A stretch of 36,795 nt of DNA from a virus, in the IMG/VR virus record IMGVR_UViG_3300031951_000567, positions 1-36,795 of that record. The stretch is one strand, 5' to 3'. The notes beneath the pieces are model-generated. The model saw only the letters and a list, made by a program, of their open reading frames with translations. It searched no databases and was not told the DNA's origin. The stretch's first letter is position 1. Every line of letters starts with the position of its first letter. The translations under genes were made by a program, and so were the position numbers. Shown here one piece after another: positions 1-36,795 of this stretch.

Positions 1-28
1 TATAATACTCTCATAAGCAACCAAACCG

Positions 29-358
29 ATGATTGACCTCTCTCAACTGAATGTAGAACAACTCAAAGAACTTGAACTTCAAATTCAGAAACATAAGGAA
101 CAACAGAAGACAAAGGATGCTCTGGAAAATCTACAAGGTTATAAAGTAACTTTTTATATTAGGTTTGACCCTGAAAAGCATAAGGATCACGATATGCTTA
201 CAAATAAAGGGAAACTTGACCCGAACATTTTTGCTGATTATCTGTGTGATAATCTTGTTACAGACCTGATTAGGGATTTTGAATTGTATGGTTATGAGGA
301 TGTGAGTTATCCTAATGTGGAAGTAGCAACAAAACAAGAAATTGAAGAGAAGTTTTGA
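29..358 (+). CDS. Hypothetical protein, N-terminal coiled coil (109 aa)
   Basis: I do not recognise this gene. The first ~35 residues are rich in Leu, Glu, Gln and Lys in a heptad-like pattern (starting MIDLSQLNVEQLKELELQ), which suggests a short coiled coil. The rest is mixed and acidic. It has its own upstream TATAAT at positions 1-6, in a string (tataatactctcata) that recurs before the next gene at about 409-423, so both genes probably start from similar promoters. The next gene follows after a hairpin rather than by overlap. Confidence 0.7.
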   Translation: MIDLSQLNVEQLKELELQIQKHKEQQKTKDALENLQGYKVTFYIRFDPEKHKDHDMLTNKGKLDPNIFADYLCDNLVTDLIRDFELYGYEDVSYPNVEVATKQEIEEKF

Positions 359-376
359 GGACACTTGAAGAACTGG

Positions 377-415
377 CACAGGGACACTCCAAAGCCCCCT
401 GTGATGCCTTATAAT
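377..415 (+). promoter_or_regulatory. Hairpin followed by TATAAT promoter box
   Basis: CACAGGG (377-383) pairs perfectly with CCCTGTG (397-403), and TATAAT follows at 410-415. No good -35 hexamer is visible 17 bp upstream. The stem-then--10 layout resembles the recurrent modules further right, but their GGACAG spacing is not kept. The same tataatactctcata string opens the window at position 1. Confidence 0.45.
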
Positions 416-439
416 ACTCTCATACACAAAGGAACTCCA

Positions 440-661
440 ATGACTATTGAAATCACCAACCAAGTTCGTATTCAACAATACGAAGATTTTTGGTATACAG
501 TAGAAGACACTCACCTTGATGTGGGATGTGATGGTTGCACCATTTCTTATTGGGTATATGATGTTGAGAAAGGTGATAAACGAGTACAACACATTTGTAT
601 GAATGAAGAACAAGCACTTGCTATTGCTGATGCCATCTACAAACTCTTCAAGAAGGACTGA
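440..661 (+). CDS. Hypothetical protein (73 aa)
   Basis: Not recognised. An in-frame extension to a TTG at 365 exists, but ATG 440 is preceded by AAGGA at a good distance and lies just after the TATAAT box, so I start it here. The protein has two Cys in VGCDGC and ends in a helical NEEQALAIADAIYKLFKKD tail. It is followed immediately by the next ATG, so the two are probably co-translated. Confidence 0.7.
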   Translation: MTIEITNQVRIQQYEDFWYTVEDTHLDVGCDGCTISYWVYDVEKGDKRVQHICMNEEQALAIADAIYKLFKKD

Positions 662-662
662 G

Positions 663-857
663 ATGATGACTGAAGAACAAATCCTACAACTTGCTGAAAA
701 TTATCTAACTTTTGAAAAGTGGAATGATATTTGTTGGAAGGCAGATACTCTACAACTTTTGAACTTTGCCCGAGCAATGTATGATGAAGGTTATGACTAT
801 GGATATGATGAAGGTTACAGTAATTGTTCTATTGATATGGGAGATGAGAATGTATGA
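663..857 (+). CDS. Small paralogue, GYDEG family, copy 1 (64 aa)
   Basis: Unknown function. It starts at ATGATG (663/666), the first reasonable start after the preceding stop. The pattern EQIL-LA ... W ... LL-FA--MYDEG ... GYDEG is shared with the gene at 1093-1311, so the two are tandem paralogues separated by one gene. The MTxEQILxLA and LLxFA pattern is one I associate with small proteins in many tailed phages. The stop overlaps the next start as ATGA. Confidence 0.75.
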   Translation: MMTEEQILQLAENYLTFEKWNDICWKADTLQLLNFARAMYDEGYDYGYDEGYSNCSIDMGDENV

Positions 858-1093
858 CTAAACTTTCTACACAAACACAAGCAATCATAGATGCTGCCGA
901 TGAAGTATTTTCTCACGGAGGAACAATTAGAGAGGGTTTTGCTGCTTCTCTTCGTGTTCTTGCTGATAATGTTGCCCCTGAAAATTATGCCTGTTTTTCG
1001 GGGCATAGAGAATGGGATGAAGCACTTGAAACAAGAAATGAAAGTATTCGTGAGGCAATTTTAGATATTGCTACTGAATTGGAGCAAACCTGA
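854..1093 (+). CDS. Small paralogue, DELEAL family, copy 1 (79 aa)
   Basis: Starts MTKLSTQTQAI, has a central alpha-helical SLRVLAD segment and ends ILDIATELEQT. The same layout (an L-S-x-x-A-x-A-I start, R-E/V-L-x-x-E/D, then I-L-x-I-x-D/E-E-L-E end) recurs at 2172, 4264 and 5138, so this is one of four dispersed paralogues. Function unknown. ATGA overlaps on both sides tie its translation to its neighbours. Confidence 0.75.
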   Translation: MTKLSTQTQAIIDAADEVFSHGGTIREGFAASLRVLADNVAPENYACFSGHREWDEALETRNESIREAILDIATELEQT

Positions 1094-1311
1094 TGACTGA
1101 CGCACAAATCCTAAAACTTGCTAAATCCTGTGGGTTTGATACATTCGTGGGTGAAAAAGATGATGGGACAAACTCCGATTACTGGGAGTGTTGGGAACGA
1201 CAACTCTTGAAGTTTGCTGCTCTAATCTACACAGAAGGCTTCAAAGTGGGTTATGATGAAGGTTGGGAAAGAAGTAATGTAAGCACCAAATGGAGTTCTG
1301 ATGATGACTAA
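1093..1311 (+). CDS. Small paralogue, GYDEG family, copy 2 (72 aa)
   Basis: Starts MTDAQILKLAKSCGFD and carries the LLKFAALIYTEGFKVGYDEG pattern that matches the gene at 663-857. This copy has an extra acidic insert with a W-E-C-W-E-R motif before the conserved helix and a C-terminal tail of acidic residues. Function unknown. It overlaps the preceding stop by one base and the following start by about ten. Confidence 0.75.
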   Translation: MTDAQILKLAKSCGFDTFVGEKDDGTNSDYWECWERQLLKFAALIYTEGFKVGYDEGWERSNVSTKWSSDDD

Positions 1312-1504
1312 ACTCACAGCACTTGATTTGATGGTAATTTCAGATACTTTGTATAGAACTCTTTCTATCGCAGGATTTGAGGGAACTCTTGGTGGATATA
1401 CAAAAGAAGCAAGAGAAAATGTTGCGAATAAGGTTCAAACAATTTTGAGTAATATGGAAGTAGAACTAACTGTGGAGAAAACTGATGCCCAAGATGACTT
1501 ATGA
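1301..1504 (+). CDS. Small paralogue, TKEAR family, copy 1 (67 aa)
   Basis: Starts MMTKLTALDLMVISDTL and has GGYTKEARENV and a C-terminal EVELTVEK strand. It matches the gene at 1805-1981 (MTKLTSLDLYILTDTV, SATKEARDGV, MEVEVSVGEN) along its whole length, so the two are clear paralogues. The second Met (1304) is an equally possible start. Function unknown. It overlaps both neighbours. Confidence 0.75.
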   Translation: MMTKLTALDLMVISDTLYRTLSIAGFEGTLGGYTKEARENVANKVQTILSNMEVELTVEKTDAQDDL

Positions 1505-1652
1505 AGAATGGTGTGAAAAAAATCCAATTGATTGGGATGAGATTGAAAAAAATGATAATCCAGATATGTTGATTACTAAAACAGGTGTAGAAATGATGCA
1601 TTATCACCTATACTTGTGGGAATGTAAAAAAGAAGAAGAAACAAATGACTGA
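1494..1652 (+). CDS. Hypothetical acidic protein (52 aa)
   Basis: An uninterrupted frame starts MTYEEWCEKNPIDWDEIEKN and ends KKEEETND. It overlaps the end of the preceding gene and the start of the next (AATGACTGA). It fits the coupled gene train and leaves no gap, which is the main support. I do not recognise it. Confidence 0.65.
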   Translation: MTYEEWCEKNPIDWDEIEKNDNPDMLITKTGVEMMHYHLYLWECKKEEETND

Positions 1653-1812
1653 CAAACAACCAACTTGGGATGGGATTTACAAATCTCTTAATGTAGGTAT
1701 TGTGAATGTTTATGAACTCACCGAACACTTGGATACACTCTACACTAAAATTTCTGAACTTGAAGCACGATTGGATAAAGAGGAAGAATACCGACAGGAG
1801 CAAAATGACTAA
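1645..1812 (+). CDS. Hypothetical protein, C-terminal coiled coil (55 aa)
   Basis: Starts MTDKQPTWDGIYKSLNV and ends in a heptad-rich helix (LDTLYTKISELEARLDKEEE) likely to form a coiled coil. It begins inside the last codons of the preceding gene and ends inside the first codons of the next, like most genes in this train. Function unknown. Confidence 0.65.
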   Translation: MTDKQPTWDGIYKSLNVGIVNVYELTEHLDTLYTKISELEARLDKEEEYRQEQND

Positions 1813-1981
1813 ACTCACATCATTAGATTTATACATTCTCACCGATACTGTGCTACACTCCATAAGTCACGGTGATTATTGGACTGGTTCTGCTACAAAA
1901 GAAGCACGGGATGGTGTCATCAAAAAACTTCAAATGATTATGAATGAAATGGAAGTAGAAGTATCTGTGGGAGAAAACTGA
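1805..1981 (+). CDS. Small paralogue, TKEAR family, copy 2 (58 aa)
   Basis: Starts at ATG 1805, which overlaps the stop of the preceding gene. An in-frame start further upstream (1706) would lie inside that gene and is not needed. The sequence matches the gene at 1301-1504 closely, including the TKEAR motif and the alternating E/V end. The stop TGA shares its A with the next ATG. Function unknown. Confidence 0.75.
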   Translation: MTKLTSLDLYILTDTVLHSISHGDYWTGSATKEARDGVIKKLQMIMNEMEVEVSVGEN

Positions 1982-2175
1982 TGACTTTACTTGAAACACT
2001 TGAATACTTTCTCACAGAAACCGCAGCAGATATGGATGGTTTGTCTTGGGAAATCCGTGAGGAAACTAACTTTGAGGACAACAACATAGACCATTTGACT
2101 GAATGTTATGATTTCAATAAACAACTTTATGATAATCTCAAACAAATCAAATCTATTATTGAGGAACTGAAATGA
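1981..2175 (+). CDS. Hypothetical helical protein (64 aa)
   Basis: Not recognised. It is acidic and predicted mostly helical (MTLLETLEYFLTETAADMDG, and a QIKSIIEELK end). It is joined to both neighbours by overlaps (TGATG and ATGA-type), so it belongs to the coupled train of tiny genes. Confidence 0.7.
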   Translation: MTLLETLEYFLTETAADMDGLSWEIREETNFEDNNIDHLTECYDFNKQLYDNLKQIKSIIEELK

Positions 2176-2408
2176 CTGACAAAAAAGAAGTAGCACAAAC
2201 ACTAAAAGATGCTGTAAAAACACTTTATCAGGATGAGAAGTGTGCCGAAATGGGTTGGGAAACAGATAAACCTACTGTTATTATTGTTCTCCGTGAGTTA
2301 GTAGCAGAACTCCAATACTATCAGTTTTGTAGAGAGGAAGGTGTGGAAGATATGGTGCTTGATGCCCGTGCTATACTTGATGTATGTGATGAATTGGAGA
2401 ACCTGTGA
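2172..2408 (+). CDS. Small paralogue, DELEAL family, copy 2 (78 aa)
   Basis: Ends ARAILDVCDELENL with an internal VLRELVAELQYY helix, the same arrangement as the genes at 854, 4264 and 5138. The N-terminal third differs (TDKKEVAQTLKDAVKTLYQD). Function unknown. The stop TGA overlaps the next ATG by one base. Confidence 0.75.
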   Translation: MTDKKEVAQTLKDAVKTLYQDEKCAEMGWETDKPTVIIVLRELVAELQYYQFCREEGVEDMVLDARAILDVCDELENL

Positions 2409-2584
2409 TGAGACATCAACACAACCTCAAACAAACTAAAATGTTGATTGATGCTGTTGAGCATTACATTTACACTATCAAAGATGCTGCTCCTCAATAT
2501 GCTGTGAAAGAATACCAAGAGTTGCTGAAAGAACTTGAAGAAGAGGAAGCTCTACTTGAAAGAACTATTAAGAGGGATTTGTAA
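2408..2584 (+). CDS. Small paralogue, AVEHYIY family, copy 1 (58 aa)
   Basis: Helical protein with MLIDAVEHYIYTIKDA followed by a Glu-rich coiled-coil-like tail (YQELLKELEEEEALLERTIK). The gene at 16964-17113 has the same core (TIEAVEYYIYRMKEDN, then TKFLEELESE), so I treat them as distant paralogues 14 kb apart. Start and stop overlap the neighbouring genes by one base each. Function unknown. Confidence 0.7.
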   Translation: MRHQHNLKQTKMLIDAVEHYIYTIKDAAPQYAVKEYQELLKELEEEEALLERTIKRDL

Positions 2585-3306
2585 TGACTAACCTTAAATT
2601 CACATCACCAAGTGGAGAAACTACCATAAAAGTTGAAGATACTGGTAGATTGGGAACAGTAGCACCTAAAACACAACTACACATTCGCAAAATGGATGAA
2701 CCAGTGAAATATGAAACTCCTATGACTGAAATTGAAGAACTGAAAGCACAAATCAAAGTGCTTGAAAAGAAGCTCTCATTCCTTGAAGAACTGGAAAAAA
2801 CAAAATCACCAGTAGAAGAAGCATACAAAGATTGGTGGGGACAATATCCTAAATTAGAAACTGATTCCAAGTATGATGTTATAAGGTGGCAAGGTTTCCA
2901 AGCAGGATATAATGCTGCTTATGAAGAAAAGGTAAGTGAAACCGCACAAGAACGAGGAGAACGAGTTCATAATGAAATGGAAGAAACTATCAAAATCCAC
3001 GATGGTTATGGTGTAGTTGATTACAAACCAACTCCACAAACACCAGAACAAGTTGCTGATGGATTGAAAGAAGCATTTAGAGAAGCAGTCAAACAAGGTG
3101 TAGTTTCATCTACTAAATCAAAAACACTCACAGACCTGATTTACGATTGGTGGGAAGATGTATTCACAACTCATAGTGATTGGGATATGGAAACTTCCAT
3201 TGATAATTTGGTAGATGAAATTAGTTTGTGGTTGCCTACAGAACACGATACTAACAGTTATAAGTGGAATGAGTGTATCCGAATGATTAGAGAGAAACTA
3301 CGATGA
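2584..3306 (+). CDS. Hypothetical protein, coiled coil plus Trp-rich domains (240 aa)
   Basis: One of the larger products in this segment. Residues ~45-75 form a clear coiled coil (EIEELKAQIKVLEKKLSFLE). This is followed by a W-rich segment (DWWGQYPK, RWQGFQAGYNAAYEEK) and a C-terminal segment with a second LIYDWWEDVF helix and WNECIRMIREKLR end. The two DWW blocks suggest an internal duplication or a fusion of small modules like those encoded as separate genes nearby. Function unknown. It overlaps the next ATG by four bases. Confidence 0.75.
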   Translation: MTNLKFTSPSGETTIKVEDTGRLGTVAPKTQLHIRKMDEPVKYETPMTEIEELKAQIKVLEKKLSFLEELEKTKSPVEEAYKDWWGQYPKLETDSKYDVIRWQGFQAGYNAAYEEKVSETAQERGERVHNEMEETIKIHDGYGVVDYKPTPQTPEQVADGLKEAFREAVKQGVVSSTKSKTLTDLIYDWWEDVFTTHSDWDMETSIDNLVDEISLWLPTEHDTNSYKWNECIRMIREKLR

Positions 3307-3485
3307 CTGAAAGAAACTTCAAACAAGAGCTCGTTCACTCCTGTTACTATGATATGGAGAATGGATACGACAGCGAAACAATTGATTATGATTGTCTGAT
3401 TGGTATTATCACTGAATTGTGTGATAGAATAGAGCAGTTGGAAAAGGACAACGAGCTCCTGAAATCTTATGCTTGGGAACAATGA
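3303..3485 (+). CDS. Hypothetical protein with C-terminal leucine zipper-like helix (60 aa)
   Basis: The last ~25 residues (ITELCDRIEQLEKDNELLKS) show heptad spacing of Ile/Leu typical of a coiled coil. The N-terminal half is acidic with Tyr and Cys (CYYDMENGYDSETIDYDC). Not recognised. It is coupled to both neighbours by overlap. Confidence 0.7.
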   Translation: MTERNFKQELVHSCYYDMENGYDSETIDYDCLIGIITELCDRIEQLEKDNELLKSYAWEQ

Positions 3486-4267
3486 CTGAATACAATCTAC
3501 CAGAAAAAGATGATGCTCCCTGGTTAAACACTACTTATGATGGATTTATGACCCACGAAGAAATGCTTGAAGTTGCCGCACAACGAGAAGCAGCAAATGA
3601 AGTGATTGTTGCTAAGGTATCTGAGGAAGACTATCAGAAAGTTCAGAAAGAAGTGGCAAACAAAAAAGCATGGGAAGCAGTAAAAAAACTGTATGATGAG
3701 AATGGTGATGCTCTCCAACAACTTGCTGATATCGAAAAGGAGGAACGAATGGATGCTGTGAGAACTGCTATTGCTGGTATTGATAAGTATTCTGATGCTC
3801 TCAAAGAACTTAATGAAACTGAAAAAGTAGAACTGCGAGCAGAGTTAGAAGCAAAGAAGAAAGAAAACTTTCAACTGGTTGCTGATGCTTGTATGAAAGA
3901 ATATGAGCAGAAGTATCATCGTGATGTATTCCCTGTGGATGAACACTGGGTTTATATGGTTTCTGAATACTTTGGCACAGGTGAAGGTCAAACCGTGTGT
4001 ATTATGATGACACAGGCAAATCCTGGTCATCCTGAAGATTTTGAAACATCTACCAATAAGTATGTTGCTTGCACCACTAAACAGTATCGTGCTGTGAGAG
4101 CATTCCATGAGCAGTTTGGCACTTGGCATCTTCATGGTCTCAGATTTCTCAGTAAAGAAGATTTCTTCAGCGAATATTCATACTACATTCCTCCAGCGAT
4201 GATGAAACTCCTCAATAGAAGTTGCTTCAAAGACTTCTACACTCGTGTTCACTACAACTTCTCATGA
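3482..4267 (+). CDS. Hypothetical protein with long helical region (261 aa)
   Basis: ATG 3482 overlaps the preceding stop. The in-frame TTG at 3473 adds only three residues. Residues ~30-140 are charged and helical, rich in Lys, Glu and Ala. The C-terminal ~120 residues look globular (DEHWVYMVSEYFGTGEGQT, CTTKQYRAVRAFHEQFGTWH) and end in an aromatic tail. I recognise no family. As the largest product of the 1-6 kb train it may be the main functional protein of this cassette, but that is inference. Confidence 0.75.
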   Translation: MTEYNLPEKDDAPWLNTTYDGFMTHEEMLEVAAQREAANEVIVAKVSEEDYQKVQKEVANKKAWEAVKKLYDENGDALQQLADIEKEERMDAVRTAIAGIDKYSDALKELNETEKVELRAELEAKKKENFQLVADACMKEYEQKYHRDVFPVDEHWVYMVSEYFGTGEGQTVCIMMTQANPGHPEDFETSTNKYVACTTKQYRAVRAFHEQFGTWHLHGLRFLSKEDFFSEYSYYIPPAMMKLLNRSCFKDFYTRVHYNFS

Positions 4268-4449
4268 CTAAACTTTCTCCAAAAGCAAAGGCAATTATGG
4301 ATGTTTTTGATAATGAATATTATCATAAAGCAAAATTACGACAAGTTGCTATTGCTTCTACTCTTCGTGAGTTGATTAAAGAACTCAAGTATATTGGTAT
4401 TACTGAAAAGAACATTCTTGAAATTGTTGATGAACTGGAGGCATTATGA
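4264..4449 (+). CDS. Small paralogue, DELEAL family, copy 3 (61 aa)
   Basis: Starts MTKLSPKAKAIMDVFD and ends ILEIVDELEAL, with a central STLRELIKELKYIG helix. It is the copy closest to the gene at 854 (MTKLS start) and to the one at 5138 (DEVEAL end). The start overlaps the preceding stop as ATGA. An upstream in-frame extension into that gene is not supported. Function unknown. Confidence 0.75.
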   Translation: MTKLSPKAKAIMDVFDNEYYHKAKLRQVAIASTLRELIKELKYIGITEKNILEIVDELEAL

Positions 4450-4649
4450 CTGATAAAGAGCTCTACAACCCTGATGAGTTTCTACTGGATAACATCAAAG
4501 GGTATCACTATGAGGTGATGGATGAAGGACATCATGTGTGGATGGCTTTCTATTTTGAGAATGGTAACACAGGGCACTTGAATGTCTTTCTGAATGATGG
4601 TAAGATTAACACACGTTATGAAGAGTGGGTGAATGACTTACAAACTTGA
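4446..4649 (+). CDS. Hypothetical protein (67 aa)
   Basis: Small protein with a likely beta-hairpin core (GYHYEVMDEGHHVWMAFYFE, then NTGHLNVFLNDGKI). Not recognised. It overlaps the previous gene by four bases and the next by seventeen, one of the longer overlaps in the train. Confidence 0.7.
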   Translation: MTDKELYNPDEFLLDNIKGYHYEVMDEGHHVWMAFYFENGNTGHLNVFLNDGKINTRYEEWVNDLQT

Positions 4650-4938
4650 TGAAAACGCCAAAGCATTCTCTTATACCAAAGAAGAATTGTTTGATTGCAT
4701 TACCCGTATTGTTGCACACCCACACACTGCCATTACACATCACGATAAAACTCGTGCTATGGCAATATTTCTTACGTTTGCCGATTATCTTGGAAACTAT
4801 ACTGAAAGCGACAACAACTTCGGTCATGTTATCTACGAATCAGATTCTACCGATTTTGAGGGACATGTTCTACAGTTGTTGGGTAAGAATAAGCCGATGG
4901 ATTTTTATCAACCTGATGTTGATGAGTTACTGAAATGA
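4633..4938 (+). CDS. Hypothetical protein (101 aa)
   Basis: Starts MTYKLDENAKAFSYTKEEL and carries a His-rich stretch (AHPHTAITHHDKTRAMAIFL) followed by an acidic C-terminal half. A competing frame over the same region (4646-4933) is low-complexity and looks like a shadow. Function unknown. It is coupled to the neighbours at both ends. Confidence 0.7.
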   Translation: MTYKLDENAKAFSYTKEELFDCITRIVAHPHTAITHHDKTRAMAIFLTFADYLGNYTESDNNFGHVIYESDSTDFEGHVLQLLGKNKPMDFYQPDVDELLK

Positions 4939-5141
4939 AAGAGTGGTTTGAAGATGCTTGGTGGTCTTGGACTAATTGTATTAACTTTCGACTCGTCAAG
5001 TATGGTGACGAGATAGATCGTTTTGCCTTCTTTGAAGAATTAAACAACGGTTGGTATCACATGTATATCTACCCTTATGATGACTGGTATCATCCGACTA
5101 TCTCACAAGAACGAAAAAAGTTTTTAGGCCAAACACCATGA
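4935..5141 (+). CDS. Hypothetical aromatic-rich protein (68 aa)
   Basis: Very rich in Trp, Tyr and Phe (EWFEDAWWSWTNCINFRLVK, FFEELNNGWYHMYIYPYDDW). The gene at 20377-20568 has a loosely similar core (DALYWWNENE, FWVELNSGYYQLHPQQY), so the two could be distant relatives. Function unknown. ATGA overlaps occur on both sides. Confidence 0.7.
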   Translation: MKEWFEDAWWSWTNCINFRLVKYGDEIDRFAFFEELNNGWYHMYIYPYDDWYHPTISQERKKFLGQTP

Positions 5142-5329
5142 CTACTAGAGCGTTACAAATCCTGGAATGTACGATGGAACTTTCTATGCGTCCTAAAAGT
5201 GGCGATAGACAAAAGTTGATTGCTCGTGTAATTCGTGAGGTTGCTGATAGATTATGTACCGATTGGGGAGAACTTGAAGACCCTATTGAGATTTTGCGTG
5301 AAATTGCTGATGAGGTGGAGGCACTCTAA
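5138..5329 (+). CDS. Small paralogue, DELEAL family, copy 4 (63 aa)
   Basis: Starts MTTRALQILECTMELS and ends IEILREIADEVEAL, with an ARVIREVADRL helix in the middle. It has the same layout as the genes at 854, 2172 and 4264. The stop TAA shares its last A with the next ATG (TAATG). Function unknown. Confidence 0.75.
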   Translation: MTTRALQILECTMELSMRPKSGDRQKLIARVIREVADRLCTDWGELEDPIEILREIADEVEAL

Positions 5330-5487
5330 TGTTTGAAACTGAAACAACTTGGTGGTTTGAAAAACAAGACCGCAAAACTTGGTTACATCGTGCTCAATCA
5401 AAACTTGAAGAAGTTGTAGAACGACATGATGATGATATTGAACAAATTGAGAAAAGACTTCGTTATTTGGAGGATAATTTATCGTGA
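5329..5487 (+). CDS. Hypothetical coiled-coil protein (52 aa)
   Basis: Starts MFETETTWWFEKQDRKTW and continues as a charged helix with heptad character (VVERHDDDIEQIEKRLRYLE). It starts on the last A of the previous stop and ends inside the GTGA junction with the next gene. Not recognised. Confidence 0.65.
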   Translation: MFETETTWWFEKQDRKTWLHRAQSKLEEVVERHDDDIEQIEKRLRYLEDNLS

Positions 5488-5618
5488 CTGAAGAACAAAA
5501 AACACTTCTTGAAATGGTTGCAGAGGAACTCGGTGGAAAACTTTACACGGTTCTAGTGGCTGATAAGTACAAAGAACACAAAGAAATTGTAATTAGATAT
5601 GATGAACAAAAACGATAA
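5484..5618 (+). CDS. Hypothetical protein, GTG start (44 aa)
   Basis: Begins at GTG 5484, overlapping the stop of the preceding gene (GTGA), and reads (M)TEEQKTLLEMVAEELGGKLY to a TAA at 5616. The GTG start is chosen because of the overlap and because the first in-frame ATG is ten codons further on. Function unknown. Confidence 0.55.
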   Translation: MTEEQKTLLEMVAEELGGKLYTVLVADKYKEHKEIVIRYDEQKR

Positions 5619-5749
5619 GAACCTAGAAGTTAGACTTTATTATTCTTACAAATAAAAAGTTAGATGTTGCAAAAGTTTTCAAAATGTTACAAGACAAGTC
5701 AGCTTCAGATCCAAAATATGTTACAATGTTTAAGGAATGGAGATATTAA
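5602..5749 (+). pseudogene. Small gene apparently split by a +1 frameshift (~48 aa if repaired)
   Basis: From ATG 5602 (or 5599) the frame reads MNKNDKNLEVRLYYS and then stops. One frame over, the sequence continues without a start codon as LTNKKLDVAKVFKMLQDKS and ends DPKYVTMFKEWRY at TAA 5747. Skipping one base near 5642-5645 joins them into one plausible small protein that fills an otherwise empty gap in the gene train. It could be a decayed gene, an assembly error or a programmed +1 shift. The protein is not recognised. Confidence 0.45.
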
Positions 5750-5751
5750 GA

Positions 5752-5940
5752 ATGAATGTAACTGAATACAATGTAACTGACTGGCAACTAACTCAAGATG
5801 AGTTTGCTGATGTGATTCATCTTGTAAAGAATGAAATGCAAAAACATTCTGATGATAAGTTCAAAGAACTTTATTATGGTTTGATTGCAGGAAAACTATT
5901 AATTATGAAGAATGAAACGCAACCGTTCTCAAATAACTGA
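5752..5940 (+). CDS. Hypothetical protein (62 aa)
   Basis: Starts at ATG 5752, with GGAG about ten bases upstream. An in-frame ATG at 5737 would add five residues and remove that spacing. The product is acidic and helical (QDEFADVIHLVKNEMQKHSD). Not recognised. It overlaps the next gene by about 29 bases. Confidence 0.65.
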   Translation: MNVTEYNVTDWQLTQDEFADVIHLVKNEMQKHSDDKFKELYYGLIAGKLLIMKNETQPFSNN

Positions 5941-6082
5941 ATTTTATAAAGTTGGTTATATTCTAGACGAAGAACAAAAATGGGCTTGTTATTTTGACTT
6001 TAATTGTGCTCAAGAAGCTATGATGAAGATGATTCGACTCGGTATAAATGTGACTGGAATGGAAACACAAATGATGGTGTGA
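5912..6082 (+). CDS. Hypothetical protein (56 aa)
   Basis: Reads MKRNRSQITEFYKVGYILDE, then a beta-like CYFDFN segment and a Met-rich tail (EAMMKMIRLGINVTGMETQM). Its TGA stop lies inside the first box of the recurrent promoter module that follows, so the end of this gene and the start of the module are fused. Function unknown. Confidence 0.65.
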   Translation: MKRNRSQITEFYKVGYILDEEQKWACYFDFNCAQEAMMKMIRLGINVTGMETQMMV

Positions 6083-6150
6083 CAGTCTGTTGGCTGTCCA
6101 CTAACCACGCCGAAGGGGCTCAGATCTTGGTATCTTAGCCATGTTGAGAC
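6080..6150 (+). promoter_or_regulatory. Recurrent promoter module, copy A
   Basis: GACAG (6081-6085) and CTGTC (6094-6098) form an inverted repeat, CGCCGA sits at 6108-6113, then 17 bp, then TATCTT at 6131-6136 and the ATGTTGAGA leader. This copy has an unusually long leader before its gene, with GTCTTGA (6160-6166) able to pair with TCAAGAC (6194-6200) right before the start codon. Confidence 0.75.
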
Positions 6151-6203
6151 ACGGATGTGGTCTTGACGCAACACAAACCCCTTTCAAGTAACTTCAAGAC
6201 AAC

Positions 6204-6587
6204 ATGGCGACTCGTTCTCGCATTGGTGTTCAACTCAAGAATGGCTCTGTCCTTTCTGTGTATTGTCACTGGGATGGCTATCCGGAGTGGAATGGTAAGA
6301 AACTGAAAGAATACTTCAACACTCGGCAGAAAGCTGCGGAATTGGTTGATGGTGGAGACATCAGTGCTCTGTGGACTGATAAAGATTGGGATGGTAAAGA
6401 ACAAGAGTTCGGTACTCTTTACTACGAAGGTCGTGGTGATGTAGACACTGAACCCAATTTGAGTGAATCTTTCCAAGACTTTATCAAGTCCGTGAATGAT
6501 TCTTGGGCGGATTATGCTTACCTCTTTGCCGATGGTGAGTGGAAGTGTTATACTCCTAAAGGTAATGAAGAAAAAATCCCTGCCTGA
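6204..6587 (+). CDS. Conserved phage protein, MATRSRI family (127 aa)
   Basis: The start MATRSRIGVQLKNGSVLSVY followed by CHWDGYPEWNG is a signature I know from a widespread family in tailed phages of cyanobacteria and other bacteria, with no established function. The C-terminal half holds the usual G-D-I-S-A-L-W and W-x-D-Y-A-Y-L-F features. Its length is typical. It leads a short coupled run (6589, 6723, 6872, 7279) behind promoter module A. There is no clear Shine-Dalgarno sequence. The leader can form a 7-bp stem ending four bases before the ATG. Confidence 0.85.
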   Translation: MATRSRIGVQLKNGSVLSVYCHWDGYPEWNGKKLKEYFNTRQKAAELVDGGDISALWTDKDWDGKEQEFGTLYYEGRGDVDTEPNLSESFQDFIKSVNDSWADYAYLFADGEWKCYTPKGNEEKIPA

Positions 6588-6588
6588 T

Positions 6589-6726
6589 ATGGAAAACCTC
6601 ATTCAAGTGAAGTATTACTTCAAGGAACATCCCAACACTACTCTCTCGGTGTTCCTTAAGACTAAAGAACAAGTTGAGGCTTTCAAGGCTAAACATCCCG
6701 ACTATGTTTATGTGGAGGCTAAATGA
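6589..6726 (+). CDS. Hypothetical protein (45 aa)
   Basis: Starts MENLIQVKYYFKEHPNTTLS one base after the preceding stop. An upstream in-frame ATG at 6565, with AAAGG just before it, is the alternative. The alternating strand-helix pattern (VFLKTKEQVEAFKAKHPDYV) suggests a small alpha/beta fold. Not recognised. It overlaps the next start. Confidence 0.65.
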   Translation: MENLIQVKYYFKEHPNTTLSVFLKTKEQVEAFKAKHPDYVYVEAK

Positions 6727-6863
6727 TTTACGTTGTTGAACTTTATGTTGGCGGCACTGTCTTCAAAGAAGAAGTGATTGCTACTAATCCTAAAGATGCC
6801 CGCGAAACTGCTCTTGCTCGTAATCCCAAAGCAAAAGTTGTTGGTGTTAACGTTAAATTCTGA
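6723..6863 (+). CDS. Hypothetical protein (46 aa)
   Basis: Reads MIYVVELYVGGTVFKEEVIA, then TNPKDARETALARNPKAKV. The strand, then N-x-x-x-A helix, then strand layout is echoed in the gene at 18554-18718 (MIYKVLIEFTDNNFEEKIIA, SNASAG). They may be related small alpha/beta proteins. Function unknown. It overlaps the preceding stop by four bases. Confidence 0.65.
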   Translation: MIYVVELYVGGTVFKEEVIATNPKDARETALARNPKAKVVGVNVKF

Positions 6864-6871
6864 AAATTATT

Positions 6872-7279
6872 ATGACTAAACAAAACGGATTTATTGACCC
6901 TGCTGTTGCTGCTATTGCTGTCGGTGTGGTTGTGATTGGTGGTCTCATCTTCATTGGTGGCCCACAATATAATGTGTGGCAACAATCTCTTGCTGGTAAG
7001 GCGGAACTGCAGAAAGCAGAATACACACGTCAGGTTGCTGTTCTTGAAGCACAAGCAAAGAAAGATAGTGCTCAACAACTTGCTGATGCTGAAATCATTC
7101 GTGCTACTGGTGTTGCTAAAGCAAACCAAATCATCGGTGATAGTCTGAAAGATAACCGTGAGTATCTTCAGTACCTGTATATCACTGGTATTGAAGATGG
7201 TGCCAAGAATGGTAACGTGACCATCTATGTTCCCACCGAAGGTGGTATGCCAGTTCCTACTCTTCAAATGAATAAGTGA
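6872..7279 (+). CDS. Membrane-anchored SPFH/HflC-tail-like protein (135 aa)
   Basis: Residues ~9-30 form one strongly hydrophobic segment (VAAIAVGVVVIGGLIFIGG), then a Lys/Glu/Ala-rich helix (AEYTRQVAVLEAQAKKDSAQ, LADAEIIRATGVAKANQIIG) and LKDNREYLQYLYITGIED. The helix and the G-V-A-K-A-N-x-I-I-G motif match the C-terminal half of prohibitin/HflC-type SPFH proteins. The SPFH domain itself is absent, so this is a tail-only version. It probably anchors in the inner membrane with the helix exposed. In known systems such proteins assemble at FtsH protease, but a role here is inference. It overlaps the next, secreted, protein by one base. Confidence 0.75.
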   Translation: MTKQNGFIDPAVAAIAVGVVVIGGLIFIGGPQYNVWQQSLAGKAELQKAEYTRQVAVLEAQAKKDSAQQLADAEIIRATGVAKANQIIGDSLKDNREYLQYLYITGIEDGAKNGNVTIYVPTEGGMPVPTLQMNK

Positions 7280-7665
7280 TGAAACATCTGTTGATTCTTG
7301 TGTCTCTGTTGGTAACTTCTCCTGCATTTGCACAAACAAAAGAAGTCACTAAACAGAAAGTATATCGTCCTTTTACATACGAAACTGCATGTGCATTGGA
7401 AACTCCTCAAGAGTTTCAAGTAGATACATGTAAAGTTGTGGAAACTAGGGAGTCTACTGGTGCTCTTCGCACTCGTAATATCTTCTCTAATCGTTTCCGT
7501 CTTACCATCAAATCTCGTTTTGATAAAGAAAAGGGATTTGTAACTTGGGATTCTCACAATAAGTTTGAGTACAAGTTTGAATATAAAGTTGGTGGTGTAG
7601 ATGGCCTTGGTGCCTGGTCTTATGTAATGCCAGGATTCTTACTTGAGAATGTCTCATGGGACTGA
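7279..7665 (+). CDS. Secreted/periplasmic hypothetical protein with signal peptide (128 aa)
   Basis: The N-terminus MKHLLILVSLLVTSPAFAQT is a textbook signal peptide with probable cleavage after AFA. ATG 7279 overlaps the preceding stop. The in-frame GTG at 7276 adds one residue. The mature part is a beta-rich ~110 aa domain with two Cys (ETACALE, VDTCKVV) that could form a disulphide. No family is recognised. Its position after a membrane-anchored protein suggests an envelope role during infection. Its stop codon overlaps a 19-bp repeat that recurs at 9932-9950. Confidence 0.75.
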   Translation: MKHLLILVSLLVTSPAFAQTKEVTKQKVYRPFTYETACALETPQEFQVDTCKVVETRESTGALRTRNIFSNRFRLTIKSRFDKEKGFVTWDSHNKFEYKFEYKVGGVDGLGAWSYVMPGFLLENVSWD

Positions 7666-7683
7666 TAAGGATCTTTGATCAAT
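7665..7683 (+). repeat. 19-bp direct repeat, left copy
   Basis: ATAAGGATCTTTGATCAAT, overlapping the last base of the preceding stop. It recurs with one mismatch at 9932-9950, and the match extends loosely into the following CCCT bases. The two copies bracket three genes: a small acidic protein, a Cys-peptidase-like protein and the DUF262-HNH protein. Confidence 0.6.
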
Positions 7684-7689
7684 CAGCCC

Positions 7690-7718
7690 TTGACTTTCTT
7701 CCGTTTTTTTCTTATTGT
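7690..7718 (+). promoter_or_regulatory. sigma70-like promoter
   Basis: TTGACT (7690-7695), 17 bp, TATTGT (7713-7718). It lies 24 bases before the start of the small acidic gene at 7742. The match is 5/6 in the -35 and 4/6 in the -10, with ideal spacing. Confidence 0.5.
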
Positions 7719-7741
7719 ACTTTTGTTCAACTGATTCACAC

Positions 7742-7888
7742 ATGAACGACGATTTCAATTTTGATTCCTTTGATGAAGGTGATCTCTATGAATCCTTGAT
7801 GGAATCTAATCCAGAAGATTGGCTTCCTGATGCTGGTATCCGAGAAGAGTTTGATTCTGAAACTCTTGCCCTTCTACGGAACTTTTAG
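7742..7888 (+). CDS. Small acidic protein (48 aa)
   Basis: Reads MNDDFNFDSFDEGDLYESLM and ends in a hydrophobic LALLRNF. About a third of its residues are Asp or Glu, suggesting a DNA-mimic-like or adaptor character, but this is only composition. It follows its own sigma70-like promoter and ends exactly where the next promoter's TATAAT begins. The acidic gene at 26938 is similar in character but not clearly homologous. Confidence 0.6.
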   Translation: MNDDFNFDSFDEGDLYESLMESNPEDWLPDAGIREEFDSETLALLRNF

Positions 7889-7894
7889 TATAAT
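7866..7894 (+). promoter_or_regulatory. sigma70-like promoter
   Basis: TTGCCC (7866-7871), 17 bp, perfect TATAAT (7889-7894). It is embedded in the 3' end of the small acidic gene and drives the gene starting at 7920. Confidence 0.55.
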
Positions 7895-7919
7895 AAAATG
7901 GGTAAGTAGGTGAGTGTTA

Positions 7920-8426
7920 ATGAAGGTTGTTGAAAGACACCGATACGAAAACGGAGAAATCTTTGAGACTAGATCTCTGAGGTTTCTCCCTTTTTATTAC
8001 TCGGAAGAGATTGCTGAATCTCTGATGAAGATCATTCGTAATCAACTTACACCTGACTTGCTGACTAAAAAGTATCGCAAGGAGAATGAAACAAACCCAA
8101 TGTACGGGCATTGTTATCATTCAACTCAAGCCCTATTTTATCTCATGGAACCTCACGATTTGATTCCAATGAGTGGAATAGATTACAGAGGTGATACACA
8201 CTGGTGGTTGTATGATGACCGAGGAGTTATCTATGACACAACCGCAGATCAGTATTACTCTGTGGGACAAGTTCCCCCACATGCTGTTGGAAAGAAAACA
8301 GCTTGGTATGGTTGGAAACAACGACCACACCAAAGATCTCTCACTTTAATCATGAGAGTTCTTGATGCTTGTAACATTGAGTATTGTTACGAAACCATCA
8401 AACCTCAGACGGGGGGCTTGACATAG
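7920..8426 (+). CDS. Conserved phage protein, cysteine-peptidase/transglutaminase-like (168 aa)
   Basis: ATG 7920 follows AGGTGA. The in-frame GTG two codons earlier is unlikely. The conserved core is NPMYGHCYHSTQALFYLM (Cys65), GDTHWWLYDD (His94) and VIYDTTADQYY (Asp106/Asp110). A Cys, then His, then Asp order on this spacing, with the D-x-T-A-D-Q strand, is what papain-fold/transglutaminase-like enzymes show. I recall similar proteins in cyanophages and other phages annotated as hypothetical. The substrate is unknown. It is transcribed from the TTGCCC/TATAAT promoter and ends at the promoter of the DUF262-HNH gene. The assignment rests on motif order only. Confidence 0.65.
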   Translation: MKVVERHRYENGEIFETRSLRFLPFYYSEEIAESLMKIIRNQLTPDLLTKKYRKENETNPMYGHCYHSTQALFYLMEPHDLIPMSGIDYRGDTHWWLYDDRGVIYDTTADQYYSVGQVPPHAVGKKTAWYGWKQRPHQRSLTLIMRVLDACNIEYCYETIKPQTGGLT

Positions 8427-8446
8427 TTCTTTGTCTGATCTATACT
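8418..8446 (+). promoter_or_regulatory. Strong sigma70 promoter before DUF262-HNH gene
   Basis: Perfect TTGACA (8418-8423), 17 bp, TATACT (8441-8446, 5/6). It overlaps the last codons of the preceding gene and leaves a 5' leader of about 60 bases before ATG 8513. This is a host-type promoter, distinct from the recurrent modules used further right. Confidence 0.75.
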
Positions 8447-8512
8447 CAAAACATCAAAGACACGGACACAATCCCAACTCTTAATTGAGACGGTCAAAAC
8501 TCCAAGTCCTAG

Positions 8513-9916
8513 ATGCAAACCTTACAAACAAAAACCATGAAAACTAACACCAAAACGTACACTCTGACTGTATCTCAACTGGCTTCTCTACAAAAGGACA
8601 CCAAGATTTATCTTGATGAAGCCTTCCAGTCCAATACACGTTGGAATACTGCAATGAATCAAGCATACATTAAGTCTGTGCTTGAAGGTAAAGCAATTAC
8701 CCCCATTACTTTAGGTAAAATCTCTGATCTTTTGAGTTCTATTGAACTTCATTATGGTCCTACTCATTCTGACTATCAATTTTTTAGGGATCTTCTAGAT
8801 CAAGATTTCATCTATATCACGATTGATGGAAATAATCGTGATAACTGCATCTGCAAGTTCCTGAACAATGAGTTTCCCCTCTCTGAAGGGAAATACTATA
8901 TTGAACACAATAACATTGTGTACTTTGAAGCGACTAAGAACAACAAGTATTTCAAAGATCTAGATGCAGAAGTTCGCAACTACATTGAGAACATTTCTCT
9001 GAACACTCTTGTAGTTTTGCAATCTGATCGTAAGGGTCTTGCTGAACTGTTCAGTAACATTAATGAGGGTCTTCCCCTTAATAATCAAGAGAAACGCAAC
9101 GCTACTCCTTGTCGTTTCGGTGCTCTTGTTAGGAATCTTGTTCAAAGTCACTTGAATGGATTTTCTATGTTGTATAGTTCTAAGAACATCAATCGTCGTT
9201 ATCCCGATGAATTGGTTGTGACAATTTCCACAATCGTTGCTCATGGGATAAAGAATCTGGATAAGAATACTCTAGATGCTGCTTATGGTGATTCTACGGT
9301 TGAGGTTATTTCTTTCAACAAAACCGCAACTATTGTTGAACAACTTTCTAAGATTGTTGTCAACTATGGTGCTGCTGGATTTGATGTTGGTGGTAAGAAA
9401 AACTCTAACCTGATTGACTTTGCAATGTTGTTGAACTATCTCAACAATAACTCGATTGTCATCGAAGATTACGAAGCTTTCTACAACTGGTTCACTGAAA
9501 GTCAGGGAGAACGAATTGAAGATCCTACCATTCTCTACTATGGTAAAAAGGGTAATAATCCTCGTAGTTATGCTGGTCTTCTCCGTGGATCTTCTTCCAA
9601 TTTCCTTCAAATCCGACTCAGTAAGTTGGTTGATTCCATCTCTTCTACACCAGACAACGTTCTGACCTTCCGTGACAAAGATCGCAAGTATGATCCTAAG
9701 ATTCGATTCTCTCTTTGGAAATCTCAGGGTGGGCGATGTGCATTGACTGGTGAACCTATTGATGCACGTCACATCTACGATGGATCTGTGACTCATATCG
9801 ACCATAAAGATCCTTGGTCGAAAGGTGGACAAACTACAGTTGAAAATGCACAACTGGTATTTGCAAATGCAAATCTCCGTAAAGGTGCTCAACTCGTAGA
9901 AGTTCCCTCTCTTTGA
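8513..9916 (+). CDS. DUF262 / HNH nuclease domain protein (467 aa)
   Basis: Residues ~30-70 (IYLDEAFQSNTRWNTAMNQA, IKSVLEGKAITPITL) and ~101-118 (ITIDGNNRDNCICKFL) match the ParB-like DUF262 fold, including its D-G-x-x-R motif (105-109). FSNINEGLPLNNQEKRNATP (180-199) is the usual DUF262 follow-on. The C-terminal ~70 residues are an HNH nuclease: GGRCALTGE (Cys409), THIDHKDPWSKGG (His428, His431) and ENAQLVFANANLRKG (Asn445). DUF262-HNH architectures occur in GmrSD-like modification-dependent restriction systems and in phages. Here it could degrade competing or host DNA, or act as a homing-type nuclease, but this is inference. It has its own strong promoter, and a 19-bp repeat follows. Confidence 0.8.
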   Translation: MQTLQTKTMKTNTKTYTLTVSQLASLQKDTKIYLDEAFQSNTRWNTAMNQAYIKSVLEGKAITPITLGKISDLLSSIELHYGPTHSDYQFFRDLLDQDFIYITIDGNNRDNCICKFLNNEFPLSEGKYYIEHNNIVYFEATKNNKYFKDLDAEVRNYIENISLNTLVVLQSDRKGLAELFSNINEGLPLNNQEKRNATPCRFGALVRNLVQSHLNGFSMLYSSKNINRRYPDELVVTISTIVAHGIKNLDKNTLDAAYGDSTVEVISFNKTATIVEQLSKIVVNYGAAGFDVGGKKNSNLIDFAMLLNYLNNNSIVIEDYEAFYNWFTESQGERIEDPTILYYGKKGNNPRSYAGLLRGSSSNFLQIRLSKLVDSISSTPDNVLTFRDKDRKYDPKIRFSLWKSQGGRCALTGEPIDARHIYDGSVTHIDHKDPWSKGGQTTVENAQLVFANANLRKGAQLVEVPSL

Positions 9917-9931
9917 GAACTTATCTAATCC

Positions 9932-9950
9932 ATAAGGATCTCTGATCAAT
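9932..9950 (+). repeat. 19-bp direct repeat, right copy
   Basis: ATAAGGATCTCTGATCAAT, matching 7665-7683 at 18 of 19 positions. It lies just after the DUF262-HNH gene and just before the hairpin of promoter module M. Confidence 0.6.
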
Positions 9951-9952
9951 GG

Positions 9953-9999
9953 CCCTCTTGCCCCGCAACGGGTAAGAGGGTATTCTAGCTATGTTGAAA
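9953..9999 (+). promoter_or_regulatory. Recurrent promoter module, copy M (hairpin + TATTCTAGCTATGTTGA)
   Basis: CCCTCTTGCCC (9953-9963) pairs with GGGTAAGAGGG (9970-9980) except for one G-T, and TATTCT follows directly (9981-9986) with the AGCTATGTTGA leader. The GGACAG and YGCCRA boxes of the full modules are absent, so only the 3' half is conserved. The hairpin may also end transcription of the nuclease gene. Confidence 0.6.
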
Positions 10000-10149
10000 C
10001 GCAATTCAATGAATCTCCGACCACACCAAGAACGTGCAGTTGAGGTAATGCAACTGCATAAAAAGGGTCAAATCATTGTTCCCACTGGTGGTGGTAAAAC
10101 AATGAAGATGATCAAAGACGCAATGATTCAATTCCAGGAACAGAAATGA
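9991..10149 (+). CDS. N-terminal part of split SF2 helicase (Walker A piece, 52 aa)
   Basis: Reads MLKRNSMNLRPHQERAVEVM, then GQIIVPTGGGKTMKMIKD, and stops at TGA 10147. RPHQ (10-13) is a Q-motif-like start and PTGGGKT (31-37) is helicase motif I. The start may be ATG 9991 inside the leader of module M or ATG 10009 (M7). Every later helicase motif lies in the next frame (10146-11255), whose ATG overlaps this stop as ATGA. In relatives I know, these segments are one continuous protein. Either two coupled subunits, a -1 recoding event or a frameshift mutation would explain it. Confidence 0.75.
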   Translation: MLKRNSMNLRPHQERAVEVMQLHKKGQIIVPTGGGKTMKMIKDAMIQFQEQK

Positions 10150-11255
10150 TCGAAATGCAATCACAAACTGAAAAAACGATTGTTGTTGTTGCTCCTCGTA
10201 TTCTTCTCGCAGAACAACTTTGTTCCGAGTTTCTGGAGTTTATCACCAACGCAAGTGTGATGCACGTTCACAGTGGTGAAACTCATCACTTTTCGACTAC
10301 CAAACCCCAAGAGATTTCTAACTGGTGGGTGAATACTCGTGGTCACAAACTAATCTTCACCACTTACAACTCTCTGGAGAGGTTGCAACAATCTCGCATC
10401 AAGGTTGACACCATTTACTTTGACGAAGCTCACAACTCCGTCAAACGCAACTTCTTCCCTGCAACTGAATACTTCAGTCAGGAAGCTGACCGTTGTTACT
10501 TCTTCACTGCGACTCCCAAACATTCACTCGCAGTTGGTAAGCCTGGGATGAATGATGTAGAAGTTTATGGCCAAGTCATTTGTAATGTTCCTGCACCTGA
10601 ACTTGTCGAAGGTGGTTACATCCTGCCTCCGAAAGTTATCGCAAAACAACTTCCGATGGTAAAGTCTGGTAAGATTCCTGCAGATCGTGACTGTGAGAAT
10701 CTGATTGAGACTCTGGATGAATGTGGTAAGGGTAAAGTGTTGATCTGTGCGAAAGCTACCAAACAGATCTCTGCACTGATGTCTGAGACTGACTTCATTC
10801 AACAACTGCAAGATCGCGGATTCTCTTACCTCTACATCACCGCAAAGACTGGTGCAATTATTGATGGTAAGAAGGTGAATCGTGAGGTGTTCTTTGATAC
10901 TCTCTCTGCATGGGGTAAGGATGACTCTAAGAAGTTCGTTGTTCTCCACCACTCCATCCTTTCTGAGGGTATCAATGTGTCAGGTCTGGAAGGTGTCATC
11001 TTTATGCGTTCGATGGACTACATTGGTATCTCCCAAACCATCGGCCGTGTGATTCGGATGCACCATGATGATGCAGCTCGCATCCATAGTGGTGAACTTG
11101 TCCCTGGTGATGTTGACAACTATACCAAATCTTTCGGTCTAGTTGTTGTTCCTGTCTTCAACAAAGTTGGGATCTCTACTCACCAGAAGATCCAAGCTGT
11201 GGTGGATACGATCTTCCAAAAAGGAATGCCCGCTATTTCTGTCGTAAAACGATGA
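10146..11255 (+). CDS. SF2 DEAD/DEAH helicase, motifs Ia-VI (369 aa)
   Basis: Motif Ia is TIVVVAPRILLAEQL (11-25), motif Ib lies at FTTYNSL, motif II is DEAH (93-96), motif III is TATP (121-124), motif V is SEGINVSG (273-280) and motif VI is QTIGRVIR (297-304). The protein starts just after where motif I should be. That motif is encoded in the overlapping upstream frame, so alone this product cannot bind ATP normally. It is like the cyanophage DEAD-type helicases related to type III restriction and UvsW-like translocases, acting on DNA or RNA duplexes. The first ~10 residues (MIEMQSQTEK) have no helicase match and look like linker created by the split. Confidence 0.85.
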   Translation: MIEMQSQTEKTIVVVAPRILLAEQLCSEFLEFITNASVMHVHSGETHHFSTTKPQEISNWWVNTRGHKLIFTTYNSLERLQQSRIKVDTIYFDEAHNSVKRNFFPATEYFSQEADRCYFFTATPKHSLAVGKPGMNDVEVYGQVICNVPAPELVEGGYILPPKVIAKQLPMVKSGKIPADRDCENLIETLDECGKGKVLICAKATKQISALMSETDFIQQLQDRGFSYLYITAKTGAIIDGKKVNREVFFDTLSAWGKDDSKKFVVLHHSILSEGINVSGLEGVIFMRSMDYIGISQTIGRVIRMHHDDAARIHSGELVPGDVDNYTKSFGLVVVPVFNKVGISTHQKIQAVVDTIFQKGMPAISVVKR

Positions 11256-11806
11256 TGGAAAAGTGGGAAGTCTACGCTGAAGGCACCTTCAACAATATGA
11301 GGGCCAATGCACACAACTGGGAACGATCTTTCGATGACAAACGAAAGATCTCCCGTGATTTTTACTACGGGGTTTTTGATGCAGGAAATCCCAACCCTAC
11401 GAACCTGATCAGTGAACAAGCTTTGGAGAATCAACTCTCCAAACAATACAGGCTAAATACTCTGGATCACTACCACTCTCCACAATTTGTTGGTCGAATG
11501 ATTATGGAGAATCGAGACAAATATCTAGAGGATTATGAAGAGTTCAAGAAGATCTTTCTGGTCTGCACACAACAAATTGTTGTGACCAAAAAGGAGAATG
11601 AATCTCTGTCATTCTTGACTGCACCTGACAAAGAAGATTATAAGGTTCTTGTACCTACCAATCTCAAGTACAACCATCTTGGTATCAGATTGTATCAGAG
11701 ACAAGAGGGTAAAACTAGGTGGAAAAACTCCGATCCAATTGATTCCAACATTCTGGAGATTCCTGAAGATCTGTTAGAATATGAGAAAAAGTATCTAGTA
11801 ACGTAA
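11252..11806 (+). CDS. Hypothetical protein downstream of helicase (184 aa)
   Basis: Starts at ATG 11252 or 11255, overlapping the helicase stop. It has charged N- and C-terminal parts and a central helical segment (GRMIMENRDKYLEDYEEFKK, then IFLVCTQQIVVTKKEN). No family is recognised. The tight coupling to the helicase suggests they are made together and may cooperate. Its stop shares an A with the following ATG. Confidence 0.7.
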   Translation: MMEKWEVYAEGTFNNMRANAHNWERSFDDKRKISRDFYYGVFDAGNPNPTNLISEQALENQLSKQYRLNTLDHYHSPQFVGRMIMENRDKYLEDYEEFKKIFLVCTQQIVVTKKENESLSFLTAPDKEDYKVLVPTNLKYNHLGIRLYQRQEGKTRWKNSDPIDSNILEIPEDLLEYEKKYLVT

Positions 11807-12246
11807 TGAACTACAAGTTTATACCAGATAAGTACCAACTATGTAAAAATGTAACTTGGGAAGATGTAATCAATAAAATGGATGTGGAGATCTACAATCA
11901 ATCACACAAATTGATTGTAGACTATGGAATCGCTCCAACAATTATCTTACATGAAGACTATTATCCAGGATCTATTTCATCTGCATTTAACGAAGTCCAG
12001 CAAGATCTAAATATTGAAGTTCTTCACATTTATACTTCTCTTGGTAGAAATGCCAAGACTTTTGGTAGACATTGTGATACAATGGATGTAGTAATTGTTC
12101 AATCCATAGGGAGAATCTATTACGATTTTGATTGTGGATCTAGGGTAGAACTTAATCCAGGAGATGCACTCCACATTCCGAAAGGAATCTATCATAACCC
12201 CATTGTTTTTGAACCTAGAGTTACCCTGAGCTTTTCTTGGACATGA
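11806..12246 (+). CDS. Cupin/JmjC-like Fe(II), 2-oxoglutarate oxygenase-like protein (146 aa)
   Basis: The C-terminal ~75 residues have a cupin layout: LHIYTSLGRNAKTFGRHCD with His89-x-Asp91, then ELNPGDALHIPKGIYHNP with the distal His130, and a closing SFSW strand. His-x-Asp ... His is the metal triad of JmjC/cupin oxygenases, and PGDALHIPKGIYH is the typical second cupin motif. It is short (146 aa), with a minimal N-terminal extension. The next gene encodes another oxygenase and overlaps it by four bases, so the two probably act on related substrates or form a pair. The substrate is unknown. Confidence 0.75.
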   Translation: MNYKFIPDKYQLCKNVTWEDVINKMDVEIYNQSHKLIVDYGIAPTIILHEDYYPGSISSAFNEVQQDLNIEVLHIYTSLGRNAKTFGRHCDTMDVVIVQSIGRIYYDFDCGSRVELNPGDALHIPKGIYHNPIVFEPRVTLSFSWT

Positions 12247-12785
12247 CCGCAGACTATAATGATTACATGTTTTATGCACCAATTTATCACTACGCAGTGA
12301 GAGATTGGAAGAATAAAAAAACTTCTTTGATGGAATTGTATAACAGGATTGATAGAAACTTAGAAAGAAAAGATGATGACAGTGTGATTACAAATTATCA
12401 TAAGGATTCACTTTCTATGATAGAAAGTATTTCCGAAATTTTTACTGATGAGATCAATTTGTTTTGTGGTAAAGTTCAATCTCGATTCAAATTAGCCTGT
12501 GCATGGTTTGAATTGACTGATAAACATGCTTATCACTCAATGCACAATCATGGATGTACGGGATACAGTTCGGTGTGTTACATCAAATACAATAGTGATG
12601 AACATAAACCCACACATTTTATGTCTCCTTTTCCAAACTTTTTAACTGGTCTTCAACTAACTTATACTCCAGAAGTTGATGAAGGCTCAATTATATTTTT
12701 TCCATCATATATCAGTCACTTTACTGAACCTAATTTGTCTGATGAGAATAGACTAATCGTATCTTTTAATCTACAATCAGTTTGA
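12243..12785 (+). CDS. Phage 2OG-Fe(II) oxygenase, 2OG-FeII_Oxy_5-like (180 aa)
   Basis: ATG 12243 overlaps the preceding stop. The in-frame TTG at 12237 is not needed. The core AYHSMHNHGCTGYSSVCYIK (His101, His103), then THFMSPF, then VDEGSIIFFPSYISHFTEPN (distal His159) and ENRLIVSFNLQ (Arg170 for 2-oxoglutarate) fits the putative 2OG-Fe(II) oxygenase family common in cyanophages. These enzymes hydroxylate proteins, nucleic acids or small molecules. The natural substrate for phage members is unknown. It is paired with a cupin-type oxygenase directly upstream. Confidence 0.85.
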   Translation: MTADYNDYMFYAPIYHYAVRDWKNKKTSLMELYNRIDRNLERKDDDSVITNYHKDSLSMIESISEIFTDEINLFCGKVQSRFKLACAWFELTDKHAYHSMHNHGCTGYSSVCYIKYNSDEHKPTHFMSPFPNFLTGLQLTYTPEVDEGSIIFFPSYISHFTEPNLSDENRLIVSFNLQSV

Positions 12786-12786
12786 G

Positions 12787-13176
12787 ATGATGTACCCCAA
12801 CACAAGTATTCTTGATCCCGACAATGGCCCTACTGGATTTACCACTCCAGACTTCCAATTTGCTGCTATTCCATTTGGAAAAGAATACATGATCATTGCA
12901 GATGGCCAACAACTTGAAGTAGTCAAAACAAGACAACTTGCAGAGATTCGGCTTGAACAATTAAAAAACTCGCATCGGACTCTGAAGAAGGGTACTAAGA
13001 CCCCTGCACCACCAAAATCACAAAAAAAGGCGAAAACGTCTAGTGGCCGCAAGGGGTCTCAGGGACCAAAGCCAAAGGCCACCAAGGGTTCTACCAAGTC
13101 TCCTAAATCTAAGAGTGTGACAGTCAAGAAACCGTACACTCTTCATCCAAATCCATTGATGGATGCACTACTCTAG
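12787..13176 (+). CDS. Protein with histone-like Lys/Ser/Pro tail (129 aa)
   Basis: Starts ATGATG one base after the preceding stop. Residues 1-60 look folded (FQFAAIPFGKEYMIIADGQQ, then a LAEIRLEQLKNS helix). Residues ~68-118 are almost only Lys, Ser, Thr, Pro, Gly and Ala with repeated PK/SPK/KS motifs (PKPKATKGSTKSPKSKSV), much like the C-terminal tail of histone H1. This predicts non-specific DNA or RNA binding. The final PYTLHPNPLMDALL is conserved-looking. I know no close family. It lies directly after two oxygenases, which could hydroxylate its Pro or Lys residues, but that is speculation. Confidence 0.75.
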   Translation: MMYPNTSILDPDNGPTGFTTPDFQFAAIPFGKEYMIIADGQQLEVVKTRQLAEIRLEQLKNSHRTLKKGTKTPAPPKSQKKAKTSSGRKGSQGPKPKATKGSTKSPKSKSVTVKKPYTLHPNPLMDALL

Positions 13177-13183
13177 CTATAGT
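13156..13183 (+). promoter_or_regulatory. Possible promoter, degenerate module O
   Basis: TTGATG (13156-13161), 16 bp, TATAGT (13178-13183), nine bases before ATG 13192. The stretch ctctagctatagttcagaaa also resembles the 3' end of module M (tattctagctatgttgaaac), so it may be a decayed module. Confidence 0.4.
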
Positions 13184-13191
13184 TCAGAAAA

Positions 13192-13443
13192 ATGTCTATC
13201 GAAGAAAAACTCTTATCTTTGGGATTTGCATACAATGCAAAGGGGAATGTTCTATCAAAACGTGTCTTACGAAAAAGTCAAATCCCCATAGGTTGTTTCT
13301 TCAAATCCTTAGAAACTGGTGTTGAGTTTTACTCTCAAAATCCAGAAGATGATACTAAGTGGGATCATCTTATTATGACAAGAGATTTTGAAGAAGTTCT
13401 ACTTGACGAAACTGTTACTGCACAATCAATTCTTGAATTATGA
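13192..13443 (+). CDS. Hypothetical protein (83 aa)
   Basis: Starts MSIEEKLLSLGFAYNAKGNV. The gene at 19430 has a comparable opening (MTFVDALIASGYVFDDENYD) and a central W-x-x-(hydrophobic) then T-x-D-F-x-x-V/E pattern, so they may be related. Function unknown. It heads a run of coupled genes up to 14884 behind a weak promoter. Confidence 0.65.
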   Translation: MSIEEKLLSLGFAYNAKGNVLSKRVLRKSQIPIGCFFKSLETGVEFYSQNPEDDTKWDHLIMTRDFEEVLLDETVTAQSILEL

Positions 13444-13658
13444 CCACAAAAACTAAAATGAAACGAGTTTGTGTTACTCCTCTCTCTAGTAAGGCTAAAA
13501 ACCGATTCCATAACATTATGGATCAGTTTCATACCTGTACTGTTGAACAAGAGAAGACTATTGATGGAGTTCCACATTTGTTTCTAGTTTCGATGAATGG
13601 TCAATACTGTTTCTGGGTTCCGAATAAAGGTAACGAACACTGGAAAGTTGAAAAGTGA
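13440..13658 (+). CDS. Conserved cyanophage hypothetical protein (72 aa)
   Basis: MKRVCVTPLSSKAKNRFHNI followed by HTCTVEQ, LFLVSMNGQYCFWVP and HWKVEK is a pattern I recall from cyanophage genomes, with no known function. Beta-rich and basic. ATGA overlap with the preceding gene. The next gene starts with an overlapping GTG. Confidence 0.7.
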   Translation: MTTKTKMKRVCVTPLSSKAKNRFHNIMDQFHTCTVEQEKTIDGVPHLFLVSMNGQYCFWVPNKGNEHWKVEK

Positions 13659-13939
13659 CAGTCGAACTTTTTCATAAAGCTCCTAATGGTTATCATTATG
13701 AACAAGAAAAAGATTTCAAGAGAAATGTTACTGCTATCTGGTTACATCATCATAGGAAGTATGACTTTAATCTTGGAAAACCAGTTAAAACCATCTGGGG
13801 ATTCTACAATACAAAAACCAGACAATTCCACGCACCAGTTAATAGTCAGACAGTGGGAAGTGTAGTTGAGATTGAAAATACTACCCCATATACGGCTATG
13901 CCTATCAAAATAACTCCACTTGAAGCTGCATTTGCATGA
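13655..13939 (+). CDS. Hypothetical protein, GTG start (94 aa)
   Basis: Starts at GTG 13655, overlapping the preceding stop (GTGA). There is no in-frame ATG nearby that would keep the conserved-looking N-terminus (TVELFHKAPNGYHYEQEKDF). It has a central W-x-F-Y strand region and an Ala-rich end. Function unknown. ATGA overlap with the next gene. Confidence 0.65.
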   Translation: MTVELFHKAPNGYHYEQEKDFKRNVTAIWLHHHRKYDFNLGKPVKTIWGFYNTKTRQFHAPVNSQTVGSVVEIENTTPYTAMPIKITPLEAAFA

Positions 13940-14112
13940 TTAAAAGTAAGAAAGAACTTATCAGGTATCTTGAAAACTACCATGAATCGAGATGTAGTGA
14001 TCTTGCATCTGAAGGTAGAGAAAAAGATGCAATGTCCATCTACAGTGAAATTATTGTAGATGAAGAAGATCCAGATTCCTATTTGTTTATTTCCCTCCAC
14101 AAAGTATTATGA
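13936..14112 (+). CDS. Hypothetical protein (58 aa)
   Basis: Reads MIKSKKELIRYLENYHESRC, then SDLASEGREKDAMSIYSEII and a short hydrophobic end. Probably helical, resembling a single TPR-like hairpin, but one repeat is too little to call. It overlaps both neighbours by four bases. Confidence 0.65.
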   Translation: MIKSKKELIRYLENYHESRCSDLASEGREKDAMSIYSEIIVDEEDPDSYLFISLHKVL

Positions 14113-14504
14113 AGTACAAAGTTGATTGGACCTCTCCAACTCAGGGTGTTCGCTCTACTACAGTTGACGCACTGACTTTGAACACGGCTCGAGAACAAGT
14201 TGAGTCAATGTATAGGGATCTTAAAGGATTCAAAGTAGTTTGCATTTCTCCTGTTTTCGAGAAAAAGGAATACGAAGAACCTGAGACTTACTCTACATCC
14301 AGTCAATCAGATAATCGTAGTTCTGATCCTGATGATTTTAATTTGAGTACGATTGTAGGAACTGCGGGCATTTGTATTGGTGCATTTATCGCACTTATTG
14401 GGTTGTTTAGTCTTCCTTCTGGTATCATCGCTCTAGTTATTGGTGGACTCATTGGCTGGGGTGGTATGCAACTCGGCTTCTGGATTAGTGACAGAGGTTG
14501 GTGA
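14109..14504 (+). CDS. Membrane protein with cytoplasmic N-domain (131 aa)
   Basis: Residues 1-50 form a small alpha/beta domain (MKYKVDWTSPTQGVRSTTVD, then AREQVESMYRDLKGFKVVC). Residues ~55-78 are a Ser/Asp/Glu-rich linker, and ~80-127 contain two hydrophobic segments (IVGTAGICIGAFIALIGLF and GIIALVIGGLIGWGGMQLGF) rich in Gly. It is likely an inner-membrane hairpin protein. Function unknown. It overlaps the start of the metalloprotease-like gene by one base. Confidence 0.7.
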   Translation: MKYKVDWTSPTQGVRSTTVDALTLNTAREQVESMYRDLKGFKVVCISPVFEKKEYEEPETYSTSSQSDNRSSDPDDFNLSTIVGTAGICIGAFIALIGLFSLPSGIIALVIGGLIGWGGMQLGFWISDRGW

Positions 14505-14884
14505 TGGATTACATTACTCCAACGCATCAAGAAATTCTTGACGTATTAAATAGAGTCAACATTCAAATCATTGTTGACAACCATCCTATCTGTGATAGTA
14601 AACAGTATGATGGCTTTGTTATGAGTACCAAAGATTCTCGTAATAGTTCTGATCGCACACAATTCTTGTTGTGTGTTGAGGCCATGCAACAGAACTATAC
14701 TGATTGGATTGGAGAAGTGAATCGCACATTAGCTCATGAAGCTCTTCATGTAGCACAACTATGTAAATCTAAAGATGGTTTATTTTATCCTCTTGGATTT
14801 AGGAATGATGTAGAAAAAGAAGCTTTTGCGGTTCAAGAACAACCGAGAGAAGTTCTTCGTATTCTCAAAAAGTATTGTCTTTGA
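14504..14884 (+). CDS. Zinc-metalloprotease-like protein, HEALH motif (126 aa)
   Basis: ATG 14504 overlaps the preceding stop. The in-frame TTG at 14498 is not needed. The sequence EVNRTLAHEALHVAQ gives a clean HExxH (His78-Glu79-Ala-Leu-His82), and VEKEAFAVQEQP about 24 residues later offers Glu104/Glu106 as a third zinc ligand, as in gluzincins. With 126 aa it is a minimal protease domain. The target is unknown. It follows a membrane protein in the same transcript. The motif is convincing, but the activity is inferred. Confidence 0.7.
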   Translation: MDYITPTHQEILDVLNRVNIQIIVDNHPICDSKQYDGFVMSTKDSRNSSDRTQFLLCVEAMQQNYTDWIGEVNRTLAHEALHVAQLCKSKDGLFYPLGFRNDVEKEAFAVQEQPREVLRILKKYCL

Positions 14885-14887
14885 CCA

Positions 14888-14916
14888 TTGACAAATACGG
14901 ACAAAACCCTTACACT
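14888..14916 (+). promoter_or_regulatory. sigma70-like promoter
   Basis: Perfect TTGACA (14888-14893), 17 bp, TACACT (14911-14916, 4/6), followed by ATAAAA. The leader is about 20 bases to ATG 14940. Confidence 0.6.
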
Positions 14917-14939
14917 ATAAAAGTAATTCACAACTTACA

Positions 14940-15185
14940 ATGACACAAAAATTTCTTTACATCGTTGATCATTATGTTCCCTTTCCCTCTAGTGAGTATG
15001 GTGGGCTTTGGAATGTAGTTGCTACCGACGATGATGAATGTTTTGAGATGATTGTTGCTGAAGATGATGGCAATTTCAATCAGCCATATTACAATAAACT
15101 TCGAGAAAACATTCTTAATTCCCGTACTTTTGCTCTTGCAGAAGATGGTCTAGATTCTTGCGTTGTAGAAAGTTTTACGACATGA
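14940..15185 (+). CDS. Hypothetical protein (81 aa)
   Basis: Starts MTQKFLYIVDHYVPFPSSEY with GGLWNVVATDDDECFEMI, then a basic FNQPYYNKLRENI segment. I recall similar sequences in cyanophages without a function. It has its own promoter and couples by overlap to the next gene. Confidence 0.7.
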   Translation: MTQKFLYIVDHYVPFPSSEYGGLWNVVATDDDECFEMIVAEDDGNFNQPYYNKLRENILNSRTFALAEDGLDSCVVESFTT

Positions 15186-15358
15186 TAAACTTTACTGAGC
15201 ACGAATGTGGCATCATCAATGATGCAGTAAGATTTTATCAAATGAACAAAAGTACAACAGGAAGTAAATTGTACTGGGATTGTGATTCTATTCTAAGAAA
15301 AGTTTTTCCATACAAAAAACTTGATGGTATAGAACCAGGATACAGATCAGATACATAA
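15182..15358 (+). CDS. Hypothetical protein (58 aa)
   Basis: Start ATG 15182 overlaps the preceding stop. An in-frame TTG upstream lies inside that gene. Reads MINFTEHECGIINDAVRFYQ with a basic C-terminal half. Not recognised. Confidence 0.6.
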   Translation: MINFTEHECGIINDAVRFYQMNKSTTGSKLYWDCDSILRKVFPYKKLDGIEPGYRSDT

Positions 15359-15381
15359 TTGTTGTTAGTTTTTGAGTTTCT

Positions 15382-15543
15382 ATGTTAGATCCTAGATTCC
15401 AAGATCCGGAAAGACAAAAAAGATTAAGACAACAAAAAAGTGATGCTCTTAAGGTCATTATGAGTGAGATGTTGGATAATCCATCCTCAAAGGAAAATCA
15501 ACAATTAAAAGATGTAATAGAGTTTCTGGATAAAGTAGAATAG
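15382..15543 (+). CDS. Hypothetical charged helical protein (53 aa)
   Basis: Reads MLDPRFQDPERQKRLRQQKS, then DALKVIMSEMLDNPS and an acidic helix. It is likely all helical. No Shine-Dalgarno sequence is clear, but the frame is clean and fills the space before module N. Function unknown. Confidence 0.55.
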   Translation: MLDPRFQDPERQKRLRQQKSDALKVIMSEMLDNPSSKENQQLKDVIEFLDKVE

Positions 15544-15547
15544 TATG

Positions 15548-15614
15548 TGACGCTTTGAGAACTGTCACAGGGGCTCTTTACAGAGCCCCTTTTTGCATGT
15601 ATTGTGGCTACATG
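15548..15614 (+). promoter_or_regulatory. Recurrent promoter module, copy N (variant with terminator inside)
   Basis: TGTGAC (15546-15551) and GTCACA (15564-15569) form an inverted repeat. TATTGT (15600-15605) lies 52 bases from the first box and is followed by GGCTAC and then the gene's ATG (15612), six bases after the hexamer. The -35-like box is replaced by a rho-independent terminator. Confidence 0.6.
15569..15594 (+). terminator. Rho-independent terminator
   Basis: AGGGGCTCT (15569-15577), a four-base loop, AGAGCCCCT (15582-15590), then TTTT: a perfect 9-bp stem with a T run. It ends the transcript that begins near 14920 and insulates the nucleotidyltransferase gene. Confidence 0.85.
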
Positions 15615-16556
15615 AAGAACACTCACCTCGAACATCCCGAAGATTCTGTACTTCTCGGTAAGAAGGCTGTGCAGGATACTATCAACTATCTGCGTAACTG
15701 CAAAGGTGATTGTAGTGTGAAGTATGATGGTGCTCCTGCCATTGTGTTTGGGACGCATCCTGTCACTAATCAATTCTTTGTAGGGACGAAAAGTGTATTC
15801 AATAAGAAGAAAGTTAAGGTTAATTATACTCACGCTGACATCGAAAAGAATCACGGTAATAATTCCAAAGTTGCAGGAATACTTCACACTTGCCTTGAAG
15901 TATTGCCTAAGTTGGAGGGTGTTTACCAAGGTGATTTTATTGGGTTTGGTGGTACTAACCGATTCACCCCTAATACTATCACTTATACCTTCAATACCGA
16001 TAGCGATTCTTTTCGTAATTGTTCTGTGGTCTTTGCTGCTCATACACGGTATTCTGGAGATACGTCATGCGTTGAAGGTTCGGAGAACCCGCTCAACAAA
16101 CTGAGTGCATCTTTTGATGTTCCTGAGTATCTCAAACACAACTTTATGTCAACTTACTTTGTGAATGGTGATGCACAATTTACCTCCCGTCGTCGTAGGA
16201 TTGATTACCTTCTTGGCCTTGCAAGTTTGGTTAGCAATTTTGTTAGATACCCTGAAGAAAAAGAAGTAGCAAATCTCAAAGTTGCGATCAATAAGTGCAT
16301 CCGAGAGAATGTTCCTGTTGATTGTATTGACGGCAATCTTCTCCTGTTGTTCAACCTGTTGACCAAAGCCAAGGATTTGATTGTAGAAGGAATCACCGTC
16401 ACTGGTGATCAAGTTGATGCAGTGATTGATCTCGGTGTGGATTATGTTGCGTCTGGCCATGAAGGTTATGTTCACTCTAATGATTATGGGACTTTCAAGT
16501 TAGTCAACCGTCGTATGTTCTCTTACTTTAACTTCACCAAACCAAAAGGTTGGTAG
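15612..16556 (+). CDS. Ligase-like nucleotidyltransferase, DUF6267-like (314 aa)
   Basis: ATG 15612 is chosen over the TTG at 15555, which lies before the terminator. It opens MKNTHLEHPEDSVL, the usual start of this cyanophage family. Motifs of covalent nucleotidyltransferases appear in order: motif I KYDGAP (Lys37, Asp39, Gly40), then FVGTKSVFN, a motif III-like EGVYQGDFIGFG, motif IV HEGYVHS (Glu284) and motif V FKLVNR (Lys296). This fits an enzyme forming a lysine-NMP intermediate, as in RNA/DNA ligases and capping enzymes. The substrate is not established. RNA or DNA end repair is the natural guess. The ATG is six bases from the module's TATTGT, suggesting leaderless translation. Confidence 0.75.
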   Translation: MKNTHLEHPEDSVLLGKKAVQDTINYLRNCKGDCSVKYDGAPAIVFGTHPVTNQFFVGTKSVFNKKKVKVNYTHADIEKNHGNNSKVAGILHTCLEVLPKLEGVYQGDFIGFGGTNRFTPNTITYTFNTDSDSFRNCSVVFAAHTRYSGDTSCVEGSENPLNKLSASFDVPEYLKHNFMSTYFVNGDAQFTSRRRRIDYLLGLASLVSNFVRYPEEKEVANLKVAINKCIRENVPVDCIDGNLLLLFNLLTKAKDLIVEGITVTGDQVDAVIDLGVDYVASGHEGYVHSNDYGTFKLVNRRMFSYFNFTKPKGW

Positions 16557-16628
16557 GGACAGTTGCCTGGCTGTCCACCAGAGGCGCCAGGATCGTTCCT
16601 GGCATCGTATCTTAGCTATGTTGAGAGG
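16557..16628 (+). promoter_or_regulatory. Recurrent promoter module, copy B
   Basis: GGACAG (16557-16562) and CTGTCC (16571-16576) inverted repeat, CGCCAG (16585-16590), spacer of 17 containing part of the hairpin CCAGGA-TCGT-TCCTGG (16587-16602), TATCTT (16608-16613), leader ATGTTGAGAGG. The leader ATG is in frame with the gene, but the GAGAGG Shine-Dalgarno sequence favours ATG 16636. Confidence 0.8.
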
Positions 16629-16635
16629 TTCACCC

Positions 16636-16809
16636 ATGACTCGTCTTGAAATCCAACAGGCACTGTATGAGACTCGCAACAACTATCTCAAAGCAAAAGC
16701 TTCGGTAGAGTTCTATCGTAAGGAGATCATGTTCCTCAAGGAATGTGAAGCAAACCTGGACAAACCTGAAGGTTGGTTGTATCAAGAAATGTTCGGAGCT
16801 GAAGTATGA
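16636..16809 (+). CDS. Hypothetical coiled-coil protein (57 aa)
   Basis: Starts at ATG 16636, seven bases after the GAGAGG of module B. Mostly one long helix (MTRLEIQQALYETRNNYLKA, EFYRKEIMFLKECEANLD) with a W-L-Y-Q-E end. Function unknown. First gene of a cassette running to 18141. ATGA overlap with the next gene. Confidence 0.7.
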   Translation: MTRLEIQQALYETRNNYLKAKASVEFYRKEIMFLKECEANLDKPEGWLYQEMFGAEV

Positions 16810-16961
16810 AGGTTGAACTCACCGACTATCAGATCAATTTGATTCTTTATTGTCTTGAACAACAAACTTATGAGTTTAGTTGGGACGAAAAGAATGACTA
16901 CACTGGTATCCTAAGGGCTATTGAGTCTGCTGCTAACTTTGAGTACGATTTCGGGTATTAA
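16806..16961 (+). CDS. Hypothetical protein (51 aa)
   Basis: Reads MKVELTDYQINLILYCLEQQ, then TYEFSWDEKNDYTGILRAIE. The start-to-helix pattern resembles small phage proteins with an L-T-x-x-E/Q-x-x-L-I opening. Function unknown. Coupled to the preceding gene by overlap. Confidence 0.65.
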   Translation: MKVELTDYQINLILYCLEQQTYEFSWDEKNDYTGILRAIESAANFEYDFGY

Positions 16962-16963
16962 AG

Positions 16964-17113
16964 ATGACTAACTTTATGACTTGGGATAAGTTGAAAAAGC
17001 AGATGACGATTGAAGCTGTTGAATACTACATCTATCGGATGAAGGAAGACAACTGCAATCAAGCTGCGATTGATGTCTACACAAAGTTTTTGGAGGAACT
17101 TGAATCGGAATGA
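16964..17113 (+). CDS. Small paralogue, AVEHYIY family, copy 2 (49 aa)
   Basis: Reads MTNFMTWDKLKKQMTIEAVE, then YYIYRMKEDN and TKFLEELESE. Its core aligns with the gene at 2408-2584 (IDAVEHYIYTIKDA, ELLKELEEE). Both are followed by a gene overlapping at the stop. Function unknown. Confidence 0.65.
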   Translation: MTNFMTWDKLKKQMTIEAVEYYIYRMKEDNCNQAAIDVYTKFLEELESE

Positions 17114-17295
17114 CCTACACAATTTCAAAAGAAATTAGAATCCACAATGATCAAGATGGTTGGGAGTATGTATTTACAACCGATGATTATGGAACTGTAA
17201 ATGTGCAAGATAGTAATGGTCCTACATTTCAAACCATTCACATTCCTAGGGATTGTATTCAACACTTCATTGATGCTTTGGAAGAACTGAAATGA
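17110..17295 (+). CDS. Hypothetical protein (61 aa)
   Basis: Beta-rich start (MTYTISKEIRIHNDQDGWEY, VFTTDDYGTVNVQD) with an R-D-C-I-Q-H-F-I helix at the end. Possibly a small sensor-like fold, but not recognised. ATGA overlaps on both sides. Confidence 0.7.
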   Translation: MTYTISKEIRIHNDQDGWEYVFTTDDYGTVNVQDSNGPTFQTIHIPRDCIQHFIDALEELK

Positions 17296-17666
17296 ACTAT
17301 CAATGTCCTCGTTGTCAAGAACGTGTAAAAGATTGGGAAGGTGATGATCCCAAATGTGGTTTTGATGAGAATGGCAACTTTCTAGAAAATAACTGGAATT
17401 GTGCTACTCTCAATGCTCTGCGTGAGAGAGCAGAAGAGAACACAGTGTGGAGTAACAATCAACAAAATGTTTCTGTCATTCAAACATATGATGTAGGACA
17501 TGCTATCCTCTCTTGGTATAAGTGGAGAGGTCAAACTGATGACTTCCGTGATGGTTACTTTGATCGTGGAACTCTAACGTATGCCCAACAGATTCTAGGT
17601 GATAGAGAACCTGACAATGGTTTTGATGGTTGGGAAGATTCTATTTTTGATGAGGATGAAGAATGA
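17292..17666 (+). CDS. Zinc-ribbon phage protein (124 aa)
   Basis: The N-terminus MNYQCPRCQERVKDWEGDDP, then KCGF and NNWNCATLNALRERA, gives Cys5, Cys8, Cys22 and Cys37 as probable zinc ligands. This C-P-x-C ... DPKCxF ... NWNCxTxNALR layout is a conserved phage family I have seen annotated as hypothetical. The C-terminal half is acidic (FDGWEDSIFDEDEE). A nucleic-acid or protein-adaptor role is plausible but unproven. Confidence 0.75.
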   Translation: MNYQCPRCQERVKDWEGDDPKCGFDENGNFLENNWNCATLNALRERAEENTVWSNNQQNVSVIQTYDVGHAILSWYKWRGQTDDFRDGYFDRGTLTYAQQILGDREPDNGFDGWEDSIFDEDEE

Positions 17667-17926
17667 CTAACTCAAATCTCTCTAAGATCCGTCCCAAACT
17701 GAGGACAACTGGGCGTGTTTCTGGTAACTTTGGACGAAACAAAGTTGTTAGTGGATCTCCCATAAATGATCTAGGTATTACTAAAGTTGAAGTCGTCAAG
17801 TGTGCGACACAAGATGAATATCTTGCACGACTTTGGTACGCATTTGATAACACTGACGATGATAAACTTCGTCTTTTCCTACATCAAGAAATCCGCAAAA
17901 TCCACATTCAACGAGGTACATGGTGA
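17663..17926 (+). CDS. Hypothetical basic protein (87 aa)
   Basis: Residues 1-35 are basic and rich in Arg, Lys, Gly and Ser (LSKIRPKLRTTGRVSGNFGR), possibly nucleic-acid binding. The rest is helical and acidic (QDEYLARLWYAFDNTDDDKL). Not recognised. It overlaps both neighbours. Confidence 0.65.
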   Translation: MTNSNLSKIRPKLRTTGRVSGNFGRNKVVSGSPINDLGITKVEVVKCATQDEYLARLWYAFDNTDDDKLRLFLHQEIRKIHIQRGTW

Positions 17927-18141
17927 TGAGAAAAAAGTACAACTTCAATAACATGTCTCTTGCAGAGCTTCTGGGAATCTTTGTAGGTATCCTTGCAATC
18001 GTGTTTCTCTTTCTCAGTTTTGAAGCTTGGTTGCTTGGACTGATTCTATCTTGGTTTGCAGTTCAACTCACCTTCTGGCAATGTTTCGCTATTGTCTTTC
18101 TCATTCAGGCCATTTTGGGCTCTGCAAAGAGCAATAACTGA
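17926..18141 (+). CDS. Small membrane protein, two TM segments (71 aa)
   Basis: After a short basic N-terminus (MRKKYNFNNMSLAELLG) come two hydrophobic stretches, FVGILAIVFLFLSFEAWLLG and LTFWQCFAIVFLIQAILG. Both ends probably face the cytoplasm. ATG 17926 overlaps the preceding stop and has GAGG at a usable distance. ATG 17920 would be too close to it. Function unknown. It is the last gene of its cassette. Confidence 0.7.
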   Translation: MRKKYNFNNMSLAELLGIFVGILAIVFLFLSFEAWLLGLILSWFAVQLTFWQCFAIVFLIQAILGSAKSNN

Positions 18142-18148
18142 CCTAGTG

Positions 18149-18217
18149 TGACGGTTGGCGGACTGGACACCAAACCCGCCAACCGCAGCCAGATCCTGTA
18201 TCTTGGCCATGTTGAGA
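18149..18217 (+). promoter_or_regulatory. Recurrent promoter module, copy C
   Basis: TGACGG at 18149, CGCCAA at 18177-18182, 16-bp spacer, TATCTT at 18199-18204, then GGCCATGTTGAGAG. In this copy the stem has shifted: GGTTGGCGG (18153-18161) pairs perfectly with CCGCCAACC (18176-18184), placing the -35-like box inside the stem. Confidence 0.75.
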
Positions 18218-18227
18218 GATGAATCAA

Positions 18228-18389
18228 ATGCGAATCGACATCCGTTGTCCTGCTGCTCCCTGGGAGAATCACACCACTGATCTAGACAGAGCATACGACA
18301 TCGCATACAATTTGAGTGAAGAATACCAGTGTGATGTTGACCTCTACTACAACACCACTGGCACACTTTACACCACTGTTTCTGCCTGA
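18228..18389 (+). CDS. Hypothetical protein (53 aa)
   Basis: ATG 18228 keeps the usual distance from the GAGAG of module C. The in-frame ATG 18219 would sit directly on it. Reads MRIDIRCPAAPWENHTTDLD, then AYDIAYNLSEEYQCDVDLYY. Alpha/beta pattern. Not recognised. Confidence 0.65.
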   Translation: MRIDIRCPAAPWENHTTDLDRAYDIAYNLSEEYQCDVDLYYNTTGTLYTTVSA

Positions 18390-18392
18390 ACA

Positions 18393-18557
18393 ATGTCAGT
18401 ATCTATTCTGCGTCCTGAACAACAATTCCTGTTCACACATGAACAGATGGGCTTAATTTATGATCTCTTGAGTGCATATTTGGGAGAGACAAATCATCCT
18501 GATGAAGTTGCTCTCACTCAGGAAACTCTAGATGTTATCACCATTCAATCCGTATGA
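18393..18557 (+). CDS. Hypothetical protein (54 aa)
   Basis: Reads MSVSILRPEQQFLFTHEQMG, then LIYDLLSAYLGE and a LTQETLDVIT helix. Helical overall. Not recognised. It starts three bases after the preceding stop and overlaps the next gene by four. Confidence 0.65.
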   Translation: MSVSILRPEQQFLFTHEQMGLIYDLLSAYLGETNHPDEVALTQETLDVITIQSV

Positions 18558-18718
18558 TCTATAAAGTATTGATTGAGTTCACAGACAACAACTTTGAAGA
18601 AAAAATTATAGCATCTAATGCCTCAGCGGGAACTTTATGCGACAAGATTTTATGTCAAGATCGCATAGGTAAAATCCGATCTGTAGAAGCAAATCCACTT
18701 AAATCTTTAGGAGAATAA
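18554..18718 (+). CDS. Hypothetical alpha/beta protein (54 aa)
   Basis: Reads MIYKVLIEFTDNNFEEKIIA, then SNASAGTLCDKILCQDRIGK. Its opening resembles the 46-aa protein at 6723 (MIYVVELYVGGTVFKEEVIA). Function unknown. The next gene begins two bases after its stop, with AGGAG just upstream. Confidence 0.65.
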   Translation: MIYKVLIEFTDNNFEEKIIASNASAGTLCDKILCQDRIGKIRSVEANPLKSLGE

Positions 18719-18720
18719 TT

Positions 18721-18858
18721 ATGTTCACATCCTTGACTATATTTGTTGCATGGTTTGCCTTTGGTTACTGTATTGCTGACATTATCACGAATTGGCGTAG
18801 TCAAAAACAAATTGATGAGCTCGTCAAAGAGATTGTAAAAGAAGGCGATAAACAATGA
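18721..18858 (+). CDS. Single-pass small membrane protein (45 aa)
   Basis: Residues ~3-23 (TSLTIFVAWFAFGYCIADII) are a transmembrane helix and the rest is a charged helix (QKQIDELVKEIVKEGDKQ). The preceding TTAGGAGAATAATT gives a strong Shine-Dalgarno sequence. It overlaps the RlpA-like gene by four bases, which suggests the two are made together and could cooperate at the envelope. Confidence 0.65.
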   Translation: MFTSLTIFVAWFAFGYCIADIITNWRSQKQIDELVKEIVKEGDKQ

Positions 18859-19160
18859 TCCTCGCTGGATTGATGTGTGGAATCGCAACATTTTATGGTG
18901 TTGGTGATGGATTCCACGGCCAAACAACTGCAAGCGGAAAATCATTCAATGCCTATGGTCTGACTGCTGCTCATCCATACTTGAGAATGGGCAGCAAATT
19001 ACGCATCACAAATCAGGATAACATGAAACAAGTTATCGTGACTGTGAATGATCGTGGACCGTACAGCCATGCGGATATTGATCTTTCGTATGGGGCTTTT
19101 AGGAGAATTGCTTCACCTTCACAAGGTAACGCAGTTGTATGTTTTAGGGTGATCGGTTAG
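18855..19160 (+). CDS. RlpA-like double-psi beta-barrel protein (101 aa)
   Basis: The sequence follows the RlpA/DPBB pattern throughout: GIATFYGVGDGFHGQTTASG, LTAAHPYLRMGSKLRIT, QVIVTVNDRGPYSHADIDLS, then YGAFRRIA. The conserved N-D-R-G-P-Y (Asp66) and I-D-L-S (Asp76) are intact. RlpA-type proteins cleave or bind peptidoglycan glycan strands. There is no real signal peptide, so export would need a holin or a partner such as the membrane protein just upstream. An auxiliary lysis or wall-processing role is my inference. Confidence 0.8.
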   Translation: MILAGLMCGIATFYGVGDGFHGQTTASGKSFNAYGLTAAHPYLRMGSKLRITNQDNMKQVIVTVNDRGPYSHADIDLSYGAFRRIASPSQGNAVVCFRVIG

Positions 19161-19343
19161 TTACAACAATTCATTTTTGATGAATCTGATTGCAGGGGAT
19201 GACCTAATCCCCTACTGGGGTAAAATTGCAGAAAAATCATTGTTTGCTCAAACTCAGATCCCTTGCCACGACAGGGATCTCAAAGAGAGATCGGTGCGAC
19301 GCTTTGAGGGTTGGACAGATCAGAGGCAAACCGAGCCAGAGTG
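19161..19343 (+). other. Noncoding stretch with two hairpins
   Basis: Between the RlpA-like gene and module D I find no convincing gene. An open frame at 19177-19389 overruns the module and looks like chance. AGGGGAT (19194-19200) pairs with ATCCCCT (19207-19213), and AGATCCCT (19256-19263) pairs with AGGGATCT (19273-19280), both perfectly. Neither has a T run. A small RNA or processed 3' end is possible. Confidence 0.5.
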
Positions 19344-19414
19344 TGACAATCCCCAAACCGCACACCAATTCAACCAAAGGTGGCCATGAGGATGTATCTT
19401 AGCTATGTTGAGAC
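19344..19414 (+). promoter_or_regulatory. Recurrent promoter module, copy D (degenerate)
   Basis: TGACAA at 19344, no CTGTCC partner, AACCAA in the place of YGCCRA (19372-19377), 17 bp, TATCTT at 19395-19400, then AGCTATGTTGAGA. The 51-bp spacing is kept although the palindrome is lost. Confidence 0.65.
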
Positions 19415-19429
19415 AAACACACAAACCTC

Positions 19430-19651
19430 ATGACTTTCGTTGACGCACTGATTGCATCGGGTTATGTATTCGATGATGAGAATTATGATGGTTGTTATGT
19501 AAAACAAGATTCCGAAGGTTTCATTCATCTTTACCAGGAAAATGTGGATGATGATACTGACACTCTCTGGAATTATGTCAAGATGACTGATGATTTTGAT
19601 GTGATTCATGAAGTAACTTTTGATCCTAATGTTGACACCATTGTTGAGTGA
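19430..19651 (+). CDS. Hypothetical acidic protein (73 aa)
   Basis: Reads MTFVDALIASGYVFDDENYD, then GCYVKQDSEGFIHLYQENV and a strongly acidic C-terminus. Possibly related to the gene at 13192 by overall pattern. First gene after module D. Function unknown. Confidence 0.7.
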   Translation: MTFVDALIASGYVFDDENYDGCYVKQDSEGFIHLYQENVDDDTDTLWNYVKMTDDFDVIHEVTFDPNVDTIVE

Positions 19652-19654
19652 ATC

Positions 19655-19819
19655 ATGAACGACAAAACTAAACTCATTCTCGCATTGATGCAAATTGATA
19701 ACATCACCAACCTGATGAAAGAGAATGAGTATGAGCACTTTATGGTGTCGCATTTAATTCCTCTCAAAGTAGAAATGGAACGACAATTAACTAACTTGAA
19801 CCGACCCGAATCTAAATAA
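19655..19819 (+). CDS. Conserved cyanophage hypothetical protein (54 aa)
   Basis: Reads MNDKTKLILALMQIDNITNL, then NEYEHFMVSHLIPLKVEMER. All helical. The L-x-x-I-D-N-I/V-x-N-L opening with a C-terminal V-E-x-E-R-Q-L is one I recall from cyanophage genomes, with no function. Its last codons contain a TCTAAATA box that may serve the next gene. Confidence 0.65.
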   Translation: MNDKTKLILALMQIDNITNLMKENEYEHFMVSHLIPLKVEMERQLTNLNRPESK

Positions 19820-19834
19820 TTAAAAATTAGATTC
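19808..19834 (+). promoter_or_regulatory. Late-type promoter box within an inverted repeat
   Basis: TCTAAATA (19811-19818) is 7/8 to the T4 late box TATAAATA and lies 20 bases before ATG 19838. It sits in a perfect 8-bp inverted repeat, GAATCTAA (19808-19815) and TTAGATTC (19827-19834). The same TCTAAATAATT string occurs at 29997. Confidence 0.5.
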
Positions 19835-19837
19835 AAG

Positions 19838-20044
19838 ATGAAAACCTTTCAAGAGTTCGTTGCTGAAATGGCCTATAAGGGAATGAGTAAAGAGAAAGAA
19901 AGTAGGATCAAAAAACAAATGACTGCGGCTAAAAAGTCATCGAAGAAAGCATCACAAGAAGGTGATGATGAGGCTGCAGAGAGACACGATCAAAGGCACA
20001 GAGCCCTGCGAGATAGAGTCAAACGCAGCGATCTGCCTTTCTGA
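19838..20044 (+). CDS. Small Lys/Arg/Glu-rich protein, MKTFQEF start (68 aa)
   Basis: Reads MKTFQEFVAEMAYKGMSKEK and continues as a highly charged helix (KQMTAAKKSSKKASQEGDDE, RHDQRHRALRDRVKRSD). MKTFxEF starts are common among late proteins of cyanophages, and a late-type box lies upstream, so I suspect a virion or prohead component. It would then be a late gene embedded in an early-looking region. Confidence 0.65.
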   Translation: MKTFQEFVAEMAYKGMSKEKESRIKKQMTAAKKSSKKASQEGDDEAAERHDQRHRALRDRVKRSDLPF

Positions 20045-20054
20045 TGTAGCAATG

Positions 20055-20126
20055 TGACAGTCTGCGGGCTGTCCACTGATCGTGCCGAAGGGGGCTGTGG
20101 CCCTGTATCTTAGCCATGTTGAGAGG
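20055..20126 (+). promoter_or_regulatory. Recurrent promoter module, copy E
   Basis: GACAG (20056-20060) and CTGTC (20069-20073) inverted repeat, TGCCGA at 20083-20088, 17-bp spacer with an AGGG...CCCT stem, TATCTT at 20106-20111, leader CATGTTGAGAGG. The start codon follows nine bases after the AGAGG. Confidence 0.8.
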
Positions 20127-20134
20127 AATCACTG

Positions 20135-20374
20135 ATGACTGACCGCAAGTTTCACAACATGAGCGTCGAAGATCGTGAGATGTTTGCTTACAATGCAGCT
20201 TACGAGCGTCGTCAACAACAACTCGCTGCAGTTGCTCCTGAGCTGCGTATCAAATACTGCTTCGAGTTTCTGAAAGGTTATGTTGCTGATGGTGATGATC
20301 TGATGTCAGCTCGTTGTTACGATGGCATCGCAAAGTACAGCGACAAACTTGACTGGTCTGAGGCACACTACTGA
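20135..20374 (+). CDS. Hypothetical protein (79 aa)
   Basis: Reads MTDRKFHNMSVEDREMFAYN, then AAYERRQQQLAAVAPELR and a Tyr/Asp-rich end. Helical. It follows module E directly. Its end is the stereotyped TGATCATG junction (stop, two bases, next ATG). Not recognised. Confidence 0.7.
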   Translation: MTDRKFHNMSVEDREMFAYNAAYERRQQQLAAVAPELRIKYCFEFLKGYVADGDDLMSARCYDGIAKYSDKLDWSEAHY

Positions 20375-20376
20375 TC

Positions 20377-20568
20377 ATGCACATTCCTTTTTTCACCAAG
20401 CTTAACATTGGTGTTGATAGTTTCAAGGATGCTCTTTACTGGTGGAATGAGAATGAAATGCCCGCCTTCTGGGTTGAACTGAATAGTGGTTACTATCAGC
20501 TACATCCCCAACAATACGCTGAGGTTATGCTGGGGGAAGGTTATGCTGATGTTGTCTACACTAACTGA
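20377..20568 (+). CDS. Hypothetical aromatic-rich protein (63 aa)
   Basis: Reads MHIPFFTKLNIGVDSFKDAL, then YWWNENEMPAFWVELNSGYY. Loosely similar to the Trp-rich protein at 4935. Function unknown. The start comes from the TGATCATG junction. Confidence 0.65.
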   Translation: MHIPFFTKLNIGVDSFKDALYWWNENEMPAFWVELNSGYYQLHPQQYAEVMLGEGYADVVYTN

Positions 20569-20574
20569 TTCGGA

Positions 20575-20751
20575 ATGACTTACAAAGAACTCCTGCAACA
20601 GCTTCAACAACTCACCGAAGATCAGCTCAACTCTGATGTTGCTATCTATGATGAAGGCACCGATGAGTATTATCAACTCAAAGTTGAGTTGGTATTTACT
20701 ACCGGAGAATGTGATGTTCTTGATCCTGACCATCCTGTAATTCGTTTCTGA
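20575..20751 (+). CDS. Conserved phage hypothetical protein, MTYKELL type (58 aa)
   Basis: Reads MTYKELLQQLQQLTEDQLNS, then DVAIYDEGTDEYYQLKVELV and ends DPDHPVIRF. The opening helix, the D-V-x-x-Y/V strand and the final D-P-x-H-P-V/Y pattern are common to a small family found in cyanophages. Function unknown. CGGA sits upstream, and the stop overlaps the next ATG. Confidence 0.7.
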   Translation: MTYKELLQQLQQLTEDQLNSDVAIYDEGTDEYYQLKVELVFTTGECDVLDPDHPVIRF

Positions 20752-20975
20752 TGATGTACGCAACCCTAGCTGAGTTTTACCGTTATGTTTATGCCTTCTA
20801 TGGTCGTGGTGGTGTGTATCCCATGGGCGCAACTTTAGATGAGATTGAATCAGCAACTAAGATTCTCATTCGTGAGCTCACCGCAACAGATAAAGACTTT
20901 GTGGGTGATAGCATTGATCGTGAGCTTGTGCGGGACATCCTCATTTCAGAATACGGCTTAGAGTTTCCTGACTAA
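20751..20975 (+). CDS. Hypothetical protein (74 aa)
   Basis: Starts ATGATG overlapping the preceding stop. Reads MMYATLAEFYRYVYAFYGRG with GGVYPMGATLDEIESATKI. Helical. Function unknown. Last gene before module F. Confidence 0.65.
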   Translation: MMYATLAEFYRYVYAFYGRGGVYPMGATLDEIESATKILIRELTATDKDFVGDSIDRELVRDILISEYGLEFPD

Positions 20976-20980
20976 GTATG

Positions 20981-21050
20981 TGCCAGTTGGCGGGCTGTCC
21001 ACCAAATCCGCCAAAGGGGCTCAGGGCCCTGTATCTTAGCCATGTTGAGA
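20981..21050 (+). promoter_or_regulatory. Recurrent promoter module, copy F
   Basis: TGCCAG at 20981, CTGTCC at 20995-21000, CGCCAA at 21009-21014, 17 bp, TATCTT at 21032-21037, leader CATGTTGAGA. The first box no longer matches CTGTCC, but TTGGCGG (20987-20993) pairs with CCGCCAA downstream, so a stem is kept in another register, as in copy C. Confidence 0.75.
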
Positions 21051-21062
21051 CAAACAAACGCA

Positions 21063-21341
21063 ATGAGTCAATTCATTTGTATCACTTTCGGTCCTCGCAA
21101 TGATGATCCTGCACAATTCTGGAATGAGCGTACTTTCTGGGATCGTCAATCACAAGCAGAAAAGTGGGGTCTCAAGTCTCTCTCGATTGCAGGAACTTTC
21201 GGTTATGTTGTGATCGAAGATTGTGAAGATTCGTGGGAGATTGTTGATGAGTGCGGAGCACCTGATCATGCTGTGAGTATTTCCTGCGACAGACTTGGCA
21301 CCTATTCTGTTCAACCTGCACCTAAACTCATTCTGATCTGA
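21063..21341 (+). CDS. Hypothetical protein (92 aa)
   Basis: ATG 21063 is in frame with the leader ATG at 21042, giving a possible seven-residue extension, but other modules show the leader ATG is not normally the start. Reads MSQFICITFGPRNDDPAQFW with a beta-rich C-terminus ending APKLILI. Not recognised. Confidence 0.65.
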   Translation: MSQFICITFGPRNDDPAQFWNERTFWDRQSQAEKWGLKSLSIAGTFGYVVIEDCEDSWEIVDECGAPDHAVSISCDRLGTYSVQPAPKLILI

Positions 21342-21499
21342 TGAACAAACAAATGGAAATGATCGACATTCTGCAAGAAGAATGCCGCAAAGATTCTGAA
21401 CTCCTCGATATGATCATTGAGGAATATGTGATGGGGCTAAATGCTTTTGAAGAAGCAAATCTTGAAGATTTTATTGTCAACAACTTCGGAGATCTTTGA
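21341..21499 (+). CDS. Hypothetical acidic helical protein (52 aa)
   Basis: Reads MNKQMEMIDILQEECRKDSE, then LLDMIIEEYVMGLNAFEEAN. It starts on the last A of the previous stop and ends at a TGATCATG junction. Function unknown. Confidence 0.65.
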   Translation: MNKQMEMIDILQEECRKDSELLDMIIEEYVMGLNAFEEANLEDFIVNNFGDL

Positions 21500-21501
21500 T
21501 C

Positions 21502-21771
21502 ATGGCTGCTAACAACACTCTCGCACATCTCCGTGATCGTGTGCAGCGTTTGATTGAACAACAGGGAGAAGATGCTCCTGCTGCTGCATTTATCTTTACC
21601 AATGCAGATGTATTCATTTGGGATGAAGGTGACGGAGATCAAATGCCTGTAGAACGTCAAATTGCTTCCGACATTCTCAATGAGATTGAGGACTATGATC
21701 ACATTTACACTGAGGTATTTGATCTGATCGAAGAAGAACTCAAGGCTCGCAATCTTATCGAAAATGACTGA
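21502..21771 (+). CDS. Conserved cyanophage hypothetical protein (89 aa)
   Basis: ATG 21502 comes from a TGATCATG junction. The in-frame TTG at 21496 is unlikely. Reads MAANNTLAHLRDRVQRLIEQ, then AAAFIFTNADVFIWDEGDGD and a helical acidic end. The I-F-T-x-x-D-V-F/Y strand with a short acidic loop is reminiscent of a family in marine cyanophages. Function unknown. Confidence 0.7.
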   Translation: MAANNTLAHLRDRVQRLIEQQGEDAPAAAFIFTNADVFIWDEGDGDQMPVERQIASDILNEIEDYDHIYTEVFDLIEEELKARNLIEND

Positions 21772-21964
21772 GCACACTGGTTACACTTTCAACCGAGTTA
21801 AGTTCACCAAAGATGAGGAAACTTGTCTCTTACGTTTGCTGTTCCAAGCACGAGATTGTGGGAACTGTAATGTTGATGAAGAATGGCTGCCTTTGTGTAA
21901 TGATCTGATCACAAAGTATTACAACAGCCAGATCAAAGAAGCTCAACCTATCCAAACTCTCTGA
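21764..21964 (+). CDS. Hypothetical protein (66 aa)
   Basis: Reads MTEHTGYTFNRVKFTKDEET, then CLLRLLFQARDCGNCNVDEE. The F-T-x-x-E-x-x-x-L-x-x-x-L/A pattern with paired Cys recalls small phage helical proteins. It could bind a metal through its Cys residues (DCGNC). Function unknown. It overlaps the preceding gene by eight bases. Confidence 0.65.
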   Translation: MTEHTGYTFNRVKFTKDEETCLLRLLFQARDCGNCNVDEEWLPLCNDLITKYYNSQIKEAQPIQTL

Positions 21965-21971
21965 AATTATC

Positions 21972-22127
21972 ATGGTCGTTCACTTCTATGAAGGTCAGTC
22001 TTACTCTTGGGAGTATTCCAACCGCAGCTATGATGATAGCGGATGCTGGGAGGATTATCTGACTGCCGATGAGTATGAAGATGCTCTAGATCGTAAGCGG
22101 TTTGAGCAATCAAATCGAGACTGGTAG
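21972..22127 (+). CDS. Hypothetical protein (51 aa)
   Basis: Reads MVVHFYEGQSYSWEYSNRSY, then DDSGCWEDYLTADEYEDALD. Aromatic and acidic. It ends with TAG at 22125, whose last base is the first base of module G, so the gene and the regulatory element directly abut. Function unknown. Confidence 0.65.
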   Translation: MVVHFYEGQSYSWEYSNRSYDDSGCWEDYLTADEYEDALDRKRFEQSNRDW

Positions 22128-22196
22128 GCCAATTCACTGGCTGCACACTAAAGCTGCCGAGTGCAGCCAGAACCTGTATCTTGGCCATGTTGAGAG
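22127..22196 (+). promoter_or_regulatory. Recurrent promoter module, copy G
   Basis: GGCCAA at 22127, TGCCGA at 22155-22160, 16 bp, TATCTT at 22177-22182, leader GGCCATGTTGAGAGG. The stem is the longest of all copies: CTGGCTGCAC (22137-22146) pairs perfectly with GTGCAGCCAG (22161-22170) across the -35-like box. Confidence 0.75.
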
Positions 22197-22209
22197 GAAT
22201 CGCTCCCCA

Positions 22210-22353
22210 ATGTTTGACGAACTCTGGTCCGAGATTGCTGATGCTCCTGGTGAGATCTTCGACCGTCCGATGACAGCAGAAGAACGAGCTGAGTTTCAGA
22301 GAGTCTGTGAAATGTCTGAAGAAGAGTATTACTATTACATGGAAGCTGCCTGA
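22210..22353 (+). CDS. Hypothetical acidic protein (47 aa)
   Basis: Reads MFDELWSEIADAPGEIFDRP, then MTAEERAEFQRVCEMSEEEY. ATG 22210 is chosen for its place after the GAGAGG leader. The in-frame frame extends through the module to 22102 only by chance. Function unknown. Confidence 0.65.
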   Translation: MFDELWSEIADAPGEIFDRPMTAEERAEFQRVCEMSEEEYYYYMEAA

Positions 22354-22354
22354 A

Positions 22355-22534
22355 ATGATGAACGATCTCCGTCAACGTTGTATGGATCTCGCCGATGAAA
22401 TGTCGGCCGAGATCAATGGCAACCTGTTCTATGTTCCCGACGAAGACATAGAGAACTGCCTCAAAGCTCTGACTGAGGATAACATCCAAGATGTCGCAGC
22501 TGAACTTGCAAACCTAGCTCACTGGTTTAACTGA
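22355..22534 (+). CDS. Hypothetical helical protein (59 aa)
   Basis: Starts ATGATG one base after the previous stop. Reads MMNDLRQRCMDLADEMSAEI, then DIENCLKALTEDNIQDVAAE. Entirely helical and acidic. Ends at a TGATCATG junction. Not recognised. Confidence 0.65.
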   Translation: MMNDLRQRCMDLADEMSAEINGNLFYVPDEDIENCLKALTEDNIQDVAAELANLAHWFN

Positions 22535-22536
22535 TC

Positions 22537-22734
22537 ATGAATCTGAACACTCTTGAATTGCTCATTGCTGACTGCTTTGAGTACATCAATGACAACGATC
22601 CCAAAGCTGGTGCGTATTGGAGCAACCAACTCTTCACCAAGCAAGGTGACATCAAACGTCATATGATTACTGAGATGACGCTTCAGCGGCTAGAGAACAT
22701 CGCTGCTGAACTCTGCGACTATCAGGAAGTCTGA
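22537..22734 (+). CDS. Hypothetical helical protein (65 aa)
   Basis: Reads MNLNTLELLIADCFEYINDN, then TKQGDIKRHMITEMTLQRLE and ends NIAAELCDYQEV. Its D-C-F-E-Y-I opening and A-A-E-L end recall the DELEAL-type helical proteins, but not enough to group it. Function unknown. Confidence 0.65.
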   Translation: MNLNTLELLIADCFEYINDNDPKAGAYWSNQLFTKQGDIKRHMITEMTLQRLENIAAELCDYQEV

Positions 22735-22762
22735 TTAACACAAACACAACACACACAAAACA

Positions 22763-23089
22763 ATGGAACTGACCAAAGCTTTCCCTCCCGCTGACGATCT
22801 GATCATGAAACTGCAAGAGATTGATTACAGCAAACACTTCCACAAATACATGGACATTGTTGAAACTATTGTGGTGTGGATTGCCGCAATCGCTACTATC
22901 ATCTTCGAGAAGCTGCAGACGATGCGATTCAAAACTCCCGACACGATTGCTGACTACTTCTACTTCAACATCAACATGATTGCTGCTCCTGGTGATGAGA
23001 TTGTGGGTCTGAGTGTAGGCAATCGTTACATCGGTTTCTATGGCGACTCTCTGAACTGGGGTGTGCTCGACGAGAACGGCTGCCTTTGA
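22763..23089 (+). CDS. Hypothetical protein with one hydrophobic segment (108 aa)
   Basis: Residues ~33-50 (IVETIVVWIAAIATIIFEKL) form one likely membrane helix. Before it is an amphipathic helix (DDLIMKLQEIDYSKHFHKYM) and after it a beta-rich domain (DEIVGLSVGNRYIGFYGDSL). The A/C-only leader (acacaaacacaacacacac) is unusual and unstructured. Followed by a strong terminator. Function unknown. Confidence 0.7.
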   Translation: MELTKAFPPADDLIMKLQEIDYSKHFHKYMDIVETIVVWIAAIATIIFEKLQTMRFKTPDTIADYFYFNINMIAAPGDEIVGLSVGNRYIGFYGDSLNWGVLDENGCL

Positions 23090-23100
23090 TTTGAGCGAAC

Positions 23101-23160
23101 AATTAAATTGATTTAATTCTGGCTGCATGGAGTGATCCAACCTACCATGCAGCCAGTTTT
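23101..23160 (+). terminator. Rho-independent terminator with AT palindrome in front
   Basis: CTGGCTGCATG (23119-23129) pairs perfectly over 11 bp with CATGCAGCCAG (23146-23156), followed by TTTT. Immediately upstream AATTAAAT-TG-ATTTAATT (23101-23118) is a perfect AT palindrome. This ends the cassette begun at module G. Confidence 0.85.
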
Positions 23161-23265
23161 AACGCTTTTTCCGGTTTCTGCCGTAGTGGTGGCCATGAGT
23201 CTCACCGCTTGCGACTTGAGACTGGCTGGGGGCTGGGTCAGATCCTACCAAACCTGGCCGGTGTG
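23161..23265 (+). other. Noncoding stretch with stem-loop
   Basis: No gene is visible between the terminator and module H. AGTCTCA (from about 23198) can pair with TGAGACT (about 23217), with flanking GCC/GGC extending the stem. The segment is GC-richer than its surroundings. Its role is unknown. Confidence 0.4.
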
Positions 23266-23329
23266 TGACAATCGGGTGGCTGTCCACTGATCCCGCCGAG
23301 AGGGCCCGTTAGGCCCTATATTGGCCACA
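23266..23329 (+). promoter_or_regulatory. Recurrent promoter module, copy H (leaderless variant)
   Basis: TGACAA at 23266 with GACA...TGTC symmetry, CGCCGA at 23294-23299, 17 bp, TATATT at 23317-23322, then GGCCAC and ATG. The hairpin AGGGCC (23301-23306) / GGCCCT (23312-23317) fills the spacer. The ATG starts six bases after the hexamer. Confidence 0.75.
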
Positions 23330-23694
23330 TGAGGGAGAGGGAACGACCTCCCCCCACCAAACCATTCTCCGCTCAAACCATGCGTAAGATCGAAACTCTG
23401 ATGAACCAGGCCATCCAGAAAGAAATCGACTGGAAGCTGGACAACACTGAAGTAATCAGCTGCTCCAACGTTTCTGATGTCTACCTGCATGGCAACCTGA
23501 TTGCTCGTATCGGTGAAACTTGGATGGAACTGTTTGACGGTGGCTGGCAGACTGCTACCACCAAGTCCCGTCTGAATGCTATTCTCTCTGCACACGGCTG
23601 CCCTGGTGAGCGTGTCTTCCAACAGAAAGGCCAGTGGTTCATCACCATCAACGGAGCTAAGGTTCCTTTCTTCTCGGGTATGCGTCTGAACTGA
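23329..23694 (+). CDS. Conserved cyanophage hypothetical protein (121 aa)
   Basis: The core is DVYLHGNLIARIGETWMELF followed by GGWQTATTKSRLNAILSAHG, a pattern I recall from cyanophage genomes and other phage proteins of unknown role. It probably folds as a small beta-sandwich. ATG 23329 comes six bases after TATATT of module H, implying a leaderless message. ATG 23380 (MRKIETLMNQ) is the alternative if the Pro-rich first 17 residues are not translated. Confidence 0.7.
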   Translation: MRERERPPPTKPFSAQTMRKIETLMNQAIQKEIDWKLDNTEVISCSNVSDVYLHGNLIARIGETWMELFDGGWQTATTKSRLNAILSAHGCPGERVFQQKGQWFITINGAKVPFFSGMRLN

Positions 23695-23735
23695 TGGCTA
23701 GAACCAAAACGCTAACATTCAAGTCACCAAACAAA

Positions 23736-23852
23736 ATGAAAACAATTGGCCTGATCTTTGTGATAGCGTTTCTGATCTTTCCATCAGTTCGCTACACCAC
23801 TGGGAGCATTCTGCACTCCACTGGTGACTTCATTCAATCCACAGCTGATTGA
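23736..23852 (+). CDS. Tiny membrane protein (38 aa)
   Basis: Reads MKTIGLIFVIAFLIFPSVRY, then TTGSILHSTGDFIQSTAD. The first ~17 residues are a transmembrane helix. The R-Y-x-T-G-x-x-L-H-S-x-G-D-F-I tail looks conserved. An in-frame ATG at 23694, overlapping the preceding stop, would add 14 residues (MARTKTLTFKSPNK). I cannot decide between the two from the sequence. Confidence 0.6.
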   Translation: MKTIGLIFVIAFLIFPSVRYTTGSILHSTGDFIQSTAD

Positions 23853-23857
23853 TTACG

Positions 23858-24019
23858 ATGAAGCACACCAACACAGTTCGCATCATTGACCGCCTCGGCT
23901 TGTTCCCTGAAACTAGAGGAAAAGCCCGCTACATCTCGGTCAAAACTTATGCTCATGCAATGGAGATTGTCGATGAGCAAAACAAACTTGGCAACACAGC
24001 CACACTGATTAACTGGTAA
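23858..24019 (+). CDS. Hypothetical protein (53 aa)
   Basis: Reads MKHTNTVRIIDRLGLFPETR, then GKARYISVKTYAHAMEIVDE. Basic with an alpha/beta pattern. Not recognised. Short gaps on both sides, same strand as everything else. Confidence 0.6.
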   Translation: MKHTNTVRIIDRLGLFPETRGKARYISVKTYAHAMEIVDEQNKLGNTATLINW

Positions 24020-24025
24020 CAAATT

Positions 24026-24193
24026 ATGGCTAAAGATTCTACAATGGTTGAAACTGAATACTACGAGCTTCCGCTTGATTTTTATCTGAAGTGTGAGTTC
24101 ATTGCTGCTCAATTAGAGGTCACAGTTGATTACCTTCTGGAGGAGTTTTACGATGATGGTGAACTCATTGTGCCAAACTTTGTGCAGGAATGA
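24026..24193 (+). CDS. Hypothetical acidic protein (55 aa)
   Basis: Reads MAKDSTMVETEYYELPLDFY, then LKCEFIAAQLEVTVDYLLEE. Resembles small helical proteins with an L-P-x-D-F/Y-Y-L-x-x-E-F/L pattern seen in cyanophages. Function unknown. Last gene before module I. Confidence 0.65.
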   Translation: MAKDSTMVETEYYELPLDFYLKCEFIAAQLEVTVDYLLEEFYDDGELIVPNFVQE

Positions 24194-24202
24194 GCAACAA
24201 TA

Positions 24203-24272
24203 GGACAGTCTGATGGCTGTCCACTAAATACGCCGCACCCAGCCAGAACTGGTATCTTAGCCATGTTGAGAG
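24203..24272 (+). promoter_or_regulatory. Recurrent promoter module, copy I
   Basis: GGACAG (24203-24208) pairs with CTGTCC (24217-24222), CGCCGC at 24231-24236, 16 bp, TATCTT at 24253-24258, leader CATGTTGAGAG. TGGCTG in the first stem could alternatively pair with CAGCCA in the spacer. Confidence 0.8.
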
Positions 24273-24289
24273 ATTCAACCGAACCCCAA

Positions 24290-24421
24290 ATGTTCACAAT
24301 CACCTATCAAGTTCCCTACAACAACTGTGAGTGGCGGACTCAAAGCTTCAAGACTCTCGCTGAAGCAGAGTCGATGATAGCTTTCTACCGCTCCTGTGGT
24401 TCACCTGCTAAACTTGTCTGA
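24290..24421 (+). CDS. Hypothetical protein (43 aa)
   Basis: Reads MFTITYQVPYNNCEWRTQSF, then KTLAEAESMIAFYRSCGSPA. Strand-strand-helix-strand layout, like several other 43-60 aa products here with an A-E/A-x-A-x-x-x-I helix. ATG 24290 lies in frame with the leader ATG. Ends at TGATCATG. Confidence 0.65.
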   Translation: MFTITYQVPYNNCEWRTQSFKTLAEAESMIAFYRSCGSPAKLV

Positions 24422-24423
24422 TC

Positions 24424-24660
24424 ATGAAAACTTTAACTCTTCAAGTTACAGACGTTGAGTTTGATTTTGATGATGAAGATTTTACGATTGAAGAGCAACT
24501 AGAAGTTATCAGCTCTGTCGTTGGTAACACCTTTGAGGTTGAAGTTGATGATGACGATGATGATGAAGCCATCGCACATTGTCTAGTTGAAGAGGTGACA
24601 GATGCCACTGGTTGGTGTGTCTTCTCTCTTAATTTTGTTCACATTCTTAACACTCACTGA
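24424..24660 (+). CDS. Highly acidic hypothetical protein (78 aa)
   Basis: Reads MKTLTLQVTDVEFDFDDEDF, then EVISSVVGNTFEVEVDDDDD and a hydrophobic end. It contains a run of six Asp. The fold looks beta-alpha-beta. Strong acidity raises a DNA-mimic or metal-binding possibility, but nothing specific supports it. Similar small acidic phage proteins exist. Confidence 0.65.
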   Translation: MKTLTLQVTDVEFDFDDEDFTIEEQLEVISSVVGNTFEVEVDDDDDDEAIAHCLVEEVTDATGWCVFSLNFVHILNTH

Positions 24661-24661
24661 C

Positions 24662-24808
24662 ATGCGAATCGCTCTTCTGATTGCTACTCTTGCTCTTGGG
24701 CTGAAGACTGGTCTTGCTGCTCATGCGACTGTGAATGCTTATCAAGAAGCACAAGCCGAACGGATGTGCCAGATTGATCCAAGCTACTGCGGACTGAAGC
24801 AAAAATAG
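24662..24808 (+). CDS. Small secreted or membrane-attached protein (48 aa)
   Basis: ATG 24662 is chosen. The frame extends back to 24602 only over the preceding gene. Residues 1-20 (MRIALLIATLALGLKTGLAA) look like a signal peptide or signal anchor. The rest, with two Cys (ERMCQIDPSYCGLKQK), could form a disulphide outside the membrane. Its stop abuts module J. Confidence 0.65.
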   Translation: MRIALLIATLALGLKTGLAAHATVNAYQEAQAERMCQIDPSYCGLKQK

Positions 24809-24873
24809 GACAGTTGGATGGCTGTCCACTCAATCCGCCGAACCGACCCGTTTGGCCCTATATTGGCCACATG
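24808..24873 (+). promoter_or_regulatory. Recurrent promoter module, copy J (leaderless variant)
   Basis: GGACAG (24808-24813) and GCTGTCC (24821-24827) inverted repeat, CGCCGA at 24836-24841, 17 bp, TATATT at 24859-24864, GGCCAC, then ATG 24871. It overlaps the stop codon of the gene before it. Confidence 0.8.
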
Positions 24874-25197
24874 AAGAACGAAACCGCTCAAATGTCACTT
24901 TTCTCCCAAGGCTGGAAAGCTGAAGTCTACTTCGGTAGCGAGTTGACTGCTCATCATATGAACACCCGTTCGGTGTATCGTTTCAAGGAGAATGCCAATG
25001 TGAGCATCACTCACTCCGGAAAGTATGCTGAGAATGGAACTGTGGATGTGTTCGCAGTTTCTATTCGTGAGGAGATCAATCCTCGTCACTCTGTGACACA
25101 AACTGTTGAGACTTTTGATAACTGGTTGGACGCATACTACTGCGGTGTTCAGTGTGTCAACAATCTGAACAGCGACATTCTCGCTGCTCAATGCTGA
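24871..25197 (+). CDS. Hypothetical protein (108 aa)
   Basis: Starts at the ATG of module J (MKNETAQMSLFSQGWKAEVY), six bases after TATATT, with no Shine-Dalgarno sequence, so probably leaderless. The in-frame extension to 24814 would run through the promoter and is rejected. Beta-rich centre (RSVYRFKENANVSITHSGKY) with a C-terminal helix carrying three Cys. Not recognised. Confidence 0.7.
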   Translation: MKNETAQMSLFSQGWKAEVYFGSELTAHHMNTRSVYRFKENANVSITHSGKYAENGTVDVFAVSIREEINPRHSVTQTVETFDNWLDAYYCGVQCVNNLNSDILAAQC

Positions 25198-25214
25198 TCG
25201 GTTAGGGTTAGGTG

Positions 25215-25284
25215 GGACAGTCATCTGGCTGTCCACCAAATCCGCCGAGACCAGCCACCTGATGTATTCTAGCCATGTTGAGAG
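25215..25284 (+). promoter_or_regulatory. Recurrent promoter module, copy K
   Basis: GGACAG (25215-25220) and CTGTCC (25229-25234) inverted repeat, CGCCGA at 25243-25248, 16 bp, TATTCT at 25265-25270, leader AGCCATGTTGAGAGG. Confidence 0.8.
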
Positions 25285-25297
25285 GAATCCGAACCGA

Positions 25298-25474
25298 ATG
25301 AAAGTCTACGCTGTGATCGCTGGAATTGATTACGAAGGCGAAGTGTTTGATACTCTGCGCCTGTTCGATTGCAAGTCTGCCGCAGAAGCATATGAGGCAG
25401 AACTTGATGCAAACTATGATTATACCCTGATGGAAGCCCGTGAGGTGATCATGGAATCTGCAATCGCTGCTTGA
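25298..25474 (+). CDS. Hypothetical protein (58 aa)
   Basis: Reads MKVYAVIAGIDYEGEVFDTL, then FDCKSAAEAYEAELDANYDY. A strand-strand-helix protein of the V-x-x-G-I/E-x-Y-E-G-E type common in phages, with no known function. ATG 25298 follows GAGAGG of module K. The leader ATG at 25275 is out of frame and meets a TGA that overlaps this start, while a longer in-frame extension from ATG 25262 would run through the promoter and is rejected. Ends at TGATCATG. Confidence 0.7.
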   Translation: MKVYAVIAGIDYEGEVFDTLRLFDCKSAAEAYEAELDANYDYTLMEAREVIMESAIAA

Positions 25475-25476
25475 TC

Positions 25477-25638
25477 ATGAAAAACTATCGAGTTCGTGTT
25501 GAGACTTATGATGGCTGTGTCACGATTTGGTATGAGAAATCCAAGGCCAAATCCGCAGACAAATTGATTCTCAATCGTGTCTACAATCAGCTCTGTGGGC
25601 TGAATGTCAAAGAAATCGAAGTTACTCCTTCCGTCTGA
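25477..25638 (+). CDS. Hypothetical protein (53 aa)
   Basis: Reads MKNYRVRVETYDGCVTIWYE, then KSKAKSADKLILNRVYNQLC and a final KEIEVTPSV strand. Same strand-helix-strand topology as its neighbours. Function unknown. Confidence 0.65.
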   Translation: MKNYRVRVETYDGCVTIWYEKSKAKSADKLILNRVYNQLCGLNVKEIEVTPSV

Positions 25639-25665
25639 ACTTTTCACACTAATTAACACAAACTC

Positions 25666-25839
25666 ATGAATCGCCAAGAACTTCAAGATCAGCTCATTCA
25701 GACAATCCTCGATGGTATGGATCTGAAATGTTTGCTTCAAATGTGTTACGATGTGATGGATGAGAATTATGATAAGTATTCGGATGAAGAATTGATTACT
25801 GAATGTGAAGAATACTATCCCGAACTTCTAGAGGGCTGA
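25666..25839 (+). CDS. Conserved small phage protein (57 aa)
   Basis: Reads MNRQELQDQLIQTILDGMDL, then QMCYDVMDENYDKYSDEELI and ends YYPELLEG. The Y-x-x-Y-S-D-E-E-L-x-x-E-x-x-x-Y-Y-P-E-L-L-E end is a signature of a small family I recall in cyanophages and some cyanobacterial contigs. Function unknown. The AC-rich leader has no strong Shine-Dalgarno sequence. Confidence 0.75.
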   Translation: MNRQELQDQLIQTILDGMDLKCLLQMCYDVMDENYDKYSDEELITECEEYYPELLEG

Positions 25840-25910
25840 TTCGCCATTCGCAAATAGAGAATGAGATGCGCTCTAAAGACACTCAAACTCACCAACACCA
25901 ACACACTCAA

Positions 25911-26036
25911 ATGATCGCAACTCGTAAAGACTTCTTCATCGCTGTGCTTGATCAGTTTGCTACTAATGGTAACGAACTTCTGCAACTTCTGGATGACATT
26001 GTGAACGGCGAATGTGAATGCTATCTTGAAGACTGA
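25911..26036 (+). CDS. Hypothetical protein (41 aa)
   Basis: Reads MIATRKDFFIAVLDQFATNG, then NELLQLLDDIVNGECECYLE. Helical. A 71-base gap with an AC-rich leader precedes it. Function unknown, supported mainly by the clean frame and strand. Confidence 0.55.
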   Translation: MIATRKDFFIAVLDQFATNGNELLQLLDDIVNGECECYLED

Positions 26037-26075
26037 TTAACTGTTCATTTCTTACACTTTTTCTTCTTTTCTCTC

Positions 26076-26243
26076 ATGACTCTTCAATCTGCAATCGCTC
26101 AACTTCGCGCTGCTCGCAACGGCGCTGAAATGCTCCAAGTTCTCGACATGCTCGCACAAGACTCTGTAGGTTACACCTATGCCGAGTCCCCACAAATCGC
26201 CAAGGTTCTCGGAGTGCCCACACTTGAAGCTGTAGAGCTCTGA
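26076..26243 (+). CDS. Hypothetical protein (55 aa)
   Basis: Reads MTLQSAIAQLRAARNGAEML, then QVLDMLAQDSVGYTYAESPQ and ends with EAVEL. The opening A-I-A-x-L-R helix and later acidic end look like a small helical DNA- or protein-binding domain. Not recognised. Its last codons carry the -35 element of the next promoter. The pyrimidine-rich leader (26037-26075) is unusual. Confidence 0.6.
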   Translation: MTLQSAIAQLRAARNGAEMLQVLDMLAQDSVGYTYAESPQIAKVLGVPTLEAVEL

Positions 26244-26252
26244 TGGTATAAT
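26224..26252 (+). promoter_or_regulatory. sigma70 promoter with extended -10
   Basis: TTGAAG (26224-26229), 17 bp, TATAAT (26247-26252) preceded by TGG, giving a full extended -10. It begins inside the end of the preceding gene and leads into the stem-loop at 26253-26279. Confidence 0.7.
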
Positions 26253-26279
26253 AAAGGGGGCTCACATCCCCCCCTTTTT
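26253..26279 (+). terminator. GC hairpin with T run overlapping the transcription start
   Basis: AAAGGGGG (26253-26260) can pair with CCCCCTTT (26270-26277), followed by more T. As a terminator it ends incoming transcripts. For the promoter just upstream, the expected start (~26259) falls inside the stem, so new transcripts escape the hairpin. Confidence 0.7.
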
Positions 26280-26281
26280 GT

Positions 26282-26446
26282 ATGACTGATACGGAGAAAC
26301 TTCTCGAACTTTCAGAGTTAATCAGACAGATCATCTTTGCTCTAGAGATGACACAATACGAAATCTCCGATTCACAACAAAAGAATAATGTTCTAGAACT
26401 CTCTGAGATCTATCACCAGAAGATGATTGCTATTCTAACCACATGA
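26282..26446 (+). CDS. Hypothetical helical protein (54 aa)
   Basis: Reads MTDTEKLLELSELIRQIIFA, then LEMTQYEISDSQQKNNVLEL. Helical hairpin-like. It starts three bases after the T run of the hairpin. ATGA overlap with the next gene. Function unknown. Confidence 0.65.
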   Translation: MTDTEKLLELSELIRQIIFALEMTQYEISDSQQKNNVLELSEIYHQKMIAILTT

Positions 26447-26571
26447 AGAAACACCATCTGATTGTTGCTTCAATCATCCCAGCTATCCTACTCACATTCG
26501 CAACGATTCGTGATAGCTGCGCAAACCCCGATTATGCCAATTACTTCACAGAATCATGCAAAACAAAGTAG
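26443..26571 (+). CDS. Small secreted protein with signal peptide (42 aa)
   Basis: Reads MKKHHLIVASIIPAILLTFA, then TIRDSCANPDYANYFTESCK. Positively charged start, hydrophobic core and two Cys in the short mature part, like the protein at 24662. Probably exported or a signal anchor. Function unknown. It overlaps the next gene by 16 bases in another frame. Confidence 0.6.
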   Translation: MKKHHLIVASIIPAILLTFATIRDSCANPDYANYFTESCKTK

Positions 26572-26711
26572 AAAACTGGGTGGACAATCTAACACTCACA
26601 CAACAACAAAAAGTTTACAACGAGATCGTGGATTATTTCACAAGTGAGGTGATTAAAGAGGTGTTATCAAAGTATGACAATTCTCTTGACATTGAACATC
26701 TAAACGTATAA
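26556..26711 (+). CDS. Hypothetical helical protein (51 aa)
   Basis: Reads MQNKVENWVDNLTLTQQQKV, then YNEIVDYFTSEVIKEVLSKY. Helical. The W-V-D-x-L-T opening looks conserved. The promoter for the next gene (TTGACA at 26686) lies in its last codons. Function unknown. Confidence 0.65.
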   Translation: MQNKVENWVDNLTLTQQQKVYNEIVDYFTSEVIKEVLSKYDNSLDIEHLNV

Positions 26712-26714
26712 AAT
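26686..26714 (+). promoter_or_regulatory. sigma70-like promoter
   Basis: Perfect TTGACA (26686-26691), 17 bp, TAAAAT (26709-26714, 5/6). It overlaps the end of the preceding gene. The leader is about 30 bases with AAGGA before ATG 26753. Confidence 0.65.
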
Positions 26715-26752
26715 AGTAACGTACTTTCATTCACACTTAAGGACACACACTT

Positions 26753-26938
26753 ATGCAAACCATCAACAACAAAGTTACACGTTACAGAGTTACCTTGGAC
26801 TTTACAGTTGATACATCTAACTGTGTAAGTCCTAAAGAATGGAATTGGGCTTCACTTCTCGAACTCGGTAACAACGAATCAGTCAATGAGGTTTATGTAG
26901 AGAACCTCGGAGAATATACCACTCGTAGGAGTAAGTAA
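26753..26938 (+). CDS. Conserved small phage protein (61 aa)
   Basis: Reads MQTINNKVTRYRVTLDFTVD, then CVSPKEWNWASLLELGNNES and NEVYVENLGEY. The P-x-x-W-N-W-x-x-L-L-x-L pattern followed by V-x-V-x-V-E is a motif I recall from cyanophages, with no known function. It has its own promoter. The stop TAA shares its A with the next ATG. Confidence 0.7.
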   Translation: MQTINNKVTRYRVTLDFTVDTSNCVSPKEWNWASLLELGNNESVNEVYVENLGEYTTRRSK

Positions 26939-27087
26939 TGGACCTCACTACCGCTCACCCTTACGGGGAAGAAAGTTTGTTCGATTTTGAACAAGAGATC
27001 AATGATCAGTATGCTGCTCAGTATGATGAAGATATGATCTTCGATGATTACTCTAGTGGCATAGATGCTGAGAGTTATGATCCTTGA
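26938..27087 (+). CDS. Small acidic protein (49 aa)
   Basis: Reads MDLTTAHPYGEESLFDFEQE, then INDQYAAQYDEDMIFDDYSS. About a third of the residues are Asp or Glu. It resembles the acidic protein at 7742 in composition. It directly precedes the origin-like noncoding region. Function unknown. Confidence 0.65.
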   Translation: MDLTTAHPYGEESLFDFEQEINDQYAAQYDEDMIFDDYSSGIDAESYDP

Positions 27088-27109
27088 TTGATCTCTGATT
27101 GTTTATACT

Positions 27110-27156
27110 GTTTTCCACAGCTTTATGATACCTTTGTGGAAAAAGCTGTGGAAAAC
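27110..27156 (+). repeat. 15-bp inverted repeat with three TTTTCCACA boxes
   Basis: Positions 27110-27124 are the exact reverse complement of 27142-27156. Boxes: TTTTCCACA at 27111-27119 (+), TGTGGAAAA at 27135-27143 and 27147-27155 (-). TTTTCCACA is the cyanobacterial form of the DnaA box. Confidence 0.8.
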
Positions 27157-27374
27157 AAGCCATTAAAAAAAGGCTAAAAAAATCAAGCTTGTGTGAAAGC
27201 TTTCTCGTTTATGTTCTCTCTGTGGCCCCTCTGATGGCTTATAAAAAAGCCTCTGAGACCTTGTAATCTTAGCGGGCAGGCTATCACACGACCGCATAAA
27301 TGTCAAGAGACCCCCCACATAAGTCTCCGGGACCACACAGTTTGAGCAACATAAGGTCTCACAGTTTCTTATAG

Positions 27375-27416
27375 TTTTCCACAGCACTTGTGGAAAAAGT
27401 CTATAAGTTTTCCACA
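27375..27416 (+). repeat. Second group of three TTTTCCACA boxes
   Basis: TTTTCCACA at 27375-27383 and 27408-27416 on the + strand, TGTGGAAAA at 27389-27397 on the - strand. The first two form a short inverted repeat. Confidence 0.8.
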
Positions 27417-27418
27417 GT

Positions 27419-27430
27419 CTTATGAGCACT
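27419..27430 (+). repeat. 12-bp direct repeat CTTATGAGCACT, copy 1
   Basis: Directly follows the last TTTTCCACA box. Identical copies occur at 28239-28250 and 28297-28308. Confidence 0.7.
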
Positions 27431-27453
27431 CTAAGTCCCCCACATCTCGGAGC

Positions 27454-27482
27454 TTGACATAAGCTCTCTGAGGCCTTATAAT
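27454..27482 (+). promoter_or_regulatory. Perfect-consensus sigma70 promoter
   Basis: TTGACA (27454-27459), 17 bp, TATAAT (27477-27482): a full match with ideal spacing. It lies just right of the DnaA-like boxes and faces right, with no gene until 27681. It could make an origin transcript/primer RNA or drive the gene at 27681. Confidence 0.8.
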
Positions 27483-27602
27483 AACTCTGTGGGAGTGCAT
27501 AAAGGGGCTGAGTGCTTAAGCTCTTTGAGCCGGCTTAAGTAAAGCTCAAGCCACAAAGACTCATGAGCCTACCATAGAACCTTGACAACTGAGATACACA
27601 AT

Positions 27603-27674
27603 GGACACTTATCTAACTGGCCACAGAATGTGCCAGAGGGAGCCAGATCCCGTATATTAGCCATGTTGAGAGGA
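27603..27674 (+). promoter_or_regulatory. Recurrent promoter module, copy L
   Basis: GGACAC at 27603, TGCCAG at 27631-27636, 16 bp, TATATT at 27653-27658, leader AGCCATGTTGAGAGG. The stem is CTGG-CACA (27617-27625, one bulge) with TGTGCCAG (27629-27636). Confidence 0.75.
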
Positions 27675-27680
27675 ACACAC

Positions 27681-27926
27681 ATGAGCACCACCCAAACCAC
27701 TCAAGCTACCTACAACGGTTATGCTAACTATGAGACCTGGAATGCTGCTCTGTGGATTGGCAATGAGTACAGTCTGTATAAGATTGCTCTTCGTTGTGAA
27801 GATTATGCCGAGTTCCAAGAGCTTATGATTGATCACTACGGTATGAGCTGCACCCCTGATGGTGTACTCTGGAACGACTCTGAGCTTAACCACGATGAGC
27901 TCGACGAAGTGATCAAAGAACTCTGA
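27681..27926 (+). CDS. Conserved phage protein, NYETWN-ALWI family (81 aa)
   Basis: Reads MSTTQTTQATYNGYANYETW, then NAALWIGNEYSLYKIALRCE. The N-Y-E-T-W-N-x-x-L-W-I-x-N-x-x-x-L-Y motif is widespread in phages and plasmids (DUF7249-like), function unknown. ATG 27681 follows GAGAGG at a good distance. The long in-frame extension to 27582 would pass through module L and is rejected. Confidence 0.8.
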   Translation: MSTTQTTQATYNGYANYETWNAALWIGNEYSLYKIALRCEDYAEFQELMIDHYGMSCTPDGVLWNDSELNHDELDEVIKEL

Positions 27927-27964
27927 GCTTCGTCTATTCTAACCGTTCACCACACACTAACACC

Positions 27965-28210
27965 ATGAGCACCATTAACGTCGCAACCGCTACCAAACTC
28001 GACCTGCTGATTGCTGATACTCAAGGGCAGATTAAGTACACCGTGCTCCCCACCCGTAAGGCTCGGAAATCTGAACTGCTCATGAGCCGCACGAATGGCG
28101 TCCGCACCAACACTAACCGTAAGGGTCAGGCATACAGCGGACATGCCACACATGCACAGAATGCTGTGATGGAGGGCAATGCTGCTGCGTATTTCAAGAC
28201 CAGCGGCTGA
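27965..28210 (+). CDS. Hypothetical basic protein (81 aa)
   Basis: Reads MSTINVATATKLDLLIADTQ, then YTVLPTRKARKSELLMSRTN. The centre and C-terminus are basic and rich in Arg, Lys, Ala and His (GVRTNTNRKGQAYSGHATHA), which may mean nucleic-acid binding. It lies between two origin-like noncoding stretches, so an origin-associated role is possible but unproven. Not recognised. Confidence 0.65.
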   Translation: MSTINVATATKLDLLIADTQGQIKYTVLPTRKARKSELLMSRTNGVRTNTNRKGQAYSGHATHAQNAVMEGNAAAYFKTSG

Positions 28211-28238
28211 TGGGGTAGAGTGTGCGTCCCCTCTGAGG

Positions 28239-28250
28239 CTTATGAGCACT
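28239..28250 (+). repeat. 12-bp direct repeat CTTATGAGCACT, copy 2
   Basis: Identical to 27419-27430, preceded by CTCTGAGG as at 27466, and located in the loop of a 7-bp stem. Confidence 0.7.
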
Positions 28251-28296
28251 TGGAGGGGACACGAATACAGGGTAGACGAGCAGCGGTGTTCGTGAT

Positions 28297-28308
28297 CTTA
28301 TGAGCACT
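28297..28308 (+). repeat. 12-bp direct repeat CTTATGAGCACT, copy 3
   Basis: Identical to the other two copies and followed by TTGAG. Confidence 0.7.
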
Positions 28309-28503
28309 TTGAGCAGTTGTTTATGCGCCCGTTTGTTATAGCGCGGGGCGCGGTGGCCCCCTATTTCAAAAAACGCTCACTACCCTAATCTATAACGACC
28401 CCAAAAAGCGCTCATAAAGCTTCACACGACTCAAAATTTTTTTCGCCAGCCAAAAACACTCAAAACCCCCTTTCATAAATTCTTAGAGATACTTTGAGTA
28501 ATC

Positions 28504-28635
28504 ATGAAAAGTCCCCTTCGATATCTTTATGAGAATGTGTATGGTACAGATATTACAATTGTTGATGAATGTACATATATCTTGATCTGTATTCAAGAGT
28601 GTGTTAGAATCTTATGGTCTAAAAAGACGAAATGA
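28504..28635 (+). CDS. Hypothetical protein (43 aa)
   Basis: Reads MKSPLRYLYENVYGTDITIV, then DECTYILICIQECVRILWSK. Contains a short hydrophobic patch and three Cys. Support is limited to the clean frame after the noncoding region. Not recognised. Confidence 0.5.
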   Translation: MKSPLRYLYENVYGTDITIVDECTYILICIQECVRILWSKKTK

Positions 28636-28668
28636 ATATATAATGTTTGAGATGAACATTCAGAATAC

Positions 28669-28818
28669 ATGGAATTACAAATAGATCACTACGAAAAGGA
28701 TTTACTTATTGATTGTATTCAACATCGTTTGGATACTGATAAGATTTTAATTATCAATGATTCTCTAAAGTCTGAGATTGAGGACCTGCTTGCAAAAGTA
28801 GAAGAGGAGTGTGTATAA
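28669..28818 (+). CDS. Conserved small cyanophage protein (49 aa)
   Basis: Reads MELQIDHYEKDLLIDCIQHR, then LDTDKILIINDSLKSEIEDL. The H-R-L-x-x-D-x-I-L-I-I/V-N-x-S-L-K-x-E-I-E-D-L-L core is a pattern I recall from cyanophage small proteins. Helical. Function unknown. The next gene starts inside its last codons at a GTG. Confidence 0.7.
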   Translation: MELQIDHYEKDLLIDCIQHRLDTDKILIINDSLKSEIEDLLAKVEEECV

Positions 28819-28972
28819 TATACTTGTAGATGGTTATGTAATTGCACAGAATGTTTCGAAGTGTGATTTGAAACATAAGGTGGAGATCATCAGAGCATAC
28901 TGTAATCTTGAAGAAGATCTCAGATTTGCTAAGGTTACATACGTTCTAAATAATCCAGAAACCATTGCATGA
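28811..28972 (+). CDS. Conserved small protein, GTG start (53 aa)
   Basis: From GTG 28811 it reads (M)YNILVDGYVIAQNVSKCDLK, then HKVEIIRAYCNLEEDLRFAK. No ATG precedes the conserved-looking N-terminus, and the GTG overlaps the end of the preceding gene. The N-V-S-K-C-D-L-x-H-K-V pattern looks familiar from cyanophages. Function unknown. Confidence 0.6.
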   Translation: MYNILVDGYVIAQNVSKCDLKHKVEIIRAYCNLEEDLRFAKVTYVLNNPETIA

Positions 28973-28993
28973 ATTGATTTGTAGTGGTAGAAT
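28965..28993 (+). promoter_or_regulatory. Weak possible promoter
   Basis: TTGCAT (28965-28970), 17 bp, TAGAAT (28988-28993, 5/6), 23 bases before the glycosyltransferase-like gene. The -35 is poor. Confidence 0.3.
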
Positions 28994-29016
28994 AATTACG
29001 TCGCAATTCTAGTTTT

Positions 29017-29769
29017 ATGTCAAAAGGATTTACAATTAAAGCAAACGCTCCGACTCCAAAGAAAAACGAGGATGATTTTGATATTGAAGCCGCGAAGGAA
29101 ATGATTCGTGGTAAATCGATTATCTTCTGTCTTCCTGGACGTGGATGTTCATATATTTTTCTGAAGAATTTCGTACAGTTGTGTTTTGATCTTGTGCAGT
29201 CTGGTGCAAGTATTCAAATTTCACAGGACTATTCTTCCATGGTTAACTTTGCACGTTGCAAAGTACTAGGTGCAAATGTTCTTCGTGGACCAAAGCAGAT
29301 TCCTTGGGATGGAAGACTGCAGTATGATTATCAACTGTGGATTGATAATGACATTGTATTCAACACTGAGGCATTCTATCGTCTTGTAGCAATGGATCGT
29401 GACATTGCGGCTGGTTGGTACATGACTGAAGATGGTCAGACTACTTCAGTTGCTCATTGGCTTGAGGAAGATGACTTCAAGAAGAATGGTGGAGTCATGA
29501 ATCATGAGACTGGTGATACGATGAGTAAGCGTCGTAAGCCATTCACAGTAGACTACACTGGTTTTGGTTGGGTATTGATTAAGAAGGGTGTATTTGAGTC
29601 TCTAGAGTATCCTTGGTTCGCTCCGAAGATGCAAGTGTTTGACTCTGGAGAAGTTCAGGATATGTGTGGAGAAGACGTATCCTTCTGTCTTGATGCAAAG
29701 GCAGCGGGCTTTGAGATCTGGTGCGATCCTAAGATTCGCGTTGGACACGAGAAGACTCGTATTATCTGA
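29017..29769 (+). CDS. Glycosyltransferase-like (GT-A fold) protein (250 aa)
   Basis: Residues ~33-115 follow a GT-A pattern: SIIFCLPGRGCSYIF, QDYSSMVNFARCKVLGANVL, then YQLWIDNDIVF, where Asp110-Asn-Asp112 sits in the place of the metal-binding DxD. Later GFGWVLIKKGVFESL, and CGEDVSFCLDAKAAGFEIWC with Asp220 as a likely catalytic base, then RVGHEK (His244). I recall similar proteins in cyanomyoviruses near structural genes, where they may glycosylate virion proteins. The sugar and acceptor are unknown. A Lys/Pro-rich stretch marks the flexible N-terminus. Confidence 0.75.
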   Translation: MSKGFTIKANAPTPKKNEDDFDIEAAKEMIRGKSIIFCLPGRGCSYIFLKNFVQLCFDLVQSGASIQISQDYSSMVNFARCKVLGANVLRGPKQIPWDGRLQYDYQLWIDNDIVFNTEAFYRLVAMDRDIAAGWYMTEDGQTTSVAHWLEEDDFKKNGGVMNHETGDTMSKRRKPFTVDYTGFGWVLIKKGVFESLEYPWFAPKMQVFDSGEVQDMCGEDVSFCLDAKAAGFEIWCDPKIRVGHEKTRII

Positions 29770-29831
29770 TCTTCGGCGCGTTAAAAAATCAATTTTTGGC
29801 GCGTATGTAAAACAATTGTGAGGTATTCAAA

Positions 29832-29978
29832 ATGGCAACAAAAAAATCATCGTCTAACAAGGTAGTCATTGAATCGACACCTAAGAAAAGTCGTCAAGGA
29901 ACTGGAAAGCATACTAAATATGCTGCCACCAGTCGAAATGGGGCACGTAAACGTTACCGTGGTCAAGGGAAAGGTTGA
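29832..29978 (+). CDS. Small highly basic conserved cyanophage protein (48 aa)
   Basis: Reads MATKKSSSNKVVIESTPKKS, then RQGTGKHTKYAATSRNGARK and YRGQGKG. About a third of the residues are Lys or Arg. The S-R-Q-G-T-G-x-H-T-K-Y-A-A-T-S-R-N-G core is a string I know from cyanomyoviruses, function unknown. Probably nucleic-acid binding or a virion DNA-associated protein. The leader upstream has GGCGCG twice around an A/T stem. Confidence 0.75.
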   Translation: MATKKSSSNKVVIESTPKKSRQGTGKHTKYAATSRNGARKRYRGQGKG

Positions 29979-29996
29979 TATCAACCAAAGGAAAAG

Positions 29997-30004
29997 TCTA
30001 AATA
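29997..30004 (+). promoter_or_regulatory. Late-type promoter box TCTAAATA
   Basis: 7/8 match to the T4 late box TATAAATA, 24 bases before ATG 30029. The same string followed by ATT is at 19811. Confidence 0.55.
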
Positions 30005-30028
30005 ATTCAAATTAATCTAATTATACAG

Positions 30029-30175
30029 ATGGCTGATTCAGATCCAAAAACATCACCTAATGCGGAACCAGAAGCACCTTCTGAAGCCAATGTTTTTTCT
30101 TATGATGTTGCTTCACAAGTTAAAGCCGCTCCAGAAGTAAAGCCAAATCCAAACTCTCCCCTAGCTGCAGGTTGA
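30029..30175 (+). CDS. Small Pro/Ala/Glu-rich protein (48 aa)
   Basis: Reads MADSDPKTSPNAEPEAPSEA, then NVFSYDVASQVKAAPEVKPN. Low-complexity and probably disordered, with a hydrophobic NVFSYDV centre. The late box upstream and the place beside baseplate genes suggest a minor virion or assembly peptide. Not recognised beyond that. Confidence 0.65.
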   Translation: MADSDPKTSPNAEPEAPSEANVFSYDVASQVKAAPEVKPNPNSPLAAG

Positions 30176-30176
30176 T

Positions 30177-30644
30177 ATGACCGAAAAAGAAGCGTATATT
30201 CATGAGTGGATCGCTGAAGTATCTAAACAACGTTTAGAATTAGGTGGTTTCGCCGTTTGTCCATACGCTTCTAATTCAAAAACTAGCATTGTAGAGACTC
30301 CTATCGATGACATCGTACCTGAGCCAGGTCATGATGTCATCGTTTTTATTGTAGAAAGTTTTTGGAGACCTGATCAAATTCAAAAATGGGTAGAATTTTA
30401 CAACGAAAAGTTTACCTATTACAAATTCTTTGAAGATTTGTCAACAAAAGATACTTATATCAATGGCGTAAAGACTAATAATTCAAAATATAATTTAATT
30501 TTGTGTCAATCGAAGATTAAATTAAGTAAGATTCGTAAACAATTATCAAAATCAGAGTACTATAATTACTGGAATGAGGAATATTTGAAGGAAATCCTTG
30601 GTGATGACTACGAACTAGTAAAAGAAGACGACATTTCGGGATAG
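30177..30644 (+). CDS. Conserved cyanophage hypothetical protein (155 aa)
   Basis: Reads MTEKEAYIHEWIAEVSKQRL, then GGFAVCPYASNSKTSI, HDVIVFIVESFWRPDQIQKW and NLILCQSKIKLSKIRKQLSK. It is alpha/beta with one Cys in the GGFAVCPYA motif, which is reminiscent of DUF1415-type proteins. It sits between structural genes in a late transcript. Function unknown. Confidence 0.7.
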   Translation: MTEKEAYIHEWIAEVSKQRLELGGFAVCPYASNSKTSIVETPIDDIVPEPGHDVIVFIVESFWRPDQIQKWVEFYNEKFTYYKFFEDLSTKDTYINGVKTNNSKYNLILCQSKIKLSKIRKQLSKSEYYNYWNEEYLKEILGDDYELVKEDDISG

Positions 30645-30661
30645 CAACCCCGTAAAAAGTT

Positions 30662-30681
30662 CTGATTTTTACAATCAGGAG
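30662..30681 (+). promoter_or_regulatory. Stem next to the ribosome binding site
   Basis: CTGATT (30662-30667) pairs with AATCAG (30673-30678), which overlaps the Shine-Dalgarno AGGAG (30677-30681) of the next gene. It could modulate translation of that gene. Confidence 0.4.
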
Positions 30682-30687
30682 CTAAAA

Positions 30688-30927
30688 ATGTCCAATTTTC
30701 CAGTAGATAGAGACAAAAATTACATGTTTCAAACGTGGGGAACTACTAAACTCGTCACAGATTATAGTCCTCTTACAGAAAAAAAGGTTCTACAAGAGAT
30801 CGTTCATGATACTGCACCCAATCACGATCTAAAGAAACAAACTGAACTGCATGAGAAGATCCGTAATGACCAAGATTACGATGATTGGGAGTATGGAACA
30901 GAACCAACTTACGGTAAAAAGTGGTAA
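30688..30927 (+). CDS. Hypothetical protein beside gp25 (79 aa)
   Basis: Reads MSNFPVDRDKNYMFQTWGTT, then KLVTDYSPLTEKKVLQEIVH and ends in an acidic-aromatic tail. It has a strong Shine-Dalgarno sequence AGGAG seven bases upstream. Cyanophage relatives sit before the baseplate wedge genes, so a late or structural role is likely. It is not T4 gp53 as far as I can tell. Confidence 0.7.
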   Translation: MSNFPVDRDKNYMFQTWGTTKLVTDYSPLTEKKVLQEIVHDTAPNHDLKKQTELHEKIRNDQDYDDWEYGTEPTYGKKW

Positions 30928-30943
30928 AAAAGTCTTATAGATA

Positions 30944-30952
30944 TAATAAATA
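30944..30952 (+). promoter_or_regulatory. Late-type promoter box TAATAAATA
   Basis: AATAAATA (30945-30952) is 7/8 to the T4 late box TATAAATA and lies 16 bases before the gp25 start. Confidence 0.6.
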
Positions 30953-30967
30953 CCCTTAGTTTAAGTA

Positions 30968-31366
30968 ATGGTAAGGATTTCTCGCAAATTCAAAGATATT
31001 AGTCTGTCATTTGTGAGAAATCCTGTGACAAATGATATTCTTGCAATTACTGATTCTGATGCGATTAAAAAATCTATCATTAATTTAGTTAGAACTAGAG
31101 TTGGTGAGAGATTTTTTAATGATTTGTTGGGTACTAATGTTGATAGTTCTATTTTTGAACTCCAAAGTCCTGAAGTTGCATACCAACTTGAACTTGAAAT
31201 TTCGACTCTATTAAAAAATTATGAGCCAAGAATAAATCAATCTACAGTTTTAGTTACATATACAGAAGAGTCGAATGATTTGAATATTAGAATTTCATAT
31301 GATATAGTTGGGTTACCAATACCAACACAAAGTATAGAATTTATTTTACAACCCACTAGAGTCTAA
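30968..31366 (+). CDS. 25: Baseplate wedge subunit gp25 (132 aa)
   Basis: Matches T4 gp25/GPW_gp25 throughout: FKDISLSFVRNPVTNDILAI, then AIKKSIINLVRTRVGERFF, then a FELQSPEVAYQLELEISTLL helix and RINQSTVLVTY. The R-x-G-E-R-x-F motif is the family hallmark. In T4 and its relatives gp25 joins gp6 and gp53 in the wedge and contacts the sheath at the first layer. 132 aa is the normal length. Late box just upstream, and its stop overlaps the gp6 start. Confidence 0.95.
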   Translation: MVRISRKFKDISLSFVRNPVTNDILAITDSDAIKKSIINLVRTRVGERFFNDLLGTNVDSSIFELQSPEVAYQLELEISTLLKNYEPRINQSTVLVTYTEESNDLNIRISYDIVGLPIPTQSIEFILQPTRV

Positions 31367-33237
31367 TGTCATTCAATCAGTTTACCAACTTAGATTTTAA
31401 TGATCTAAGAACACAAATTAAAGATTACCTTAGATCCAACAGTGATTTTACTGATTTTGATTTTGAAGGGTCTAATTTTTCTACGCTGATTGATTTACTC
31501 GCATATAATAGCTACGTTACCGCCTTTAATACAAACATGGCGGTTAATGAAGTATTTTTGGACAGTGCAACACTAAGAGAAAATATTGTTTCTCTTGCAC
31601 GTAACATTGGATATACACCAAGATCGAGAAGATCTGCAAAAGCTAGAATAAGTTTTAATGTTGACTTAACTACATCAAGTGCGGCTAGAACTTTAAAGAT
31701 TCAAGCAGGTCAAGTAGCACTTGGAGCTGTAAGAGATGGTAATTATATTTTTTCTATTCCAGAGGATGTAACAACTCCAGTTGATAATAACGGTATTGCT
31801 ACATTTGAGAACCTAGAAATCTATGAAGGGGTTTATTTAACAAGTACTTTTACAGTAGATTCATCCCAGAAAAATCAAAGATTTATTTTACCTAATGTAA
31901 ATATTGATACTACAACAATTAGGGTATCAGTAAGAAACTCAGTAACAGAACAATATACTCTTTATACTGATATTCTGAATGTTGGTCCAGATACAAGAAT
32001 GTTTCTTATTGAAGAAGTAGCTGACCAAAAATATGAAATTCGTTTTGGTGACGGTATCTTAGGAAAAAAACCTGCATCCGGTAGTGACATTATAGTGACC
32101 TACATTGTGACTAATGGTAGTTTAGGTAACAGTGCTTCTAATTTTACTTTTGCAGGGGTTCTAAGGGATAATAACCAGGCTGCAGTATCAACTGGCATCT
32201 CCCTACTCAGAACACTTTCTGCGTCCCAAAACGGCGATGAAATAGAAAGTGTAGACTCTATCAAGTACCTAGCGCCAAGAGTTTATGCATCCCAGTTCCG
32301 TGCAGTTACTGCAAATGATTTCAAAGGATTAGTTCCTTATGTATACAGTAATGTGGAATCTGTTACTGCATATGGTGGTGAAGAATTAGATCCTCCAGAA
32401 TATGGAAAAGTTTTTATTTCTATTAAACCTAGAAATGGTACTTTTCTATCGCAAATTACAAAAGAAGATATTTTAAGAAATTTAAAACAATATTCTATTG
32501 CAGGAATCAGACCAGAAATAATAGACCTTTCATATCTGTATATTGAACTTGATACTACAGTTTATTACAATGTAAACCAAGTATCAAGTGCAGATGGATT
32601 ACGCACTAAAGTATTAAATACTCTTACATCATATGCTAGATCTAGTGATGTAAATAGTTTTGGTGGAAGATTTAAATTCAGTAAAATCAATACTTTGATT
32701 GATGGAACTGATCAAGCAATCACTTCCAACATTACTAAAGTTAGAATGAGGAGAGATTTTACTCCTGCTTATAATACTTTTGCAACGTATGAAGTTTGTT
32801 TTGGTAATAGAGTTCACATCAAACGAGGCGGTTATTCAGTAAAATCTACTGGATTTACTATAAGTGGAGTTGATGAAACTCTATATATGGGGGATACCCA
32901 GATTGATGATATTAGTGGAAGAATTTTCTTCTTTAAAGTGGAAAATAATGTTCCTGTAATAATTAAAGCCAATGCTGGAACAATAAATTATAAGAGTGGA
33001 GAAATATTATTGGACGTTGTAAATATAACTGGATCTTCTCTTCAAAATGGATTTATTGAGGTTCAGGCAGTTCCAGAATCAAATGATATTATTGGATTAA
33101 AAGATCTTTACTTACAAATTGATGTTCAAAATTCTGTGGTAAATACTATAGAAGATATTATTACATCAGGTGAAAATACAGCAGCTACATTGTTTACACC
33201 GACTTCAAGTTATTTAAACGGAAAGTACACTAGATAA
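31366..33237 (+). CDS. 6: Baseplate wedge subunit gp6 (623 aa)
   Basis: Opens NFNxL-type: FNDLRTQIKDYLRSNSDFTD, then FDFEGSNFSTLIDLLAYNSY and TNMAVNEVFLDSATLRENIV, then ARNIGYTPRSRRSAKARISF, all hallmarks of T4 gp6 (J-like baseplate fold). The middle has RFGDGILGKKPASGSDIIV and ASQFRAVTANDFKGLVPYVY. gp6 dimers form the inner ring of the T4 baseplate and reorganise when the sheath contracts. The length is near the T4 protein. One-base overlap with gp25. Confidence 0.95.
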   Translation: MSFNQFTNLDFNDLRTQIKDYLRSNSDFTDFDFEGSNFSTLIDLLAYNSYVTAFNTNMAVNEVFLDSATLRENIVSLARNIGYTPRSRRSAKARISFNVDLTTSSAARTLKIQAGQVALGAVRDGNYIFSIPEDVTTPVDNNGIATFENLEIYEGVYLTSTFTVDSSQKNQRFILPNVNIDTTTIRVSVRNSVTEQYTLYTDILNVGPDTRMFLIEEVADQKYEIRFGDGILGKKPASGSDIIVTYIVTNGSLGNSASNFTFAGVLRDNNQAAVSTGISLLRTLSASQNGDEIESVDSIKYLAPRVYASQFRAVTANDFKGLVPYVYSNVESVTAYGGEELDPPEYGKVFISIKPRNGTFLSQITKEDILRNLKQYSIAGIRPEIIDLSYLYIELDTTVYYNVNQVSSADGLRTKVLNTLTSYARSSDVNSFGGRFKFSKINTLIDGTDQAITSNITKVRMRRDFTPAYNTFATYEVCFGNRVHIKRGGYSVKSTGFTISGVDETLYMGDTQIDDISGRIFFFKVENNVPVIIKANAGTINYKSGEILLDVVNITGSSLQNGFIEVQAVPESNDIIGLKDLYLQIDVQNSVVNTIEDIITSGENTAATLFTPTSSYLNGKYTR

Positions 33238-33238
33238 A

Positions 33239-36200
33239 ATGACAGATATCAAGAGAGTTAGAATCAACGACATCGTGGAATCTCAGATTCCAGAGTTTTT
33301 AAATGAGGAATCTCCTTTATTTAAAGTTTTTTTGAAGTCTTACTATAATTCTTTAGATCATAAGTCTGGTGCTATAGATTTAGTTGATAACATAAAGTTT
33401 TATAAAAGTGTAGAGGCTTTTAATAATAATGATTTAGTTCAGTCAACGACTTTAAATGGGTACATTTATGCGTCAGATAGTACCATTAATGTCGATAGTA
33501 CTGATTCTTGGCCAGAAAAATATGGACTATTAAAGATAGATGATGAAATTATAACTTATACTGAAAAAACTGCCACATCTTTTATCGGATGTATAAGAGG
33601 ATTTAGTGGAATAGATCAAATAAAATCCACACAAAATTCAGAGTTTTTACAATTTCAGAAAACAGAAGCAGAAGAACACGAAGATAACTCTATTGTATAT
33701 AATTTAAGTAATTTATTTTTAGTAGAATTCTTTGAAAAGTTTAAATATGAATTTGTACCTGGATTTGAATCAAGATCTTTTTCTGAAGGAATTTCCTCAG
33801 AAAATATTTTAACAAGAATTAAAGATTTTTATAGATCCAAAGGAACAAATTCATCATATGAAATTTTATTCAAAATTTTATATGGTAAAGATATTCAAAT
33901 AATTAAACCACAAGATTATACACTAGTACCTTCATCTAATAGCTATTTTGTAACAAAAAATATTTTAGTAGAAAAAATTTCTGGAGGAGATCCAACAGAA
34001 ACAAAAGGAAATTTTTTATACCAAAATCTTCCTGGTATAGGTACAGTTAGTGCTTCGATTTATAACGTAGAATATAGACCTATAGGAAATAAACTATTTT
34101 ATGAAATATCTTTAGACTCTACTTCTTTTAGTGGAGTATTTCAAGTTTCTGGTAAAACTAAAGTATTAGAATATACTCCTGCAGGTTCAAATAGTATTCT
34201 TGTAGACTCTACTATTGGATTTTCTAAATCTGGAAAACTTTTAGTAAAACCAAAAGATTCTAATTATATAGAAATTACTTACTCTGATAAGAGTAGCAAT
34301 CAATTTTTAGGAGTTAGTGGAGTTACTAAGCCTCTTGACTTTTCTTTGGATATTGTAGAAGAGAAATTTGCTTACAGTTACATTGGTGTTGGTAATACAT
34401 CTAAAGTAGATTTTAGAGTTATCAATGTAATTGATTCTATAGATTTCTCAGAAACTTCCAATTTAAAAGTAGGTGATAAGATAAGACTATCAGGTTTTGG
34501 TAAGGATATGTCTTCTAGCTATCAATTTAGTAGCTGGATATACAATGTTCCAACAAATCACAATATAAAAAATGTATCTCAGGTAGATTCCGATAAGTAT
34601 AGGATAATATTATATGATGAGGTTTCTTTTTATAAAGAACAGACTATAAAACTGGAAGATATCTTAGGAAATATTTCTGATGCTACCATTCTAGATGTAG
34701 AGTATCCAGCTGGAGATACAATTAAAAAGTATACTAATAGAATTCTAGTTCAAGTTACTGGGTCTACTTTTAATGTTTTGGATTCTAAAATATTAAAAAC
34801 TTTAATCATAAAATCTAGTCATTTTTCCAATGATTATTCATATATTAATATTATCCCATCCGGAGTACAAAATACCTATATTGATTTTAAAGAACAAAAT
34901 TTTTATGTAACTTCTACTGGTTTACCAAATTATACTATTGAGGCTTCTGATACTAAAAAAACAATCTCGGTAGTAGGAGCTTCTTCCACAAGTTTAATTT
35001 ATTGTCCAAGACATAATATACAAACTGGAGAATCTGTTTATTATGATCCAGGTACTAATTCCACTTCAGGGTTATCTACTGGATTTTATTTTGTAACTAG
35101 AGTAGATTTAGATAACATAAAATTATCTTTCAGTAAAAATGATATTTTCTCCAAGAAGTATATTACACTGAATCCATTAACTGGTAATTTAGATTTTATC
35201 TATAAATCTGGATATCAAAATAAAATCATAAAAAATCAAAAGATATTTAAAAAGTTTGATCTTACTGGTAGAAAGAAAATTTTTGATGATAAGAATAAAA
35301 GATCTACCAATAATAAACAAATAGGACTTTTATCAAATGGAGTTGAGATACTATCTCCAACATTATTTGACGAAAATATTTACTATGGAAAGTTGAGTTC
35401 AATTGAGGTAACTAATTCTGGAAAAGATTATGATGTTGTAAATGTTCCACAAATAATAATTCAAGATGAACAAGGATCTAATGCAAAAGCTCACTTAAAT
35501 TTAAGTGGTGAAGTAAAATCTATTAAAGTTATTAATCCAGGAATTGGATATCAAACAAAACCAAAAATTACTATAACTGGCGGAAATGGTAGTGGATGCG
35601 TATTAGAATCAAATTTAGTAAAGTCAAGGATTACTGTTGGTTTTAGACCAAGTATATCTGTAGATGTTGGATCAAACTCTATTACCTTTATTAATAATCA
35701 TAATCTCGTAGACGGCGAAGAAATAATTTACAATTCAAATGGAAACGCTAACATAATTGGATTAGTAGATAAATCTCATTATTTTGTTGGGGTTTCTTCT
35801 GAAAAAATTATTAAGCTATATAATACCTTCACAGATGCAGTTGATAAAACAAATGAAATAAACATAACTGGTATTAGTTCTGGTTCTCATTCTTTAGAAA
35901 CACTAAAAAATAAAAATACTATTACTAGGGTTTATGTAAAGGATCCCGGTAAAGGTTATTCTAACAGAGCAGTAAGAATTCCATCGCAATTTACAACAGG
36001 AGAAACTGTAGGTATCAACACTTTTGATTCTTACATTTTTGCGACTAAACATGGATTTAATGATGGTGAATTAGTAACATATAATCATACTGGAACTCCA
36101 ATTTCAGGATTATCGACATCAATTAATTATTATGTAAAAGTTTTAGATGCAAATAGATTTAAGTTATCTGTAGCTGGTATTGGAACTACTCTTTCCAAAG

Positions 36201-36795
36201 AAGATTTTTCAAATAAAAAATATGTTAAGTTTTCTAGTGTAGGCCTTGGTACACATATAATTGCATATCCGCCAATTACAATTAATGTAGAAACTATTTC
36301 CGAAATTGGTGAAAGTAGTATAGTGACTCCCATTCTACAACCTGTGGTTTTGGGATCAATATCTGATGTTTATCTTGAAGATGGTGGCATTGGATATGGT
36401 TGCACAGATATTTTAAATTTCCATAGAAGACCTTTGGTTACAGTTCAGACCGTAACTTCTGAGTGTGTATTAAAACCTATTATTCTTGGTGGTTCTATTA
36501 TAGATGTAAAGATAATAAACAGTGGAAATGGATATAGAGCTGACTCAGATATTGTAATAAGTGGAGATGGATCTTTTGCTGAAATTGACCCAATAGTTAC
36601 GAATGGTAGAGTAACTGGTGTCAATGTATTACGTGGAGGTGTTGGATATGCATCTTCTAATACCGTATTAACTGTTGTTAATAGAGGTAAAGATGCTAAG
36701 TTCCTAGCAAATGTTAATGAATGGAAAATTAATCAGGTAATTAAACTTTCTGGACAAATTTCCAATGAAGATGATGGAGTATTGTTCCCCAGTAA
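33239..36795 (+). CDS. Large virion structural protein in the gp7 position, 3' end outside window
   Basis: Open from ATG 33239, one base after the gp6 stop region, to the window end without a stop (over 1185 codons). It opens VRINDIVESQIPEFLNEESP, then FKVFLKSYYNSLDHKSGAID. DFYRSKGTNSSYEILFKILY around residue 200 is typical of large cyanophage baseplate proteins following gp6. The last third has repeated strand units ending in G-x-G-Y (PGIGYQTKP, PGKGYSN, GGIGYGC, SGNGYRA, GGVGYAS), a beta-helix-like repeat. The end (NEWKINQVIKLSGQISNEDD) resembles the conserved end-domain start of these proteins. Probably the wedge protein equivalent to T4 gp7, by position. Codon use is strongly AT-rich. Confidence 0.8.
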   Translation, partial: MTDIKRVRINDIVESQIPEFLNEESPLFKVFLKSYYNSLDHKSGAIDLVDNIKFYKSVEAFNNNDLVQSTTLNGYIYASDSTINVDSTDSWPEKYGLLKIDDEIITYTEKTATSFIGCIRGFSGIDQIKSTQNSEFLQFQKTEAEEHEDNSIVYNLSNLFLVEFFEKFKYEFVPGFESRSFSEGISSENILTRIKDFYRSKGTNSSYEILFKILYGKDIQIIKPQDYTLVPSSNSYFVTKNILVEKISGGDPTETKGNFLYQNLPGIGTVSASIYNVEYRPIGNKLFYEISLDSTSFSGVFQVSGKTKVLEYTPAGSNSILVDSTIGFSKSGKLLVKPKDSNYIEITYSDKSSNQFLGVSGVTKPLDFSLDIVEEKFAYSYIGVGNTSKVDFRVINVIDSIDFSETSNLKVGDKIRLSGFGKDMSSSYQFSSWIYNVPTNHNIKNVSQVDSDKYRIILYDEVSFYKEQTIKLEDILGNISDATILDVEYPAGDTIKKYTNRILVQVTGSTFNVLDSKILKTLIIKSSHFSNDYSYINIIPSGVQNTYIDFKEQNFYVTSTGLPNYTIEASDTKKTISVVGASSTSLIYCPRHNIQTGESVYYDPGTNSTSGLSTGFYFVTRVDLDNIKLSFSKNDIFSKKYITLNPLTGNLDFIYKSGYQNKIIKNQKIFKKFDLTGRKKIFDDKNKRSTNNKQIGLLSNGVEILSPTLFDENIYYGKLSSIEVTNSGKDYDVVNVPQIIIQDEQGSNAKAHLNLSGEVKSIKVINPGIGYQTKPKITITGGNGSGCVLESNLVKSRITVGFRPSISVDVGSNSITFINNHNLVDGEEIIYNSNGNANIIGLVDKSHYFVGVSSEKIIKLYNTFTDAVDKTNEINITGISSGSHSLETLKNKNTITRVYVKDPGKGYSNRAVRIPSQFTTGETVGINTFDSYIFATKHGFNDGELVTYNHTGTPISGLSTSINYYVKVLDANRFKLSVAGIGTTLSKEDFSNKKYVKFSSVGLGTHIIAYPPITINVETISEIGESSIVTPILQPVVLGSISDVYLEDGGIGYGCTDILNFHRRPLVTVQTVTSECVLKPIILGGSIIDVKIINSGNGYRADSDIVISGDGSFAEIDPIVTNGRVTGVNVLRGGVGYASSNTVLTVVNRGKDAKFLANVNEWKINQVIKLSGQISNEDDGVLFPS

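Follow-up and report, generated by a model that had tools for sequence, protein, structure and literature searches.

A promoter module recurs along this 36,795-nucleotide viral sequence (IMG/VR record IMGVR_UViG_3300031951_000567; the whole stretch is the window hereafter). In it a symmetric 24-letter site, set at a constant distance, stands in for the recognition box normally expected, which suggests that a protein acting there switches the genes on. Our preferred reading, to which we assign a probability of roughly three in four, is an activator-dependent promoter for the host RNA polymerase. A putative dimeric DNA-binding protein, encoded by phage or host, would bind the dyad TGKGMCAGTY-N4-RRCTGKCMCA at about -53, and the bound dimer would recruit polymerase, probably via the alpha C-terminal domain, to a good -10 hexamer accompanied by a degenerate -35 region. 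Transcription would start 5-8 nt after the hexamer, and the genes so driven may be early ones. Sequence comparison indicates that the class is common to T4-like cyanophages, core genes included, and is not peculiar to the window phage.

The initial annotation had described 13 full copies on the + strand, each with a GGACAG-like box 50-52 bp before a -10-like hexamer, and this geometry was confirmed in 13/13. The box was correctly placed and too narrowly defined: it makes up the left arm of a dyad of 24 bp, which runs on past GGACAG into GGCTGTCCAC and is centred ~41.5 bp before the -10 (~-53 relative to the predicted start). Scoring for a symmetric operator plus -10 returned 14 dyads in the window versus none in a reversed-sequence control. 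Thirteen of these score best on the + strand, and the one at 15546 slightly better when read backwards. The full copies cluster at 15.5-27.7 kb in 12 of 13 cases, and an independent repeat search assigns all but one of the 13 to families D1-D3, copy 15548 being absent among the families listed.

Searching beyond the 13 copies, as had been suggested, added one in the window (357-415, +) and found the class widespread in related T4-like cyanophages. The added copy has its operator at 357-380, TATAAT at 410-415 and a gene starting with ATG at 440; its flanks resemble positions 8573 and 9853 of S-PM2. The other modules are likewise on the + strand. The hexamer TATCTT follows the operators at 6078-6101 (hexamer 6131-6136), 16555-16578 (16608-16613), 18147-18170 (18199-18204), 19342-19365 (weak; 19395-19400), 20053-20076 (20106-20111), 20979-21002 (21032-21037), 22125-22148 (weak; 22177-22182) and 24201-24224 (24253-24258). 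TATATT follows those at 23264-23287 (23317-23322), 24806-24829 (24859-24864) and 27601-27624 (27653-27658), and TATTCT that at 25213-25236 (25265-25270). The operator at 15546-15569 is paired with TATTGT (15600-15605), and its spacer holds a terminator-like hairpin, GGGGCTC/GAGCCCC plus T5. Downstream of this module lies a DUF6267 gene (15612-16556). The ORF behind module 23264-23322 ends at 23694 and matches Kyanoviridae Gp96 in its 23380-23694 part, while a DUF7249 gene follows module 27601-27658.

The YGCCRA-like box reported 16-17 bp before the -10 in 11 copies is a degenerate -35 region, and a YGCCRN hexamer was indeed found at that distance in 11/13. No hexamer beginning with TTG stands at 16-18 bp spacing in the 13 originally annotated copies or in the 14 operator copies that include 357. 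TTGACA is indeed lacking there, the closest approaches (at most two mismatches) being TTTACA (15546) and GTGCCA (27601), in 2 of the 14 window copies. The leader AGCCATGTTGAGAGG, said to end most copies, is exact in only 3/13, so that claim was too strong; a looser form, [AG]GC[CT]ATGTTGAGA, occurs in 10 of the 13 (10/14 window modules). Every copy had been placed behind a stop codon and ahead of a cassette's first gene, which holds loosely: most window operators overlap the upstream stop codon or start at most ~20 bp past it. Copies 19344 and 23266 have stop-to-operator gaps of 177-184 bp, and no + strand ORF of 35 codons terminates in the 400 bp before copy 27603. The supposed partial copy at 9953 (9953-9986, +) is instead an operator-less promoter that shares only the -10 and the leader. 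It has TTGCCC (9958-9963, within a hairpin CCCTCTT/AAGAGGG), a 17-bp spacer, TATTCT (9981-9986) and an operator score of -9.0.

The fixed offset was recovered across phages from both ends. When 192 copies (141 after removal of near-duplicates at >=85% identity) were anchored on the -10/leader block, a conserved element appeared that starts 53 bp upstream; the aligned dyad beats the 99% null score in 129 of the 141, and the spacing is within one base of a single value in 133. When the dyad alone served as anchor, a -10-like hexamer fell at offset 49-55 in 97 of 104 contexts (83 forward and 14 on the reverse strand only), against a shuffle expectation of 12.3/104 for one strand; these contexts exclude short flanks, duplicates and loci numbered below L129. 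What the phages have in common is chiefly the dyad, its distance to the -10 and the -10 itself, the remainder differing, and the spacing is kept even where spacer and leader are unrelated. Homogenisation of leaders within a phage was considered and rejected: among 167 copies (184 before those with operator scores <11 and duplicates were dropped) leader identity is 0.339 within and 0.315 between phages, a small difference even with 0/200 permutations as large, and of the phages listed only the window clearly has a long leader common to its copies.

Twelve of the 16 records have more matches to operator plus -10 than their reversed controls, as do 11/12 Kyanoviridae records with the window counted. 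The numbers of matches and control hits are 11/0 in Syn9, 14/0 in P-SSM4, 24/0 in S-PM2, 19/1 in S-CRM01, 22/2 in P-SSM2 and 27/0 in S-T4, the last partly counted twice because the terminal repeat is included; six other records are also above control. S-CREM1 is barely above it (5/1), S-SM2 equals it (4/4), and Syn5, P-SSP7 and PSS2 gave 0/0. Among the threshold matches, one of the 11 in Syn9 (20251) is false, lying inside a tRNA gene, and S-PM2 94828 is doubtful, lying inside an annotated CDS. In Syn9 the predicted -10 hexamers begin at 43165, 44827, 47257, 48611, 49131, 51053, 53049, 127544, 130405 and 148795. Clusters of copies occur near uvsW-like genes in S-CAM9 and Syn9. Upstream of orthologous genes, scores of at least 15.8 bits were reached in 11/11 gp150-like, 10/11 cobS and 9/12 DUF6267 regions (the element is missing in the other three), compared with 1.9% of 1500 random windows; the p values of this test are conservative, because the random windows contain real copies. 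S-SM2, too, has the operator before gp150-like and cobS. The -10 is poor in the positive regions of S-CREM1 gp150-like, S-CRM01 cobS and DSL-LC02 DUF6267. The module had been described as driving accessory cassettes; its promoter/operator character is strongly supported, and the restriction to accessory genes does not, since it also precedes cobS, gp150-like and DUF6267.

Within the activator reading, the phages may have co-opted a transcription factor of the host, a variant to which we give somewhat less than an even chance. Early genes have to be transcribed before any phage protein exists, the site is common to phages of freshwater, estuarine and marine hosts, and among phage gene families none was found with the operator's distribution. 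An exact dyad scan of genome contigs found 8 of 36 stretches to be cyanobacterial (Moorena, Prochloron, Limnothrix, Coleofasciculus and UBA11371), above their apparent share, and of 388 cyanobacterial genomes 100 have a match with at most two mismatches versus ~71 with the reversed pattern. However, none of the 36 exact stretches is titled Synechococcus, Prochlorococcus or Cyanobium, the site occurs in 29 of 151 host-family genomes, fewer than the reversed pattern (42), and the host sites inspected show neither the -10 geometry nor a conserved regulon. A candidate host regulon was rejected: operator-like sites ahead of glycerol kinase genes, ahead of a flavodiiron-like gene and in Cyanobiaceae proved to be near chance, inside coding sequence or without the -10 geometry. 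The class is not evident in the host-family genomes searched. On the phage side, comparison of the ORFs of Syn9, P-SSM4 and S-CRM01 with those of the 16 records singled out no regulator by gene distribution. One family alone, a 45-49-aa basic protein, was shared by all nine of the operator phages chosen and seemed to be missing from S-SM2. It was discarded once S-SM2 turned out, by translated search, to encode it as well; the distribution test is without power because S-SM2 has both this protein and the operator.

Copies with stronger operators tend to have poorer -35 boxes, which points to an activator. The two scores are inversely related (rho -0.39, n=141, kinship among copies ignored), the -35 and -10 matrices being our own approximations, and TTG stands at -35 in 9/11 operator-less copies versus 18% of 115 strong-operator copies. 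Of those 11, five are not independent, since they seem to be orthologues of one promoter, before a uvsW-like helicase; two others (L040, L045) are possibly chance matches. The S-CREM1 cobS gene has TTGACC-17-TATAAT without an operator. Dimeric repressors commonly bind dyad operators in phages, and by this general analogy the dyad could serve repression, either as a plain operator or as a dual switch, keeping genes off until a signal or a phage product removes the block. We regard this as unlikely: a site at -53 overlaps neither -35 nor -10, and a -35 that is degenerate with the operator and better without it, S-CREM1 cobS included, is expected of a -35 substitute and not of a repressor site.

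Watson-Crick pairing of the dyad arms is close to the expectation for independent arms and slightly above it at 2 of 10 positions (permutation p 0.035 and 0.014); half-sites that vary independently speak for binding by a protein dimer and against an RNA hairpin. If the inverted repeat were instead an RNA stem-loop, acting as upstream terminator or processing site, with the spacing a by-product of cassette duplication, it would be a pure PeSL. This promoter(early) stem-loop (Arbiol 2010, Comeau 2014) reportedly forms compact promoter-terminator cassettes of T4-type phages, repeated in hyperplastic regions where small accessory genes abound, and is said to mediate recombination between cassettes. 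The arms are able to pair, modules often lie close behind stop codons and, as in PeSL, the module is repeated in a hyperplastic region and may carry a terminator-like hairpin with a T run, found in the spacer of 43/184 copies (2/14 in the window) versus 1.0% of shuffles by a rule of our own that may miss weak hairpins. In contrast to PeSL, which reportedly has a stem-loop terminator in every cassette, most copies here have no hairpin meeting this rule; they also differ in the operator dyad at fixed offset, the degenerate -35 and the occurrence at core genes. No T run directly follows the dyad in the 13 originally annotated copies, the -10 spacing survives where spacer and leader are unrelated, and overall arm covariation does not exceed chance. 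With no Rfam match in the window at the gathering threshold, the RNA-element reading was set aside as quite improbable. PeSL is mentioned in the accessible part of PMC4503421. The protein recognition first proposed for the module is strongly supported by the fixed offset from both anchors, the lack of clear arm covariation and the family-wide conservation. A mere lineage repeat without promoter function, such as a mobile cassette boundary or recombination site, would account for the leader shared by ten window modules and the flanks that copy 357 has in common with two S-PM2 places, and is nevertheless very hard to credit when the rest of the sequence differs across phages and orthologous genes keep the element.

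The module is probably the early-gene regulatory element reported for Syn9 by Doron et al. 2016. That transcriptome study is said to describe a novel element, conserved in T4-like cyanophages and metagenomes and unlike the T4 paradigm. The phage family is the same, Syn9 included, and presence in Syn9 and wide spread match our counts; the present analysis contributes the model of dyad half-sites, the test of their independence and the trade-off with the -35. In light of this element, the earlier assertion that no described cyanophage promoter class has this layout is doubtful. P2 Ogr and P4 Delta late promoters combine a dyad near -55, a poor -35 and a good -10 with an Ogr-family zinc-finger activator thought to contact RNA polymerase alpha; the resemblance is one of geometry, the dyad differing in sequence and width and Ogr/Delta serving late genes. 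As in T4 MotA/AsiA middle promoters, the -10 would be kept and the -35 contact replaced by phage-dedicated means, although no MotA box (TGCTT core) lies between operator start and -10 in the 14 window copies. The T4 late promoter TATAAATA is absent from 14/14 modules and from both window strands. The dyad motif was not found printed in the accessible parts of PMC4503421, PMC3037559, PMC2984593, PMC5780444, PMC5082946, PMC7238727, PMC6359870, PMC9964418, PMC10436341, PMC8776855 and PMC5490813. According to the accessible part of PMC2984593, cyanomyoviruses lack motA and asi, and T4's switch factors for early and middle genes are reportedly missing from them. Unlike canonical host sigma-70 early promoters, the window operator copies have no TTG at -35 (0/14), a feature retained by the 18% noted above for copies elsewhere.

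Cyanomyoviruses infect the most abundant photosynthesisers. A defined operator at fixed offset in well-studied phages turns the question of the regulator into a bait experiment, existing Syn9, S-PM2 and P-SSM2 transcriptomes allow the predicted starts to be checked, and the operator offers a means of annotating operons in metagenomic cyanophages. More tentatively, T4-like cyanophages might run a large early/delayed-early regulon through a putative dedicated dimeric activator at -53 that replaces the -35 contact, the factor being carried in the virion or made first from operator-less TTGACA-type promoters. If true, this would be a transcription switch of a different design from that of T4, in phages without MotA, AsiA, Alt and Mod.

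The putative promoter modules of this 36.8-kb virus record combine a palindromic operator, the 24-bp dyad TGKGMCAGTY-N4-RRCTGKCMCA, with a downstream -10 hexamer. All 13 copies proposed in the initial annotation are present where they had been placed; in each, the GGACAG-like box (the left half of the dyad) begins 50-52 bp ahead of the -10-like hexamer, and a YGCCRN hexamer occupies the -35 region, 16-17 bp ahead of the -10, in 11 of the 13. We found an extra copy at 357-415, with TATAAT as its -10. The supposed partial copy at 9953 is not a copy: it reads TTGCCC-17-TATTCT without an operator, and this stretch folds as a hairpin (CCCTCTT/AAGAGGG). Three window copies share the leader GGCYACATG, whose in-frame ATG (15612, 23329 and 24871) lies 6 nt past the -10 hexamer, and mRNAs from these copies could be nearly leaderless. 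When a 12-kb stretch of the window was searched by megablast, the nearest named relatives were the T4-like cyanophages S-CREM1, DSL-LC02 and S-PM2.

A larger copy set was collected from the window and from IMG/VR and phage loci that had been fetched, by matching the -10/leader block with the upstream sequence unconstrained; among the matches listed, it comprised at least 192 distinct copies, and at least 141 after near-duplicate removal. In these 141 listed copies, conservation begins 53 bp upstream of the -10 hexamer, and expectation-maximisation alignment yields the palindromic element TG[TG]G[AC]CAGT[TC]-N4-[AG][AG]CTG[TG]C..., which in 129 copies scores above the 99% level obtained with shuffled upstream regions and in 133 keeps one spacing, +/- one base. 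The two half-sites are almost identical in consensus and are degenerate at matching positions (A/C at letter five, T/C at letter ten), a pattern that a homodimer site would show. We also anchored in reverse, scanning IMG/VR with the dyad alone, a pattern free of promoter sequence. Among the matches listed, 104 distinct contexts were kept: on the forward strand 83 show a -10-like hexamer at offset 49-55, with the peak at 52-53, and a further 14 have one on the reverse strand only; shuffles gave 12.3/104 for one strand. Since both anchoring directions agree, dyad and -10 predict each other (a dyad position of -53 presumes that the hexamer starts at -12).

If the dyad functioned as a stem, covariation of partner positions would be expected. 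Watson-Crick counts at the ten symmetric positions track the independent-arm expectation (85 observed versus 85.5 expected at positions 8/17; 66 versus 63.1 at positions 10/15). In the full set, two of the ten positions, 4/21 and 6/19, had a permutation p <0.05, as did one, 5/20, in a stricter set of 73 copies, both statistics ignoring relatedness. The sequence evidence thus points to a protein site rather than an RNA hairpin, and the protein recognition proposed at the outset gains support from the two-way fixed offset and from arms that pair nearly as if independent.

In the 141 copies among the matches listed, the -35 score tends to fall as the operator score rises (rho -0.39, with no correction for relatedness). 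Within the same listed set, TTG stands at -35 in 9 of the 11 operator-less copies (TTGACA, TTGACC, TTGCCC, TTGCCG, TTGTAC), of which five resemble orthologues of one promoter and two are possibly chance, leaving fewer independent cases, and in 18% of the 115 strong-operator copies. At cobS, S-CREM1 lacks the operator and has TTGACC-17-TATAAT instead; the other ten phages have the operator there. Because the -35 tends to be poor where the operator is strong and to carry TTG where the operator is lacking, we read the dyad as a probable activator site, predicted to substitute for the -35 contact, as an activator requires.

PMC2984593 describes cyanomyoviruses as being without alt, modA, modB, motA and asi, and their early/middle control as unclear as of 2010. 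We scanned genomes for the operator plus a -10 at offset 51-56, with reversed sequence as control. This profile search, suggested by the initial annotation, gave matches above control in most related cyanomyoviruses (hits/control: window, 14/0; Syn9, 11/0; P-SSM4, 14/0; DSL-LC02, 11/1; S-CRM01, 19/1; S-PM2, 24/0; S-CAM9, 14/0; S-T4, 27/0, partly a terminal repeat; Syn19, 11/1; P-SSM2, 22/2; S-TIM5, 8/0; S-CREM1, 5/1). S-SM2 gave 4/4 and nonetheless has operators ahead of its gp150-like and cobS genes. The T7-like Syn5 and P-SSP7 and the siphovirus PSS2 gave 0/0. A stricter pattern matched 12 of 17 records and its reversed form none. The Syn9 hit at 20251 was rejected as false, as it sits within a tRNA gene, and the S-PM2 hit at 94828 falls inside an annotated CDS.

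The view that the modules drive accessory gene cassettes holds in part: small accessory genes have sites, but so do conserved genes. Upstream regions reach at least 15.8 bits at the gp150-like genes of all 11 phages, at cobS in ten of 11 and at the DUF6267 gene (15612-16556 in the window) in nine of 12; three of these 30 positive orthologous regions have a poor -10. Among 1500 random 240-nt windows, real copies included, 1.9% attain this level. Reading by eye through the stretches of Syn9 and S-PM2 annotation that had been fetched, we noticed no hit ahead of a virion structural gene; several hits lie outside these stretches.

Between operator and -10, 43 of 184 copies carry a terminator-like hairpin with a T run after it, as judged by our rule, versus 1.0% of shuffled spacers. 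Such copies probably serve as well to terminate the operon upstream, as in the idea of PeSLs, the promoter(early) stem-loop cassettes of T4-type phages. However, the stem-loop defines PeSLs, and because most copies lack such a hairpin, the class overall is not PeSL by that definition. PMC4503421 describes PeSLs as too sparse in S-PM2 to account for its ORFanage region; within its first 25 kb, S-PM2 has 15 operator plus -10 hits (13 on the + and 2 on the - strand), which bears on that statement.

As for the binding protein, a phage factor, virion-borne or first-made, is slightly favoured. The host-genome search proposed earlier gave no enrichment of the site in host-family genomes (29 of 151, versus 42 for the reversed pattern), and none of the 36 stretches from an exact scan of genome_contigs, 8 of them cyanobacterial, is titled Synechococcus, Prochlorococcus or Cyanobium, which mildly supports a phage product. 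However, no gene family compared across the phage records matched the site distribution, and the first genes transcribed require a factor already present. A host factor is slightly less favoured. In a wider cyanobacterial sample, 100 of 388 genomes have the site versus about 71 for the reversed pattern, a slight excess. Two genomes of ~1.7 Mb (G084 and G158; L321 and L322, position about 985-1010) carry an intergenic palindrome that nearly matches AACTGTCACATGTGACAGTT, in which the half-site is the same but faces outwards; a flavorubredoxin-like gene begins ~600 bp further on.

Other features of the window were also recorded. The ~500 bp at 27090-27600, within which no + strand ORF reaching 60 aa is fully contained, are a candidate replication origin; six DnaA-box-like TTTTCCACA/TGTGGAAAA words lie at 27111-27416, just upstream of the 27601 copy. 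Read by hand, a uvsW-like helicase (10009-11255) appears split: the first ORF (ATG 10009, GGGKT motif) ends in a TGA (10147-10149) that overlaps the ATG (10146) of a 369-aa ORF in a different frame, and the homologues' upstream DNA can code for residues like those of the first ORF. This may be a real split gene, a frameshift or a sequencing error. The HNH endonuclease gene at 8513-9916, immediately before the helicase promoter that lacks an operator, is possibly a homing-type insertion. A 101-aa RlpA-like protein (18855-19160; double-psi beta-barrel, DPBB_1, E 2e-19) is encoded amid the accessory cassettes. A very basic protein of only 45-49 aa with a C-terminal RGQGK/R is encoded at 29832-29978; besides the window, translated search located it in all 11 of the Kyanoviridae records scanned and in S-TIM5, and siphovirus PSS2 gave a weak match.

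The 2016 transcriptome study of Syn9 by Doron et al. (ISME J 10:1437) reportedly found that a novel regulatory element controls the early genes and that host-like promoters drive the middle genes; both elements are said to be conserved in T4-like cyanophages. The element analysed here is the obvious candidate for that early element. To that reported picture the present analysis may add a half-site model of the dyad, an offset that is fixed in both anchoring directions and half-site independence, together with the -35 trade-off, footprints at orthologous genes and a test in host genomes.
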